DNA of 64,000 nt from Pseudisothecium myosuroides. Lineage: Eukaryota; Streptophyta; Bryopsida; Hypnales; Lembophyllaceae. The stretch lies in assembly GCA_951799445.1 (NCBI GenBank), contig OX637293.1:21638001-21702000 (forward strand), given 5' to 3'. The notes under the pieces are model-generated. The model was not told the origin of the DNA. It searched no databases and was given only the letters and a program-made list of their open reading frames with translations. This document shows positions 1-64,000 of this stretch, piece after piece; position 1 is the stretch's first letter; each line of letters opens with the position of its first letter. Position numbers and translations under genes: made by a program.

Positions 1-1741
1 CCTCTCCGCTAGTGGATTTAGCGGACTGCTTGTCCCTGTACGTATATGCCCTGTGACTGTCAATTTCGTTTAGGTTGGGCGATGCCGGCGCGAAAAATTG
101 TGACATAGATGTACGATCAAATTCGATCACAAGACAGAAGTGCAACTTGCTATTGCAACGAGCTAGCTAGACACTGAAGGGAACAATGCGTGCCACAAGA
201 AGTACAGTTGATGTAGTCCTAGCGAGGAATGGGTGAGCCTGGAGCATGTGGATGTACATGTAGTGTCCTTGTCGATCGAAGCTTGCATCAATTGGTCGAT
301 TAGTTGCTAACCCTACTAGCTCTCTGACTGGCAGTAATGAATTTTTTTTTTTTGGATTTTCATCTTGTCCTATCCAGAATGTATGTTGAATGTAAGTCTG
401 ATGAGTAAATAATCACCATGTCAATTGAAGTTAATCCCCTTTTGACTGATTTTCATATTTCATTGAATGGCTTTCTGATATTTTCTACAAATTAAATGGT
501 GATCTCTCTGGCAACTGCAGGCAATGAGTTTATTCAAAATGTCAATTTCGTTAAACTGGAGACATTCCACAAGCCCCCAAAATTGCGACATATATCTTCA
601 CAAAGGTCCAATCTCAGGCCACAAACTAGGACTAGGATAGATTTGGATTTAGCCGCACGAACCACTCCAAAATAATGGAATATCGCCAATTTAACGAAAT
701 TAACGTTTCAATTAATTGGTGGACATGTGGACGGAGGGTCATGTTTGTAATGTCAGTGCTATATATGACCTCGCGTTTTCAGTTTTGTTTTCGGGCACAA
801 GTGAATGGTGACTCTATGACATCAAAGTGAACTTAGCCATCTAAACTGACAGTTAGAAGAATGCTTAAACAATGTAATGATATGAACTTCGATCGACGAT
901 TGACGTACATGCTCCCGAGGATTTTTGGCTCTGTTTGATCGAATCGACCCCAGGTAATGCAAATACCTTGGTAAGCACCCAAGTACCTGGTTTAATTTTG
1001 TTTTGATTTCATTAATTGTCCCAATTTTCTTCCCATGCACTTGGGTTTAGACTGGTTACGCACATCAGCCATAGCTCTAATTAATTAGTTGGTTTACAAC
1101 CCGATTAGCAAGCACTTCCTGGTGTGTACAGAGCTGAAAACTACGGCCCCAGGCACCTAATCTCTGACTTAGGCGCCATTCATCTGGAGTGTGATAAAAA
1201 GAACAAAAGACGATTTTAATCAGATGATACAACAAATGAATCCCCTAGATAATGAATGGTATACACGGTACCCTGAGATTCTGTGTGAAAAGATAGCTTG
1301 GCCGGCAAGAGAGTCCAATTCATGAACCTCCTAAAGTATTCCAAGAGAGAGCATAATTATAATTAATCGCTCTCTCGCAATGAGGCAAGTGAACGCACTG
1401 CACCCATTGAAGTAAGAGAATTGTGATGGCATCAGTCTGAGATAACCAAACCCTTGGGGATGATAAATTAAGTTGGCGACTCCAATCTATCACACCAGTG
1501 CATGATTGCAGTGTATGTTTTGTACTGTAATAAACTGTTTGTGATTGAAAGCCTCAAGGAGTTAGGAATGGAGTTGCCTCATGCCATTAGAGAAACTTTC
1601 AACTCCCCAGAAGGCTGCTAAGGAGGGTGGAATGGGACCCTCGGATGACATTTATTTTGGCAGCGCAGTGACTTTTCCCCTATTCTTGCTCCTCGTTGGT
1701 ACAATTAATTCTGATAGCATTGATTGACAAGTTTGAGTAGT
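1..1741. other. Intergenic, no gene recognised
   Basis: Stops are frequent in all frames and the open frames are short with no recognisable domain. No terminal inverted repeat pair or tRNA-like fold was found. It reads as old intergenic sequence. Confidence 0.5.
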
Positions 1742-1971
1742 TTAACCCTTAAACACCGAGGGGGTGACCCTCAAAGTCATCCTTTTCTATTATCGTGTGA
1801 ATCATTAGCCTCCAAAATTGCAAAAGTACTCATTGCAAGTCAAACTACTGTAGAAGATTTTCCATTTCCACAACAAATTTCAAGGATGAATAGTTGCACT
1901 TCTGTCCTATACAATTTGATTCCCTGTCATCCATCAAACACAAAATGTTTGCCGCGGCATTCAAGGGTTAA
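1742..1971. mobile_element. Short TTAA-flanked MITE (about 230 bp)
   Basis: The left end reads TTAACCCTTAAACACCG. The reverse complement of the right end reads TTAACCCTTGAATGCCG. The two form imperfect terminal inverted repeats bounded by TTAA. The interior (about 1780-1945) matches 13600-13800, including similar stretches around the CAAGGATGAA motif, so the two are copies of one small family. It shares the TTAA plus CCC start with the larger elements in the window. No coding capacity; the short + strand frame through it resembles no protein I know. Confidence 0.7.
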
Positions 1972-2639
1972 TGGAAGAGGCGTGTGGCAATTATTGTTTT
2001 ATATTTAAAACTCCAAATTAAGGTTAAACCAAGGCATCACAAGTATCGTCTCTAATAACTCCGGAATTAAAAATTAAGATATACTACTTGCTAGTCACGA
2101 TATTCACACAAGGTGAATCTTGCTTTCGTCAAAAAATTCCGTCCTTTTTGTAGCTCCCTAGGGCTCCAGAATTAAACCGGCTTATCAAAGCCTGGCAGCC
2201 TTCTGGAGAGTCAAAAGTTTCTCTAATGCATGGTTAGTGGCATAAGGTGGAAAAGGTTTTCAGCTTGCAGGTTAATAAGAAAAGGTTAGCACACCATAAA
2301 TTAACCAAGGACCACCTTTGGATGCTAAATGAATTAGGAGAGTCCAAAACCATGAGTAACTTAGTGGGAGTTAACCATTGTGGTAATAAAATGGAGTTAA
2401 GCACTTGGCTGGTGGTAATGGTTCATTTGAGACGATAGACTCCATTCCATTTCTTCTATGGTAAACTCTTGTTATAAAACTCCCTTGAGTGAAAGGGAAA
2501 CAATGACTAGCTAGTTTGCCTTGTGCCTTTCATGAATCTAGAGGTTGTTAAAAGTATGTTTTTATCATAGAATAGTAAATGGAAATTGAGATAGAATTCC
2601 TAGATTGTACTCAAGTAGTGAAGTTTCATTGTGTAAAAG
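1972..2639. other. Intergenic, nothing recognised
   Basis: Only a 63-codon frame (2247-2438) without domain features lies here. I see no repeat ends. Confidence 0.4.
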
Positions 2640-3480
2640 AAAACACTTGTATGTTTTTTGGATAAATTCTTAATGAATTTTTCATTTATTATCCTAGCAT
2701 TTGTGAGTTTACCATTTTGTGTGTTGTTTGTCACCACATTTTATTCTAAAAAGATTTGGACAAGGGGCATATTGTAGCTTATTTTTATTTATAAAAACTT
2801 CAATAAAAGGTTTCCAGCCACTACATATAGGAGTGCCATAGAAATAGGATCCACTTATTTATAAACAATAGAATTATGGTTCTTCCTTGCCAATAGTAGT
2901 CATTGGCTATAAATTTGGTGAAGATTGGTTATAGCCTTATATAGTTTTAGAATTGTAATTAAAAAATAAAATGATTCTAAATTTTTTTGAAGAAAAATTT
3001 GAAATTTTTTCTATTCAAGAATGTGTCCTTATTCTTTAATGCCTATAATCAATCTTGTCTTTCAAACTTCCATCCATTCCATCCATTATTTCTTATAAAA
3101 AAATTGAAATGTTTTCAAAGCACTTAATTTCAGTGTCATTGAATATCAAAAAAATTCTTAAAAAAAATTTCAATAAAAAATATTTATGATTCAAAATTCA
3201 TTTTAGATAGGAATTCCACATAGAATTGTCTTAGTGATTACAAGCAAAACCTAAAAACTTACTATGCTCTAATCTATAATGGATGTGGAGTTAATTACTA
3301 TGACAAACATTTGGTAATAAATGGATCCATTTATAATAATGTAGATGTGGAAACTTATATTTAAGGAACCATTAGAGCAAAATTGGGGTCTCAACATGTT
3401 TAGTACTTTTGGCTTGCAAATTAATTGTTTGAATTTTATAAAAGAAAAATTCCATTTCATGGATCACTATTGCATGTTTC
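2640..3480 (+). repeat. Segmental duplication, copy 1
   Basis: This stretch matches 3755-6440 in order: the CTTAATGAATTTTTC block (2667 and 3780), the block around TATCCTAG, the ATATAGGAGTGCCATAG block (2825 and 3930), the CCATCCATTCCATCC block (3070 and 6120) and the GATGTGGAGTTAAT block (3281 and 6347). Copy 1 is compact. Copy 2 is stretched by insertions, so copy 1 supplies the empty state for insertions in copy 2. No gene is evident in either. Confidence 0.65.
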
Positions 3481-3949
3481 CATCAAAATTGTGGCCTAAT
3501 GGGATGTTGGTGGTACAAGTCGAGTTGGCAACAATGCACTCGTGCCCAGCCTATGTGACAGTGGCCATGTCTCTATGTCATGTAGGAACCCAAGGTCCGT
3601 ATTAGTACCTTGTCACTTTAAGCAATGATTATGTCAAATTGAATAGTCTATTTGGGAGTCTATTTCACCTAACAGGATGATTGTTGCCATTTGGGAAGTC
3701 TTGTCATATGGTACTGCCATTGCCAACAATGTTTTCCTTGTTCTAATGAAAACACTCAAGTGTGTTTTTGAAAAAAATCCTTAATGAATTTTTCTTTTAT
3801 TATCCTAGTTCTTGTGAATTCACCATTTTGTATATTGTTAGTTACTACATTTTGTTCTAAAAATTTCCAAGGGACTTATTGTAGTTTATTTTTATAAATA
3901 AAATGCTTAAATAAAAACTTATGAGCTAATATATATAGGAGTTCCATAG

Positions 3950-5054
3950 ATGGGCAATTTCATTAACCCCTAAGGAACCAAGGCCTTTTTTTATGCCAAA
4001 AAACACTCAAAACTGCCATTTCTAAAGCAAATAGTAAACAATTTTGAAAATGGTTTTTTTTCTACACATCTAACTACAGGATCTTATACTTAACTAGTAT
4101 GAAAATGTGTGGAAAAAATTTCAGAATTTTTTACCACATAAAGAGGAAAAAACAAGTTTTTCAGCACATTGCGGGACTAGATGTTTTGACTTTGAACATT
4201 TTTAAGTTAAAATTTTTGCACTACATAATTTTGAGCTTTAAATCTTTATAGTGGAGAATTGAGTTGAGAGTCTCGGAAAAAAAACTAAAAAAAAATTAAT
4301 TTTTATTCTTTAAAAAATTGTTCTTTAAAAAATTGTTAAGTAGAAATAGGTACGAGATAGAAGGAAAATCTAAAATATTGATATCTTTTAGGTGGAATTA
4401 AAATGCATTGTTCCTAGTGGTGAGATTGTTCTAGCAAGCAAACTAAACCATGTGAAACTTTTTTTCTTGAAAAATTGTAAAAATTGCATTCAAAAATGAA
4501 TCCTGCAAGTTATTTTTTCAAGAAGATGCTCTAATTGCTTGAAAAACAAGATTGTCCATAACCTTCTCATAACAAATTCAAATAGAATGAATCAAAACTT
4601 CCCATATAGACAAAAATATAATCTACAAGACAAAAAAATTAAAAATTAAACTTTTTGAAATTTTTATTTGTTACCCCCTCTCCCCTGTTTTGAGCTTATT
4701 TGGGTATAACTTTTGTTCCCGGGCACTAGTTAAAAAAAAGATTAAATTCCCACAAAGCTAATCAGATTATCTATCTCCAAAAAAAAGTTCAAAAAATCAA
4801 GACAAAATTTCAGCCTGTAGATACCTGCCCAAAATCCCATTTGTCCCTCGAAGGGACAATGGTCCTTTAGGGGTTAAAATGACAATATTCTTATAAAATG
4901 GCCTGAAAATAGTTCAGAACGCCCGTTCTGAATCTATACCTGTCCTACATGGTTCAGAACACCCATTCTAAAATCTATACCTATTCTAGATGGTGAAAAT
5001 GGCACATCGTCAAAGTGGCACACGTAATACCACCATTTTAATGAAATTGCCCAT
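3950..5054. mobile_element. MITE (about 194 bp) split by a TTAA element in its left terminal repeat
   Basis: The outer ends read ATGGGCAATTTCATTAA at left and TTAATGAAATTGCCCAT at right. The related segment near 2838 reads CCATAGAAAT without an insert, while here CATAG occurs on both sides (3945-3949, 5055-5059), suggesting a target duplication of 3 to 5 bp (ATA or CATAG, depending on where the repeat is taken to start). Removing 3967-4877 restores a perfect 21-bp terminal inverted repeat. The superfamily is unclear; a PIF/Harbinger-like MITE is possible. Confidence 0.75.
3963..4877 (+). mobile_element. TTAA element, subfamily A, copy 1
   Basis: Non-autonomous element of about 907 bp bounded by TTAA on each side (3963-3966, 4874-4877). 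Its ends are complementary: CCCCTAAGGAACCAAGG at left and GGTCCTTTAGGGG at right. It aligns end to end with 12644-13583, 33221-34146 and 37112-38053. Shared landmarks are a TGCCAAAAAAC block near the left end, CAGCACATT about 200 bp in, CATAACTTTTGTTCCCGGG near the right end, and a CGAAGGGACAA block before the right repeat. No open frame of useful length. It sits inside another MITE. Confidence 0.85.
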
Positions 5055-6603
5055 CATAGAAATATGATCCACTTATTTGCAAACAACAAAGTTCTTGATT
5101 CTTCCTAGCCAATGGTCACGAAAAATTTGTTGGAAGTTTCTTGGGTTGGTCATAGCCATATAGAGTTATAGGATTGTAAATATAAAGTAGAATGATTTTA
5201 GGGTGATTGCAAGAAACACTTGTACTATTTGTTGTGTTTTTTATTTTCAAAATTTTTGTACTTTTTGTGCTACGAGTCACCTTCAGTACTGTAGGGGGCA
5301 TGGAATATGAAATCTGGATGGTCGATTGGATTTCAAATCTACTATTTTGATGATACGTGATATTCATCATGGGATGGCAAGGATGGATGGCAATACTTAA
5401 CTTGCCATAAAAATAGTCCATATTGGTAGATTGGAGGCAAAACAAGCCCCCACCAATACTACTGAGTAATTCTATATACCCTGAAGTACTATTTTGAGCC
5501 ACAAACTGCAATTTATGGTAGAAAATGAAACTTCCACATTTTTATTTTTTCAAATTAGAAAATGTACTTGAAAAGTTTATTTTAAAAGTGGCCATTGTTG
5601 CCAACTAAGAGCAAAGAAGGAAGATCAAAGCTAGAACTTAAACATCATTTTTAATTCAACATAAATTCAACCTTAATATAGCACACTTTAGGCCAATGTA
5701 AAACACACTTGGAACATGTTTTTGGAAATCTGTCTCTTGAGAAGGTGTACTTCTATTAGAAGAGCTAGTCTACTAAATTTGACAATGTAACTCTTCAAAA
5801 AAGGTACTTGATAGTACTAAAAACAACCAAAACCACATGTGTGACATACATTTGAAATTCAATTTCACCTATTGAATTAATTTTGAAAAAGTTGAAGTAA
5901 TTCAATTACATTTTCTATAACTATAGGAAGCTTACTTTTGAATTTCATATTCAATCAATCATTTTTGCAATACTTATGGCACAAAACAACTTCCGCATTG
6001 TGAAGGAAAATAGGACAGGTGTTTTTTGAAATCATCCTCTGAACTTTTTTGAAAAAAAAAAATTGAATTCAAAATGTGTCCTTAAAGCCTCTAACCAAAC
6101 TTGCCTTTAATTTAAGCTTCCATCCATTCCATCCATTCCATCCATTCTTTTTTGAAAAAAATTTGAAATATTTTGATAGAACTTTTGATTGTTATTGAAT
6201 AAGGAAAAGTTCCTTAAAATCTTTCAATAGTAAAAAAGACTCATCATAGATAGGAATTCCACATAAAAACATCTTAGTGATTACAAGCAAATTGAAATGA
6301 GATGCCAAGGAAGCAAGACCTAAAAATTTGTGAGGCTCCAATATAATGGATGTAGAGTTAATTTCTATGATGATCATTTTGGTAATAAATGGGCCCATTT
6401 ATGACAATGTGGAAGTAAAAACTTATATTTAAAGGATAATATTTTAGTATTTAGAAAATTTTATTTCAATTATACTTCTTGCTTGATTATTGGCTAGCAT
6501 TGAAAATATACATTGTTAGCATGCATTATGAATTTTTGAAATTGCTCAGGATATATGTATTCATATATAACTTTCTGCAACCTTGAGTAACTTTCCCTAC
6601 AAA

Positions 6604-6799
6604 CACTAGAAGAAAATTGCATTGAAACCCACAAAACCATGTGGGATTGGTTTATTGAGTTCCTAGTTTCCAATGCAAATTTTTGCGTTGGATTGCATTT
6701 TTTCGTTGAAATTCTACATAATTTTGCGTTGGAAACTAGGAACTCAACAAAACCAATCCCATATGGTTTTGTGGGTTCCAACACAGTTTTCTTCTAGTG
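6604..6799. mobile_element. CACTA-like foldback MITE (196 bp)
   Basis: The ends are CACTAGAAGAAAA and its complement. The arms stay complementary for roughly 75 bp each, including GAGTTCCTAGTTTCCAA and its complement near 6657 and 6726, so the whole unit can fold into one long hairpin. CACTA at the tips suggests the CACTA superfamily. The expected 3-bp duplication is imperfect (AAA and AAG), so that assignment is tentative. Confidence 0.7.
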
Positions 6800-6807
6800 A
6801 AGATAAA

Positions 6808-6986
6808 GGAGTGTTTTAAATACAGTCCTAGTTGTATAGTCTTATAAGTAATGACCTTTTTTAGGAGATTGGTAGTAAAATTTTACTGAAAAAAACATGT
6901 ATTTCTAATAAATTTTTACTAAAAATATCCTTAAAAGGTCAATTACTTATAGGACTATACTACTAGGATTATACTTAAAACATCCC
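6808..6986. mobile_element. Foldback MITE with GGGATGTTTTAA-type ends
   Basis: The left end GGAGTGTTTTAAATACAGTC pairs with the right end, whose reverse complement begins GGGATGTTTTAAGTATAATC. The arms continue through ACTTATAAG-type sequence. It starts 8 bp after the CACTA-like hairpin. No clear target duplication and no coding content. Confidence 0.6.
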
Positions 6987-7475
6987 TTTGAAGTGAGTAC
7001 TGCATTTCAAAACAACAATTTTTTTAGTTTATTTTTTTGAATTTTTTTATTGATTTCTAAAAATCAAAAAATAAAGTATTAATTTCTTTGGACATTTTTC
7101 ATTGTTCTTTTTTTGTGCGTAACTTTTACAAATAAATTTTTCTAGGCCTGAGTTTTCACACACAAACTAGTTTGAATGCTTTACAAACTATCCATATTTT
7201 ATTTTATTTATAAAAAATTTATTCCAAAAGTCACAATACATATTGAAATAAGTTGTTTTGAGACAAAAACAACATGTGTTTCCTGTAAAGACCCATATAT
7301 ACATTTTCAATTTAATTTAAAAAATGTGATTTGGACAAGCAAACATGTTCAAATGCATGTTTTTTAAAAAAACTTAGTGATTTGGCATCAAAAATTTAAT
7401 TTCTTGAAGACTTGTGAGGAATTGCTACTTGGCAGTTTTTTTGATATTCTCCTTCGAGGGCAAAGGCATGAAAAC
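6987..7475. other. AT-rich intergenic, nothing recognised
   Basis: Long A and T runs with only short open frames and no repeat ends that I can pair. Confidence 0.4.
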
Positions 7476-7764
7476 ATTAGAAGAGATTTGGGGTATTGGA
7501 GGGCCGTTTCGGGCCTGTTCCCCAGTCTGTTCACAATGCAGTAAAAGAACGTCGGGCTGCTGTCAGGCCCTAATTACCCAAAAAATAAAAAATAAAAAAT
7601 AATTTTTTTTTTTGCTTCTGAAATTTAAAAAGAAAGGGAAAAAAAATTCGAAAAAATGACGTGGCACTCTCTTGACCACGTCGGACAGCGCGTGTGGCAG
7701 AGTTCCTAGGCCAGGAACGGCCTGGGAATTCGCAGTCTTCTACACCCCTCAAATCTCTTCTAAT
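7476..7764. mobile_element. ATTAG-family MITE, copy 1
   Basis: The ends are ATTAGAAGAGATTTGGGG and, reverse complemented from the right, ATTAGAAGAGATTTGAGGGG. The interior holds CCTGTTCCCC near 7515 and the pair GTGGCACTCTCTTGACCACG near 7663, which recur in the copy at 24681. No coding content. Superfamily not assigned. Confidence 0.65.
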
Positions 7765-8011
7765 GGTCATCTTTCAAGGCATAAAAATTGTGTTTTTAAT
7801 TTTTTTTTCAATTTTTTGGCTCTCACTTTTTATTGTTATAAGATTGTAATACCACAATCCACTATTGGGATTGTAGAAAAGGTATTTTTGAAATTTTGAT
7901 AAATTTATAGATGTAATTAAATATTACATTCTTTTCAAATGAAATCATAGTATTGCAAGGTATACAAATTTTTTCACAAAGTGGATTTAAGTTCTTGTTT
8001 TTGGTATATTC

Positions 8012-8260
8012 ATTAGAAGATTTTTGAGGCTTCCAGAAGATTGTGAGTTCTCGGAGTGTGGGAACTCTGAGAACTCTACCACATCCGTTGTCTAATATAG
8101 TCACACAAGTGCCACGTCAAATATTAATGTTTAATTAATATTTTATAATTTTAAAATTATTATAATTTTATTATTATTTAATAATCTAACAGCGCTGCGT
8201 TGTTCTAGCAAGTGGAATAAGGCTAAAACAATCTCCTTACGCCCTCAAAAATCCCCTAGT
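8012..8260. mobile_element. ATTAG-family MITE, copy 2 (inverted)
   Basis: It begins ATTAGAAGATTTTTGAGG and ends CCTCAAAAATCCCCTAG. The interior carries the family landmarks in opposite orientation: GAGAACTCTACCACATC and GTGCCACGTC, then TGCGTTGTTCTAGCAAG near the right end. It lies about 250 bp from copy 1. Confidence 0.6.
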
Positions 8261-9357
8261 AAGTTTCCAATCCTAGCATTTACCTCATAATACCGAAAGG
8301 AAAAAATTGAGTTCAACATCTTCTAATTGCTATTGAATTTTCAAGTTTAATACCCCATGGGCCATGCTAGAACACAATGAACAAAAAGTATATTCTACAT
8401 TGGTCTTGTGGATCTCACAAATAGTAAAGAATTTGAATTTGAAAGTTTTTAAATGTGTTCTACAAAAAAGTGAGATTAACCTCTGAAAGTCTATGCATCC
8501 TAAAAGTGGATGCGCCATGTTCAAATTTGATTGTAACTTTCAAATCATCCATTTCCTATTTTTATTTTAACTTTAAAAATGGAATCCAATAAATTATCTA
8601 TCTACTCCATTTCAAAACTTTAAAAAATTCCAAAACTTTAGTTAGTTATTGCAATGAAAGCTCCATGTGTTAGAATCCATGTAACACAATTATATTGTTT
8701 GTTTTTCATTTGTATTTTTTTTTTTTAAATAATTTTTAAGTTTAAATTATAAAATATTGTTTCTCACTCTAATCCTTCATTTTTGGTCAAGATCCCAAAT
8801 TATTCTTATATTTATATATATATATATTCTATTTGATATAATTTTATGCACTTATTATAATTTACAAAACTATAATAATTTCATAAAAAATCCTTAAAAA
8901 TTCAACATCTTTAGAAATTAAAGGTGTCCATTTGCACATTAAAACTACCAAAATTTTATTAATTAACTATTAAAAAACTCTAAATTTCCATTGATGATAA
9001 TGATTTGATTTCAAGGTCATCACCAAAGGTGTTTTAGATGTAAATAGGAAAAATATTACCTAAAAATTTTCTATACTATTATACGTGAAGGTCATATTCA
9101 GCACTCAGGTGCTGAAATTGAATTTCCACGTCAGATTCTTAGGGATTCACATCACCTCACACCATTTACAAGATGACATGTAGCACTTATTAACAAAAAT
9201 GATTCAATGTATGCTGAATTTAACCTTCATTTAGGCCCAGTATTTTACATGACTACTTTTGAGGAATTTCAAATTAATTGAAATTTTTTTTGTTATATTA
9301 ACCAAAATATTTTCACTTATTGATTTAAAATGATTATAGCTTATTACAAAACTAATA
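8261..9357. other. AT-rich intergenic with a TA microsatellite
   Basis: No gene recognised. A short run of alternating T and A lies near 8811-8829. The region is otherwise low-complexity AT with dense stops. Confidence 0.4.
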
Positions 9358-9986
9358 CTCCCTCCGTCTTGAAATAAATTCGGGGTTTCCTAAAAATGGC
9401 TAGATTAATGCGTGAGCTATTCCTATTTTCAAGGTATTGCAGAGATATTATAGCTTCTACTAAACCCCACTTGTTCGCCATTTGTTTCAAATAAATAAAT
9501 AAATATATAAATTCCACTAGATGTGAAAGAATGGAAGTCAAAAGTGAAGTGGTTCATGTTGAATATAAGCGGCAAACGTGAATTTGTTTTTCCCTTTTTG
9601 GAACTACTCCAGTGGTATTAATTTTGATCATTCTTCGAGCAATGTTGGTGCAATGACATTCATTGATGTCCTCTGTATTCAATAATGACAATGTCTTGTG
9701 ATTCAACTTCAAGAAATTCTCAACAAGAGATTTGTTAGTAGCAGTCTCTATACAATTTTGGGTTGAATTCTTCGCCTTCACTGTTGGCTAGACGTTGCAT
9801 TTCGATTCCCTTTGCAAGGATCAAATTGCTATATAGTCTTTGGAGTGTGACATCTACAGTTTCTTTTGCTTCAAGGTGTCCGAACTAGCTTTAGTTGTTG
9901 TTCATCAAGTTGTAGAGAGCCAATTTCAAATTTAATTTGAGACAAGTATAATTGGAAACCCTGGATTTATTTCGAGACTGAGGGAG
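9358..9986. mobile_element. Stowaway/mariner-like element (629 bp)
   Basis: The left end CTCCCTCCGTCTTGAAATAA and the right end (reverse complement CTCCCTCAGTCTCGAAATAA) form an inverted repeat extending about 35 bp. TA flanks both sides (9356-9357, 9987-9988). A CTCCCTCCGT start with TA duplication is the hallmark of plant Stowaway MITEs. At over 600 bp it is long for the class. The 75-codon minus frame inside (9554-9781) does not look like a mariner transposase. Confidence 0.85.
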
Positions 9987-10431
9987 TAGGTGATTGAGAT
10001 TGACCAAGTCATATCCAGTTTTTTTGGATACCGGTATATATTGGGTCTAATAATAGATGGCAATTGACACGTCACACACACACGGAATCTCAATCACATC
10101 CAAACATCAGAGTTGTATGAAATCAGCACTCTGGATGGGGCGACTTCACATTCCCACAGGTTCCTGACTCAGCTCAAAACCCACCAAACATACCGTGACA
10201 CGTGGACATAACTTAACTAGAACTCCACTATGATCCACCAAAGTGCAATTGTAAGTACTTGAGATTTTTATGGATGGAATTGTGGACAAAAAATCCATCT
10301 TCATTGAGGTACAACTACTTATTCCATTTGCTTCCAATTTGTATCAAATAAGTGTCACTAATATGCCCTCAAACCGTTCACTTTGAATGGCTCCTACCTT
10401 ACAAATGTTGATTTATGATTGTCCACTAATA

Positions 10432-10841
10432 AGACAGGAGGCTCAGAAATGGAGCATCTAAGGGCTGGTCAGCCTTTTTCATGTATTTCCTTGGATAGGA
10501 ATATTTTTAACTCATTTTTCAGACATAGAGAAATTGATGAGGAATCTAACCCAAGTGGTTTCATATTTTTCTGAGCATTTTTGAATTATTTATGAATGTT
10601 CAAATGAGTTGGGTCGTAGGTCCCTATTTGTGACCCTAGGTCTTTCATAAACGGTTCACTTGCAATTCTAAATAAAAATGAGGAAAGCAAAGAGAATGAT
10701 TGGCTCTTGCAATTAATAATGTTTTTTTCCTTGATTCATTCAATAACTATACTAGTCAATTTCAGAGCCAACTCATGTCCATTTTACAGCCATTTATGGG
10801 ATCCATTCTTAATGCCCGCTTTGTTTTACAGCCTCCTACTT
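10432..10841. mobile_element. AGGTAGGAGG-family MITE, copy 1 (uninterrupted)
   Basis: The left end is AGACAGGAGGCTCAGAAATG, the right end CAGCCTCCTACTT, with TA on both sides. It shares GGAGCATCTAAG near the left end and AATGCCCGCT near the right end with the element at 36857-38082. Around 10808 it holds an intact TTAA at the place where the other copy carries a TTAA element, so it serves as the empty site for that insertion. Mariner-like by its TA target. Confidence 0.7.
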
Positions 10842-12643
10842 TAAGCTTTCAGTGAATGGTTTTGGATCTTCCTCAAGGCACTTGGCACTTCAAACATGCA
10901 CCTATTGAACACTTTCAAATTTCTTCCAGTCTTGACTTTGAAAGTTTAAAAAAATACACACTCCAAAATACTTATTTTTATTTTGAATATTAATGCTTTC
11001 CATTTGTTTACAGGGCAAAAATAACACCTACTTGTGATTACGACTCCATCTATACAAACCAACTTAAATGAACGCTAATAGACGTTTTTACTTTATTCAG
11101 TTCTTCATCAAATTTGAAAATTAACTACATATGTTGAAAGCTATGAAAGGGAGATAAAAGGTGTTGTATTTTGAGGCGTTTTAAACAAAGAGAAGTAGTA
11201 GTAAAAAAATTAATTAAAAAAAAATGTTTTAAATCCACCACCAAATTACTACCAATTTGACACTAATCTATTTTCAATCTTCAAGACGGCTGCTTGATTT
11301 GTGGCACTTTGAGGTTCTGAAGCACAGTCTAAAGACAAAACAATGTCAATAGATGTTGATGAGCATTGTACATTCTTTGGGAATTTTAGGGGCAAAATTG
11401 TGCTTGGTGGGGGATAATTTCTAAAGCACTAGGGTACAGAAAACATTAAACATTGCAAAAGCCATCTGGTGGCCTTGTGGTCCTTTAGGGTTTAAAGTGA
11501 TGGTAGAGCAATTGTCTAGCCTCAACTTTTAATACATTTTATCCTCTTTCGCAACTTTTAGAATATGTAGTTAGTTAAAAATTTGGTCAAGAATTAATTT
11601 TGTGGGAAAGGCTCAAGTAAGGAATATAATGGACTTTTTGGGCCTACAATTCTACACAATTATTAGTAACAATAGACTAAAAATGAATGTATCCACGGTC
11701 CTAGGTGATTTCATATAATTTATTTGCCTAAAAAAATAATAGAAAAAAAGGCAAAAAAATTGAATCCTAGTACAATTATAAGGAAAAAAACACTTTGAAA
11801 AACGATAATTTTGAAGTATGACTACTTAGAGGGACATGTCTAAAAAGCCACCACTTGAGTTTATTCAATTAGTGTATCTCATAGTAGTAACATTAAATCG
11901 CACTAATTTGAGAATTATGCAAAATTGCAAAGTATACTAATATCAATGAAGGTTCATAATATCTTAGATAAAATCAAAATAGTATGATCTATACTACTTT
12001 CATATTGTCGTAAATAGTATGATTTTCATTCAACTTTCATTTGCATTCATGTTATTTTCTTTTGAAATTCATACAAATACTCACAGTAATTAGTACCACA
12101 TTCATCCAAAATCATCTCTAGTCATATAAAGAGGTCTAACACTTATTGAAATAGCTTGAGTTACTACCCAAAAATGATATTGCTTTTAGAAAAAAAATTC
12201 AACTTATTTTGCAACATCCTTTCCAACATATCATATTCAACATTCTTTTCAACAGAGTGCATAAAAGAGTGTAAAACCAATACTTAGCTTGTCCAAGAAA
12301 CAACAAAAATTACTATTTGCATCAACAGAAACTAGGTTTCAATAAAAAAAATCATTTTGATACAAAATATTAAAAAATGATTTTTTTTTTCAAATAGTTT
12401 TTAACAATTTAGAATCAAAACCCCATCAAAAAAATGTTGAAAACTACTCCCTTTTTTTTGGTAGTGCATGCACATGTTAAATTCAATTACGGTGCCCCAC
12501 AATAACAACATTAACTAGCACTAATTTAAAAACTATGCACATTTGTGTGGTGCACTAAAATAGAAATTTATAACATTTAAATTAAAATCAATAATAATGT
12601 GGTCAAGTCTTTCCTCATAATATCTCTCATAGTATAATTGTCA
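10842..12643. other. AT-rich intergenic, no gene seen
   Basis: Dense stops in all frames. A solitary sequence resembling the right end of the TTAA elements (GGTCCTTTAGGGTTTAA, about 11481-11497) occurs, but I could not find a partner left end. Nothing else is recognised. Confidence 0.4.
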
Positions 12644-13583
12644 TTAACCCATAAAGGACCAAGGCCTTTTTTCTACCAAAAAACATTGAAAACTGCCATT
12701 TCTATAGCAAAGAGTACAAAAAAATTTACATTGTTTGTTTTTCAAATCTAACTGTAGGATCTTACACCTAACTAGTATAAAAAAGTGTGGAAAAATTTCA
12801 AAATTTTTGACCGCACAAATTGCAAGATATTTGCATTTAAAGTAGAAAAAACAAGTTATTCAGCACATTACAGGACTAGATTTTTTGACTTTGAACATTT
12901 TTAACTTAAAATTTTTGCACTACAGAGTTTTGAGCTTTATATATTTATAGTGGAAAATTGAGTTAAGAGTCTAGGGGGGAAAATAAAATTCAAAAAAACT
13001 TAATTTTCATTCTTAAAAAAATTGTTAAGTAGAAGTGGGTACAAGATAGAAGGAAAGTCTAAAATATTAATATCTTTTAGATGGAATTAAAATGAACTAA
13101 TTCCAATGGTGAGATTGTTCTAGCAAGTAAATTAGACCATGCAAAAAATTAAAATTTTAAAATTTTAAAAATTGCATTCAGAAATGAATCCTACAAGTTA
13201 TTTTTTTCAAGAAGATGCTTTAACTACCCAAAAAACATGAATGTCCATAACTTTCTCATAACAAATCCAAATGAAATGAATAAAAGCTTTCCAGATAGAC
13301 AAAACTATAATCTATGAGAGAGAGAAAAAATAAAAAAATAAAAAATCAAATTTTTGCAATTTTTTTTTGCTCCCGGCCTACCCTTTGTCCCTTGTTTTGA
13401 GCTTATTTGGTCATAACTTTTGTTCCCGGGTACCGATTGTGAAAAAATTATATTCCCACAAAGTTTATGAATTTTTCTATCTTCAAAAAAAGTTTTAAAA
13501 AATCAAGACAAAATTTCAGCCCGTAGGTACCTGCCCGAAATCCCATTTGTCCTCCGAAGGGACAACGGTCCTTTAGGGATTAA
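12644..13583 (+). mobile_element. TTAA element, subfamily A, copy 2
   Basis: TTAACCCATAAAGGACCAAGG at left (12644) and GGTCCTTTAGGGATTAA at right (to 13583). It aligns throughout with copies 1, 5 and 6. One base of each terminal repeat has changed (CCCAT, GGGAT), so it is older or less intact. Its right TTAA (13580-13583) is also the left TTAA of the next element. Confidence 0.8.
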
Positions 13584-13812
13584 ACCCCAAAGGATGGGTG
13601 GGTCACTATGGAAATTAAATCGTCCTTTTTGGTATTGTGTGGATCGATTGTTTAAAAAAATCCAAGAGCACTTGTTGGAGGTCAAATTATTGTGCAAGAC
13701 CTCTTCTTTTTACACAAAATTCCAAGGATGAACACTTCACTTTTGTCCTATATAAAAGGTTTCTTTGTCATCCATTGGATACTTAGTGTCCACATCATCA
13801 TTTCAAGATTAA
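13580..13812. mobile_element. Short TTAA-flanked MITE, second copy of the 1742-1971 family
   Basis: It starts TTAAACCCCAAAGGATG and ends ATTTCAAGATTAA. The interior matches 1742-1971 through the CAAGGATGAA and TTTGTCCTATA segments. It abuts copy 2 of subfamily A at a shared TTAA, so one of the two inserted into the target duplication of the other. Confidence 0.6.
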
Positions 13813-14075
13813 CTTCAGTAAGGTAACTACACCTAATTTTGACCACCCCTTTCTAAATCCAACCCCTATATATTCTTGCCTAAAATGTACTCCGACTATT
13901 CATGAGAATCCAAGGCCAATTTAAGAAATACCTATTTTCAGCACTTTGCATATTCATAATTAATTCATATTCTGTCCAAAAATTGCATTCTAAGAAAATC
14001 TAGAATCCCCTTTTGACTACCAACAAGACCCCACAAAAAAAAATTCATTATAATAATTCCTTATTCAGTCAATTT

Positions 14076-14350
14076 TTAGGTGGACAACCCCAAATGCGCC
14101 ACTGACCCTAAACAACCATCTTCACTTTGCCTACATCTCCAAAATCAGTTATGTACCTATGTGGAAGAAACATTTTAGAACCAAACTTTGTTCCTTCATA
14201 ACTTTCGCATACAGTGTCCAAATGTCACGTTCTTTGATGCGTTGAAACCTCCTTTCACTTGCCATTAAGAAAATATAAAAATTTGAACAGCCTAATAATA
14301 CTAATTAGGCACAGTAGCAATTAGTGGCGGTTTGGGGGTAGTTACCTCAG
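14076..14350. mobile_element. AGGTRGGTAC-family MITE, copy 1 (diverged ends)
   Basis: The interior reads CCCCAAATGCGCCACTGACC, then GTACCTATGTGGAAGAAAC, then AACCTCCTTTCACTTGCCA, matching 28372-28645 in the same direction and 35280-35550 in the opposite one. The ends (TAGGTGGACAACCCC, and GGGGGTAGTTACCTCA) are weaker inverted repeats than in the other copies. It lies about 410 bp upstream of the likely core promoter of HMA-A. Confidence 0.65.
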
Positions 14351-14763
14351 TGGAAACCCACCATGGAAAGCTCATGGTTACAGAGCTCCTTTCCCATTCC
14401 ACCGTCACTGTCAGCGTGACAATGTGACCTTCCCGAACGCGTCAAAACAAACTGTCCTCACAAAGCACTGGCAACGGTGAACTGGCCCAGCAGCTGTCCC
14501 ACCGCAAATCGCTCGTCAATCTCCTCCAGACATCCGGCTGTCCATTGAAATCCGTGAGCAAAAATCAAGCAGGCAAAGGCATCATCGACCCAATGGCGTC
14601 CATATGTACAGTCTCCCAACATTTCAGCCACTGAAATGTTACAGTGTTCTAGATAAGGATGCAATTGGGTGAGGATCTAAAGTAAGCATGCTTACCTTGC
14701 TCAACTTTCCAGCTTTGTCGCACTCAAAACAGCCTCTCCATCAGTCGTTCATCAATAGTTTTC

Positions 14764-14774
14764 TATATATAAAA
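14764..14774 (+). promoter_or_regulatory. Putative TATA box of HMA-A
   Basis: TATATATAAAA lies about 210 bp upstream of the HMA-A start codon. No ATG occurs between it and the start at 14983, which supports both this core promoter and the chosen start. Transcription would be expected to begin near 14800, giving a leader of about 180 nt. Confidence 0.5.
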
Positions 14775-14887
14775 ATACTCTTGCTTACATTCCATTATTA
14801 CTCACATTCTCTTAGTTGGTCCCAGCACTTAACGTTTTTAGTTCACCTCTAAACTTTGGATTCTCATCAAGCTCCACCGCAATTCAT

Positions 14888-14916
14888 CAAGTTGTGAAGA
14901 TCGACTTCACAACTTG
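14888..14916 (+). promoter_or_regulatory. Perfect 12-bp hairpin in the predicted 5' leader of HMA-A
   Basis: CAAGTTGTGAAG (14888-14899) is followed by the five bases ATCGA and then the exact complement CTTCACAACTTG (14905-14916). In RNA this is an uninterrupted 12-bp stem with a 5-nt loop, 66 nt before the start codon. It could affect translation or be a protein-binding site. I see no equivalent upstream of HMA-B or HMA-C. Confidence 0.45.
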
Positions 14917-14982
14917 TGAAGACTAGCAAGTGATCGAGGGGACATTGAAGAAGTCAGAGTGGTCCCTGTGGAGGTTGCCAAG

Positions 14983-16786
14983 ATGTCGAGAATGGTAGCG
15001 GACGATGTACGTGGTTGGATCCTTAGTTTTGAAGCTGAATTGTATTGCAGTATAATTCTTAGAATCGATGTTATTGTGATTCTAGCAGATAGTAATTTGT
15101 TGTGAAAATGATGTTATGTTTTGTTTGTGCAGTTGTTTTATGGGAATCCAGAGCGAGTGCGGTACGTTGCAGGCGGAGGAGGTGGCTATGGCGGAGTTTA
15201 TCAAGCTGGTCCTCACTACTATTCCGATGGGGAGGATTATTACAGCCACCGTCATAGTGGAGGACATGGCGTGTACCCGAGCACTGGTCGGCCAATGTTG
15301 CCTGTGAGTCTCCAAAGAAAATTATTTTTTCCTTTCAAGGTCTAGTCTTCCATTGTGCAAGTTCGGTCTCTGACTCGGTCGTAGAATGTGAATTTCGGTG
15401 CTGGAAATATTTCTTGGAATGGTAATCATACTAGATAACCAGAGTTAATTTTTCACCTCATTTTTCACTTGCTCTTTGAGAGAGCTGTAAATCTCTCAAA
15501 GAGATTTGACGATCTTGACCTAGTTAATTGAAGCTTGCTAGCGTTTCGGATTATGCAATGCAGTGGTGTCTTGGGACCCATTCTGTCTTTCTTTTAATAC
15601 TACAGATCCAAGAAGATCCAGTTTTCACTACTCTTGGAATGATGCCGTGCAACCTGCGGATTTCGATGTTGACGGGTGATTCCCTCTTTCTTTACGTTTG
15701 CTGCGCAGGATGTTCGGTTGAGTGTACCAATGGACAGTGCTCGATGTGTGGACAAGGTGAAAGATGCTTTGGACATCAGTGGTACGTTTCCTGTTAAACA
15801 AGCACTTGGTCACAAAGAGGTTGCCATGGAAGGATCCATGTGTTGTAACTAAGGTTCAAGTATGCAACGATTTTGATGTCTTCACAGTAGTCTTGAATCA
15901 TTCTCTCTTGTGTGCAAATATTATCTAGTTCCTTTGAAGGTCAAAACCAATTCTTCCTTTTAACAGCTCGTGAGTTGATTAATCATATGAGCACCACTAA
16001 CATTGCCTTTGGAGAACGTATCCAAGGTAGTGCAGGAAGACATATATCTGTTGTAAAAGTGGACAATTTGTAAACATGCCCATGATTTTAGAAGAGAACT
16101 GAATACAAACCTCTTATGATGTAGGAAGATATACACAAGAGGTGTCGAATGTTCTTTGAATAGAGCTCTACAATCACCTTAGATAGCTTGTTCCATTCTA
16201 GCACACCTTTCCAAATTTGGCATCTCTATATTAACATGATCAATGAATTTCAGATGAAACATTAGGGAAGTAAAAACGCAGTCATTTCACACAACCACAC
16301 TAGGTAGCAATACTACACAATGGACTTTGGTAAATTTACGCCAGACATTTCTTAGATCGAATGGAGTTTCTCTTCTTCTTCCTCCTCCCTGATGTGTGTT
16401 TCATGTTTGCAGGTGTTCACGGTGTCCATTGCGATGTTCCGGGCCAAACGGTAACAGTATCTGGGAACATCGCGCCACAGACTCTCCTGAAGAAGGTTAA
16501 ACAGGTCAAAAGAAAATCAAAGATCCTATCCTACACCAGTGGCTTCACAAACAACTCGGGTCACGCAGCTCCACACCATCGTCGCACCACCTCTGCATAC
16601 GGGGCTCCAGCTTATGGATCTTCGGCCTACACTTCTTCTTACTACAGGTCGGGGCATTTGCCGAGTCCTCCAAGGGAGTATGTGTACCATAGCCAGCATA
16701 ATCAACATGCGCTTGCACGGCCGGGTACTGCGGTATATCACAGTCAGTACCGGCCATCTCAGGACTATAATTACACCAACTATTAG
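14983..16786 (+). CDS. HMA-A: HMA-domain (HPP-like) protein with one CxxC cysteine left
   Basis: Four coding exons: 14983-15006, 15133-15303, 15709-15781 and 16413-16786, all GT-AG, giving 213 residues. Residues 1-65 are Gly/Tyr/His-rich (FYGNPERVRY, then a run of glycines). The HMA fold covers about 66-128 as beta-alpha-beta-beta-alpha-beta: VRLSVPM, an amphipathic VDKVKDAL helix, GVHGVHCDV, QTVTVSGNI, LLKKVKQV, SKIL. Where classical HMA proteins have MxCxxC it reads MDSARC, so only the second Cys remains (C78); C91 lies on the second strand. The tail (about 130-213) is rich in Tyr, Ser, His and Pro and ends DYNYTNY, with no CaaX prenylation box. It is therefore HPP-like, not a typical HIPP. 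No transit or signal peptide is seen. It is convergent with HMA-B. The start is the first ATG after the TATA box. Metal binding is doubtful; a protein-binding role is inference. Confidence 0.85.
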
Positions 16787-17737
16787 TGATCCTCCCAAAG
16801 GGCTGTCAAGTATGTTGTAGAGTTTAGAGGTAGAATCGAATTTTTGGCAAAGAGAATTTCTGTTTATTCCAGGTTTCTTTTATTAATAAGTAATTGAGTC
16901 ACTGAGACAAGACTTAGTGATTTACATGCCTAGTTTAGATCTGAATAAGAGGAGAATGGATTGAAGCTTACTGGGATTGTATACTGAAATAATGCCAGTC
17001 TGCGAAACAATTGTCACCTTGGCAGAACAAATAACTTGCGTACATCAAACATGTCTTTTCGGTAAATTTCCGGTATGAAGTCCTTGTTCGCAGTTCCGTT
17101 GAATTGAACTTTTGTGTTGATTTCAGAACAAGAATCGAGAACTGTACAATCTCTTATCACAGTTCAATGATGGAAAAAGAACAAGCATGCTTGAGGTTGA
17201 AATGAATTTGTAGGGATATCTTATGGACTAGATTAGGTGCAGAGATGAAATAAGGTCTTGTGTCTACATTGCTTAATGTTCTGGAGCTTACGGTCTTTTC
17301 AGATTTTCCTTGCGATGAGAACACCGGAAACAGTCCTCAAAAGTGCAACCAAATTGTTCCCGTACTTAACTGCAATTGGTTGACTATTAAATCTCTAGAT
17401 TTTGGTTTTATAACAAAGTTATGTGATGGTTTCAAGCCTTAGGGAGCTTCCACTTTGAAAAATCATGGTATTTAGTTCTCAAATTTTTTTTTGAAAAATT
17501 GTTTTTTTGAAAAATCATGATTTTCAATTGCTAATATAACAAAGATGTTTTTTTTTCTTGAAAAAGATGCTTCCAACTATACCGAGCTAAGTAATTGTTG
17601 AAATACTGAGATAATAAAAATCAAGACTATCCTCGCAACAAAACCTTCTTGTCCTTTCTATCAAGCTTTCATAATTTGAAGGGACCAAATACATAAGTTC
17701 ATTCATGATCCCAAAGGCAAACTTCCATACGGCCAGA
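16787..17737. other. 3' flank of HMA-A
   Basis: Likely 3' untranslated region and spacer between convergent genes. AATAAG-type sequence near 16883 could act as a weak polyadenylation signal. No other gene is recognised. Confidence 0.4.
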
Positions 17738-17862
17738 ATCAGAAAACTTTCAGATAAAAGACGAACCAGTTTTTGATTCTAGTTTATGAAAGTATGCGAT
17801 ATCAGAAAACTTTCAGATAAAGACAAACCAGTTTTTCATTCTAGTTTATGAAAGTATGCGAT
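17738..17862 (+). repeat. Tandem duplication, two units of about 63 bp
   Basis: Unit 1 (17738-17800) and unit 2 (17801-17862) both begin ATCAGAAAACTTTCAGATAA and end GAAAGTATGCGAT, differing by a few bases and one indel. The near-identity implies a recent local duplication between the HMA-A and HMA-B 3' ends. Confidence 0.9.
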
Positions 17863-18013
17863 ATTTGCAAGGACGGTATTAGAATAGTTTGCCAGCATGA
17901 TTGTAGGAAGACGTACTTTGAAAAGGCGGGGGAGCAAGTTTCCAACTTGTAGAAAACTAATTTTAAACTTAAGCTTGAGCTCTTAATTTGACAATAAGAC
18001 AAAGCTACACCTA

Positions 18014-18065
18014 AAATGCAGTTTCTCCCTCCTGACATGAAATGCAGTTTCTCCCTACTGACATG
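18014..18065 (+). repeat. Tandem duplication, two 26-bp units
   Basis: AAATGCAGTTTCTCCCTCCT followed by GACATG (18014-18039) repeats at 18040-18065 with one base change (CCTCCT to CCTACT). Confidence 0.9.
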
Positions 18066-18077
18066 AAAGAGTAAACA

Positions 18078-18296
18078 TCATGGAAGTGGGCCAAACCAAT
18101 TCGGATCCAAGAAAACTTGAAATTTGTTCTCCACTTCTGCCTCCACATGGAAGTCCGCCCTAAAACCAGGATACACTGCAATGACTTCCCGGCCGACGTA
18201 CAACACAGATGAAATACGACTTAAGGCATATTGTGCACAATCATTCTCTACTTCGACACTTTTTTGGAGCTGCAGTACAGTGAACCCTAAAGTCTG
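18078..18296 (-). pseudogene. Possible coding exon or exon relic shared with HMA-C intron 2
   Basis: On the minus strand an open frame of about 70 codons follows a good splice acceptor (CTGCTTTGCAG ending at 18297) and closes with a stop at 18078. The frame contains REVIAVYPGFRADFHVEAEV and then VENKFQVFLDPNWFGPLP. A diverged version lies on the same strand in HMA-C intron 2 (about 43890-44110), where WTSILVESESENNFQVF is still readable. I do not recognise the family. It could be the last exon of another gene, an alternative 3' exon of HMA-B, or a repeated gene fragment. The two frames show amino-acid similarity but the HMA-C version is broken. Confidence 0.35.
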
Positions 18297-18790
18297 CTGC
18301 AAAGCAGACTCGCTGGTCACTATCATCCACACCACCCGTCAGCACATATCACGAACATGTACAATTCAATTTCGGAAACAGATTCCACAGAAAAGACCAT
18401 CACATGAACTATAAATTTGGATCAGTGGCAGAAAACGAAACATTGCAGACCAACCCAACCTTACACGCAATGCAGATCTGTACAAGGCAGTTCTGTAAAT
18501 ATTTATATTTAAAAACAAAAAGAAAACAATCGCTACTGATCAGCGATGATTCAGCATTTCGCTCCGCTCATTAGAAGCCAATGCTCTCATCTCATCTTAC
18601 CCCCAAAAATGCTATGATAGAACAGGGAAGAGTTCTACAATTCAAAAACTTCAAATAGTCAGTCTACTTCATTTCCGGTACTACTAATCCATTTTTACAA
18701 CGATGAATTTTACTCATCAATCCCTCAAACCCCAGACTTTGATCCGCAGCAGGGAGTACAGGTCTACCTACGTGAACCTGGAGTGATTCG

Positions 18791-20315
18791 TCAGAAATCA
18801 AGATACCGACTGGGTCGGTAATCTTCGTAATCTTCATAGTAGGCTCGCTCAGCCAAAGGATGGGCAACATATGAAGTGGAGCGGTAATTTTGGGGACTGA
18901 GAGGCCGGCGAATGGGTCCACGGCCAAAGGAGCTAGAGCCATGATATGAGGAGCTGTAGGGGTTCGCCTGAAATGAAGAACCGTATGAAGGGTTGTAGAT
19001 TTGGTTATCTGGTAAGAAGCTGATGAGCCTCGACTTCCTCTTCACGTGCTTGAGCTTCTTCAAAAGCCGGTGATACGGCACATTGCCTGAAACTGTTACA
19101 GTCTGGTTTACCATGTCACAGTTCACTCCACGCACACCTGTCACGATTCAAAACGCTTTCTGAGTATTCAAGCTTCGTAGACGAAATTTGCACACATTGG
19201 TTGTGTATCAAAACGAAAACACATTTCCTGGTATCTCCTATCAGGGTTCATAATACCAACCCCTTTTTTCAACTATTATCCCTACCCACAAGTGTTACAA
19301 GTGATGAAACAAAGTTAATCCTGCAGGTAGAAACTTGTAGATACAAATGTAGATGGAACCAATTGTTTTTAAAAAGACCAATTTGTGAACCAATTGGCTG
19401 CAAGGCAAGTTGAAAGAAACTTTAAAAACTGCAATTCCGGACACATGCAGTGACATGCAAGACGAGCGGGGTAAGAGGAATTCACAGCAAGAGCAGCTGA
19501 CGTACCATCAATGTCCAGAGCGTCTCTCACCCTGTCAACATCTCTTCTACTCTCCATAGGAACTCTGAATTGCACATCCTGCAGTATTTCATAAAGCTGT
19601 AAGTGCTAACACATAAGGAAAACAAAAAACTCCAAGCTGTGTAAGCAGGAGACATACACTTCGAAGTCGCGAAAGTCAGATTCAACTACAAAAATTATTC
19701 TAATCTTTCTTAAGGAACTTCAAGATGCCAAAAGGTTTTCAAATCGATGTAAATATATAAACTACGTTAAAAGAAAAGCGCAAATGGAGTCCACATCCGT
19801 TGGAAGGAGTGGCAATGCAGCGAGGAAAGACTTACTGGCAGTACAGCTCGACCGTCGTAGAACTGCTGGCGCCGGTACAGGGGATCATGCGATGACCCAT
19901 AATAGATCTGGAAAAGAAAAAGAAAAAAGAGAAAAAGAAAATGCCGATAAGTTAACACCCACGAGAATAATTCAACATAGACATGTAGATCAAGATCAAA
20001 GTTCTCTTATAACTGATTACTCGGTCTGTAGTTAATTAACAATTCTGGACGGAATATCAAAATTGCATATCATCTGCTTAAATCGGTGAAGATGTTCATA
20101 AGCAACACAGTGCTAATGAGCACCAGTGTCCACCGTCCTCCAAAAGAGCGTCACCACAGACACCGACCACATAACCCTGGACTAAAAACGCCTGACAATT
20201 CCAAAACCGAATAACATCTAGACTCCAACGACAATTCAGCTAATAACTAACAAAATCAAAACAAAAGAACTCCTAATACACAAACAGAGTTCAGTGTTGC
20301 ACATACTTCCGACAT
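18791..20315 (-). CDS. HMA-B: HMA-domain protein with no CxxC cysteines
   Basis: Four coding exons in transcript order: 20307-20315, 19836-19907, 19506-19578 and 18791-19137, giving 166 residues. Donors are GTATGT, GTAAGT and GTACGT; every acceptor is CAG. The first exon codes only M-S-E. Residues 4-27 carry YYGSSHDPLYRRQQFYDG. The HMA fold spans about 28-90: VQFRVPM, VDRVRDAL, GVRGVNCDM, QTVTVSGNV, LLKKLKHV, SRLI. The metal loop reads MESRRD, lacking both Cys. The tail is Ser/Tyr/Arg-rich and ends YRPSRYLDF, without a CaaX box. The 73-nt third exon and its phase-1 junction inside the fold are identical in HMA-A and HMA-C. The start was chosen because it gives an in-frame junction and matches the MS start of HMA-A. 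A splice acceptor at 20370-20372 suggests a 5' leader intron. Confidence 0.83.
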
Positions 20316-20369
20316 CTCTGCAAACTGGCTCGAAGATAGCTACCGCCTCAGCACCGTGAGCACAAGCAC

Positions 20370-20372
20370 CTG
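20370..20372 (-). promoter_or_regulatory. Probable acceptor of a 5' leader intron of HMA-B
   Basis: On the minus strand a pyrimidine-rich tract (TTGTTTTGTGGTTGTGCC) leads to TTGCAG, 54 nt before the HMA-B start codon. This would suit a leader intron, but no donor was pinned down. Confidence 0.35.
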
Positions 20373-22319
20373 CAAGGCACAACCACAAAACAAGAGACTC
20401 AGTAAGCATAACCTCTTCATAAACCAACAGTCACATCCGGTTGACCACTCCCATAACCAGTTCTTCACAAAAGAACTCTCAATAACCTCAAAACTCTCTA
20501 ACCCACCCCATAACTTCCAAAAACTATCCACATCTTCCGAATTCCATCAACCAAAACACCCAGAAATCCTAAAGCATTCCACCAACTCGATGCCAATCAC
20601 GAACTACCACCGAGAACTATTCGCTAATCACTACCACACATCCAGCAAACACAACCAGATACACACAAAAACGAAATTGCGACCATGGATTGCATACCGA
20701 AATATAAGCTTCAAAACTTCAAATCTTAACAAGGAAAGCTTGTTGAAAGCTCGTTGAGTAGCCAACACAAGCTGCAACAAGATCAAGCAAACAGGGAAAC
20801 AATTGCAGAGAGGCGGGGAACCAGAGGCACTGAAGAAATAAGCAATGAGCGGCGAGGACAGAGTAAGTATGCGACAGGGGGAGCTAAGGAACACTATTCG
20901 AGTCACACTATTTGCCGTATCGGCGTGGCAGCGTTGGAATAAGAGCGGGGGGTACGTGGCGATGGCAGAGCGTCCCCAGTAATTGCGTGTGGGCGCCATC
21001 GGTGGCAAGGGCGACTGGCACCCCCTCCATTCGTATGCGGTGAGATATTTAAGCAATAGTCAGTATATTTTATTAAATTTATAAGACCCCCATGTGAGTA
21101 TTTTATTGGACCATTTGAGTATTTTATTTTATTTTTAAGGCACCACGACGTTTGTCCTTTGGGAGGTTTTTGATGGTTTGCCATTTGGGGCTGCACATAC
21201 ACTTGGCATGGATGACGAATTTTATTGGTCCCCACGCCTTTGCAAAAGTGTCCACATATCACATTTTTTAACCCTGAGTGGTGTACGAGTGACAAGTAGG
21301 TAATGTGGCAGCCGACGGATCCTGTAACATTCTTCCATGAGGGGGGGTGTTGGGTGGTTTCGGGGTATGGCCATTTGAATTCGGACACATGATGGAGAAG
21401 AAGGAATATGTGTACCACACAATGTTGCATGAGTTACTTTTGATTTGAGCTTTGTGAATGGAGAAAAAGAGGGAGCCCACAAATCCTATGTGGAGAAAGG
21501 ACAACTTCACGATTTCATTGCCGAAAGTTTGTGGTTGATAGAGTGATGGTACAATTGATATATTGAGTTTTTAGAGTCAATGGAAGGACTACCTTGTCTC
21601 TTTCTGCAGGTCGGCTATTTGTCGGTTGGACTTATATGAAAAATCTAAGCAGCTTAACTTAGAACTAGTCAAATGTTTTTAATGATGGTTGAACTGGGAA
21701 TGAAATAAATGCTCTAAGGTAGGGTTTTTTTTACATTTCATGGCATCTTAGGTGTCCGTCCTATTAACATGATATTAAAGTACACTTCTTGCGAGACTTC
21801 TTGATTTTTATTTTGAAATGAACTTTCATGTATAGACCTATATCAAATAGTTGACAATTGACAATATTCAAACATTATAACATTTTTCAATAATCAAGTC
21901 TTGACTTGGAATATTTGTGGTGAATTTGATAGCCTTCTAATTCATCATCAAATGTCCTAAAATAGAAGTATAATGTAACAAGCATCTTTGAATTGAATAA
22001 AATTTAGAAAGGCCTTCACTATAGTATGTGATTTTTAGAATTTCTTAGATATTGTAATGTTTCTTCAATAAACACACATGAGATTGTCGTAATTCAACTA
22101 GTCTAAGGCAATGGGATGTACTTATCTCAATGTTGATTATATACACTTACTTCTAGGAGGTCAAGGAAAAAACACAACAACTAAATTAGCTAGAGATGGA
22201 TTAAATCCCTTGATGGCATTGAAGCTAAAATTTGGCCTTACAAAGTAGTAATTTGGGCATGCTTGTGCATTGCATTGGTCTTGAGTGTTAGGTACAAAAC
22301 TATAGGCATCAAAAGTGCT
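20373..22319. other. Upstream region of HMA-B and intergenic sequence
   Basis: The first several hundred bases should include the HMA-B promoter and leader. The rest is intergenic. The longer open frames here (for example 20903-21430 on minus) have no recognisable domain and no conserved neighbours, so I do not call genes. Confidence 0.4.
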
Positions 22320-23263
22320 TTAACCCCTAAAGGCCCAGCATGCATTTTTCGGTAGTATAGAAATTTTGGGCAGGTACGTGTGGCTAGAGATTTCCATATT
22401 TTGGGCTGAAATTTTAATAGAAGGTGGGGACAAAGAATATCTTTTATATGCACTAAATTTCATGACATTTGGAAATAGGAGTCAAAAGTTATGGCCTAAT
22501 ATGTTACTTTTTTGTGTAACTGGGCAATTCAGGCAAATAAAAAAAAATCACTTTTTTTGAAAACAAAAATTTGAAATTGATTATCTAGAGTTATATATAC
22601 ATGGAAAGCTCTGAATCATTCCATTTCAACCAATGAGTCAAAAGTTATGAGGAGTTTTAGTTTGCGGGCAGTTATGGCGAGAGTTATGGATTCTCTACTC
22701 TAAAATAAACTTTGAAGCCGTTTATTTCACTCAATTTTCAATATTTTTTGTAAAAAATAAAATCATAAGATGTAAATTTTTTATAAAAACATTACAAACA
22801 TTGGGATTGACATTTTTCAATTCCATAATTAAATTCTTAACAATTTTGTATTTTGAATCATTATCTATTTCTTTCTACTTACTCTTTTTTCCCTATATGT
22901 TGTACAATTCCAAATGACTTGAAATTTTCAAGCATGTAAAAAACTTGTTTAGAAAAAATAATCCAAAGAAGCACCACCATTTTGATCATTATTTCATAGA
23001 AAAGTGAGCTTGTGAAGCGCTGCTGCCTGATTTTTTGCAAGACCAAAAAAAGGATTTTTGTCAATTCAAACACTAATATCTTGCAATTCTCATGGTGGAA
23101 ATTTCTGAAATGTTTTCTACATCTTTTCAAACTAGTGTAATACAAGATCCTATGGTTATATTTGTCAAAAAAAGTTTTTTTTCAAAAATTTGTTACTTGT
23201 ATTAAAAATGGCAGTTTTTGAGCGATTTCAGGAATAACATAGTCATGGAACTTTAGGGGTTAA
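22320..23263 (-). mobile_element. TTAA element, subfamily A, copy 3 (diverged)
   Basis: It starts TTAACCCCTAAAGGCCCAGC and ends GAACTTTAGGGGTTAA. It runs opposite to copies 1, 2, 5 and 6: the block that leads with GGCAGGTACGTG corresponds to the right part of those copies, and GGCAGTTTTTGAGCG near the right corresponds to their left part. The interior is more diverged than in the other A copies. Confidence 0.75.
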
Positions 23264-24680
23264 TTTAGGAAATTTTTGAACTTCTTTTATGGATTGATAT
23301 GCATCTTGTATAAGTTCTTCAAGGGCCATATTTAAGTTCTTAGAAAATACAATGCCTTACTCTATGCCCCTGTTTTTCATAATCCAACTAAATATGATGT
23401 TGCCTACTTGCATGCAATCTTCCCTATTAACACTCACCTAATTAAAACCAAATCGAAAACAAAGATGTACAACCAATGAGATGCAAGAATAGGTCATTGT
23501 TGTCCTTGAAAAAAGCATAGACCAACACTTGTATCATTTTGTTTATCCTACATCAAATAATCAAAATCTTTAATTCAAGAACAATGTTGTTCCATATTCT
23601 ATAGTTCGTAAGGCATACGCGAGAGTGTGTTCTATGGTGATTTTCTAATGTCCTTCCAATATGTTTTTTAATATATATTGGTAGAATGAGCTATACATAT
23701 TATTATTTTTTTCATTCCCTTCCACATTTAGTTGTATTTTAGGTGATGTTGTATTATATAGGACCTACACATCAACGTAATGGGGAAAATTAATTTTGAC
23801 AGTTCATTGCAGTGTTGCAGTGTAAAGACATTTCATTCATGAGCTCAAAATATGGGTCATATTTTGGAAAATTGTTATTTATTCACTCACTTGTTCATTT
23901 ACTTTGTATTTATAATTATTGCTCTACTATAATGTTATTTAAAAAATAGGCAAAAAAAGTGTGAAACCACTAAACAAAAAATTTCATCCGACATTTCATG
24001 ATGTATATGTATTTTCGTATATATAAAAAACTTCTTCTACAAGCTATTTCTTGTTGCTAACTTTAATTCCAACCACCTACTAATCAAAGAGTAGTCACTC
24101 TTGGGCTCAAAAGGATTAAGGGACATCTCTAATGAATAGAGACTATGTGATGAGTTTGTTCAAGGCCCCACTCCAAAGTCCATAAGATGATGGTATTGGT
24201 AAAGTCATCGTATAACTTATTAGTCAAATTTGAGCTATCTACTTGATTCTTAATTCCTTTTATACTAACTTCAAGGCAATCACTCCATCCTAATCATTTG
24301 AAGAAATTAATTGTTTTTATAAATAAATTGTTTGACCAAAAAATAAAATAAAATGCTCTTATGCTCATTGCATTATTTTTAACGTAGTGGTTAAATAATC
24401 ATGAGATTATTTTATGATTGCTATCCCAATTTTAGACAATTTTTTGAGTTCAAAAAAAGATATTTTTTTCAAAATTAAATATTTACATTATTAAATTCAA
24501 CTTATCTTTCTATTTAAAAGCTTGTACAACCAAAAGCTCAAAATTCCTTCCAAAAGTATTTCTTTACCTACAAAAATTGTTTTAAAAATGCCTATTTTTC
24601 TTCAATATTTAGAATTTAATTTCCAATACGGTAACTCTATATTGTTTGCATTCATTAACTAAAGGTAATAAATCATTGTC
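23264..24680. other. AT-rich intergenic, no gene seen
   Basis: Dense stops in all frames, with no paired repeat ends and no RNA gene recognised. Confidence 0.4.
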
Positions 24681-24905
24681 ATTAGAGGGTTTTTGAGGGC
24701 ATTAGGAGACTATTTTAGCCCTGTTCCCCTTATTTGGAACAGCATAGCACTGTCAAATTATTATTTTAAAATTAAAATTAAACTAAATATTATTATATGA
24801 TGTGGCACTCTTTCGACCACGTTAGATTGATGATGTGGCAGAGTTCCCAAAGTTCCCATACTCCAGGAAGTTGGAGTCTTCCAAAGGCCTCAAAAATCCT
24901 CTAAT
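24681..24905. mobile_element. ATTAG-family MITE, copy 3
   Basis: Ends ATTAGAGGGTTTTTGAGGG and CCTCAAAAATCCTCTAAT. The interior has CCCTGTTCCCC, GGAACAG and GTGGCACTCTTTCGACCACG, in the order seen in the copy at 7476. This is the copy with the best matched ends. Confidence 0.75.
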
Positions 24906-25250
24906 GGTCCGTTCCTCAATTCTACCAAGTAGGATTTATATTGAAGTCCTATTAATATGACCTTAAATCATATTTATGGAAGAATTACAACTTTACATAT
25001 GACACTACAAGATTGTAAAGTAATAAAGCCTTTTGATCATTGAATAGTATTTGGATCTTTTTGAAGGAGCTTCCAAAATGCACCTATAGGATACTTTAAA
25101 GTTTAAGGTTTTTTCAAGTCTTGGCTTTTGAAAAGTACAAAAAATACATAAATTTTCATTAATTATTTTAAAAAATAATTTTCATTTTCATTTTCACTCA
25201 GTAAGAAATATCTCCTAATTGTAATCTTGACTCAATCTATGCATACTAGC

Positions 25251-26088
25251 TTAACCACCAAAGCTCTTTCATGTTTGGAGGTCCAAATTGCTTCAAAATT
25301 CTCTTTCCCAAAGCAGGACTAAAATCTTCATCTATATTTATTTTTTTACAAATTCAATTGTAGGATCCTATGGTTAGCTTGTTCAAGTACATTGTTCCAA
25401 GAATTTAAAGTGAATATTCCCACTAATTGCAAGTTCAATGTGCCTAAATTTCAAAATGTAAGCTTTTCAAGCTTTTCTTAAAGGTGAAGTTTTGTCTTTT
25501 AGAAAAAGCATGTATGATAACTTGTGCATTTTAGTCAATATATTGGAAAATGAATTGAAATGTATATAAAAATGTAACCAAAAAAACTTTCATATTCATC
25601 TTTAAAAAGATTATAAAATGGAAGGTGATATTGAATAAAAGAAAAAACTAAATTGCTAATAAATTTTATAAAAATTAAGAAGTGTTAATACCAATGGTGA
25701 GAATGATCCAGTATACAATCAGGATTCTTTACTTTTGTTTTTATTTGAAGATTTTCAAAATTGAGTTCAAAAGATGACTTTATATGCTTTTTCCTTCATT
25801 GCCTACAAAACAAAACTCCTCATAATTGTCACTTCATCATTTGTAATCGATTGATTCAAATGTTTTTGAGTAGGTATCACTCTATACAATTGAATAAAAT
25901 AATTTTTATTTCTTTTTTTTCAAATTCCCAATTCGACATTGAAATTTTGAAAAAAAGTTATAACTTTTACAATATTTATAAAAATGACATGAAACAAAGC
26001 TTCACATGTAGATTAGGACAATTAGCATCCATCCTACAAAATTCATGCAAAAATCCCAAAGCTATTTCCTTGATCCTTTAGGGGTTAA
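25251..26088 (+). mobile_element. TTAA element, subfamily B, copy 1
   Basis: Left TTAACCACCAAAGCTCTTTC (25251), right GATCCTTTAGGGGTTAA (to 26088). It aligns in the same direction with 30000-30911: CTTTCATGTTT at left, CAAGTACATTGT, GTGCCTAAA, CAATGGTGAGAATG and CATGCAAAAAT near the right. The left repeat has decayed. The 106-codon frame 25761-26081 is low-complexity and shares no motif with a transposase. Confidence 0.75.
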
Positions 26089-26154
26089 GAGAACGGTTTC
26101 AAATCTTCCTATCATAGTTTTGTCATTCCAAAATTAAAGTGCAAAGTTGAACAA

Positions 26155-27403
26155 AACTTTGAATGCAATTTTAAAAAAAGTTGGTGGGTGTTCAATATTA
26201 CAAGAAAGGATTAGAAACCATAACACAAAAGAATGTATTCAAAATCTTCAGCTGTTGAGGATAGTTTATCAGTTGTTGAGGATAGTTTAACTGATAAAAT
26301 AAATAGGTACAATTTTGATAATTCTCCACAATAATTGCATAGAAAAGTGTAGTTCCACTGTAAGGTAAGGTAACAGGTTCAGAAATCGCCCACCTAATAG
26401 CTGAAACTGAATTTTGGGGAGGTGAAACGTCTCGAGATATTTTTCAGTAAATTTTGCTTGAAAGACAAGAGGAATTGGCATCTAACCCAAGTCGTTTCAT
26501 ATTTTTTGGTGCTTTCTAGAATTAGTTATGAATTTTTGAAGTTGAAGTGGCATTGAGCTCTAAAATCGCCCACCCCCTAAAATGTACACTATTTGTACAT
26601 TGCTAAAGGCTATGAAATAGTTACATGTGCACATTTGAATAGGGTGGGCGATTTTAGAGCTTGTGCGATTTCAAAGCCTGTTACCTTAGATGCTTTAGTG
26701 ACCATTGTGTGTCAACTTCAAAAATTCATAACTAATACCATGAAGCTCCAAAAAAATATGAAACAACCATGGTTAGATGCCAATGGGTTATGTCTTTGAA
26801 GGAAAATTTTCAAGAAGTCTAACCTCCCCAAAGTCAATTTTAGCTTTTAAATGGATGCTTTATATACCTCCTACCTCATTGCTTCATCCTATTAATATTG
26901 ATTGAGCAAAATTGGTGTCACCGACCTCCAAAAATGTAAAATCATGACAATATAGTAATATTTTGACCTACACAAAATTAAGAATAGTGTGACTTTGGTA
27001 AATTGATATGGTTTGCAGTAATTGGATAAATTAGTGTGGTGAGATCATGTCTTGTTCCAACTAAGAAATTCACCCAATTTCACGTAAATTTTTCACTTAA
27101 TGACTGATTCCATCCAAGTTGAGTGTGGCTAGACTGAGCCATGATGTGTATTAGGTTTGTCCTATTGGTGAGTGTATAAAATCAATGTCACCTACAAAAC
27201 AAAATTAGTGTCACTATAAAATTTCATTTTTATGAAAATTAGTACAATACAATACTATAAGTATAGAAAACATTACTGAAACTTTGGTAAATTAGTTTGA
27301 ATGCAATCTAAAAAAAAACTTTGAATGCAAAACTTTGAATGCAATCTAAAAAAAAGTTGGTGGGCGTTTAATATTACAAGAAAGGGTTAGAAACCATAAC
27401 ACA
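26155..27403 (+). repeat. 1.1-kb repeat (26226-27296) flanked by 72-bp direct repeats
   Basis: 26226-27296 matches 40831-41919 inside HMA-C intron 3 at high identity over the full length. Here the unit has related 72-bp sequences on either side (26155-26226 and 27331-27403), both beginning AACTTTGAATGCAAT and ending CATAACACA. Within it is an AGGTAGG-type MITE-like segment with ends TAAGGTAAGGTAACAGG (26365) and GCCTGTTACCTTA (about 26690), and a downstream CTCCTACC end near 26868. No coding content. Confidence 0.7.
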
Positions 27404-27519
27404 CCATGACTTTTTCAAATACCTCTATCATCTATCTATACCTTAAATGAGGTTGTTTGTTTTGTTTGTCTTATTACAACGAGATCTCTTGAACTATGCG
27501 TCCCCCGTTCGCATTCTTA

Positions 27520-28205
27520 GAGCATCACCACCCATTCCCCGGAAACAAGGATGGAAAAATGGATTGGCCCGTGCCCGGTAGCTCCCGGGTTGCTTCCTTC
27601 CCCCATTCATTAACGGGGAAGCAAACACGCCAAAACAAGACAAATGGATGCATTCATGACTTATCATAACAAAGATCCAATCAAAATGTTAATTGAATAA
27701 AAAAAGATAAGAGATGGCCCACAAACCAAGCGAAGTCAATCAAATTCATGAATGACTTAGAGGAATGAAGAGCAAACCCGACAACATCAAGCCCAGGTCA
27801 AAGCGTGGCAGGGACGGGGAGTTAGTGTTTGGAGAGCTCATTTTGGAGTGACCGGTCATCTTTTGTCCCTCCCCGGGTCCGCGGTGGAGGGTTGCTATTA
27901 TGTGAGTATAGGAATGTGAGCCTATGAGCCTAGAATACTACACCCCTATGTTATAGGTGTATTACTATAGAAATCGTCTATAATTATAGGGTATATATGT
28001 TACAAATACCCATATTATAGGTGTTTATGATACATACACTTTCTATAGTGTATGGTATCTATATTATAGGTACCTATATTGTAGGCTCAATGCTCACAAG
28101 CTCGCATTCTTGGGCTCACATACTAGCACCGTTGGTCCGCAGTGGACCACTTTTCCTTGGCCGGTCATGCCCTAGCTTTGTCCCCATGAATGGGTGGCGA
28201 TGCTC
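27520..28205. mobile_element. Tourist-like (PIF/Harbinger) MITE hosting a second MITE
   Basis: The left end GAGCATCACCACCCATTC pairs with the right end GAATGGGTGGCGATGCTC, flanked by TTA on both sides (27517-27519, 28206-28208). A 3-bp TTA duplication with a GAGCATC start fits Tourist-like elements of plants. It is richer in G and C than its surroundings. A separate 247-bp MITE sits at 27887-28133, so the original element was about 430 bp. Confidence 0.85.
27887..28133. mobile_element. 247-bp MITE nested in the Tourist-like element
   Basis: It starts GAGGGTTGCTATTATGTGAG and ends CTCACATACTAGCACCGTT, an imperfect inverted repeat (TGCTATTATGTGAG against TGCTAGTATGTGAG). It is flanked by GGTCCGCGGTG (27876-27886) and GGTCCGCAGTG (28134-28144), a target duplication of about 9 to 11 bp with one mismatch. 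The length suggests a Mutator-like element. The interior is full of TATAGG repeats. A nearly identical copy lies at 32335-32582. Confidence 0.85.
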
Positions 28206-28371
28206 TTAGGTCTGTGGAAAAGTTCTTTGTGAGGAATTGCGCATGGACTTAGTTTGTTTCATGGCATTCCGACTCATAACAAAAAAATTATTGAATTTCA
28301 AAGTTTTGATGAATTAAGAAATTAGAAAATTATTTTTCATTTGTGTTGTGGCAATGGCACACGGCATACTA

Positions 28372-28645
28372 AGGTAGGTACATCCAAATGTGTCACTGAC
28401 CTTAAACCGCCATCTTTACTATGTGTACTTTTCCAAAATCAATTATGTACCTATGTGGAAGAAACGCTTTTAGAACCAAACTTTGTTCCATAATAACTTT
28501 TGCATACAATATCCAAATGCCACGTTCTTTGGTGCGTTGGAACCTCCTTTCACTTGCCAACAAGAACACATGAAAATCTGACCCAAATCTAATAATATCA
28601 AATAGGCTCAGTAGCAAAAAGTGACGGTTTTGGGTGTACCTACCT
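28372..28645. mobile_element. AGGTRGGTAC-family MITE, copy 2
   Basis: The left TAAGGTAGGTACA pairs exactly with the right TGTACCTACCTTA, with TA at both borders (28370-28371, 28646-28647). The interior matches 14076-14350, including GTACCTATGTGGAAGAAAC. TA target and A-G-G-T ends suggest a mariner-like MITE. Confidence 0.8.
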
Positions 28646-29999
28646 TAGTATCTATGAGTAGAGAATTGACAACCCCAATACCAAGTTATACCAAAATTAT
28701 GTGCAGCTCAGCAATAGAGTTCAGTCCTTGCAGACAGCCTGCAATCCTGCATAATTGACAAAGATGTGCGCACCTTGGATGGTCATTGCTGACTACTCCT
28801 AACTTATACTGGTCCAATTTTCATGGAAGACATTGCAATGCTTAGGTGTCATTCCCACTTGATATTATTCTCGTGTATTGGTTTTTGTGGCATGCCAGAA
28901 CATTGGTTATGTTACCAATGTCGAGGGGTCCATTTTTTACCTTTGTATAGGGAACCCCTACAGTGAACACTGAAATTGTCTTATATGGTTCCTCAGCCAA
29001 CCCCAATTCTTACATTAAATGATAATAAGCTCCCTCCCAGGTATCTAGCAAAGCATAACTTGATACCTTCCCAGCATGGAGGGGATCATTGTTGAATGTT
29101 ATTTAATCTAGAGAGCAAGGTATGGTGCTACATAGAATGTTATTTTCTTGCACATGATCCCATAGTCCACCTCAAATTCAACTGTGCATGAAGAAGTGGG
29201 TATCCATCACCAAGGTACACTTAAAGGAGCCGACCCATTTCCAATGAGCCACCCATTTTGTTAGTTAGATTGCTTAGTTTCTGATCAATTGGTGGTTAAG
29301 GTGACAACTCACGCAGATATTTGTGAGAAGGGGAAGCACAAATATTGGGGAGACGTACATTGAAAGCATATAATGACCACAAGATGTACATTGGAAGCTA
29401 CAATTATCACCTGCATTGAAGCATTGTCGATTTTGTAACCAACCTATGGTTGGAAATATGATGACCTATATAACAAGAATAGGTTGAACAGAATCTTCAC
29501 GAAAAAAATTCATAATAATTTTACTATTGAAGAAAAAAATGAACAAAAATACAGAATCCTTCTTAAATCTAATTCTCTAAACGGGGAAAATTTTCCCCTC
29601 ATCATACCCATACACTAGATATGTTGAATTGCTTAAGTGATCAGAAATGGGTCGTCTCCTTTATAGGGCAATGAAAAGGTAGGGGTATAAATTTGGAATG
29701 ATGTTGAAGTCAAAAAGTGGTCTATAGATGACTTTTAAGATTACTGTGGAAATAAAGAATGTACTTGTTAGTTCATAAATTAGATCATTTTTGGTAAAGT
29801 ACCATGGTGATAACTTAGGTCTTGTCCATTTAGGGTTAAGCACAAAACGTCCTTTGGATGAATTCTCCTAAGACTATAGGATGAAAAAAAAAATTCATCC
29901 AATTTTTTTTGGAAGTTGCTTGAGTATATTTATTTTCAGCAAATAATATTGCAAATTGTCTCATTATTGTATTGTTGACTTCTCTAAAGAAGAAGATGC
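28646..29999. other. Intergenic, nothing recognised
   Basis: No open frame over about 60 codons with any domain and no paired repeat ends. Confidence 0.4.
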
Positions 30000-30911
30000 T
30001 TAACCCCTAAAATTCTTTCATGTTTAGAGGCCCAAAACTACTTCAAAATACTCTTCCTCAAAGCAAGGTCAAAATCTTCATCAAAATTTATTTTTTAACA
30101 AATCCAATTGTAGTATTTTTTGCTTAACTTGTTCAAGTACATTGTCCCAAAATTTTAGAGAGAATGTCCCCACCGATTGCTAGTTCAATGTGCCTAAACA
30201 TCAAAATGTAGGATTTTCTAGCTCTTTCAAAAGGTGAAGTTTTGTCTTTCAACATCTTTAGAAATGAACTCATATGTCCTATGACATGCATTTTAGTCAA
30301 TATGTTGTAAAATGGGTTGAAAATATATATAAAAAAATTTAACCAAAAAAAATATCAAATTCATTTTAAGAAAAATTATAAAGTGGAAGGTGTTACTAAA
30401 TGAAAGATAAAACTAATACGGAATATGCTAATAATTTTTAGAAGAATTTAATTTTTTTTAGTTCCAATGGTGAGAATGTTTTAGTAAAAAATTAATATCC
30501 CTGATATTTATATTTATTTAAAAAAATTCAAAATTGAGAACAAAATGACTTTACATGTTTTTTCTACCTTCATTGCCCGCAAAGTAAAACTCCTCATAAC
30601 TTTTATCGCACTGTTCATTATTGAATGGTTCAAATGTTTTTGAGTAGATATCAATCTATAAAATCTCCAAAAAATAAATAATTTTTTTTAGAATATATAT
30701 TTTTTTGCCTGGTTTGACATTGAAATCAAAAAAATCTTTCTAACTTTTACATTATTTATTGGAATGACATGAAACAAAGCTTTACATATAGATTATGATG
30801 AGTAGCATCCATCATAAAAATTCATGCAAAAATTCTAAATTCTAAATTCAATAGAGCCTATCCAAATTCTCAAAAAGTCCAAAGTGGGCTCCTTGGTCCT
30901 TTAGGGGTTAA
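30000..30911 (+). mobile_element. TTAA element, subfamily B, copy 2
   Basis: Left TTAACCCCTAAAATTCTTTC, right GGTCCTTTAGGGGTTAA. This is the best preserved subfamily B copy. Inner ends read TTTAGAGGCCCAAAAC at left and AAGTGGGCTCCTTGGTCC at right, unlike subfamily A, so only about the outer 10 bp and TTAA are common to the two. No coding content. Confidence 0.82.
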
Positions 30912-31641
30912 TCCATCAATGTCCTGTATAGTGTATTTTGGCCATTTATTGCTATTTACACTTGATGTGAAATTTTGCCATATATATGATATTTTTTTGA
31001 ATTTGATTCCAATTAATGAAATGAAGCTTGTCAAATATAGTTTCTACTCCAATTGAATATTTTGAAAAATTTATGAATTTCAATATTTTATAGCAATATG
31101 AACTTTAGGCTATAACTATGGTTTGTTGATTTTTTAATTTTAGAATGACAAGGTAATTTTTGTTTACACCATAATGTTATACACTATAACATACATCTAT
31201 GATGAAAATTTTATATTTTTTGAGTATATTCTATATTTGATATGAACTTTTTTATTTAAAAAAAATTCATAATATTTTCAAATTTTACCAAAAAAAATTA
31301 AAAAAAAATTATGACTTATAGTAGACATATGACTTCATCTATAGAAAATAAATATAAAAAATTTCATTCATATCTAGTTGCAAAATGGAAGCAATCAAAG
31401 TGATGGATAATGAGGCTTGAATTTAGTAGTCATGGGCCTACCCTTCCATGGTTAGGAGTTTCAAATATAATCCATGCAAGGATAAATATTCTCCTTCAAT
31501 TCACATACAAAGGCTATGTTCACACTAGGGAGAATATCTTCCCTTTCAAAGGAACAACTTTAACCCTAGTGAGATTAAGGGGTCATGATAATCTCTTTGT
31601 ATTTCCCTCCAATCTCAACCTTTCATTATGGTTGAGGTTAT
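30912..31641. other. Intergenic, nothing recognised
   Basis: AT-rich. The 80-codon frame 31410-31652 runs into the neighbouring TTAA element and has no known domain, so it is not called as a gene. Confidence 0.4.
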
Positions 31642-32814
31642 TTAACCCCTAAAGAACCGTTGTCCCTTTGGGGGACAAATGAGATTTGGGTAGACATGCT
31701 GAATTTTTGTCCTGATTTTTTTAAACTTTTTTTGAAGATAGAAAAACTGATAAGCTTTGAGGGAATATAATGTTTTTTTCAATTGGTGCCCAGGAACAAA
31801 AGTTATGCCCAAATAAGCTCAAAATATAGAAGAGGGGGCAACAAGTTTTTTTTAATTTTTTTTTTTTTTTTTAAATTTCTTCTTCTTCTCATAGATTATA
31901 TTTTTGTCTATCTGGAAAGCTTTGATTCATTCCATTTGGATTTGTTATAAGAAAGTTATGAACAATCTTATTTTCTGAGCACTCATAACATCTTCCTGAA
32001 AAAAATAACTTGTAGGATTCATTTCTGAATGCAATTTTTACAATTTTAAATTCAAAAAATTCCATGTGGTTTAGTTTTCTTTCTTGAACAATCTCACCAT
32101 TGGGATTAGTGCATTTTGATTCCATACAAAAGATATTAGTATTTTAGATTCTCCTTCTCTCTCATACCTACTTCTACTTAACAATCTTTTTAATAATGAA
32201 AATTAAGTTTTATTGAATTTTTTTGCTAGACTTTCAACTCAATTCTCTACTACAAAGATTTAAAGCTCAAAACTCTGGAGTGCAAAATTTTAAAGTTAAA
32301 ATTGTTCAAAGTCAAAAAATCTAGTCCCACAATGGAGGGCTGCTATTATGTGAGCATAGGATTGTGAGTCTATGATCCTAGAATACTATACACCTACGTT
32401 ATAGGTGTATAACCTATAGAAACCGTCTATAATTATAGGATATATATGTTACAAATACCCATATTATAGGTGTTTATGATACGTACACCTTCTATAGTGT
32501 GTGGTATCTATATTATAGGTACCTATATTGTATGCTCAATGCTCACAAGCTCACATTCTTGGGCTCACATACTAGCACCGTTGTCCCACAATGTGCTAAA
32601 AAACTTGTTTTTTTCACTTTAAAGCAAATATCTTGCAATTTGTGTGGTAAAAAATTCTGAAATTTTTTCCACACATTTTTATACTATTAAGGTGTAAGAT
32701 CATACGGTTAGATGTGCAAAAAAAATATTTTTCAATTTTTTTTACTCTTTGCTATAGAAATGGCAGTTTTGAGTGTTTTTTTGCATAGAAAGGCCTCGAG
32801 GCTTTAGCGGGAAA
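31642..32814 (-). mobile_element. TTAA element, subfamily A, copy 4, with nested MITE
   Basis: The left end TTAACCCCTAAAGAACCGTTG and the following TGTCCCTTTGGGGGACAA block correspond to the right end of copies 1, 2, 5 and 6, so this copy is inverted. The far end is damaged (GCTTTAGCGGGAAAT, no TTAA). A 248-bp MITE splits it at 32335-32582. Without that insert it has the usual length of about 920 bp. Confidence 0.8.
32335..32582. mobile_element. 248-bp MITE nested in a TTAA element
   Basis: Near-identical to 27887-28133 in the same orientation. It is flanked by GTCCCACAATG on both sides (32324-32334, 32583-32593), an 11-bp match. Other TTAA copies have the uninterrupted form of this site (GTCCCGCAATGTGCTG in reverse complement at about 4163), which confirms the junctions. 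Confidence 0.88.
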
Positions 32815-33220
32815 TCTCTCATAGGATTAAGATATCACCCATTGATGCAAATGTATTCCAAAAAGGGAAATATGAACTTCATAAAACTTGAAGGAATAAA
32901 AAGATGTTACTATCCTTGTGGGATTTAAATACCCTCAATATATTCTTGCAAAGTAATTGTACCATCATGTTTAAATTTACAAAATAAGTTATAATGTGAG
33001 GGTCAAAGAGAAAAATCTAATTACAACAAAGAGATACAATCAAACTTCCCTTATTGCATGGGAACAGTGGATGTAGTTTTTATCTATATACACATAAAGA
33101 AGCTCAAGTGCCAAAGGCCAATTAATTAAACATACTCATGAAGTATAGTAATTGTATTTGATTGGTTCAAATTGGTTGTTCAACTAAAAATATTAGTGAT
33201 GTATGACACAATTAGCTCCA

Positions 33221-34146
33221 TTAACCCCTAAAGGCCCAAGGCATTTTCTGGCTCCGAAACCACTGAAAACTACCATTTCTGCTGCGATTACTTCCTAAAC
33301 CAAAAAAAATAAATTCTTAGAATCTAACCGTAGGATCTTGTCCTTCACTTGTCTTAGATCATGTGGTAAGAATTTCATGAAGTTTGACCGTACGGATTGG
33401 AAGATATTAGCGTTTGAAGTTGGAAAAAGAAGTTTTTTTGAACTCTGGATTGCAATTTCAGATGACTTTGACGGCCATTTGTGGATTTTTTTTGCACTAC
33501 ACACCATAAATTTAAAAAATTTTATGTTGAACATTCAAGTTGAGAGTCGGGGAAAAAAATTTCAGAATGTCAAAACTTGATTTTCACATATAAAAAAATT
33601 GCTAAGTAGAAGTAGGTCCAAAATTGAACAAAACACTAAATCTTCAATAGCTCTTAGATGAAATTAAAAAACCATAATTCCAATGGTGGGATTGTTCTTG
33701 CAAACAAACTTAACCTTTTAAAAAAAAAATTGAAAAAATTTGAAAACTGCATTCAAAAATGAATTTTATAAGTTGTTTTTTGAAGAAGACGCTTAGATTG
33801 CCCGAAAAACAAGATTGTCCATAACTTTCTCATTCTGAGTCCAAATAGAGTGAATCAAAGCTTCAAATATAGACAAAAACATGATCTTTTAGGAAAAAAA
33901 ATTAAAAATAAATAAATTCAATTTTTAAAAGTTTTTTTTTTTGCCCGGCGAACTGCTTTTTTGACTTCGGGCGGCATAACTTTTTTTCCCAGGCACCGAT
34001 TGAAAAAAAATTATATTTTTGGAAAGCTAATGTGATTTCCTATCTTCAAAAAAAGTTTCAAAAAATCAGGTCTAAATTTCAGGTCGCACAAGCCTGCCTG
34101 AAATCCCAAGTGTCCCCCGAGGGGACTTTGGGCCTTTAGGGGTTAA
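33221..34146 (+). mobile_element. TTAA element, subfamily A, copy 5
   Basis: Left TTAACCCCTAAAGGCCCAAGG, right GGGCCTTTAGGGGTTAA, perfectly complementary for the outer 17 bp. The inner landmarks of the subfamily are present, with extra differences (for example CCGTAGGATCTTG instead of the other copies' ATCTTAC). No open frame beyond about 80 codons. Confidence 0.88.
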
Positions 34147-34663
34147 TGGTTTGTGTAGTAGACTTTATGCGCATAAGGAGTATGCAAATATAGAACTACA
34201 ATTAATTATGCAAGTAGAGAATTTGCATTATTAGAGGTTTTATTGTATCTATTTTACAAAATTTGGGCATAGTCACCTTAACACTGAAATCTCTGTAGAA
34301 GAAATTGTGAAACTTTTTTGGAGATGCTTGTTGAAGGAAAGATGTGTATATCAATATTTCCCACATGTTTATGCAATTGAATTAAAAAAAATTCATCACC
34401 AATGTTTTTCAATCAATTGTCATGTAGAACCATGAATATTAAATGATATAATTTATCAAAAATGGAGTTTTTACTTTTTCGAAACTGAAATTTGGTTGCA
34501 TATTTATTAAGTTTGAAAAGGATAGGGTGACTTTGAAAAGCTTTGCAACAGGTTCTGTTCTAAAATTTTGCGATAGTAGTAGTGGTGGAGACGTGAAATC
34601 GCAAAGACTATTAGTCAAACCCATTATACAATATCTTGCCAATCTTGTTTATTCTGATAAGGT
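34147..34663. other. Intergenic, nothing recognised
   Basis: Short frames only, no domain and no repeat ends. Confidence 0.35.
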
Positions 34664-34786
34664 GAACCACCCTATTACCTCCACCCTTCTCAATTCTACC
34701 CTCATATATCTACAAGGTACATTTTAGAGGGATACCACATGTATATGAGGGTGGAATTGAGAAGGCTGGCGGTAATAGGTTGGTTC
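34664..34786. repeat. Foldback element with arms of about 50 bp
   Basis: GAACCACCCTATTACCTCCA (34664) and onward pairs with the sequence ending GGTAATAGGTTGGTTC (34786). The arms continue through CTTCTCAATTCTACCCTCAT and its counterpart ATGAGGGTGGAATTGAGAAG. The loop is about 20 bp. It could be a tiny MITE or a source of small RNA. No target duplication is obvious. Confidence 0.75.
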
Positions 34787-35279
34787 AAGGTTGGAGGAGA
34801 ACATTTGGTTAGTTCATTGTTAGCTAATGCTTTTGGAAAATTAATCAGTTGAAGTGTGAAAATGAAGATCAAGAACCAGACAAAATTTGGTAGGATTGGC
34901 AACCAATTAGTGTGCAAAAATGAAAGGCAAATATGTAGCTGCCGCTTTCATAAAATTGTCAAATTTTCCAATTGCTTACCATTTCAGATTCAAGGCTAAT
35001 ACCAGGGATGCTAGGAGGTGGGTATATTCTTAGAAAAGGTGGGTATAACTTGCTCACTTTAAGATTGGTCGTTGAGGGTCTTCAAATGCTGGACAGGGTG
35101 GGGCCGAGTATTGCTTTAGGGCTCATCATGATGGTCAATCCTTGCTCCATCATTCGTGTCTACCCAATGTAATGAAATTTGGAGTTTAGTTTCAAGACCG
35201 ACATGTCTTTAAAAGAAGAGGATTGTAGCCTTTGCAAATTTAAAATTAAAGGAAAGTGGATAGAGAAAATTTAATACTA

Positions 35280-35550
35280 AGGTGGATACCCTCCAAACCA
35301 CCACTTTTTGCTTTTGTGCCAAGTTACGATTATTAGATTGGTCAAATTTTCACATTTTTTTGTTGGCACTTGACAGGAGGCTCCAACGTACCAAAGAATG
35401 TGACATTTGAATATCACATGCAAAAGTTATGAAGGAACAAAGTTTGGTTCTAAAATAGATCTTCCACATAGGTACATAATTGATTTTAGAGATGTACATA
35501 GAGTGAAGATGGCAGTTTAGGGTCAGTGGCGCATTTGGGGATGCCCACCT
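35280..35550. mobile_element. AGGTRGGTAC-family MITE, copy 3 (inverted)
   Basis: Left TAAGGTGGATACCC, right GGGGATGCCCACCTTA. The interior is the reverse of copies 1 and 2 (GGTTCTAAAATAGATCTTCC, CCACATAGGTACATAATTGA). The right TA border coincides with the TTAA at 35550-35553 that opens the next TTAA element. Confidence 0.75.
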
Positions 35551-36349
35551 TAACCCTTAACTGCCTCAGCGACCATATATGGTCGAGCTGAAATTTCAGG
35601 CTCATTTTGGTATGGGCAGTTAAATTCGTTTGACCGTTTTAAATTTTTTTTCGGGCAGTTTTTAGGGTTAACTATTGAAAACTTTCATTTTTCACTGCAA
35701 AAGGTAAACATTTGATTTTTGAGAGGTCTTCAAAGCCATATATGTCCCAAAGTGGAAGAGTAAAATTTCCTAATTTTACTTCATTTCCCAACTTTTGCCA
35801 ATTTCACTTGATTTGAGATCTAAAAACTTGTACTTATCCATTTGCTTTGAAAATGGTCCCAATGGAAAGAGTAAAGTGTTTTCATGATTTTCACCATTGA
35901 AAATTTAAACATGCAAGTGTTGATTTGGAGTTATTTGCGATTTATACTTATAAAAAAAATTGCATTTCACCAATTGCAAGGTGGATTGTGTAATAAGTTT
36001 GATAGCTTTTCATGTGAAATTAAGTTTTTTGAAAGTGCATTTTAGTGTGCTAACATTATTTGTAGTCATTCATGTCACTTCCCATCTCAAAAAACTTTTA
36101 TATGCAAATTTCTAAAACATGGCAGCATACTAAAAATAGAAAGCATACATTTCTCTTGTTATAATCTCACAACTCCTATGCAATTTCGCACTCAAAATTG
36201 GTATGCATACTAATAATCAAGCTCTTCAAACATCTATACGGTTAGATTTTGAAAAAAATACAATTTACTTCATTGGGGTTAACTATAAGCCCATGCTCTT
36301 TTTTCATAGTCAAAACACTCTTGAAAAGGCTTGGGCATTTAGGGGTTAA
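35550..36349 (-). mobile_element. TTAA element, third subfamily
   Basis: Left TTAACCCTTAACTGCCTCAG, right GGGCATTTAGGGGTTAA. The outer repeat resembles that of subfamilies A and B, but the interior matches neither. The left part reads ACCATATATGGTCGAGCTG. It abuts the MITE at 35280-35550. No coding content. Confidence 0.7.
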
Positions 36350-36536
36350 AGGAAATGAACCGGAAGATTTTGATATGCAGAGGATGCAACTGGTGCCCTT
36401 GGATGGACACACACACCTCTCCTTGTACAAAGATACAAAGAGGAGGCAAATTATCCGGAGGCAGCTCTAAAAGCTGTGCTGGTTCACCTTTACTTGCTTT
36501 CTGGTGGTGTGCATGTCCCATGAGGACTTCATGTCA

Positions 36537-36640
36537 CAATTTTTTATTTTTTTATTTTTTTGAAACACAGTATGATTTCCATAGCAAGAGGGAAATAGTA
36601 CAGTGGACCAGAAGCAAAGCCCCGGCGAAATATTTTTGTT
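36537..36640 (-). repeat. Probable 3' end of a LINE/SINE-like insertion
   Basis: A T-rich run (36540-36561) is followed by GAAACACAGTATGATTTCC and ATAGCAAGAGGGAAAT. The same arrangement (T run, GAAAC, ATTTC, ATAGCAAAAG) occurs at 40635-40710, so these look like two 5'-truncated retroposons on the minus strand with A-tails. No reverse transcriptase segment is seen. Confidence 0.4.
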
Positions 36641-36856
36641 TTCAGACAGCTAATAACCAACAAGACTAAGTAAGGGCCCCTTTTTTTTAAAAAACGAACG
36701 GCAGCCAGATCACAGCGAGCAATCATGTCACAATTTGATTGTCTCTTCTCTCTCTCTCTTCTCGGACTGTGTGACCTTTGTTCTCTGAGAGAATGGCAGT
36801 TGGCGGTGTCATTCCTAATGAGTGTCTATAACCAGATTATTTGGCCATATACAGTA

Positions 36857-38082
36857 AGGTAGGAGGTCCAGAAATGGAGCATCTAAGCGCTGAAACTGAA
36901 TTTTGGGGAGGTGAAACATCTTGAAATGTTTTTCAGTAAATTTTCCTTGAAAGACAAGTGGAATTGGAATCTAACCCAAGTCGTTTCATGTTTTTTGGAC
37001 CTTTGTGGAATTAGTTACAAATTTTGTGGTCATCAAAATGGACCACCTCCTGAAATGTGCATAGGTGGTACATTGAAAAAAGCAAAATGTACCTCTGAGT
37101 CATGTTCCATTTTAACCCCTAAAGGCCCAAGGTCTTTTTTCTGCCAAAAAACTATGAAAACTGCCATTTCTATAGCAAAAAGTTAAAAAAAATTAAAATT
37201 GTTTTTTTTTCCACACCTAACCGTAGGATCTTACACCTAATTGGTATGAGAATGTGTGGAAAAAATTTCAGAATTTTTGACCGCACAGATTGCAAGATAT
37301 CTGCGTTTAAAGTGGAAAAAACAAGTTTTTCAGCACATTGTGAGACCAGATTTTTTGACTTTAAACATTTTTAACTTAAAATTTTTGCACTACAACGTTT
37401 TGAGCTTTAAATCTTTATAGTGGAGAATTGAGTTGAGAGTCTAGGATAAAAAAAAAATTCAAAAAAACTTAATTATCATTCTTAAAAAAATTGTTAAGTA
37501 GAAGTAGGTACAAGATAGAAGGAAAATCTAAAATATTCATATATTTTAGATGGAATTAAAATGCACTAATCCCAATGATGAAATTGTTCTAGCAAGTAAA
37601 CTAAACCATTCCAAAAAAAAAAAATTGAAAAATTACAAAAAATGCATTCCGAAATGAATCCTACAAGTTATTTTTTTCAAGAAGATGCTCTAACTACCCG
37701 AAAAACAAGAATGTCCATAACTTCCTCATAACAAATCCAAATGAAATGAATCAAAGCTTTCCAGATAGACAAAAATATAATCTATGAGAAAAAAAATATT
37801 AAAAAAAAAATTCAAATTTTTGTCCATTTTTTTTTTGCTGCCCGGGCTGCCCCCCGTCCCTTGTTTTCAGCTTATTTGGCCATAACTTTTTTTTCCGGGC
37901 ACCGATTGAGAAAAAAATTATATTCCCACAAAGCTTATCAATTTTTCTATCTCTAAAAAAAAATTCAAAAAATCAGAACACAATTTCAGCCCGTAGGTAC
38001 CTGCCCAAAAACGCATTTGTCCCCCGAAGGGACAACGGGCTTTTAGGGGTTAATGCCCGCTCCGTTTTACAGCCTCCTACTG
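36857..38082. mobile_element. AGGTAGGAGG-family MITE, copy 2, interrupted by a TTAA element
   Basis: Left TAAGGTAGGAGGTCCAGAAA (TA 36855-36856), right CAGCCTCCTACTGTA (TA 38083-38084). The left and right parts match 10432-10841 and 45922-46248. The TTAA element at 37112-38053 sits at the position where copy 1 has an uninterrupted TTAA (CATTCTTAATGCCCGCT). Its neighbour 38083-38270 begins exactly at the right TA border. Confidence 0.8.
37112..38053 (+). mobile_element. TTAA element, subfamily A, copy 6 (well preserved)
   Basis: Left TTAACCCCTAAAGGCCCAAGG, right GGGCTTTTAGGGGTTAA. It has all subfamily A landmarks including CAGCACATTGTG and CCCCCGAAGGGACAACGG. The host MITE provides the pre-insertion site, showing that exactly TTAA was duplicated. 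No transposase coding. Confidence 0.9.
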
Positions 38083-38270
38083 TAGAACCTCTTTGAGTCG
38101 ATCCCCTATAAGTGGATAAACGGCCTCTGTAAACCAATCATGTCAGACCAGTCCCGGACTGGACCACATAACAAAGGCTGTGATTTAAAAATGACCCTCC
38201 AGAAGTCAATAAACCTCTATGAACCAATCTGTCAATCCGGTCCGGGATCAATTAGCTTAGAGAGGTTCTA
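38083..38270. mobile_element. TAGAACCTCT-type MITE (about 188 bp)
   Basis: The left TAGAACCTCT pairs with the right AGAGGTTCTA, and an inner GGGATCAATT faces GTCGATCCCC. TAGAACCTCT ends are a pattern I know from other plant MITEs. The interior has the near-palindrome CAGTCCCGGACTGG (38149-38162). The target duplication is masked by the adjoining element. Confidence 0.65.
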
Positions 38271-40243
38271 CTATAATCAACTTATATTAACAACATAAAG
38301 AAATAACCGTGAGCAACGAGATGATGAAATATTTAATTTCTGACAATACGTGGCTTCAAACAGTTTTTTTGGGTGAGAGGAACCATCTCCTAATGAATTG
38401 GAAGCTACCCCTTTCAATGATGGGGGCCTTCGCCCAAACAGTTGCGGTGTTCTCAGTAGGCTTTCTCTTTGTTCCTGCCTTGGTCCTTCGGTGCTTAGGT
38501 TTGACCTGTGAGGTGGCCTCTGTGATTGCTGCCCCTGCTTGGTGGTTTCTCATTGTTGTATTCTAAAAAATAAGAAGTTGTAGAAAATTGTAAACAAAAT
38601 CCGCCAAGGATGAGGTCCTTTGGTTCTGTGTACTCTTTCCCCTGGCTTGCAATGGAAATTGTCCATGTGTTTTAAATATATATAATTTCCAATTCTTGAT
38701 GGCAGTTCAAGTGAGATTCTAATAACGCGCCCTACAGATACATTGCTCTTTTTTCTTTTTCTTTTTCCCTTTCCAGCTCTACTTAAAAGATCAGTACCCT
38801 TCCATGAAAGTGCAGGAAAAAAAGAAGGGACAAGAATCAGTCCGGATCCCAGAGACAATCCTGGGCAAGGTGGTCCAACAGACACATTTCATTTGACTGC
38901 AAAATGAAAAGCTTCTAAAAAGATGTTTGCTCTACTGTTTCCCTTTGCAATGGAAATTGTCCATTTTTTAAAATAATACAAATTTAAAAAACAACTTTGC
39001 AAGAGCAGAAAACATTGATGCCCCATTCAAACTCTATGCAACAACTTTATGTAAGTTAAGGTAGAAGCACTAGTAGTCGATCATTTAAGGAATTTTGGAG
39101 CAGATCCTGCACAATAAGAGGTGGTGGAAAGTTTTTCCATGTAGGAAGATAGGAAATATGGGCATTGCAAAAAATTTAGAATTTTTTTCCCGAAATTGAA
39201 TTTACAGTGAATTTTGGGAGCCAAAAAGTGCATTTCACCAATAGCCAATGTCTAGAGTCTTCCAATTCCGATCAATCAAGAACTACTTCCCACTTACTAC
39301 TTACTACTTCCTCACTCACTACTTTGGGACATGTGTCATAATCTTATTAGTCCCAAGTTTGAAAAAGATTAAAAAAAAAACATTTGAGCTTTGGTTGGAA
39401 ATACTGCCCCCTACAGGTTGGGTACTGGGCGTGGTTGACAACTGGTGCTTCTACCTTAGTATGGAATGGTTGTGGGGAGCAGCTTCAAGGTTAGAATGTG
39501 TTGCAAATGTACTAGAGAAGTTGCAGGATAGGGCCTATTCTTCAATATGGTGAGGTTGCTGGCAATCCTGTAGGACGAGCCAGGTGGCTGAACCATACTG
39601 CTAAATTGGCAGTTTGCCACTAGAATCGGTAGTCTACCTCAACTACTGTACTGATTCCACCCAAAAAAATGGCTCAAAAATGAGCAGAATCAGTCATACA
39701 ATACTTTAACTGGAAGCAACAGGAGCCACTCTAACTCAAAAGCTTATGACTAACAAGCAATCTAACAAGCTTCATTACATTATCTTCATTTGTGAATAAC
39801 TTCATTCAGATTTTTGCTCAGTCTATCTCAATATTGTCATGACAGCAATCTGTAGCATACTAGTGGTGATAAAGTTCATCAAAGTGGACGATCAAAGCCT
39901 TATAAAATCAAAGTATGGCACATTTATACTAAAATGAAATATGTACAAATATTGGCAACCATTCGCATAGATTTAGAAAAGCTATTGCTTGGTAAGTGTG
40001 GAGGCTCCTTCTTACTTGCAAGTACGTTCAATGTCGAGGTAGTACCCACTTGAAGGCTAAGTGGCCGCATAGGTGTCCAAAGTGGATGCTCTCCTATTTT
40101 TTATATCTCAATTTAATTTGTAAACCAAGACATCTATGTACAACATGCATCATTGTGTACACAAAATTCAACTTACAAATTATGCAGAAGTTCAAACAAA
40201 CTTCAACTCATTGTGTGATGTAGCTTGAAGATTACAGTCTGTG
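38271..40243. other. 3' flank of HMA-C and intergenic sequence
   Basis: Open frames of 85 and 111 codons (38309-38566 on plus, 38550-38885 on minus) have no recognisable domain or motif, so no gene is called. The part nearest 40243 should be the 3' untranslated region of HMA-C. Confidence 0.4.
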
Positions 40244-43200
40244 TCAGTAATAGCTGTAGTATCGCGAAGGTCGAAACTCGTTGTCATACGACCGGCCATA
40301 GTAAGGGTCATATAATACAGCAGCGCCATAGCTGCTACTGTAGCTTGGGTACAAATACATGTCGTCGTACGAAGATGAGAGTCTCGCACGATCATACAGA
40401 GCCGGCACAACCATGTCAGAAGGCTCGACAATGCGGATCAGAGCTGCCTCGCCCACGGCTATACTCACGAGGTCGATGATTGAATGGGGGCTCAATCTTG
40501 TGGAGACCGCCACTGTGCTGTCTGGAATATTGCAAATGACATTGTACACACCTGCAAAAAAGCCAACGGCAAGTTCGGCAAATCAATCCTAAGTTTCAAA
40601 TATGTTTGAGAATATTGTTGCAGTACAATCAGTGGCATTATTATTTTTATTTTTTTTGAAACAAATGAAACAGAATTTCATAGCAAAAGAAAAATATAAC
40701 AAGACCCAGCGACATTATTTTGAATTGGGAAGACACACATGTATGGGAAGAGAAAAATGATTCTTAAAATTCACATGAATCTAGAGTCCATCCAAAATGG
40801 TGGCCCATGTGGTTGTTGAGAACAATGATCCAAAAGAATGTATTCAAAATCTTCAGCTGTTGAGGATAGTTTATCAGTTGTTGAGGATAGTTGAACTGAT
40901 AAAATAAATAGGTACAATTTTGATAATTCTCCACAATAATTGCATAGAAAAGTGTAGTTCCACTGTAAGGTAAGGTAACAGGTTCAGAAATCGCCCACCT
41001 AAGTTAATAGCTGAAACTGAATTTTTGGGAGGTGAAACGTCTCGAAATATTTTTCAGTAAAATTTCCTTGAAAGACAAGAGGAATTGGCATCCAACCCAA
41101 GTCGTTTCATATTTTTTGGAGCTTTCTAGAATTAGTTATGAATTTTTGAAGTTGAAGTGGCATTGAGCTCTAAAATCGCCCACCCCCTAAAATGTACAGT
41201 GTTCGTACATTGCTGAAGGCTATGAAATAGTTACTTGTACAAGTAGTGCACATTTGAATAGGGTGGGCAATTTTAGAGCCTGCGCTATTTCAGAGCCTGT
41301 TACCTTAGACGCTTTAGTAACCATTGTGTGTCAACTTCAAAAATTCATAACTAATACCATGAAGCTTTCCAAAAAAATATGAAACGACTATGGTTAGATG
41401 CCGATGGGTTATGTCTTTGAAGGAAAATTTTCAAGAAGTCTAACCTCCCCAAAGTCAATTTTAGCTTTTAAATGGATGCTTTATGAACCTCCTACCTTAT
41501 TGCTTCATCCTATTAATATTGATTGAGCAAAATTGGTGTCACTGACCTCCAAAAATGTAAAATCATGACAATATAGTAATATTTTGACCTACACAAAATT
41601 AAGAATAGTGTGACTTTGGTAAATTGATATGGCTTGCAGTAATTGGATAAATCAATGCAGTGAGATCATGTCTTGTTCCAACTAAGATGAGTTCACCCAA
41701 TTTCACGTAAAATTTTTACTTAATGACCAATTCCATCCAAGTTGGGTGTGGCTAGACTACACCATGATGTGTATAAGATTTGTCCTATTAGTGAGTGTAT
41801 AAAATCAATGTCACCTACAAAACAAAAATAGTGTCACTATTAAAATTCATTTTTATGAAAATTAGTACAATACAATACTGTAAATATAGAAAACAATACT
41901 GAAACTTTGGTAAATTAGTGTCACATGCACAAATAATTGTAGCTGAGGGAAATTTGCATCAAATAGAAGATGTGCATAGATTACCGAAAGAGTGTTATAG
42001 CATAAACTTGGATTTAATGTAGGATTTGGTGTTCAATCTCACCTGGTATTGCCAGGGCACTTTTGATTCTGGCAATGTCGTCCAGAGTGAAAATGGGAGC
42101 CCTCAGGTGCAAATCCTGCACATCAACGTAGCAACCAGTTTGCAATTTCAGAGAATAGGCAAGATTTGCAACAACAAACCATTGCATAAGAAAACATAGA
42201 ATTTATCTTAGTTTGCTAGAACTAGATCAGTTTAAACTCAAAAGTGTACCTCCATTGTTCTTTAAGGTATGAAAAAATCAATTTGGGTCAAGTGCAATGT
42301 TTTTTGTGTATATCAAGGTGCAAGAATTGAAGTATACAATGAGAGTTAATTGTATAGGTGTCCTGTGTTTGTGAACCTGTGTCAAAGGAAGGTTTAACTA
42401 GGAATTGAACAAAACAAACACGGCACCAAACTCAATTAGACTTAGGTTTGGGTGCTCTAGGGAGTTTGGTCTTGTGTTTTCCTCAAACTCTGGCTCTTGG
42501 TTTGCCTTGCATACACTTTACGATTAACTCTAATTACAGTGACAAAAGTTTGAATTTATGTTGAACTATTTCCTATGACATATGACACTTCCAATTTGAA
42601 TTAGTCATTATTTCACTTCCTACTTGTCTAAGAAGGTGCAAAATAGCTACATATTCAATTATACGATGCATTGTTTTAGCATAAGAAGGCATAGGATGCT
42701 AAAAGGACTATTGAATGAAAAATATTAATTGTTGAACTTTCAATTCAATGATATATGTCTTACCATATTTTAGTAAATAATTTGTATGAATCTATTTAAG
42801 AGTTGAATATGGTATTGTATAATTACAATTCTCTATTGACCTCTAAGGGATAATATGGTAGATGTTGACATTTGGTAGTGCACATTTATTATGAGTACCA
42901 ATTGTAGGTTTTAGTCTTTGGCAAACACACAAAAAATAAATCTATGCATTCTTTGTCATCTAGGTTGGTATTTTTTTTCAATTTTGTAGAAGGCAAGCCA
43001 CTCTATTGAGTGTTTTCATCAATATGAGGTAGGTAGTTGTAAAACCAATAGTGAGTTAATGCCATCAAAATGTAAAGAATGCATTCATTATAGAACGCCA
43101 ATCTCAGATTGTCCAAGATATCTAGTTGTTGGAGTGCTTCAGGATAAGAGATGTTGAATGGTCTTTGATTGGCATTCTACAATGACATGCCCGCCTCCTA

Positions 43201-45248
43201 GACTTTAACGAAATCGGGTCACATTTGCTTTTAAAGCAACCTATTATAAGGCAATTATTATGGTAGAAACTCAAATCTAATTGTCTTACATGTATTTATG
43301 GGATATACTATGAAATGAACTCACACCATTTGAGTTTGTAGTGGTTTCATCTACCATGCAATGACTTAATTTTCAATTTTCATTTTGTCACTAAAATAGT
43401 TATATCTAATTGCTACCTATTTCTAAAATTGATCCCTAAACTCTTCCCTACAATATACTTCTATTTATAAGAGCCTAGGGTTGATTTTTGGTACACCTAT
43501 TTTCAACCCTTTGAAAATTCATAGTTCAATCATTTGGTGTCCCAAAAGTGCATGCAAAGAGAGTTAGATTAAATCCCCTTTTTGACTCAATCCCAACAAG
43601 ATCCACCAAAAAAATTAGATAGTTTAATAATAAGAACCGTTTCAAATGTTTATTTAGACAACATTGGGTGCAACTACCTCAATATGAATAAAGTTATGCC
43701 TAATAAGGGAGGAAGTCCTTGAGCTAAAATTGGTCAAACTTGCAAAAAAGACAAAAATATTTTTTGGAATTCTACATGGAAGTGTGCTATATTTGCAAGA
43801 GGAGTATAGGAATTGTTGGCCAACAAAATTGTAGGAAAAGGCTCATGAAAAGTGAAGGAAGCAACATTTTGCCTTCTTGAAAACTAATTTTAACATTGAA
43901 CTTGAACTATTTGGTCGCTTTTAGTTTGGCAACGCGGCAAGACAAAGCTACTCCAAAAATGTAGTTTCCCACTTCTCACATATAAAAATGTAAACAACCT
44001 GGATCTATGTGAAAGCATTTTCAATTCTGAAAAAACTTGAAAATTGTTTTCTGATTCAGACTCTACCAATATGGAAGTCCACCCCAAGCATCACTCAAGA
44101 TACAGTGCCACAGTTTTCACTGTTCTTTACGAAGCAAATTATGAAGCAAATTGTTAGATGGTTGCATAGACTTACAGGAACAAGGCGCACCGGAGTGTAG
44201 GCTCCAGGAGTATAGACAGGATCCAGAGTGTGACCTAAAAGCCTGCGACGGTTGTTGGTGACCAACACCGGTGGTCCATACACCTGCACTCGCAGGCGAC
44301 CAATTCGTTAATTTCAAAATTGAGACATAAATCTACACAAATTTTAGACATTAGCTAGCACTCAAAACTAGGATGAATATCGATTTATGGTTGAAGCCAT
44401 AAGTCCTAGCTGAAAGTGTCGAAGTCGTGGAATACAGCCAATTTAAACGAAAATGAAGTTCCAAAGTAGGACCAAACCTTAACATCAGAGACAACGAAAG
44501 CCTAGAAACCTTGATGAAAATCTGAGCCTTCTGGTGCTAAGAGCTAGCCATATATGGCATACCTAAACTAAAATACCAGACGCTCTAGTTGAGTGGCACT
44601 TTGACACAACTAGAACACACAAGAATGATGCAATTAAGAATTTCAATCCAAAACTACCAAAGCTCAGAAGATCTGTTATTTTGTTTCCATGTGAATCCTC
44701 TTTCTCGATTAAGAATGTCAGGAATTCTTCCTCTGTCATTATTCAACTGTAATGTGAGTGAATCCTGTATTTACAAAAGGCAAGGTTATGAACTTCAGCT
44801 CGATGACCTCCAACCAGTATAGTAAGTGAACTATGGCTGACACTCATGTGGAGATTTGAGTTTTCAAATCACCCGATTCGCGATCGATCAACACAGAAGC
44901 GACGATCATCAGCCTCGAAACCAGCTAGGAAGCATGATCGGGAGCATGATTTTACCCTGTTTTTTTTCAGATTAAACAGAAGCTAGCAAGGAGATCGACT
45001 ACAACGTACTTTGACTAGTACCTTAGGTACTAGAAAAGAAGAAGGAGAAAGAGAATTTGCACCAGTGAAAATTAGTGCTTGCAAAGATGTTGTAAACAGT
45101 TCCACTAATTCCACTCCTCCGCCTATGCCTTTCGCTCTTTTCGTGTAATACAATGCGTGGATTACCACAACCCCGTCTCTGTGACAAGTTTGCTAGTAGA
45201 TCCTCTACAGAAATTAGTCTAACTCACCTCCGGTACGTATGCGGCCAT
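40244..45248 (-). CDS. HMA-C: HMA-like protein, metal loop fully lost, long repeat-filled introns
   Basis: Four coding exons in transcript order: 45228-45248, 44176-44283, 42043-42115 and 40244-40551, giving 169 residues. Donors are GTGAGT, GTAAGT and GTGAGA; all acceptors are CAG. It starts MAAYVPE, then VYGPPVLVTNNRRR. The HMA-like fold covers about 44-104: LHLRAPI, IARIKSAL, GVYNVICNI, STVAVSTRL, IIDLVSIAV, ALIRI. The loop reads IFTLDD, with no Cys and no Met. The last helix has lost the basic KKVKxVKRKS pattern of HMA-A and HMA-B. The tail is Tyr/Ser-rich and ends FRPSRYYSYY, sharing RPSRY with HMA-B. Introns are 944, 2060 and 1491 nt against 126-631 nt in the paralogues. Intron 3 carries a 1.1-kb repeat and a retroposon-like tail; intron 2 holds sequence related to the HMA-B 3' flank. 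Open frames are intact, so it is probably expressed. Confidence 0.8.
40635..40710 (-). repeat. Retroposon-like T-tailed fragment in HMA-C intron 3
   Basis: A T-rich run is followed by GAAACAAATGAAACAGAATT and TCATAGCAAAAG, similar to 36537-36640. It reads as an A-tailed 3' end on the minus strand. Confidence 0.4.
40831..41919 (+). repeat. 1.1-kb repeat in HMA-C intron 3
   Basis: Near-identical to 26226-27296 from CAAAAGAATGTATTC through ACTTTGGTAAATTAG, with scattered substitutions and small indels. It lies wholly inside intron 3. The 72-bp direct repeats flanking the other copy are absent here. It must be spliced out with the intron. Confidence 0.85.
43815..44110 (-). repeat. Segment of HMA-C intron 2 homologous to the HMA-B 3' flank
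   Basis: It matches 17870-18190 in blocks: ATTGTAGGAA, GAAAACTAATTTTAA, AAGACAAAGCTAC, ATGTAGTTTCCC (against ATGCAGTTTCTCCC), ATGTAAACA/AGTAAACATCA and TATGGAAGTCCACCC (against CATGGAAGTCCGCCC). Both lie on the same side of the minus-strand genes. It begins about 65 nt after the exon 2 donor. Confidence 0.7.
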
Positions 45249-45919
45249 CCTTGTCACTACACCGACAATTCCTTCCAAAAATATGAGCAATCACCAGCTG
45301 ATCGCAACGAATCGCTGATTTCCCGTTCCAAGAAGTAGCAGGAGAATGATGAAGCAATGAAAGACCTTACAAGTAACTTGAGACTACGAAAACTGCGTTT
45401 CGATCAAGTGGCTGAAAACGAACCGATCATTCGATCAAAGCTTCAACAAGACTCGATCTCAACTCTCTAAGCTAGGCTCAAAGAATTTTTCTTCATATGG
45501 GATCTGACGTACAAAAAGAAGGTTGTCGAAGGTTGAACTAGCCACAATCCCCATTCATTTTAAAAGGCAGGGTTGAAAGTTCAAACAAACTGGAATAATG
45601 TATTGAATTTGACGTGTACATTCGGTGTGATCCTCTGATAATGGACACTTCCATACCTTACCCGCCGTCTTCTCTTTTGTATCGATTCTGTCTCGTCCCA
45701 ATGGCATCCAATGACGAGCATTCGGTGCGAGTGCCAGCTGTCTCTGGGAATCACTACCTTCATAAATACCAGCATGCCCTGTGCCGTTGGTCACAGTATA
45801 ATATAATATAAAACCAGAACGGTATGACCATGGCAGGACGCTACAGTAAATCCTCCATTCAAAGTGGGACCGCAGGGGGAATTTTGTGTTCTTTGGGGTA
45901 AATGTAAAAAAAAAGCCCC
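45249..45919. other. Presumed promoter and leader region of HMA-C
   Basis: This is the upstream side of HMA-C on the minus strand. TTTTAAAA near 45556-45564 is a weak TATA candidate. No other gene is recognised. Confidence 0.35.
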
Positions 45920-45921
45920 TA

Positions 45922-46248
45922 AGGTAGGAGGTCTAAATCATACAGGCTCTAAAATCGTCCACCTCCACAAATGTACAATGCTTATATACATGTTTTTTTT
46001 TCATAGCCATCAGCAATGTACAAACAATGTACATTTTAGGGGGTGGGCGATTTTAGAGCCTTGTGCCACTTCAACTTTAAAATTTCATAACTAATTCCAC
46101 GAAGCTTCAGAAATTATGAAAAAACTTGGATTAGATGTCAATTCCACTTGTCTTTCAAGGAAAATTTAGTGAAAAATATTTCAAGACGTTTCACCTCCCC
46201 AAAATTCAATTTCAGCTCTTAAATGAGCAATTTATGGACCTCCTACCT
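45922..46248. mobile_element. AGGTAGGAGG-family MITE, copy 3 (complete, 327 bp)
   Basis: Left AGGTAGGAGGTC, right GACCTCCTACCT, exactly complementary, with TA on both sides (45920-45921, 46249-46250). The interior contains CTAAAATCGTCCACC and GGTGGGCGATTTTAG as a further inverted pair, and the TTTCAAGGAAAATTTAGTG block shared with 36857-38082 and with the 1.1-kb repeats. Non-coding, mariner-like by its TA target. Confidence 0.85.
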
Positions 46249-46250
46249 TA

Positions 46251-47716
46251 TTTTGAGATGTGTTAATTCTATATTCTTCACCTCTCCTAGCATATTTTTT
46301 CATGTGTGACAAATAAAAAATTCTTGTGTTTGCTTCATGATTAAATTCACCTTGTTGGTCCTACTTCAAATGGAGGATTTAGTGTCCTACATGACCATAA
46401 GACTCTGCCTTAGGTGAGCAATAATTATATCAGTTTATTGATAGTGATAGTAGGAAATTAAACAAAGAAAATTTTGAATTAATGATATGCAAGAAAAATT
46501 AAAAATTAAATTAAAAAAAAATTGGACCTTCCACCCAACCAATTGGATAGGGAGAGAGATTTCAACTAGTAGGCTTCTCCCTCCAACCAAACCCTAACGG
46601 TGTTGTATAGTGTGAATGCGGTTGTAGATAAGATTTGAAAACTTGGATTCAGAAACCATATTTCATGCAAGAATAGATGCCAAACAACAAAGCCAACAAA
46701 AGTAAAACTAGTTTCCTATTTTTTAAATTCATAAAAAAATTGAAATTCAATACGTTTTTTGCAATGAGTTTGAACACCACGAAACAAAGCCCATGCACTC
46801 CTCTTTGTAGAGAGCTTTCTAATGGTACCAAGAATGCAATCGGAGGATACAGGGTTCCAGAGATCTCACTCTAACAAACAAAACAATTCATCTAATATAT
46901 AGATGTTTAAGGTAGTCTGTTCTTAAAGCAACCATTTAAGCCTACTAGGAAGCCTACCTAACTTATCACTGACAGTATTAGGTATTTCAATTAACATGTC
47001 ATTGGTTCCTAGATAGGGGTTGCTTTTAGAGTAGACTAGCTTAGACTCCATACTCTTGAGGAGTGGAGAGGTTGCATCCTTTTTATTGGCAGAAGCAAGT
47101 GTCATCTATATAAAGGCGCCAAGAAAATAAAAAATATATACTTAGGGACAAAAATAAAAATGAAAATTTACACTTGGGAAAAGCAAAGAAAGGAAAAAAT
47201 TTCTAACCACTCTTTTTAGTTAGTTTTGGGTTGCAATTGTGGGTGAACAAAGCCTATAATGTGAAAACACCCAAAAATGTCAAAATAAACTATTCAATAT
47301 AGTTGGAGGCACTTTTTTCAAGAAAAAAACATTTTTGTAGTATTAGTCATTGAAAATCAGGAATTTTCATAAAATTTATAGAATTTTCAAAGTGGAAACT
47401 CCCTAGGCCATTGAAATTGTCACACATAGCCTAGTCATAAAACCAAAATTTAGACAATTGGCAATTAATCAATCGAAATAAATATGAAAATGGTTTATAC
47501 ATGGACATTTTGGGGCGTTTTTCACCTTACAAGCTATAGATCAAAGTTGTACAGGACTGCTAATTTCTATGGCGAGTCCCAACTTCTTCAAATTCTAGCA
47601 CACATGTGTAGAGTGCACTCACAAAAGGTAAGTTCCCTTAGTCAAGCTAGGACCGTCTCTGAGAGTATTTCAAAAAGTTATTGGCTCCGCATTGAAGTGA
47701 AGAAGGCATTATATGA
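46251..47716. other. Intergenic, nothing recognised
   Basis: AT-rich with short frames. No paired repeat ends found. Confidence 0.4.
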
Positions 47717-47718
47717 TC

Positions 47719-48275
47719 CTCCCTCCATCCCATAATACTAGTTTTTTTGTAATAATGAAGGTATTAAGGATTTGGCAATGATTTTTTGATGCATATTATG
47801 ATCAAATGATTCTAGAGTGAATGTACAATGTATCCACTCAAGTACAAAACAAGTAGACGTGGCTATTATCACAATTAAAAATAAATAATAAATAAAAATG
47901 TTGCAATAGGTACAAAGTGCCACACATAAATAAGTGTAGGCTTTATAGAGAAGGAAGACTTTGTATGCATATACTTTGCCCTCTCCATGTGTTTAATTTG
48001 CACAAGAACAACTTAATTCAATAGATTGAATGAAAAGTTTTATATCTTTTGGTCTTTGATCCAGTCTTCAAATTGTTATAAAGAATTCAATTTTTAAAAA
48101 AATTGATTAGTAAAATAGATAATAAACTAGACTCAGTCTTGTGCTTCATTTTATTAGTTAATGCCAAAAATTAAAAAAATCATCTCCAATTCTGAAATTA
48201 GGTATAAAATAAAAGGGACATGTAATTTGGGACAAATTAGAAAACAAAAAGAACTAGTATTATAGGATGGAAAGA
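47719..48275. mobile_element. Stowaway-like element
   Basis: The left end CTCCCTCCATCCCATAATAC continues into TAGTTTTTTTG. The right end CAAAAAGAACTAGTATTATA leads into GGATGGAAAGA and is its complement apart from a few bases. The CTCCCTCC tip is kept only at left, and no clean TA duplication is visible. About 557 bp, non-coding. Confidence 0.7.
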
Positions 48276-50060
48276 ATAGAAGCGACATGTGGGAAAATTT
48301 GAGTAGCTTCCTATTCAAAATGTGAGTCCTTGCTATAGTGACAAAATTTGTTGTAGAGTTGTCACTTGTATTCTTATCTCAGCCCTAATTGTAAACTATC
48401 GCTTAATAAGTAGATGATTCATGCTTTGGGTGGGTATTAGAAGAAGTAATGCCATCCCACCCATTATTTGAGCAATTTATATTATTTTATTTTTTGATAT
48501 GTAATCAAATGAGATTATGTATTCCATTTACACTCATGTGTAGGAAGGAGTTCCTCAAGCACCAAGCTATAGTGTATGGGTACCAACTTGGTGTCCATAT
48601 GGTCCTTGAAACCATGCTCTCACACTATAGCTTAGGGTTAGTTTACATGTGGCCTCGGTGGGCAACTGAGCTACTAGTGTCCAAATTTTTACAGACCAAT
48701 GAGCATGTGTATGAGCCCTAACGCGTCACTCAGGGAGGATTCTCAACCAATTAATGGGCGGAATCAACCACATGAAAAGAATATTTGAGATTTTCAATGA
48801 TGTTAGTCAAGTACTCTCATTGGACATAAATTATTGCTTGGATTATCCTACTTGCTATTGTCGGTTGCTTTGAACCTTCTACTTGCAGTACTAAGTTAAT
48901 GAAAAGTATTTAACGGAGATAATGGAGATTTCCTTTGTCTTTTTGGCTTCCAAGAGCACTCAAAGTATTTATGTTGGAGATTTGAAGTTTTAAGCATTTG
49001 TGCTAGAGCCCCCTTGGAGAGTTTATGCTGGAGTTTTCTTGGAGCTTTTTTGGTGGAATTATCTTGGAGATTTTTTATTGGAGTTTTCGAAGTTGTAATT
49101 TTGGAGTTCAATTGTCTTCTAGTGACTCTAAGGTACTTTATTCTCACTAATTCTTCAACTACCCTTTTTTCCCCCTCTAGAGTAGTTGAGTTCCTTTGAG
49201 TTCCTTTGTTTTGGCATGATGGAAACAATTTGACTTTGGTTATGCTTTTTGTTGGATTTGGACCTCTATTTAAGTAGAAATTTTTAAAAAATTCAGCCTC
49301 TCTACTTGTTTGGAAAAAAATTGTCTTAAATTTTGCTTTATGCTAGATTGAACTCACATTCAAGTAAAAATTTAAAAAAAATTCAGCCTCTGTACTTGTT
49401 GTGAGGGAGTACAGAAGAAGAAAGATTAAGTTACATGAGAGTAAGTGCTTTCTAAAGTGATAAACGTGTTGGGTTTGTCATACTTCGAAAAAGCGGTTCA
49501 TTCTAAAAAACTAGTCAAAATGATTAGCGAGGGTTTTGCATATTATAACATTTGTAAAAGTATGTTGTTGCTAGTTTGATTGAATGAACAAGAAATATGA
49601 TGTTGCTAGTTTAATACAATGGAAAAAATATGTTCTTAAAAATGAAGATACAGTGAAGTGCTTTTTCCATTTTATCCAAGGTAATTTAGAGTCTCATTTC
49701 AGCACAACAGATTATAGTTAAGTTTTCAAAAAGATAATTTTAATTTAATAATACAAGAAACATTCATTGTTTTTCATAATTGACATACATTAATAATTTT
49801 TTGATGTAGAAAATGGAGTCCTAGAGAACTTTTATTGAATTGAATTGGAATCCTGAACCATAAACCTTAAGGATCAGCCACAAGATGACATTCATGTAGA
49901 ATTGGAAGAACCTTAAGGAGGAGTGGATGGTAGAGTATATGCAAAAGGGAGATGGTCGGTACCACATACTCTATCTTTGTGTCATGCAAAGAGATTGGAC
50001 TTTGAGAAGTATGGACCAACAACAAGTCGACGCACTCAAATGACCACAACACCAAAAAGA
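48276..50060. other. Intergenic with a TTGGAG-rich patch
   Basis: No gene recognised. Between about 48975 and 49110 the motif TTGGAG followed by T-rich sequence recurs at irregular spacing, which looks like a decayed short-unit tandem repeat. The 110-codon minus frame 48896-49228 is a by-product of that repeat. Confidence 0.4.
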
Positions 50061-50062
50061 TA

Positions 50063-51254
50063 CTCCCTCTGTCCCTCTAAAAACTTCCATTTATTGATTT
50101 CGACCATTCAGTAAACATTTGCGGTGTTGAACAACTTCGTGATACCTAATTTTACTGAAAACCTTTGTTGATATCATTTCAATACAGTTTGCAATGGGCT
50201 CAGTCACATATGATCTACCACTCAGCACAAAACGACACAGTCCATACTAAGCACAAAAGGATAGGAAGTTGAAGTAGAAGTCAATCCAAAAAGAGTGGAA
50301 TTGACATTATTATAAAAAAGCGAGCACCCATAAGCTACGTGTGCTGTATGGAAGGTCTATCAATGTTGATCGATATTGATGAGCAGCTACATTAGTTCAG
50401 ATTGCTACGGAGTACAACATTCTAGTCAATATTGAATGCAGGAAACTATGAGGCCAGATCTAGTGCAATTGATTAGTATTCCCACTACATTGAAATTTGA
50501 CAATGTACATCAATCTCTGCATACATCTTGAATTGCCCACTCTCAGTCATGTTGTCGATGTGCTCACCTGACACAGTATTGTCAACAATCTCGGACAGTG
50601 GTCTTGACGTGCTCATCTCCGACAGTTGTAGCAATAGTGAGGTGAACTTGCACTTCACGATTCTAGTGTTGCGTTTCAAGAACAACCCTCCCTAGCTCAG
50701 ACCCGATCTCTTAGAATCTTGAATTTCTGATCAGTTTGATCCAGAGCGGCAACTCTGGAATTTTGAAGATGGACTTGTCATCTAACTGTGGACAAAGTTT
50801 CTTCTATCCAATTAGCAATTCAGAAATTGAGAAGATGAACTCACAATCTGGTTGTGGGCCAGGTTCCCTTCTTACAGGTATTTTGGTTGGGGAGGAAATT
50901 TCGGGATTCTCATTCTTGTCATCATTCTCTAAATTCAGTATTTATGAAGTGGGCCATGGCCCTTGTTGCGGCTATTCTAGTTGGCGTCTACTATTTCTAT
51001 AGTACCATTGTTGCCACCAACTCTAAAATCGTCAATGATGAGGAGCTGGCAGTATTCACGACTTCTGTTCAAAAATGACAAAAACAACATGGATTTTGGC
51101 TACCTAAATGACGTTGCTTTAGCTTCAAATTTTGCATAGATATGGGTGATAGGTTACTGCTTCTTGAATGCATGCATCTCTAGCACAAAGATTTAAAATA
51201 CAATTAATCCCTCACAGGAAAGAAATTTGGAGTTTTTTAGTGGGATAGAGGAAG
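50063..51254. mobile_element. Long Stowaway/mariner-like element (about 1.2 kb)
   Basis: The left end CTCCCTCTGTCCCTCTAAAA continues into ACTTCC. The reverse complement of the right end is CTTCCTCTATCCCACTAAAA and continues into AACTCC. TA borders both sides (50061-50062, 51255-51256). At about 1.2 kb it is near the size of a mariner carrying a transposase, but the frames inside (for example 50736-51002 on plus) show no mariner DDD motif. It could be a decayed master copy or one that gained foreign sequence. It sits just upstream of the PIF/Harbinger remnant. Confidence 0.7.
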
Positions 51255-51608
51255 TAGAAGGCTATGGATGATGATTTGTGGAAAAAAGGTATTCCTCTCA
51301 ATGAACAACAAATCCAAGACAAATGGGAGCAATTGTCTCCGGACTTCAAAAAATTTATGATTACAAGAAAAAAATTCCCTCGAGTCAAAAAGTTATTTTG
51401 CAATGAGTCCTTTGGAGAAGAAAAATCATGTGAGGAGGTTTCCACAAGCTCCCTTGGTTGAGGTTGTATACCTTGCCTTGGTGGAATGATATCCAAATAT
51501 CTCCAATGCTACGGATCCAAAAGACCTTTCACTTGATATTGGTTTCATGTCTCCATTTACTAGTATATTTTTTACCTCTTTGCATTTTCATAATTTTGTC
51601 TTGATCAC

Positions 51609-51890
51609 ATTAGATGGGATTCGGGAGTCTTGGAGTGCTACGAGTTTCCCTGCGTTCCCAGACTGCGAGAACTTGCTGCAGCAGCTTGTTGATGTGGCAC
51701 AACGACTACCACGTCATTTTTGGAATTTTTTAATTATTATAATTATTATTATTATTATTATTTTTGCTCAAAATGATATTTGAATAATTTTTTTAAATAT
51801 TTTTTGACAACATATTGCTGTTCACAAAATCGGGCTAGATTAGGGAACACCCCCAAAACGGCCCTCTAGAGACCCCAAAAAACATCTAAT
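51609..51890. mobile_element. ATTAG-family MITE, copy 4, inside the Harbinger remnant
   Basis: Left ATTAGATGGGATTCGGGAG, right GGGACC-type end reading CCCCAAAAAACATCTAAT. The interior has GATGTGGCAC and ACCACGTCA as in the other copies, then GCTGTTCAC and GGGAACACCC. It lies in a tandem repeat tract whose other units run uninterrupted from TCTTGATCA to TTTTTACATG. Confidence 0.65.
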
Positions 51891-51891
51891 G

Positions 51892-52110
51892 TTTTTACAT
51901 GCTTTACTGTTGCATTGAAAGATTATTAATACATCCTTCACATTTTCATAATATTTTCTTGATCATTTTTACATGCTTTACTACTGCATTGAAAGATTAT
52001 TAGTATATCCTTCAAATTTTTATAATTTTGTCTTGATCATTTTTACATGCTTTACTATTGCAGTGAAAGATTATTAATATATTCTTAAATGTTGCAGAGA
52101 ATGACAAATC
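51892..52110 (+). repeat. Tandem repeat, about three units of 74 bp
   Basis: Units begin TTTTTACATGCTTTACT at 51892, 51966 and 52040, each followed by GAAAGATTATTA and a TTTTGTCTTGATCA-type end. A partial unit lies left of the nested MITE (about 51560-51607), so the array was present before that MITE inserted. Confidence 0.85.
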
Positions 52111-52837
52111 ATCCATGAATTACTCTACAAAAAAACGACGTTTATCCATGAACGCTGTTGATGGTGCATTAGCATCAATGGATAAAATCAAACTTGAGTT
52201 TGTTGAAGCCATAAGTTCTGGGTACAATCGTGAGGATGTGCGCCATAAATAAATTGTAGAATTAGACAGACAGAAGCTACAATCAAAAGAAGCATGTCAC
52301 TCTGATTTAATGAAGCTTGAACATGAGAGAATGGAAAGTGCTAGTAGCACTGGAAAGGCTTATGTGGATGCCTTGTTGAGTTTAAGCGTTTCCATGAAAA
52401 CTATTGACAACGCACTTTCCAATAGGCGGTAGATTAAATCACTACCTCACGTGTGACTGTGCACTTTAAAATCTTTACTTACATATTTTTTGTGTGGATT
52501 TAATTAATGTTTTTAGTACCTAATTGTTTACTCTTCTATGCATATTAATAAACAAGTTTGATTATATTTCACTATGATGCATTTTAGTTTTTTTAAAAAC
52601 AAAATATCATTTAAACTCAATGTATGTACTCAATGTATTTTTCCATCAACCATTCTTCATTCCAATTTTATTTGTAATCTTTTTTTAGAAGATGTAGGAA
52701 TCCACTTAAATTTGTAGTTAAATTCTTGTTTCATCATGTATGTCATTTCTATTTATGAAATTTTAATTTTTTTTTACTATATACAAATACATGATTTGGG
52801 TACATGAATAAAATAATTTTTACTTGTTTATGTGAAG

Positions 52838-53401
52838 CTCGGGGGGGGCACCTAGTATTTTACTACAAACCACGTGCGAACAAGTGGTTTCTAATGAACT
52901 ATAATTTCAACTTAAAATTTTGAGGGTTGCTTAATAATGACTATAGGTTTCTATTGCCAAAATTTCAAACTAAAATAATAGTTGAAATGATTTGTACAAG
53001 AGGTTGAAAATGGCCTAAAACGGCATGTTTTTCAACTCAAATATTTATAGAGATCACATTTAGATGACCATTGCATCAATACTCAATTCAAAATGAACTT
53101 TCAATAGAGAGTTATTTTTAGGAATTTTTTGTTCATTTTTTAGACAATTTTTTAGGATATAATATAGGGGTGTGAAAGTTATTTTTCAGTTGTACAGTGT
53201 ATCTAATTACTTCAAAAATTTGTAACTAATTATCATTAACAAATAAAAATATCAATAATTCAAAACATAAACTTTTGAAGTAGGAAAATCTAGTCATATT
53301 TTTTTTATTTCATTTTATTTAAATTTTAGGATATAATATAGGGGGTCCAAAGTTTTGTTCGCACGTGTTTTCTAATGGACACTCTAAGTGACCCCCCCGA
53401 G
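52838..53401. mobile_element. hAT-like MITE (564 bp) with 8-bp target duplication
   Basis: Ends CTCGGGGGGGGCACCTAG and, reverse complemented from the right, CTCGGGGGGGTCACTTAG. Identical ATGTGAAG lies on both sides (52830-52837, 53402-53409). Inner CACGTGCGAAC and GTTCGCACGTG form a second inverted pair. An 8-bp duplication is typical of hAT elements. The interior is non-coding and AT-rich. It separates the two Harbinger ORFs. Confidence 0.85.
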
Positions 53402-53418
53402 ATGTGAAGCTTGTGAAT

Positions 53419-54786
53419 ATGGATGAATCAGACGTTGGAGCTTCACTTGCACTAGTGGAAGTTGTAAATGCATTAGTTGGTACAATGATACAATTGGCTA
53501 GCCAAGGGATGTTTGAGAGAAGTCAAAGAATGATTCCAAAAGTATCAGGTTCGAGGCATTCAAAGCAAAAAAAAACAGAAGGAGAAGAAATGTCAATTCT
53601 TCACTCGACTATGGAATGCAATGCATTATTTCAACAAGTTTTTGTTGAAAAATGTGGCAAATTTTTTTTTGGATAAGAGGATGGTCTACACTACATCAAA
53701 CCATGTTCAATTCATTGGTGGGATCAATACTCAACTTTGGTGATGCATAATGATCCAGAGTGATTTCGACAATTTTTTCGTTTATCGGTGCCAACTTTTT
53801 ATTATCTTTGCAACTTGGTTCATGAAGAATTGCATCACAATCCACCGCCGGGTTTGATCAATATCATTGGAAGATTGATGGATGTTCCTAAACAAACTGC
53901 TATTGCGTTACAAAGACTAGGGACTGGAGATACTCATGTTTCTATCAGTGAACTTTTGGGCATAATGGATTCAACAAGTGTGGTAGTCTATCAACGACTC
54001 ATTGTTGCTTTAATAAAGGTAGTCTTACCTTTGCATTTAAATTGGCCAATAGAAGAAAGACTATCTAAGGTCAAATTTAGTTTCAAAAACCTACACGGCA
54101 TTCCACAATGTTGTGGTGCTCTCGATTGCTCACATCCGATTTGACCTACCATAAAATACCAGATCAAGTGATTGGTATGATTGTGACTATAACTACTCAA
54201 CAATGATGCAGGCAATTGTAGACCATGAGGCTCGGTTTATAGATCATGTGTTTGTTGGGTTTTTTGGATCCATACATGATTCTCAAATTCTATTGATGTC
54301 AAATTACTTTAAAGAAGTGATTGCAGGAAGATGATTGAATGGACAATCGAGATTCAAGGTGTCGATGTTTGTGAACTCATCATAAGTGATGCAGACTATG
54401 TTGGAGATAGGAACTTGTTGGTACCTTGGCCTGGAATACAACTTCTTCAATTATATAAGGATTACAACTTCAAGCATGCATCGACACGTATGGTAATAGA
54501 ATGTGTTTTGGGAATTCTTAAAGAAATGTGGAGGATTCTCAAAAATCCTATTACAAATCCTGATCTAAAAAAGAATCTAAGCTTGATAGTAGCATGTTAT
54601 TTACTTCATAATATCATCATTGATAAGAATGATATTATTGATGAGTCAATTGTGTTATACAAACATTATGATTTTGGATATACACAACGAATAGTGCAAA
54701 GTCCATCACAAAATGATGGTAAACAATTGCAAATGGAAATTACTAGGCACTTGTACCTTTTAGAAGGAATGCGCTTGAATGAATAA
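53419..54786 (+). pseudogene. PIF/Harbinger DDE transposase (DDE_Tnp_4 type), broken
   Basis: The family cuts and pastes DNA through a DDE catalytic triad. Visible in order: an N-terminal part from MDESDVGASLALVEVVNAL (53419) to a stop at 53674-53676; HEELHHNPPPGLINIIGR and QTAIALQRLGTG (helix-turn-helix region); FSFKNLHGIPQCCGALDCSH, whose LDC aspartate is the first catalytic residue; a frameshifted stretch with DHEARFIDHVFVGFFGSIHD; VDVCELIISDADY with the second Asp; and HASTRMVIECVLGILKEMWR with the Glu; then LIVACYLLHNIIID. Several stops and frameshifts interrupt it (near 53674, 53762, 54142, 54332). All three catalytic residues are still recognisable. Confidence 0.85.
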
Positions 54787-54821
54787 AATGTTGTGACTTA
54801 TTCTACATTGTTCACCATTAT

Positions 54822-55697
54822 TTAATTTCTGGGATCCAAAGAGCTCACTTTGGACTTTTTGAGTACTTGGGCAAGCTTTTCTGATTTTATAATTTAAAAT
54901 TATTACATGAAGTTTTAATAATGAATATACTCATCATAATATACATGTGTAGCTTCATTTCACGTCATTCCAAAAAATATTGCAAGAATTAGGAAGTCTT
55001 TTTTAATTTCAATGTCAAACCGCGCAACAAAAAATAAATTCTAAAAAATATAAATTATTTTTTGAAAATTTTATAGATCGGTTAGTATTAAAAAAGATTT
55101 GAACAATTTAATTCCAAATAGTGAAGTAAAAGTTATAAGGACTTTTATTTTGTGATAGAAAAATTATATAAAATCGTCTTTTGCTCTCAATTTAAAAAAT
55201 TTGTTCATAAAAATGAAAATAAAAGATTCCATTTATTTATTAGAACATTTTCACCATTGGAATTAACAATTCTAAAATTGTTCCAAAAGTTATTTGCACA
55301 TTAGTTTTATTTTTCATTTAGTAACACCTTGCAATTCACAATTTTTTTTAATGATTCTATTGACTTTTTAGGTTAAATTTTTCAGATGTATGAAGCTTAT
55401 TGTATTTCAAATGAGATTTTTTAACAATTTTTTCAAAAATTATGTATAATTTCACTATGATACATTTGAATTTTTAAAATTACTCTATGAAGCTTATTGC
55501 ATTTGATATGAGTTCTTGTAACAATTTTTTCCAAAATTCTGTATAATCAGTACAAACTAATCTGAAAAGTTATGAACTTATACAAGAGAGGTGATATCAT
55601 CACCAAAAATAAAAATAATTAATTTCATTGACATTCAATTGCACAATGACAATGAACCACAAAGATTGATTTTTACCATATGTCTATCTAGGGTTAA
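54822..55697 (-). mobile_element. TTAA element, subfamily B, copy 3 (inverted, decayed)
   Basis: Starts TTAATTTCTGGGATCCAAAG and GAGCTCACTTTGGAC, the reverse of the subfamily B right end (GTCCAAAGTGGGCTCC near 30880). It continues with the subfamily landmarks in reverse and ends near TAGGGTTAA (55689-55697). Both terminal repeats are decayed. It begins 36 bp after the Harbinger transposase stop. Confidence 0.6.
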
Positions 55698-56488
55698 GGC
55701 TTACCATTCAGTTCATGACTGACAAACTGACAATGGAACTCTGAAGGTCACCAGCAGTTTTTTTTTTAAGGATTTTGACATATAGAAGCATTGGCAATAA
55801 TTTCAGGTGGTCATTCAATAAGGTGGCTATTTTATTAAAACAATTCAAGAAGCATGTTTCACTCGGGAGGAAAGCTGGACAAAATTTTGGCCACAGATGT
55901 AATTTTATTCACTTAATAAGCAGGCAACAAAGCATCTTTGTTAATGCATGCATTTGGCTACTATTGTAATTATTTGGTACTAATTTCTGGCATCCAATAG
56001 ACACTAAGGTGATTAAATTTGGCTACACATGAGCAACTACTACCGATGTTGAAGGCGATTATAACATATGACTCCTCAAGAACTACTAGCTGTGCACTTG
56101 GAGACATAGAAGAAAAAAACCCTAATACTTGAGTCTGATAACAGTAATAAAAAATGAAGATGCAAGGAAATAAAGACTAAGAGAGACATAATTTTCCACA
56201 AAGTTTTTCCTGTCATTTCACAAGTAAAGGCAAACTTTTACAAACAAGTTTGCATCCAGTTCGATGATGAGTCTAAAGTTTGGTCTCATACTACTGCTAA
56301 ATCATGCATCAAGGGTCATGCACATTAACAAACAAGTGCACAATAGTTCAATTACAAAGTCTCAAAATAGTAAGAGCTCCCTATTGTGAAATAACAACAA
56401 AGTAATATCTTCCTCATCTACTAATCAGTGACATCACAAACAATCACTAATCACACTCTTCGGCGACGACAATCACCTTGCCATGTTG
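55698..56488. other. Intergenic, possible 3' part of the hAT remnant
   Basis: No gene recognised. The downstream end of the hAT element may lie here, but no terminal repeat could be paired. Confidence 0.35.
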
Positions 56489-59315
56489 CTAATATTGCAT
56501 GATATGGAAAGTTCTCCATTGTGTAGCAAACATTGCAATAGCCAACTCCAAGTGCGTTGTAAGACGGTTCTTGAGTTGGTTCTTGATAAACGTAAGTGTA
56601 TTAAAGGTCCTTTTGTCTTCTACTGAACCAAGCACCTGTACACAAGCTATCTCAGCAAGTTTTAAAAACTCAGAATGACCGAACTGCAACATGCCATTCA
56701 AGTAAATGGTTCTCCAAATACTCGTGAATGGATTCACTTCTAAAGGACGTTGCATGGTTGCTTCAGCATTGGCTATCATAGCGAGTTTAAAAAACCCTCC
56801 TTCTTAGTTTAATCTTGCCCACGAAACAATCAGATCAATAGAGAGCTTGTCAACTGTTTCCACAGAGATAAGACAATTCTTCTAGACAGGTGCTGCTTGA
56901 TGACCTCTAGGTGAATATCAAATGTACAATTATACACGGCTGGGGCCTGCAGGAGCAAATACCAACTTCTAAAGAAACAATTGCAAAACATTGCACAATG
57001 TGCACCTCATACCACTCAAGTAGAATAAAAACAATGCACACTTAAGTAGAATAAGAAACAATGCACTATGGACACCAAAAAAAATCATAAGAAAATAATG
57101 AATGCAATAAATTTAAAAACAAAGAGCAAGCTACAAAACTAACCTGCATCCAATATTGTGGGTATAAAATGCCTATGGCATCCATGAGCTCATTGGCAGA
57201 GAATCGACTTGCAAGCTTGACAGACAATTCCTCTGCTGCCGCTACAAGATTACACAAACAACTCATATCAAAAACTCCATGTTACATGACAAGTTATCAA
57301 AACATAAGAAGTTAATACGACAACATGAGAGAAAATTTATATTTTGCAAAATTTCAAAAAAGGTAGCAACTTACTACAGCATGCTTCCTTTATTTCATTC
57401 ATAGCTTTGGACCATGTTGACTGTGTTATAAATGCATACGTGCTTGATTCACCCCTCTTGATCTTGGTCCAAATGGGTATTGTATTACATTCAAAGACAA
57501 GCTGCTCCTCCATAGTGTTCAGGTCTAATTTCCAGCCCATCTTTAGATTCGGATGACTAAAGTTGGCAAGAGCATTGAAATCATAAAATTGGTCAGACAA
57601 GTAGGCTGAGTGACCATTGCAATAGTTCTCAAACAGGTCCTTCTAGCATTACTTGACTGCAGCAACAAAGTCACAAACAAATACGTTGCGCCATTGGAAA
57701 AACTTAATCACAACGTTCAACAGTTCGAGAAGAGGAACCAAACAAGCAAGTCCAAGAAGAGTCTCCACATCAACAAAGGACTCAAAAGTTTTTTTGCACA
57801 GCCTTCACCTTTTCTATATCAAGGTGCATCTTAGAAACCAAAATCAAGTATTGCTGCTTAATTTTCTTTGCAGGCTTCAATAACAAAATCCACCATGTCT
57901 TTATTTGTTTAAGGATCTTGTTCCCTTTCTTATCCATAAAGAGTGCAAGTTTTGTGAATTTGCTTCGATGAGTGGGCAAAATAGGCGTGGGTAACTTGCA
58001 AAAGGCCCTCTACATTTGAGACGATTGGCATCTTTGATAAAGTCTTCAATGCGAGATCAACACGATGTGACATATAGTGCACTCCAGTGACGAACGGTGC
58101 ATGTTTCTCTTGAAGTTGTCAAGTGACCCTCGTTTGCACCCCTTGAAAACACTAGCTCCATCTGCGCCAAATGAAACCAGCTTTGATGAAACTTCTTTAC
58201 GGCTCAGACCACCTCGAACCTTCAATGCATCAGTTATAACTTGGATCAAGTTTGCTGAACTCACATTTTGTACATATTGCCATCAGGTTGTTAAGATTCA
58301 AACTATAAACACCAAGCAAGTTCCATCAACCAACTAAAATATATAAGACTACATACAAATGATACACCTACACATGTTGTAGTGAGAGAAGTATGGGCAC
58401 CCGAGTCCAGACTTGCTCCGTGTAAACATGGATGCAAATCCAACTTGCATTATCTATACTCGTCACCTCATCGCAGATGACCGCCAAACAATTTGCATTT
58501 GTAATCATCTCCTTCATGTTAGCATTCACTTGGGCATGCATCACTTCTGCCATTTGCCACCCAGAGTTATCGGTCCAATGCTTCTTTGGCATGTGAGACA
58601 CATTCAGGAAATTGAGTAGGCTTTACAAACTTTCATACTCTGTCATTGGTCGGCCATTATTCAGAACGTGGAAACTAGTAGCAAATTAGACACGCTTACG
58701 AGCTCGCTTTCCCGACTCATTTTGGACGAGTTGGTGCATTGTTTGAAGACCGTGTGTTGCATACAAGACTGCATTCTTTGCATGAGCAAAACCCTTTGAA
58801 TAATACCAGTCGCCCTTCTTGGCAACTCTTTTAATATCCTTCAATGCTTTGCAATGACTTGCATGCTTCATAAGGGAGTTGTGCTTTGGCTTCAATAACT
58901 TGCTTCTTCTCTCCACTGCGTTGCAAATCAGGCACTTCACGCCTTGAATAAGTCCATCTTCGCTCCAAGTCATCTCTGCCCACGGTAGCCTCGCTGTCCA
59001 CGTCTCTTGGAATCTCCAAGATGTCTCATACTGTCTACGCCTTAGTACTGGATTCGGTAAAGGTGTTGTTGGGACCTTCTCGAAATCATCATCGCTAAGC
59101 ATGAATATGGTCTCCTTGTTAGAGCAGTTCACATATTCACTGCCATCTTCGTGAATGACTCGAGTTGAGCCACTTGGGGTTGATGGCTTAGATTGGAAGG
59201 CACTTGGAGTAGAGCTAGTACCTTCTTTTAGGCCGTTGATGGTATTTGATTTGCGTACCTTCTTGGCCTTCCTCTTTTCTTCTATCACTTCTTTCCCTTT
59301 GCCGAGTGCTTCCAA
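56489..59315 (-). pseudogene. BED zinc-finger hAT transposase, broken
   Basis: Read on the minus strand from 59315. A Lys-rich N-terminus is followed by a BED-type finger (about 58850-59000: WAEMTWSEDGLIQGVKCLIC, then KHNSLMKHASHC, giving the C-C-H-C/H ligands). Next come LAVICDEVTSIDN (58368-58601, first catalytic Asp region), LVSFGADGASVFKG (58046-58264, second Asp), WISM-type residues around KTWWILLLKPAKKIKQQYL (57782-57979), and the C-terminal dimerisation region HSEFLKLAEIACVQVLGSVE with LKNRLTTHLELAIAMFA (56489-56779). The order is that of hAT transposases related to ZNF862/KIAA1586-type proteins. The pieces fall in different frames; some breaks may be introns, but internal stops around 57600-58050 indicate a pseudogene. 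Terminal repeats not found. Confidence 0.75.
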
Positions 59316-61859
59316 AGAAGCCCTTCAATGTACACTAGTATTTGGCTCTTGAATTGACAAAGGGACTTCCAAGGGTCGACTCCGAGTCTCCGACGTCATA
59401 GTTGTATGCAATTGATTGGCATGGAACTTGTACACGCAGAGGATTCTGTTGCCACAATCGGCTCGGCAGGTAAAGTAGCCATATGTACTCTTTGCTGTCG
59501 GATGTGCAAGTCTTCAAATATAGTGAGTAGCTGCCTATATTTAAGAGGGCCTCCATCTTTTGCGTTCCTGCTTGAATTAAAGTAGCAAAACAACGATCTT
59601 CCTTCCATATTAGTATTGAAGGTTCATCTTGGTCTTTCTCTAGTCAAAGACCTTGCCAGATTTGGATTCAACTCCATGACTGCAATAAACGGGTTCATCT
59701 CGGTGATTGGTGCAATTAACGGGTTCATAGTTGATCTAGTCGTTTTCTGCCCGGGTGTTGCAACTACCAAACGATTCGACTGCGTGCTATTAACTTCGGC
59801 AAGGTCCAAGATGTTGTCATGATATGAATCCAAACTCTCACTATTAGAGGAGGCACCAAACCCCTGCTCCTAATTAGATGATTTCTCTTGTTCTGAATAT
59901 GCAAGCACCATAATAACTTGAACTTGTTGAATCTGCAATGAACCAACACTTGTTAAAGAGTCTAATTGCAACCCTAAACATCCTAAACCCTAACATTTGA
60001 TACAACCACACCTTCAAACAATTACATTGGCTATCTACACCCTAACACGATCTACATTCAAATCATTGTTTTTGCTATAGGACTTTCATTGCATGACCTG
60101 ATGATGAGGTTAATTTAGTACAGGTTGATACTTCATGAAGCCTGCTGGCCGTTGGCTTTGAAAAGGTCAGAAAAACAAAAATAGAGACTAACTAGATCCA
60201 CTCTGCAAGACTTTCTCTTGTGGATTGAAAGCTAGCTTAATTGGTAATCTCCGCTTAATAAGAGCTTCAAAACAAAATGTAATATAAGAACTTCTTCAAA
60301 ATAAAGAGCTCGGGCACTTTCTGAGGTTAGCATGAATCAAGAGTCCATTTGAACATTCAACGAGCCAACACCAAAGTCTCGTACAAGACAAATAGTACGT
60401 ATGAAATCAGCATCATTCATACAATTGGGGAGAGAGTAACTTCATGTGACAGGGGATGACAAAAACCATTTATAAACCATCCACATGATTCTCATCACCT
60501 GAAACTTTCTAAGACTCAAATGCTCAAAACAATTTATGAGTACCTCAATTATTGTTGACAAATTTTCCAAGAAGAATGTACAACTGCTTGTTTCATTATC
60601 TCCCAAGTTTCTCAAACAATTGTCATTTGTATTCTCAACATGTAACTCCAGTGGTCAAAAAAAAGTTATAAAACGTTAACAATTGCCCAGAGAGCTATTA
60701 CTTATTTAAACAATACACCTTCTCATTACTAAAAAAACAACTTACAAAAATCAACACAAGCCTTAAGGCACAAAAACCAACACAATGACCAAAAATGTTT
60801 ATAATTCTTGACCTAACAAGAGTTACTCACAATGGAGAATCCTGGAAACTAGCTAGTTTTTGCATGCTGGATCACTACAGCTTCAAAGGCGCTTCAAAGA
60901 TTACAACTGACATTGTTATCACTGCACAAGAATGTTGCATTGCCGTGAGTCTTTTGAGGCCATGACCCCCGTGCATACTCCTTAGCAGCATGTAAATGTG
61001 TATGATGCAGAAACAACACCTTAGACGTCGATCTCCATACTTGTGAAAACAAAGTTTGATACTGCAAATCTTCAATTGTCATGCACTCTGTACAACTCCA
61101 AGGCCCAATCTCAATTATTCATGCATTAAAAACACAAATTGAAGCATTGTTGTCTACCTCGCAATCCTTCACATTGAGCGGAAGGTGAAAGGAAGCTCCA
61201 AAAATAATAAACAAGTGTTTCTAAGCTGGCCCAACCTTCAAACTGCAATTGAATAGTTGGCTCCTACTGTAGCTCCAGTAGGGAAACACCAGGCAATTTT
61301 AGTCATGGCGCGAATGAATCGCGGAGGCCATGACTGGCCATGAGTTCTAATACCATGGAGCACAACAGGTGAGGGCTTCAAATCTTATGGTGACATGTGG
61401 CAATTTTGGACACATGTTGCCTTGCTACTGGAGTTCCAATGGCGATGGCTCAAGCCAATGGGTGAGCTCTATGGCGACAGGGCTTCAACCCTAAGACCAA
61501 GCATGGCCATAGAGGTACAATGTGAAAGTGATTCTTGGCTATAAAATAGCCCGTTTCCCACTTATTTCCCTGTTGTGAAAGTGAAGCATCTTCTTGGTTG
61601 GTGAATATTGGCTATTTCTTGCGCGTAAAAAAATCACTAGTCACCAGCGCCCACCAAGGCATTCACATAAAAGTGCTTACCATGCTGGTGTGGGTGGTTC
61701 TTTACCCACCGGATCTAGGCAAATGCAACAGTGCATCTGCCCACCCACCTAACATGTAAGGAGGCCCTTAGAATGCCAAGACCCTCATTCTACTAATATG
61801 TTTTTGCTAGAGAAGGATTGCTTCCTTGAAGGCTTAAACTCTTAAATGTTTGTAATGTT
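59316..61859. other. Upstream flank of the hAT remnant and intergenic
   Basis: No gene recognised. The open frames between 59335 and 59950 overlap on both strands without any domain. 60000-61859 shows no paired repeats. Confidence 0.4.
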
Positions 61860-62515
61860 TTAACCCTTGAGCACCTCAACGCCCCAAATCTAGACTCTTC
61901 AAATTAAAAAAGGGCCATATGATGTCAGATGGGATCGTACTGCTTTGAAAAGTGTACAACAGCTTATAATACTCGTACATTGATTACGAGTGAATGGAGG
62001 ACAACAATTGAATGCGTCATACGAGAGGTTTGGATGTCGGATTGGATGAAAATTCTTTGTGGAGTCACTTTGGTGAAGAAAGAGTGACTCTGCTCTCGTT
62101 CTGTAGGTCCGCTTCCAATGGCCATCACCTGCAGTTTGGACCCTCCGTGCATGTCTCGTAGGCAATTGAAAATTCAGAGATTTTGTGTGGGGCCAGAGCA
62201 TGACTGACCCTCACTCTTGCCAAAAAGTTAGGGCTAGATTTATTGTGGTTGCTTTCTAATGCTTCCCCGAAGTGCCAGAGATCCCACATTTTTGGCAAAC
62301 TTACGATTTTCAGTGCGCCTTTGACTATTATAATCTGCAAATCGATACGGTGAAATGGTCCGAAACTTTGCCCACAGCACCTGCCCTAAAGCTTTTCTTG
62401 ATTGCAACGGTTAGGTCCTGTATAATTCGTATTGAAGTCGCGATGCCATTCCGCTTGGCAAGAGGTCCTCTTATTGTGAATTTCACACGATTTTCCTTAG
62501 GCGCTCAGGGATTAA
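61860..62515. mobile_element. TTAA element with CCCTTGAGC ends (656 bp)
   Basis: Left TTAACCCTTGAGCACCTCAA, right reverse complement TTAATCCCTGAGCGCCTAAG. These are imperfect inverted repeats bounded by TTAA. The interior is richer in G and C than its neighbours and matches no other TTAA copy here. The 100-codon minus frame (61899-62201) has no known domain. Its right TTAA (62512-62515) is also the left border of the next element. Confidence 0.6.
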
Positions 62516-63244
62516 GCCCTAGACATGCTTCAATATACTTTTTTTCAATGTAAGGCTAAAAATTTCCATTAATTTTTTTTATCAACTATAGAACTTTTCA
62601 AGTCAACATGTTCAAGACTTCAAGTCCAACTTTCTAATTTTTCTTTAGTGCAAACCACTACTGATTGCATGATCTGAATGCCTAAACTTCAAAAATAAGT
62701 TTTTTCCAACCTTTTTTTGGAGTAAAGTTTTGTCTTTAAAAACTTTCAAGAAAAATGTGTGAGTTTCCTAATTTGTGCATTTTAGACAACACACCGACAA
62801 ATGAGTTGAAAAATGTTGAAAAAAATTATCCAAAAGAGTCATATACATTGAATTAAGGAAAATAGAAGGAAGTACACAATAAAAGAAAAAACACAAATCC
62901 CTAATAAAATTAACATGAAATTGAGAAATATCAATCCAAATGGTGAGAATGTCCTAATGAATAATATGTATTCTATGATTTTACATAACTTGAAAATTGA
63001 GTTTTAAATTCATGTTAAAATTGCATTTAGAACATTACGCTTATTTTTACCTTCATAACTTTTATCTCATTAATAGAAAAAACATGATATAAAGCTTTCT
63101 CTCTCTATATTAATCTATTCAATCATTAAAGTTATTCAATTCAAAATCTCTCTCTCTAAAATTTAGATTTTGAGGTAAAAATATGTGGCAAAATAGGCCC
63201 ATAATGTCATCTTCAATACTGTCAACGTTTAGAGCTTTTAGGGG
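62512..63244 (+). mobile_element. TTAA element, subfamily B, copy 4 (decayed)
   Basis: Left TTAAGCCCTAGACATGCTTC, right AGAGCTTTTAGGGGCC. The interior follows subfamily B (ACTGATTGCATGATC, GAATGCCTAAACTTC, AATGGTGAGAATGTCC). Its right end has lost the TTAA. It abuts the element at 61860-62515. Confidence 0.6.
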
Positions 63245-63410
63245 CCAAGGTAGTGGTTACTAATTTTGTTATTTCGAGCATTTATGAGTACCACTATAAA
63301 AATTTGTAGTTTTCAATACAAGTAACAATTCATGCTATAGCAACACTTTAGGGGTATTAGCTAGAACTTAATTTTGGAAAGAGAGATGAAAACGAGACTT
63401 TAGATTCCAA

Positions 63411-64000
63411 TTAACCTCTAAAGGACCATTGGCCCTTCGGGAGACAAATTGGACTTGAGGCAAGTACCAACGGTCTCAATTTTGGTCACAATTTTTTGAA
63501 ATTTCTTTTAAAGACTGAAAAATTGATTAGCTTTGTGGGAATATTATTTTTTTTCAATTGGTGCCCAGGAACAAAAATTATGTCCAAACAACAAAACAAG
63601 GGAGACCGGGCAGCAAAACAAATTCCAAAAATTTGAATTAAATTTTTTTTCTCATAGATTATATTTTTGTCTACATGGAGAGCTTTTATTCATTTCATTT
63701 GAATAAGTGATGTGAAAATTATGAACAATCTTGTTTTTTGGGCAATCTAGGCATCTTTTGGAAAAAATAACATGTAAGATTCATTTTTGAATGCAATTTT
63801 TACAATCTTTTTAAAAAAAAGTTCCACATGGTTTAGTTTACTTTCTAGAAAAATCTCACCATTAGGATTAGTGTGTTTTAATTCCATCTTAGAGATATTA
63901 ATAATTTAGATTTTCCTTGTATCTCGTGCCTACTTCTATTCAACAAATTTTTTAAGAATGAAAATTAAGTTTTTTTGGAATGTTTTTTTTCCTAGATTCT
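63411..64000 (-). mobile_element. TTAA element, subfamily A, copy 7, cut by the window edge
   Basis: Left TTAACCTCTAAAGGACCATTG followed by CCCTTCGGGAGACAA, the reverse of the subfamily A right end, then TTGGTGCCCAGGAACAAAA. The distal end would lie about 350 bp beyond the window. Confidence 0.8.

What the first reader, a model, noticed from the sequence alone, without database searches (positions are those of the whole stretch)
1742..64000. A multi-subfamily group of TTAA-targeting MITEs with CCC-starting ends in a plant genome
At least twelve elements in this window begin TTAACCC and end GGGTTAA (1742, 3963, 12644, 13580, 22320, 25251, 30000, 31642, 33221, 35550, 37112, 61860; also decayed copies at 54822, 62512 and 63411). 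They fall into several subfamilies with unrelated interiors but a common end motif close to CCCCTAAAGGNCC. TTAA target plus CCC-starting ends is the signature of piggyBac elements; Kolobok and Sola3 also use TTAA. As far as I know such elements are little described in land plants. No matching transposase is in the window, so the source is unknown.
Basis: partly seen in the sequence, partly recalled or inferred. Interest (0 to 1): 0.8.

Follow-up and report, generated by a model that had tools for sequence, protein, structure and literature searches.

The report
piggyBac transposons and MITEs in moss
The repeated elements in this stretch are short, gene-less relatives of piggyBac jumping genes, a kind best known from animals; full-length relatives with open enzyme genes lie elsewhere in the same moss genome, and some of them seem to have jumped recently.

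Summary
Seven window elements have TTAA at both ends; with four decayed, cut or reversed copies they form three related families (A, B, C) of about 0.84-0.94 kb, not unrelated ones. Genome-wide, the end motif CCCCTAAAGGNCC occurs 19,348 times against 17 for its reversed control; in 278 kb, 43 of 48 unselected copies directly follow TTAA. The genome gives 116 scored piggyBac transposase matches (PF13843, best E 1.7e-83), with open frames up to 1,091 aa. A 5.6-kb piggyBac carries family A's sequence at both ends: 75% over 312 bp and 90% over 101 bp to window 33221-34146. Family A is thus a non-autonomous piggyBac derivative; B and C probably are too. Five copies of another piggyBac differ by 0-3 substitutions over 4.1 kb on five chromosomes: recent transposition. 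The host is a moss by its DPH2 gene. Six transposases of this genome fall in a clade (100/100) with unnamed proteins, apart from the animal rows. My searches listed no paper on native piggyBac in mosses. Corrections: 13580 is the right end of 12644; 1742, 35550 and 61860 are unproven; a decayed Harbinger ORF is in the window.

The parts
3963..4877 (+). family A MITE, 915 bp, TTAA both ends
   Evidence: blastn 79.9% over its length to 37112-38053; ends 70%/79% over 100 bp to the C5 piggyBac
   Evidence: 88.0% to 37112-38053; ends 66%/77% to the C5 piggyBac
31642..32814 (-). family A copy, reversed, with about 250 bp of unmatched sequence inside; far end has lost TTAA
   Evidence: 80.0% and 84.8% stretches to 37112-38053; ends
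33221..34146 (+). family A MITE, 926 bp, TTAA both ends; the copy closest to the piggyBac partner
   Evidence: 75% over 312 bp (left end) and 90% over 101 bp (right end) to the two ends of the piggyBac at C5:31905448-31911073
37112..38053 (+). family A MITE, 942 bp, TTAA both ends
63411..64000 (-). family A copy, reversed, runs off the window
   Evidence: 78.2% over 620 bp to 37112-38053
22320..23263 (-). family C MITE, 944 bp, TTAA both ends; one end like A
   Evidence: full-length relatives L016 88.8%, L017 83.7%, L022 81.4%
25251..26088 (+). family B MITE, 838 bp, TTAA both ends (left end TTAACCA)
   Evidence: 75.5% over 850 bp to 30000-30911
30000..30911 (+). family B MITE, 912 bp, TTAA both ends
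54822..55382 (-). family B fragment with a decayed end
   Evidence: 54836-55382 is 75.1% to 30000-30911
62512..63248 (+). decayed family B copy
   Evidence: 62660-62951 is 69.6% to 25251-26088; ends
35550..36349 (.). candidate TTAA element, 800 bp, unproven
   Evidence: TTAACCC...GGGTTAA, no blastn relative in the window; ends 36-54% to the partners
1742..1971 (.). candidate TTAA element, 230 bp, unproven
   Evidence: TTAACCC...GGGTTAA, no relative in the window; ends near the shuffled control

Best explanation
The elements are non-autonomous piggyBac transposons (MITEs) of a moss. Full-length piggyBac elements of about 5.1-5.6 kb elsewhere in the genome encode a DDD transposase. That enzyme would recognise ends of the form CCCCTNAANGNCC plus subterminal sequence, cut at TTAA, insert into TTAA, and mobilise short derivatives that kept about 0.1-0.3 kb of each end and lost the gene. 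Shown here: the transposase genes, the TTAA flanks, the ends shared between MITE family A and full-length piggyBacs, and near-identical dispersed copies of another piggyBac. Inferred: that such a transposase moves the MITEs, that families B and C have the same or a similar helper, and that any copy still moves today. The items at 1742, 35550 and 61860 are not covered by the claim.
For: PF13843: 116 scored matches of 899 candidates, best E 1.7e-83 over profile 4-349 of 349, 0 of 14 control genomes ring. Complete elements with TTAACCC at both ends in 4 of 5 fully fetched loci. Of 20 further piggyBacs whose 3' side was read, 2 end in family A sequence, and both carry the other family A end on the 5' side: for C5:31905448-31911073, 75% over 312 bp (E 7e-54) and 90% over 101 bp (E 5e-34) to window 33221-34146. 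Its 758-aa open frame carries PF13843 (E 5e-81) and aligns with solved piggyBac 6X67 and piggyBat 9C0F. 43 of 48 unselected end motifs follow TTAA. The motif is 19,348 against 17 for its reversed control genome-wide. A joined-flank test shows one TTAA at an unoccupied paralogous site.
Against: The partner's ends match family A well but B and C only at 46-60% over 100 bp, so their own helper was not found. The middle of the MITE (about 33532-34046) has no match in the stretches of the partner that I held. 12 of 20 piggyBac 3' stretches showed no exact TTAACCC. One of five full loci (L041) showed one end only. MITEs are GC-poor (0.27-0.33) while four of the full piggyBacs are 0.48-0.51. In two of three A copies inspected, the empty site is one base off TTAA. 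The genome-wide count with TTAA required did not complete.
Confidence: 0.94

Rival explanations
1. The MITEs belong to PIF/Harbinger (3-bp TWA target), the TTAA being a wider preference; the decayed DDE_Tnp_4 ORF at 54313-54786 would be a trace of the helper.
For: The ORF is in the window (E 4e-10 to DDE_Tnp_4), and its stop is about 36 bp from the decayed end of a family B copy at 54822.
Against: The ORF lies beside the B copy, not inside it. Family A ends are found on piggyBac elements. The flank is TTAA in 43 of 48 cases. Harbinger elements elsewhere in the genome were not searched.
Confidence: 0.02
2. They are Kolobok or Sola3 derivatives, superfamilies that also use TTAA (recalled).
For: TTAA target only.
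Against: The partner with matching ends is piggyBac. Kolobok and Sola transposases were not searched here.
Confidence: 0.02
3. The shared ends at the two piggyBac loci are chance: a family A MITE inserted on each side of an unrelated piggyBac.
For: MITE ends are very common (19,348 exact motifs), so neighbours are expected.
Against: At both loci the ends lie at 1.51-1.59 kb 3' and 2.64-2.89 kb 5' of the domain, within or beside the ranges of the four complete piggyBacs (1.35-1.59 and 2.55-2.93 kb; from coordinates), both face inward, and each side carries a different end of family A in the same polarity. Two loci agree. The sequence between the pieces was not read without gaps.
Confidence: 0.02

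Closest known systems
piggyBac of Trichoplusia ni (solved transposase 6X67/6X68) and piggyBat (9C0F)
   Same: DDE_Tnp_1_7 transposase aligned over the catalytic core, TTAA target, ends starting CCC
   Different: Moss elements are 5.1-5.6 kb with open frames up to 1,091 aa, against a piggyBac of about 2.47 kb (PMC10813416, passage); the rows of this genome lie in a clade apart from the animal rows
piggyBac MITEs of animals, such as the coral group of PMC2872659 (search listing only)
   Same: TTAA, short elements without a gene; piggyBac named in that listing
   Different: Host is a plant; ends and interiors not compared
'PiggyBac' MITEs and repeats listed for plants (PMC10004981, PMC6890710, PMC8319324, PMC10794571; passages)
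   Same: Name the superfamily in plants; PMC10004981 groups MITEs by TIR and TSD
   Different: The passages seen give names or repeat-table rows (1,230 pieces in a fern, 1 in a grass), no intact element with a matching MITE family; here both are in hand

Membership tests
piggyBac superfamily (full-length elements of this genome) | DDE_Tnp_1_7 transposase | tested here: met
   116 scored matches, best E 1.7e-83; separate scans of six frames
piggyBac superfamily (full-length elements of this genome) | Catalytic DDD triad | tested here: met
   VDE, MDN and VDVADQ of the 758-aa frame align with the 6X67 positions; that these are the catalytic residues is recalled
piggyBac superfamily (full-length elements of this genome) | TTAA at both ends, tips starting CCC | tested here: met
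   4 of 5 full loci; C5 and C2 partners
piggyBac superfamily (full-length elements of this genome) | C-terminal cysteine-rich domain | tested here: inconclusive
   Cys/His-rich tail seen in the frame; no Pfam zinc-finger match for it
piggyBac-derived MITE (family A) | Both ends homologous to a full-length piggyBac | tested here: met
piggyBac-derived MITE (families B and C) | Both ends homologous to a full-length piggyBac | tested here: inconclusive
   46-60% over 100 bp to the A partner against a shuffled maximum of 0.36-0.40 for those rows' left ends; blocks shared with A
piggyBac-derived MITE | TTAA duplication, single TTAA in the empty site | tested here: met
   43 of 48 motifs behind TTAA; one clean empty site in L023 for a related MITE at L010:5810-6556; two window A copies one base off; two other tests not clean
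piggyBac-derived MITE | Mobilised by piggyBac transposase | not testable with these tools
   needs an excision assay
PIF/Harbinger MITE | 3-bp TWA target duplication | tested here: not met
   four-base TTAA in front of the motif in 43 of 48
Kolobok / Sola3 | Kolobok or Sola transposase with these ends | not tested
   not searched; genome search unavailable

The most novel reading that the evidence does not exclude
Mosses carry their own deep clade of piggyBac transposons, parts of which are still active today and have seeded a heavy MITE load, several percent of this genome. That would be a plant-native piggyBac system with intact transposase genes and thousands of natural substrates.
Probability: 0.6. 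Interest if true: 0.75.

Novelty: new member of a known kind. Interest (0 to 1): 0.62.

Why it matters
piggyBac is the best-known TTAA transposon and a standard tool, first in animals and then, in its insect form, for marker excision in rice (PMC5505980, passage). What its own life in land plants looks like is barely described in what I could search: a survey of MITEs in 207 plant genomes sorts them into five superfamilies without it (PMC12550479, passages). A moss with almost identical piggyBac copies, open transposase frames and over nineteen thousand exact MITE-type ends allows direct tests: does a plant piggyBac excise cleanly, how does the plant silence it, and did mosses inherit or acquire it? 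It also warns that plant repeat libraries may misfile such elements.

Tried and rejected
Harbinger as the source, because of the ORF at 54313-54786: rejected, since it lies beside the B fragment and not inside it.

Bare 7-mer counting: too weak on its own.

My first genome pattern dropped one C and so found a minor form (92 + 88, control 1 + 0); the full inner motif was counted. The count with TTAA in front could not be had, as the genome search was busy at every later try; the local 43 of 48 stands in.

Full-locus piggyBacs against the window and loci gave one 52-bp terminal match to an end at L011 and none to the window. The partner was found only by reading further 3' ends.

Flanks of 37112-38053 and of L012:4709-5634 as empty-site tests: too diverged to be clean.

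PMC10619864 was opened for 'piggybac'; the passage shown is the word 'piggybacking', the second hit was not shown.

A first count of differences among five piggyBac copies missed one substitution behind a shift in a G run; an alignment gives 0-3.

Full report
What was checked. The window is C7:21638001-21702000 of a 388-Mb genome in 222 contigs. TTAACCC and GGGTTAA occur 24 times, against a mean of 10.2 and a maximum of 17 in 50 first-order Markov simulations: suggestive only. The longer end motif is far stronger. CCCCTAAAGGNCC occurs 9,696 + 9,652 times in the genome, and the pattern read backwards 7 + 10 times. In the 278 kb that I examined (window, 19 loci picked for a related end, five piggyBac loci), 48 hits with at most one substitution remained after dropping 19 hits of the form by which the loci had been picked. 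Of these 48, 43 follow TTAA directly; TTAA starts at 0.7% of positions there. The base before TTAA varies.

Window anatomy. Family A: 3963-4877, 12644-13583, 33221-34146, 37112-38053, and reversed copies at 31642-32814 and 63411-64000. Family B: 25251-26088, 30000-30911 and decayed copies at 54822 and 62512. Family C: 22320-23263, reversed. Seven of these eleven have TTAA at both ends. A, B and C share blocks, so they are relatives. The sites 1742, 35550 and 61860 have an end motif but no relatives or support here. A, B and C cover 8,447 of 64,000 bases of the window and 8,518 of 121,619 bases of flank in the 19 loci, centre left out; those loci were not picked at random, so the share of the genome is a rough figure.

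The source. PF13843, the piggyBac transposase family, gives 116 scored matches from 899 candidates in this genome, the best at E 1.7e-83, and rings in none of 14 control genomes. Open frames reach 1,091 aa. Five loci were fetched in full: four show an element with TTAACCC at both ends, of 5,414, 5,184, 5,076 and 5,632 bp, and the fifth (L041) one end. Ends differ between lineages (TTAACCCCTCAGGGCC, TTAACCCCTAAATGTCC, TTAACCCTGAAACGC) around a common form. Among solved structures the two strong matches are piggyBac (6X67/6X68) and piggyBat (9C0F), and the three aspartates that I recall as catalytic align.

The link between MITE and source. I read a 421-bp stretch at the expected 3' end of 20 further piggyBacs out of the 116. 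Eight of 20 had an exact TTAACCC; 12 had none. Two of 20 (C5:31907042 and C2:14049920) end in family A sequence. I fetched the 5' side of these two, and both carry the other end of family A. For the C5 element the 3' match to window 33221-33531 is 75% over 312 bp (E 7e-54), and the 5' match to 34047-34147 is 90% over 101 bp (E 5e-34). For the C2 element it is 79% over 191 bp and 86% over 97 bp. The C5 element spans 31905448-31911073, 5,626 bp, TTAA at both limits, with a 758-aa open frame carrying PF13843. Its start codon and possible introns were not worked out, and the C2 frame has a stop. Over 100-bp ends, the four forward A copies score 66-77% and 75-90% against the C5 element, and ten shuffles of each left end at most 40%; C and B score 46-60%; 1742 and 35550 36-50%.

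Activity. Five copies of one piggyBac, on C2, C3, C4, C9 and C10, differ by 0-3 substitutions over 4,116 bp, apart from the length of a run of G. Six others, on C1, C4, C5, C8, C9 and C10, share one score and a 1,091-aa frame without stops; one of them was fetched. Recent movement is very likely; present movement is inferred. The MITEs are older: A copies in the window are 71-88% alike.

Empty site. A 747-bp MITE with TTAACCCCTAAAGGACC ends at L010:5810-6556 sits inside a family A copy: its joined flanks run through 15 stretches of A copies. I looked at the junction in three. In L023 it is a single TTAA; in two window copies it is one base off. Two other joined-flank tests were not clean.

Host and kin. 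A DPH2 exon at L015 is 58% identical to Physcomitrium patens, 48% to Sphagnum fallax and 44% or less to flowering plants at 90% or more coverage; nine unnamed sequences are closer still (57-78%). The host is therefore taken to be a moss; the species is unknown. A tree of six transposases of this genome with 38 others, picked by hand from the 111 listed, puts all six in one clade (100/100) with 15 of the 23 unnamed rows, apart from all 14 animal rows and the oomycete row; the other eight unnamed rows fall outside. The six do not form one lineage within the clade. Named relatives are at most 31% identical. No named plant protein was listed in either search, although Physcomitrium and Sphagnum proteins are in that database: weak evidence, as sensitivity is limited.

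Literature. Searches (titles and abstract starts seen) listed no paper on native piggyBac in mosses; only openly licensed PubMed Central papers are held. Against any claim that plants are empty of it: one abstract says piggyBac has been isolated from insects, fungi and plants (PMC10813416); a review names it among seven angiosperm MITE superfamilies (PMC10004981); another lists it among plant superfamilies (PMC10794571); repeat tables list 1,230 pieces in a fern and one in a grass, both 0.00% (PMC6890710, PMC8319324). A survey of 207 plant genomes, four of them bryophytes, uses five superfamilies without piggyBac and gives average MITE shares of 0.7-2.2% (PMC12550479). A Physcomitrium TE paper describes mariner elements and has no hit for TTAA (PMC7466625). 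Of all these I saw passages only.

Verdict. New here are the matching full-length, recently mobile piggyBac lineages behind the MITEs and the great number of MITE ends in a moss.

Noticed in passing
window 54313-54786 (+), remains from about 53400: Decayed PIF/Harbinger (DDE_Tnp_4) transposase ORF whose stop lies about 36 bp from the decayed end of a family B copy.
   Followed up: partly
window 9356-9390 and 9954-9988: Inverted repeat with TACTCCCTCCGT ends, like Stowaway MITEs (likeness recalled).
   Followed up: no
window 30965-31436: 71% alike over 477 bp to a TTAA-ended candidate element at L040:6762-7713 with TTAACCCCTAAATTTTGG: a possible further TTAA family beside B 30000-30911.
   Followed up: no
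window 11459-11495: End motif TTAAACCCTAAAGGACC, 92% over 37 bp to an end at L010:584-1186; the rest of that element is not in the window.
   Followed up: partly
L010:4038-5129: An element with a family A left part and a family C-like right end: a hybrid, which may tell how the families arose.
   Followed up: no
L010:5810-6556: 747-bp MITE with similar sequence at both ends (both halves match window 22320-22678), nested in a family A copy.
   Followed up: partly
window 26449-26809 and 41059-41430: Two copies of an inverted repeat with arms of about 59 bp that resemble each other; not of the TTAA families.
   Followed up: no
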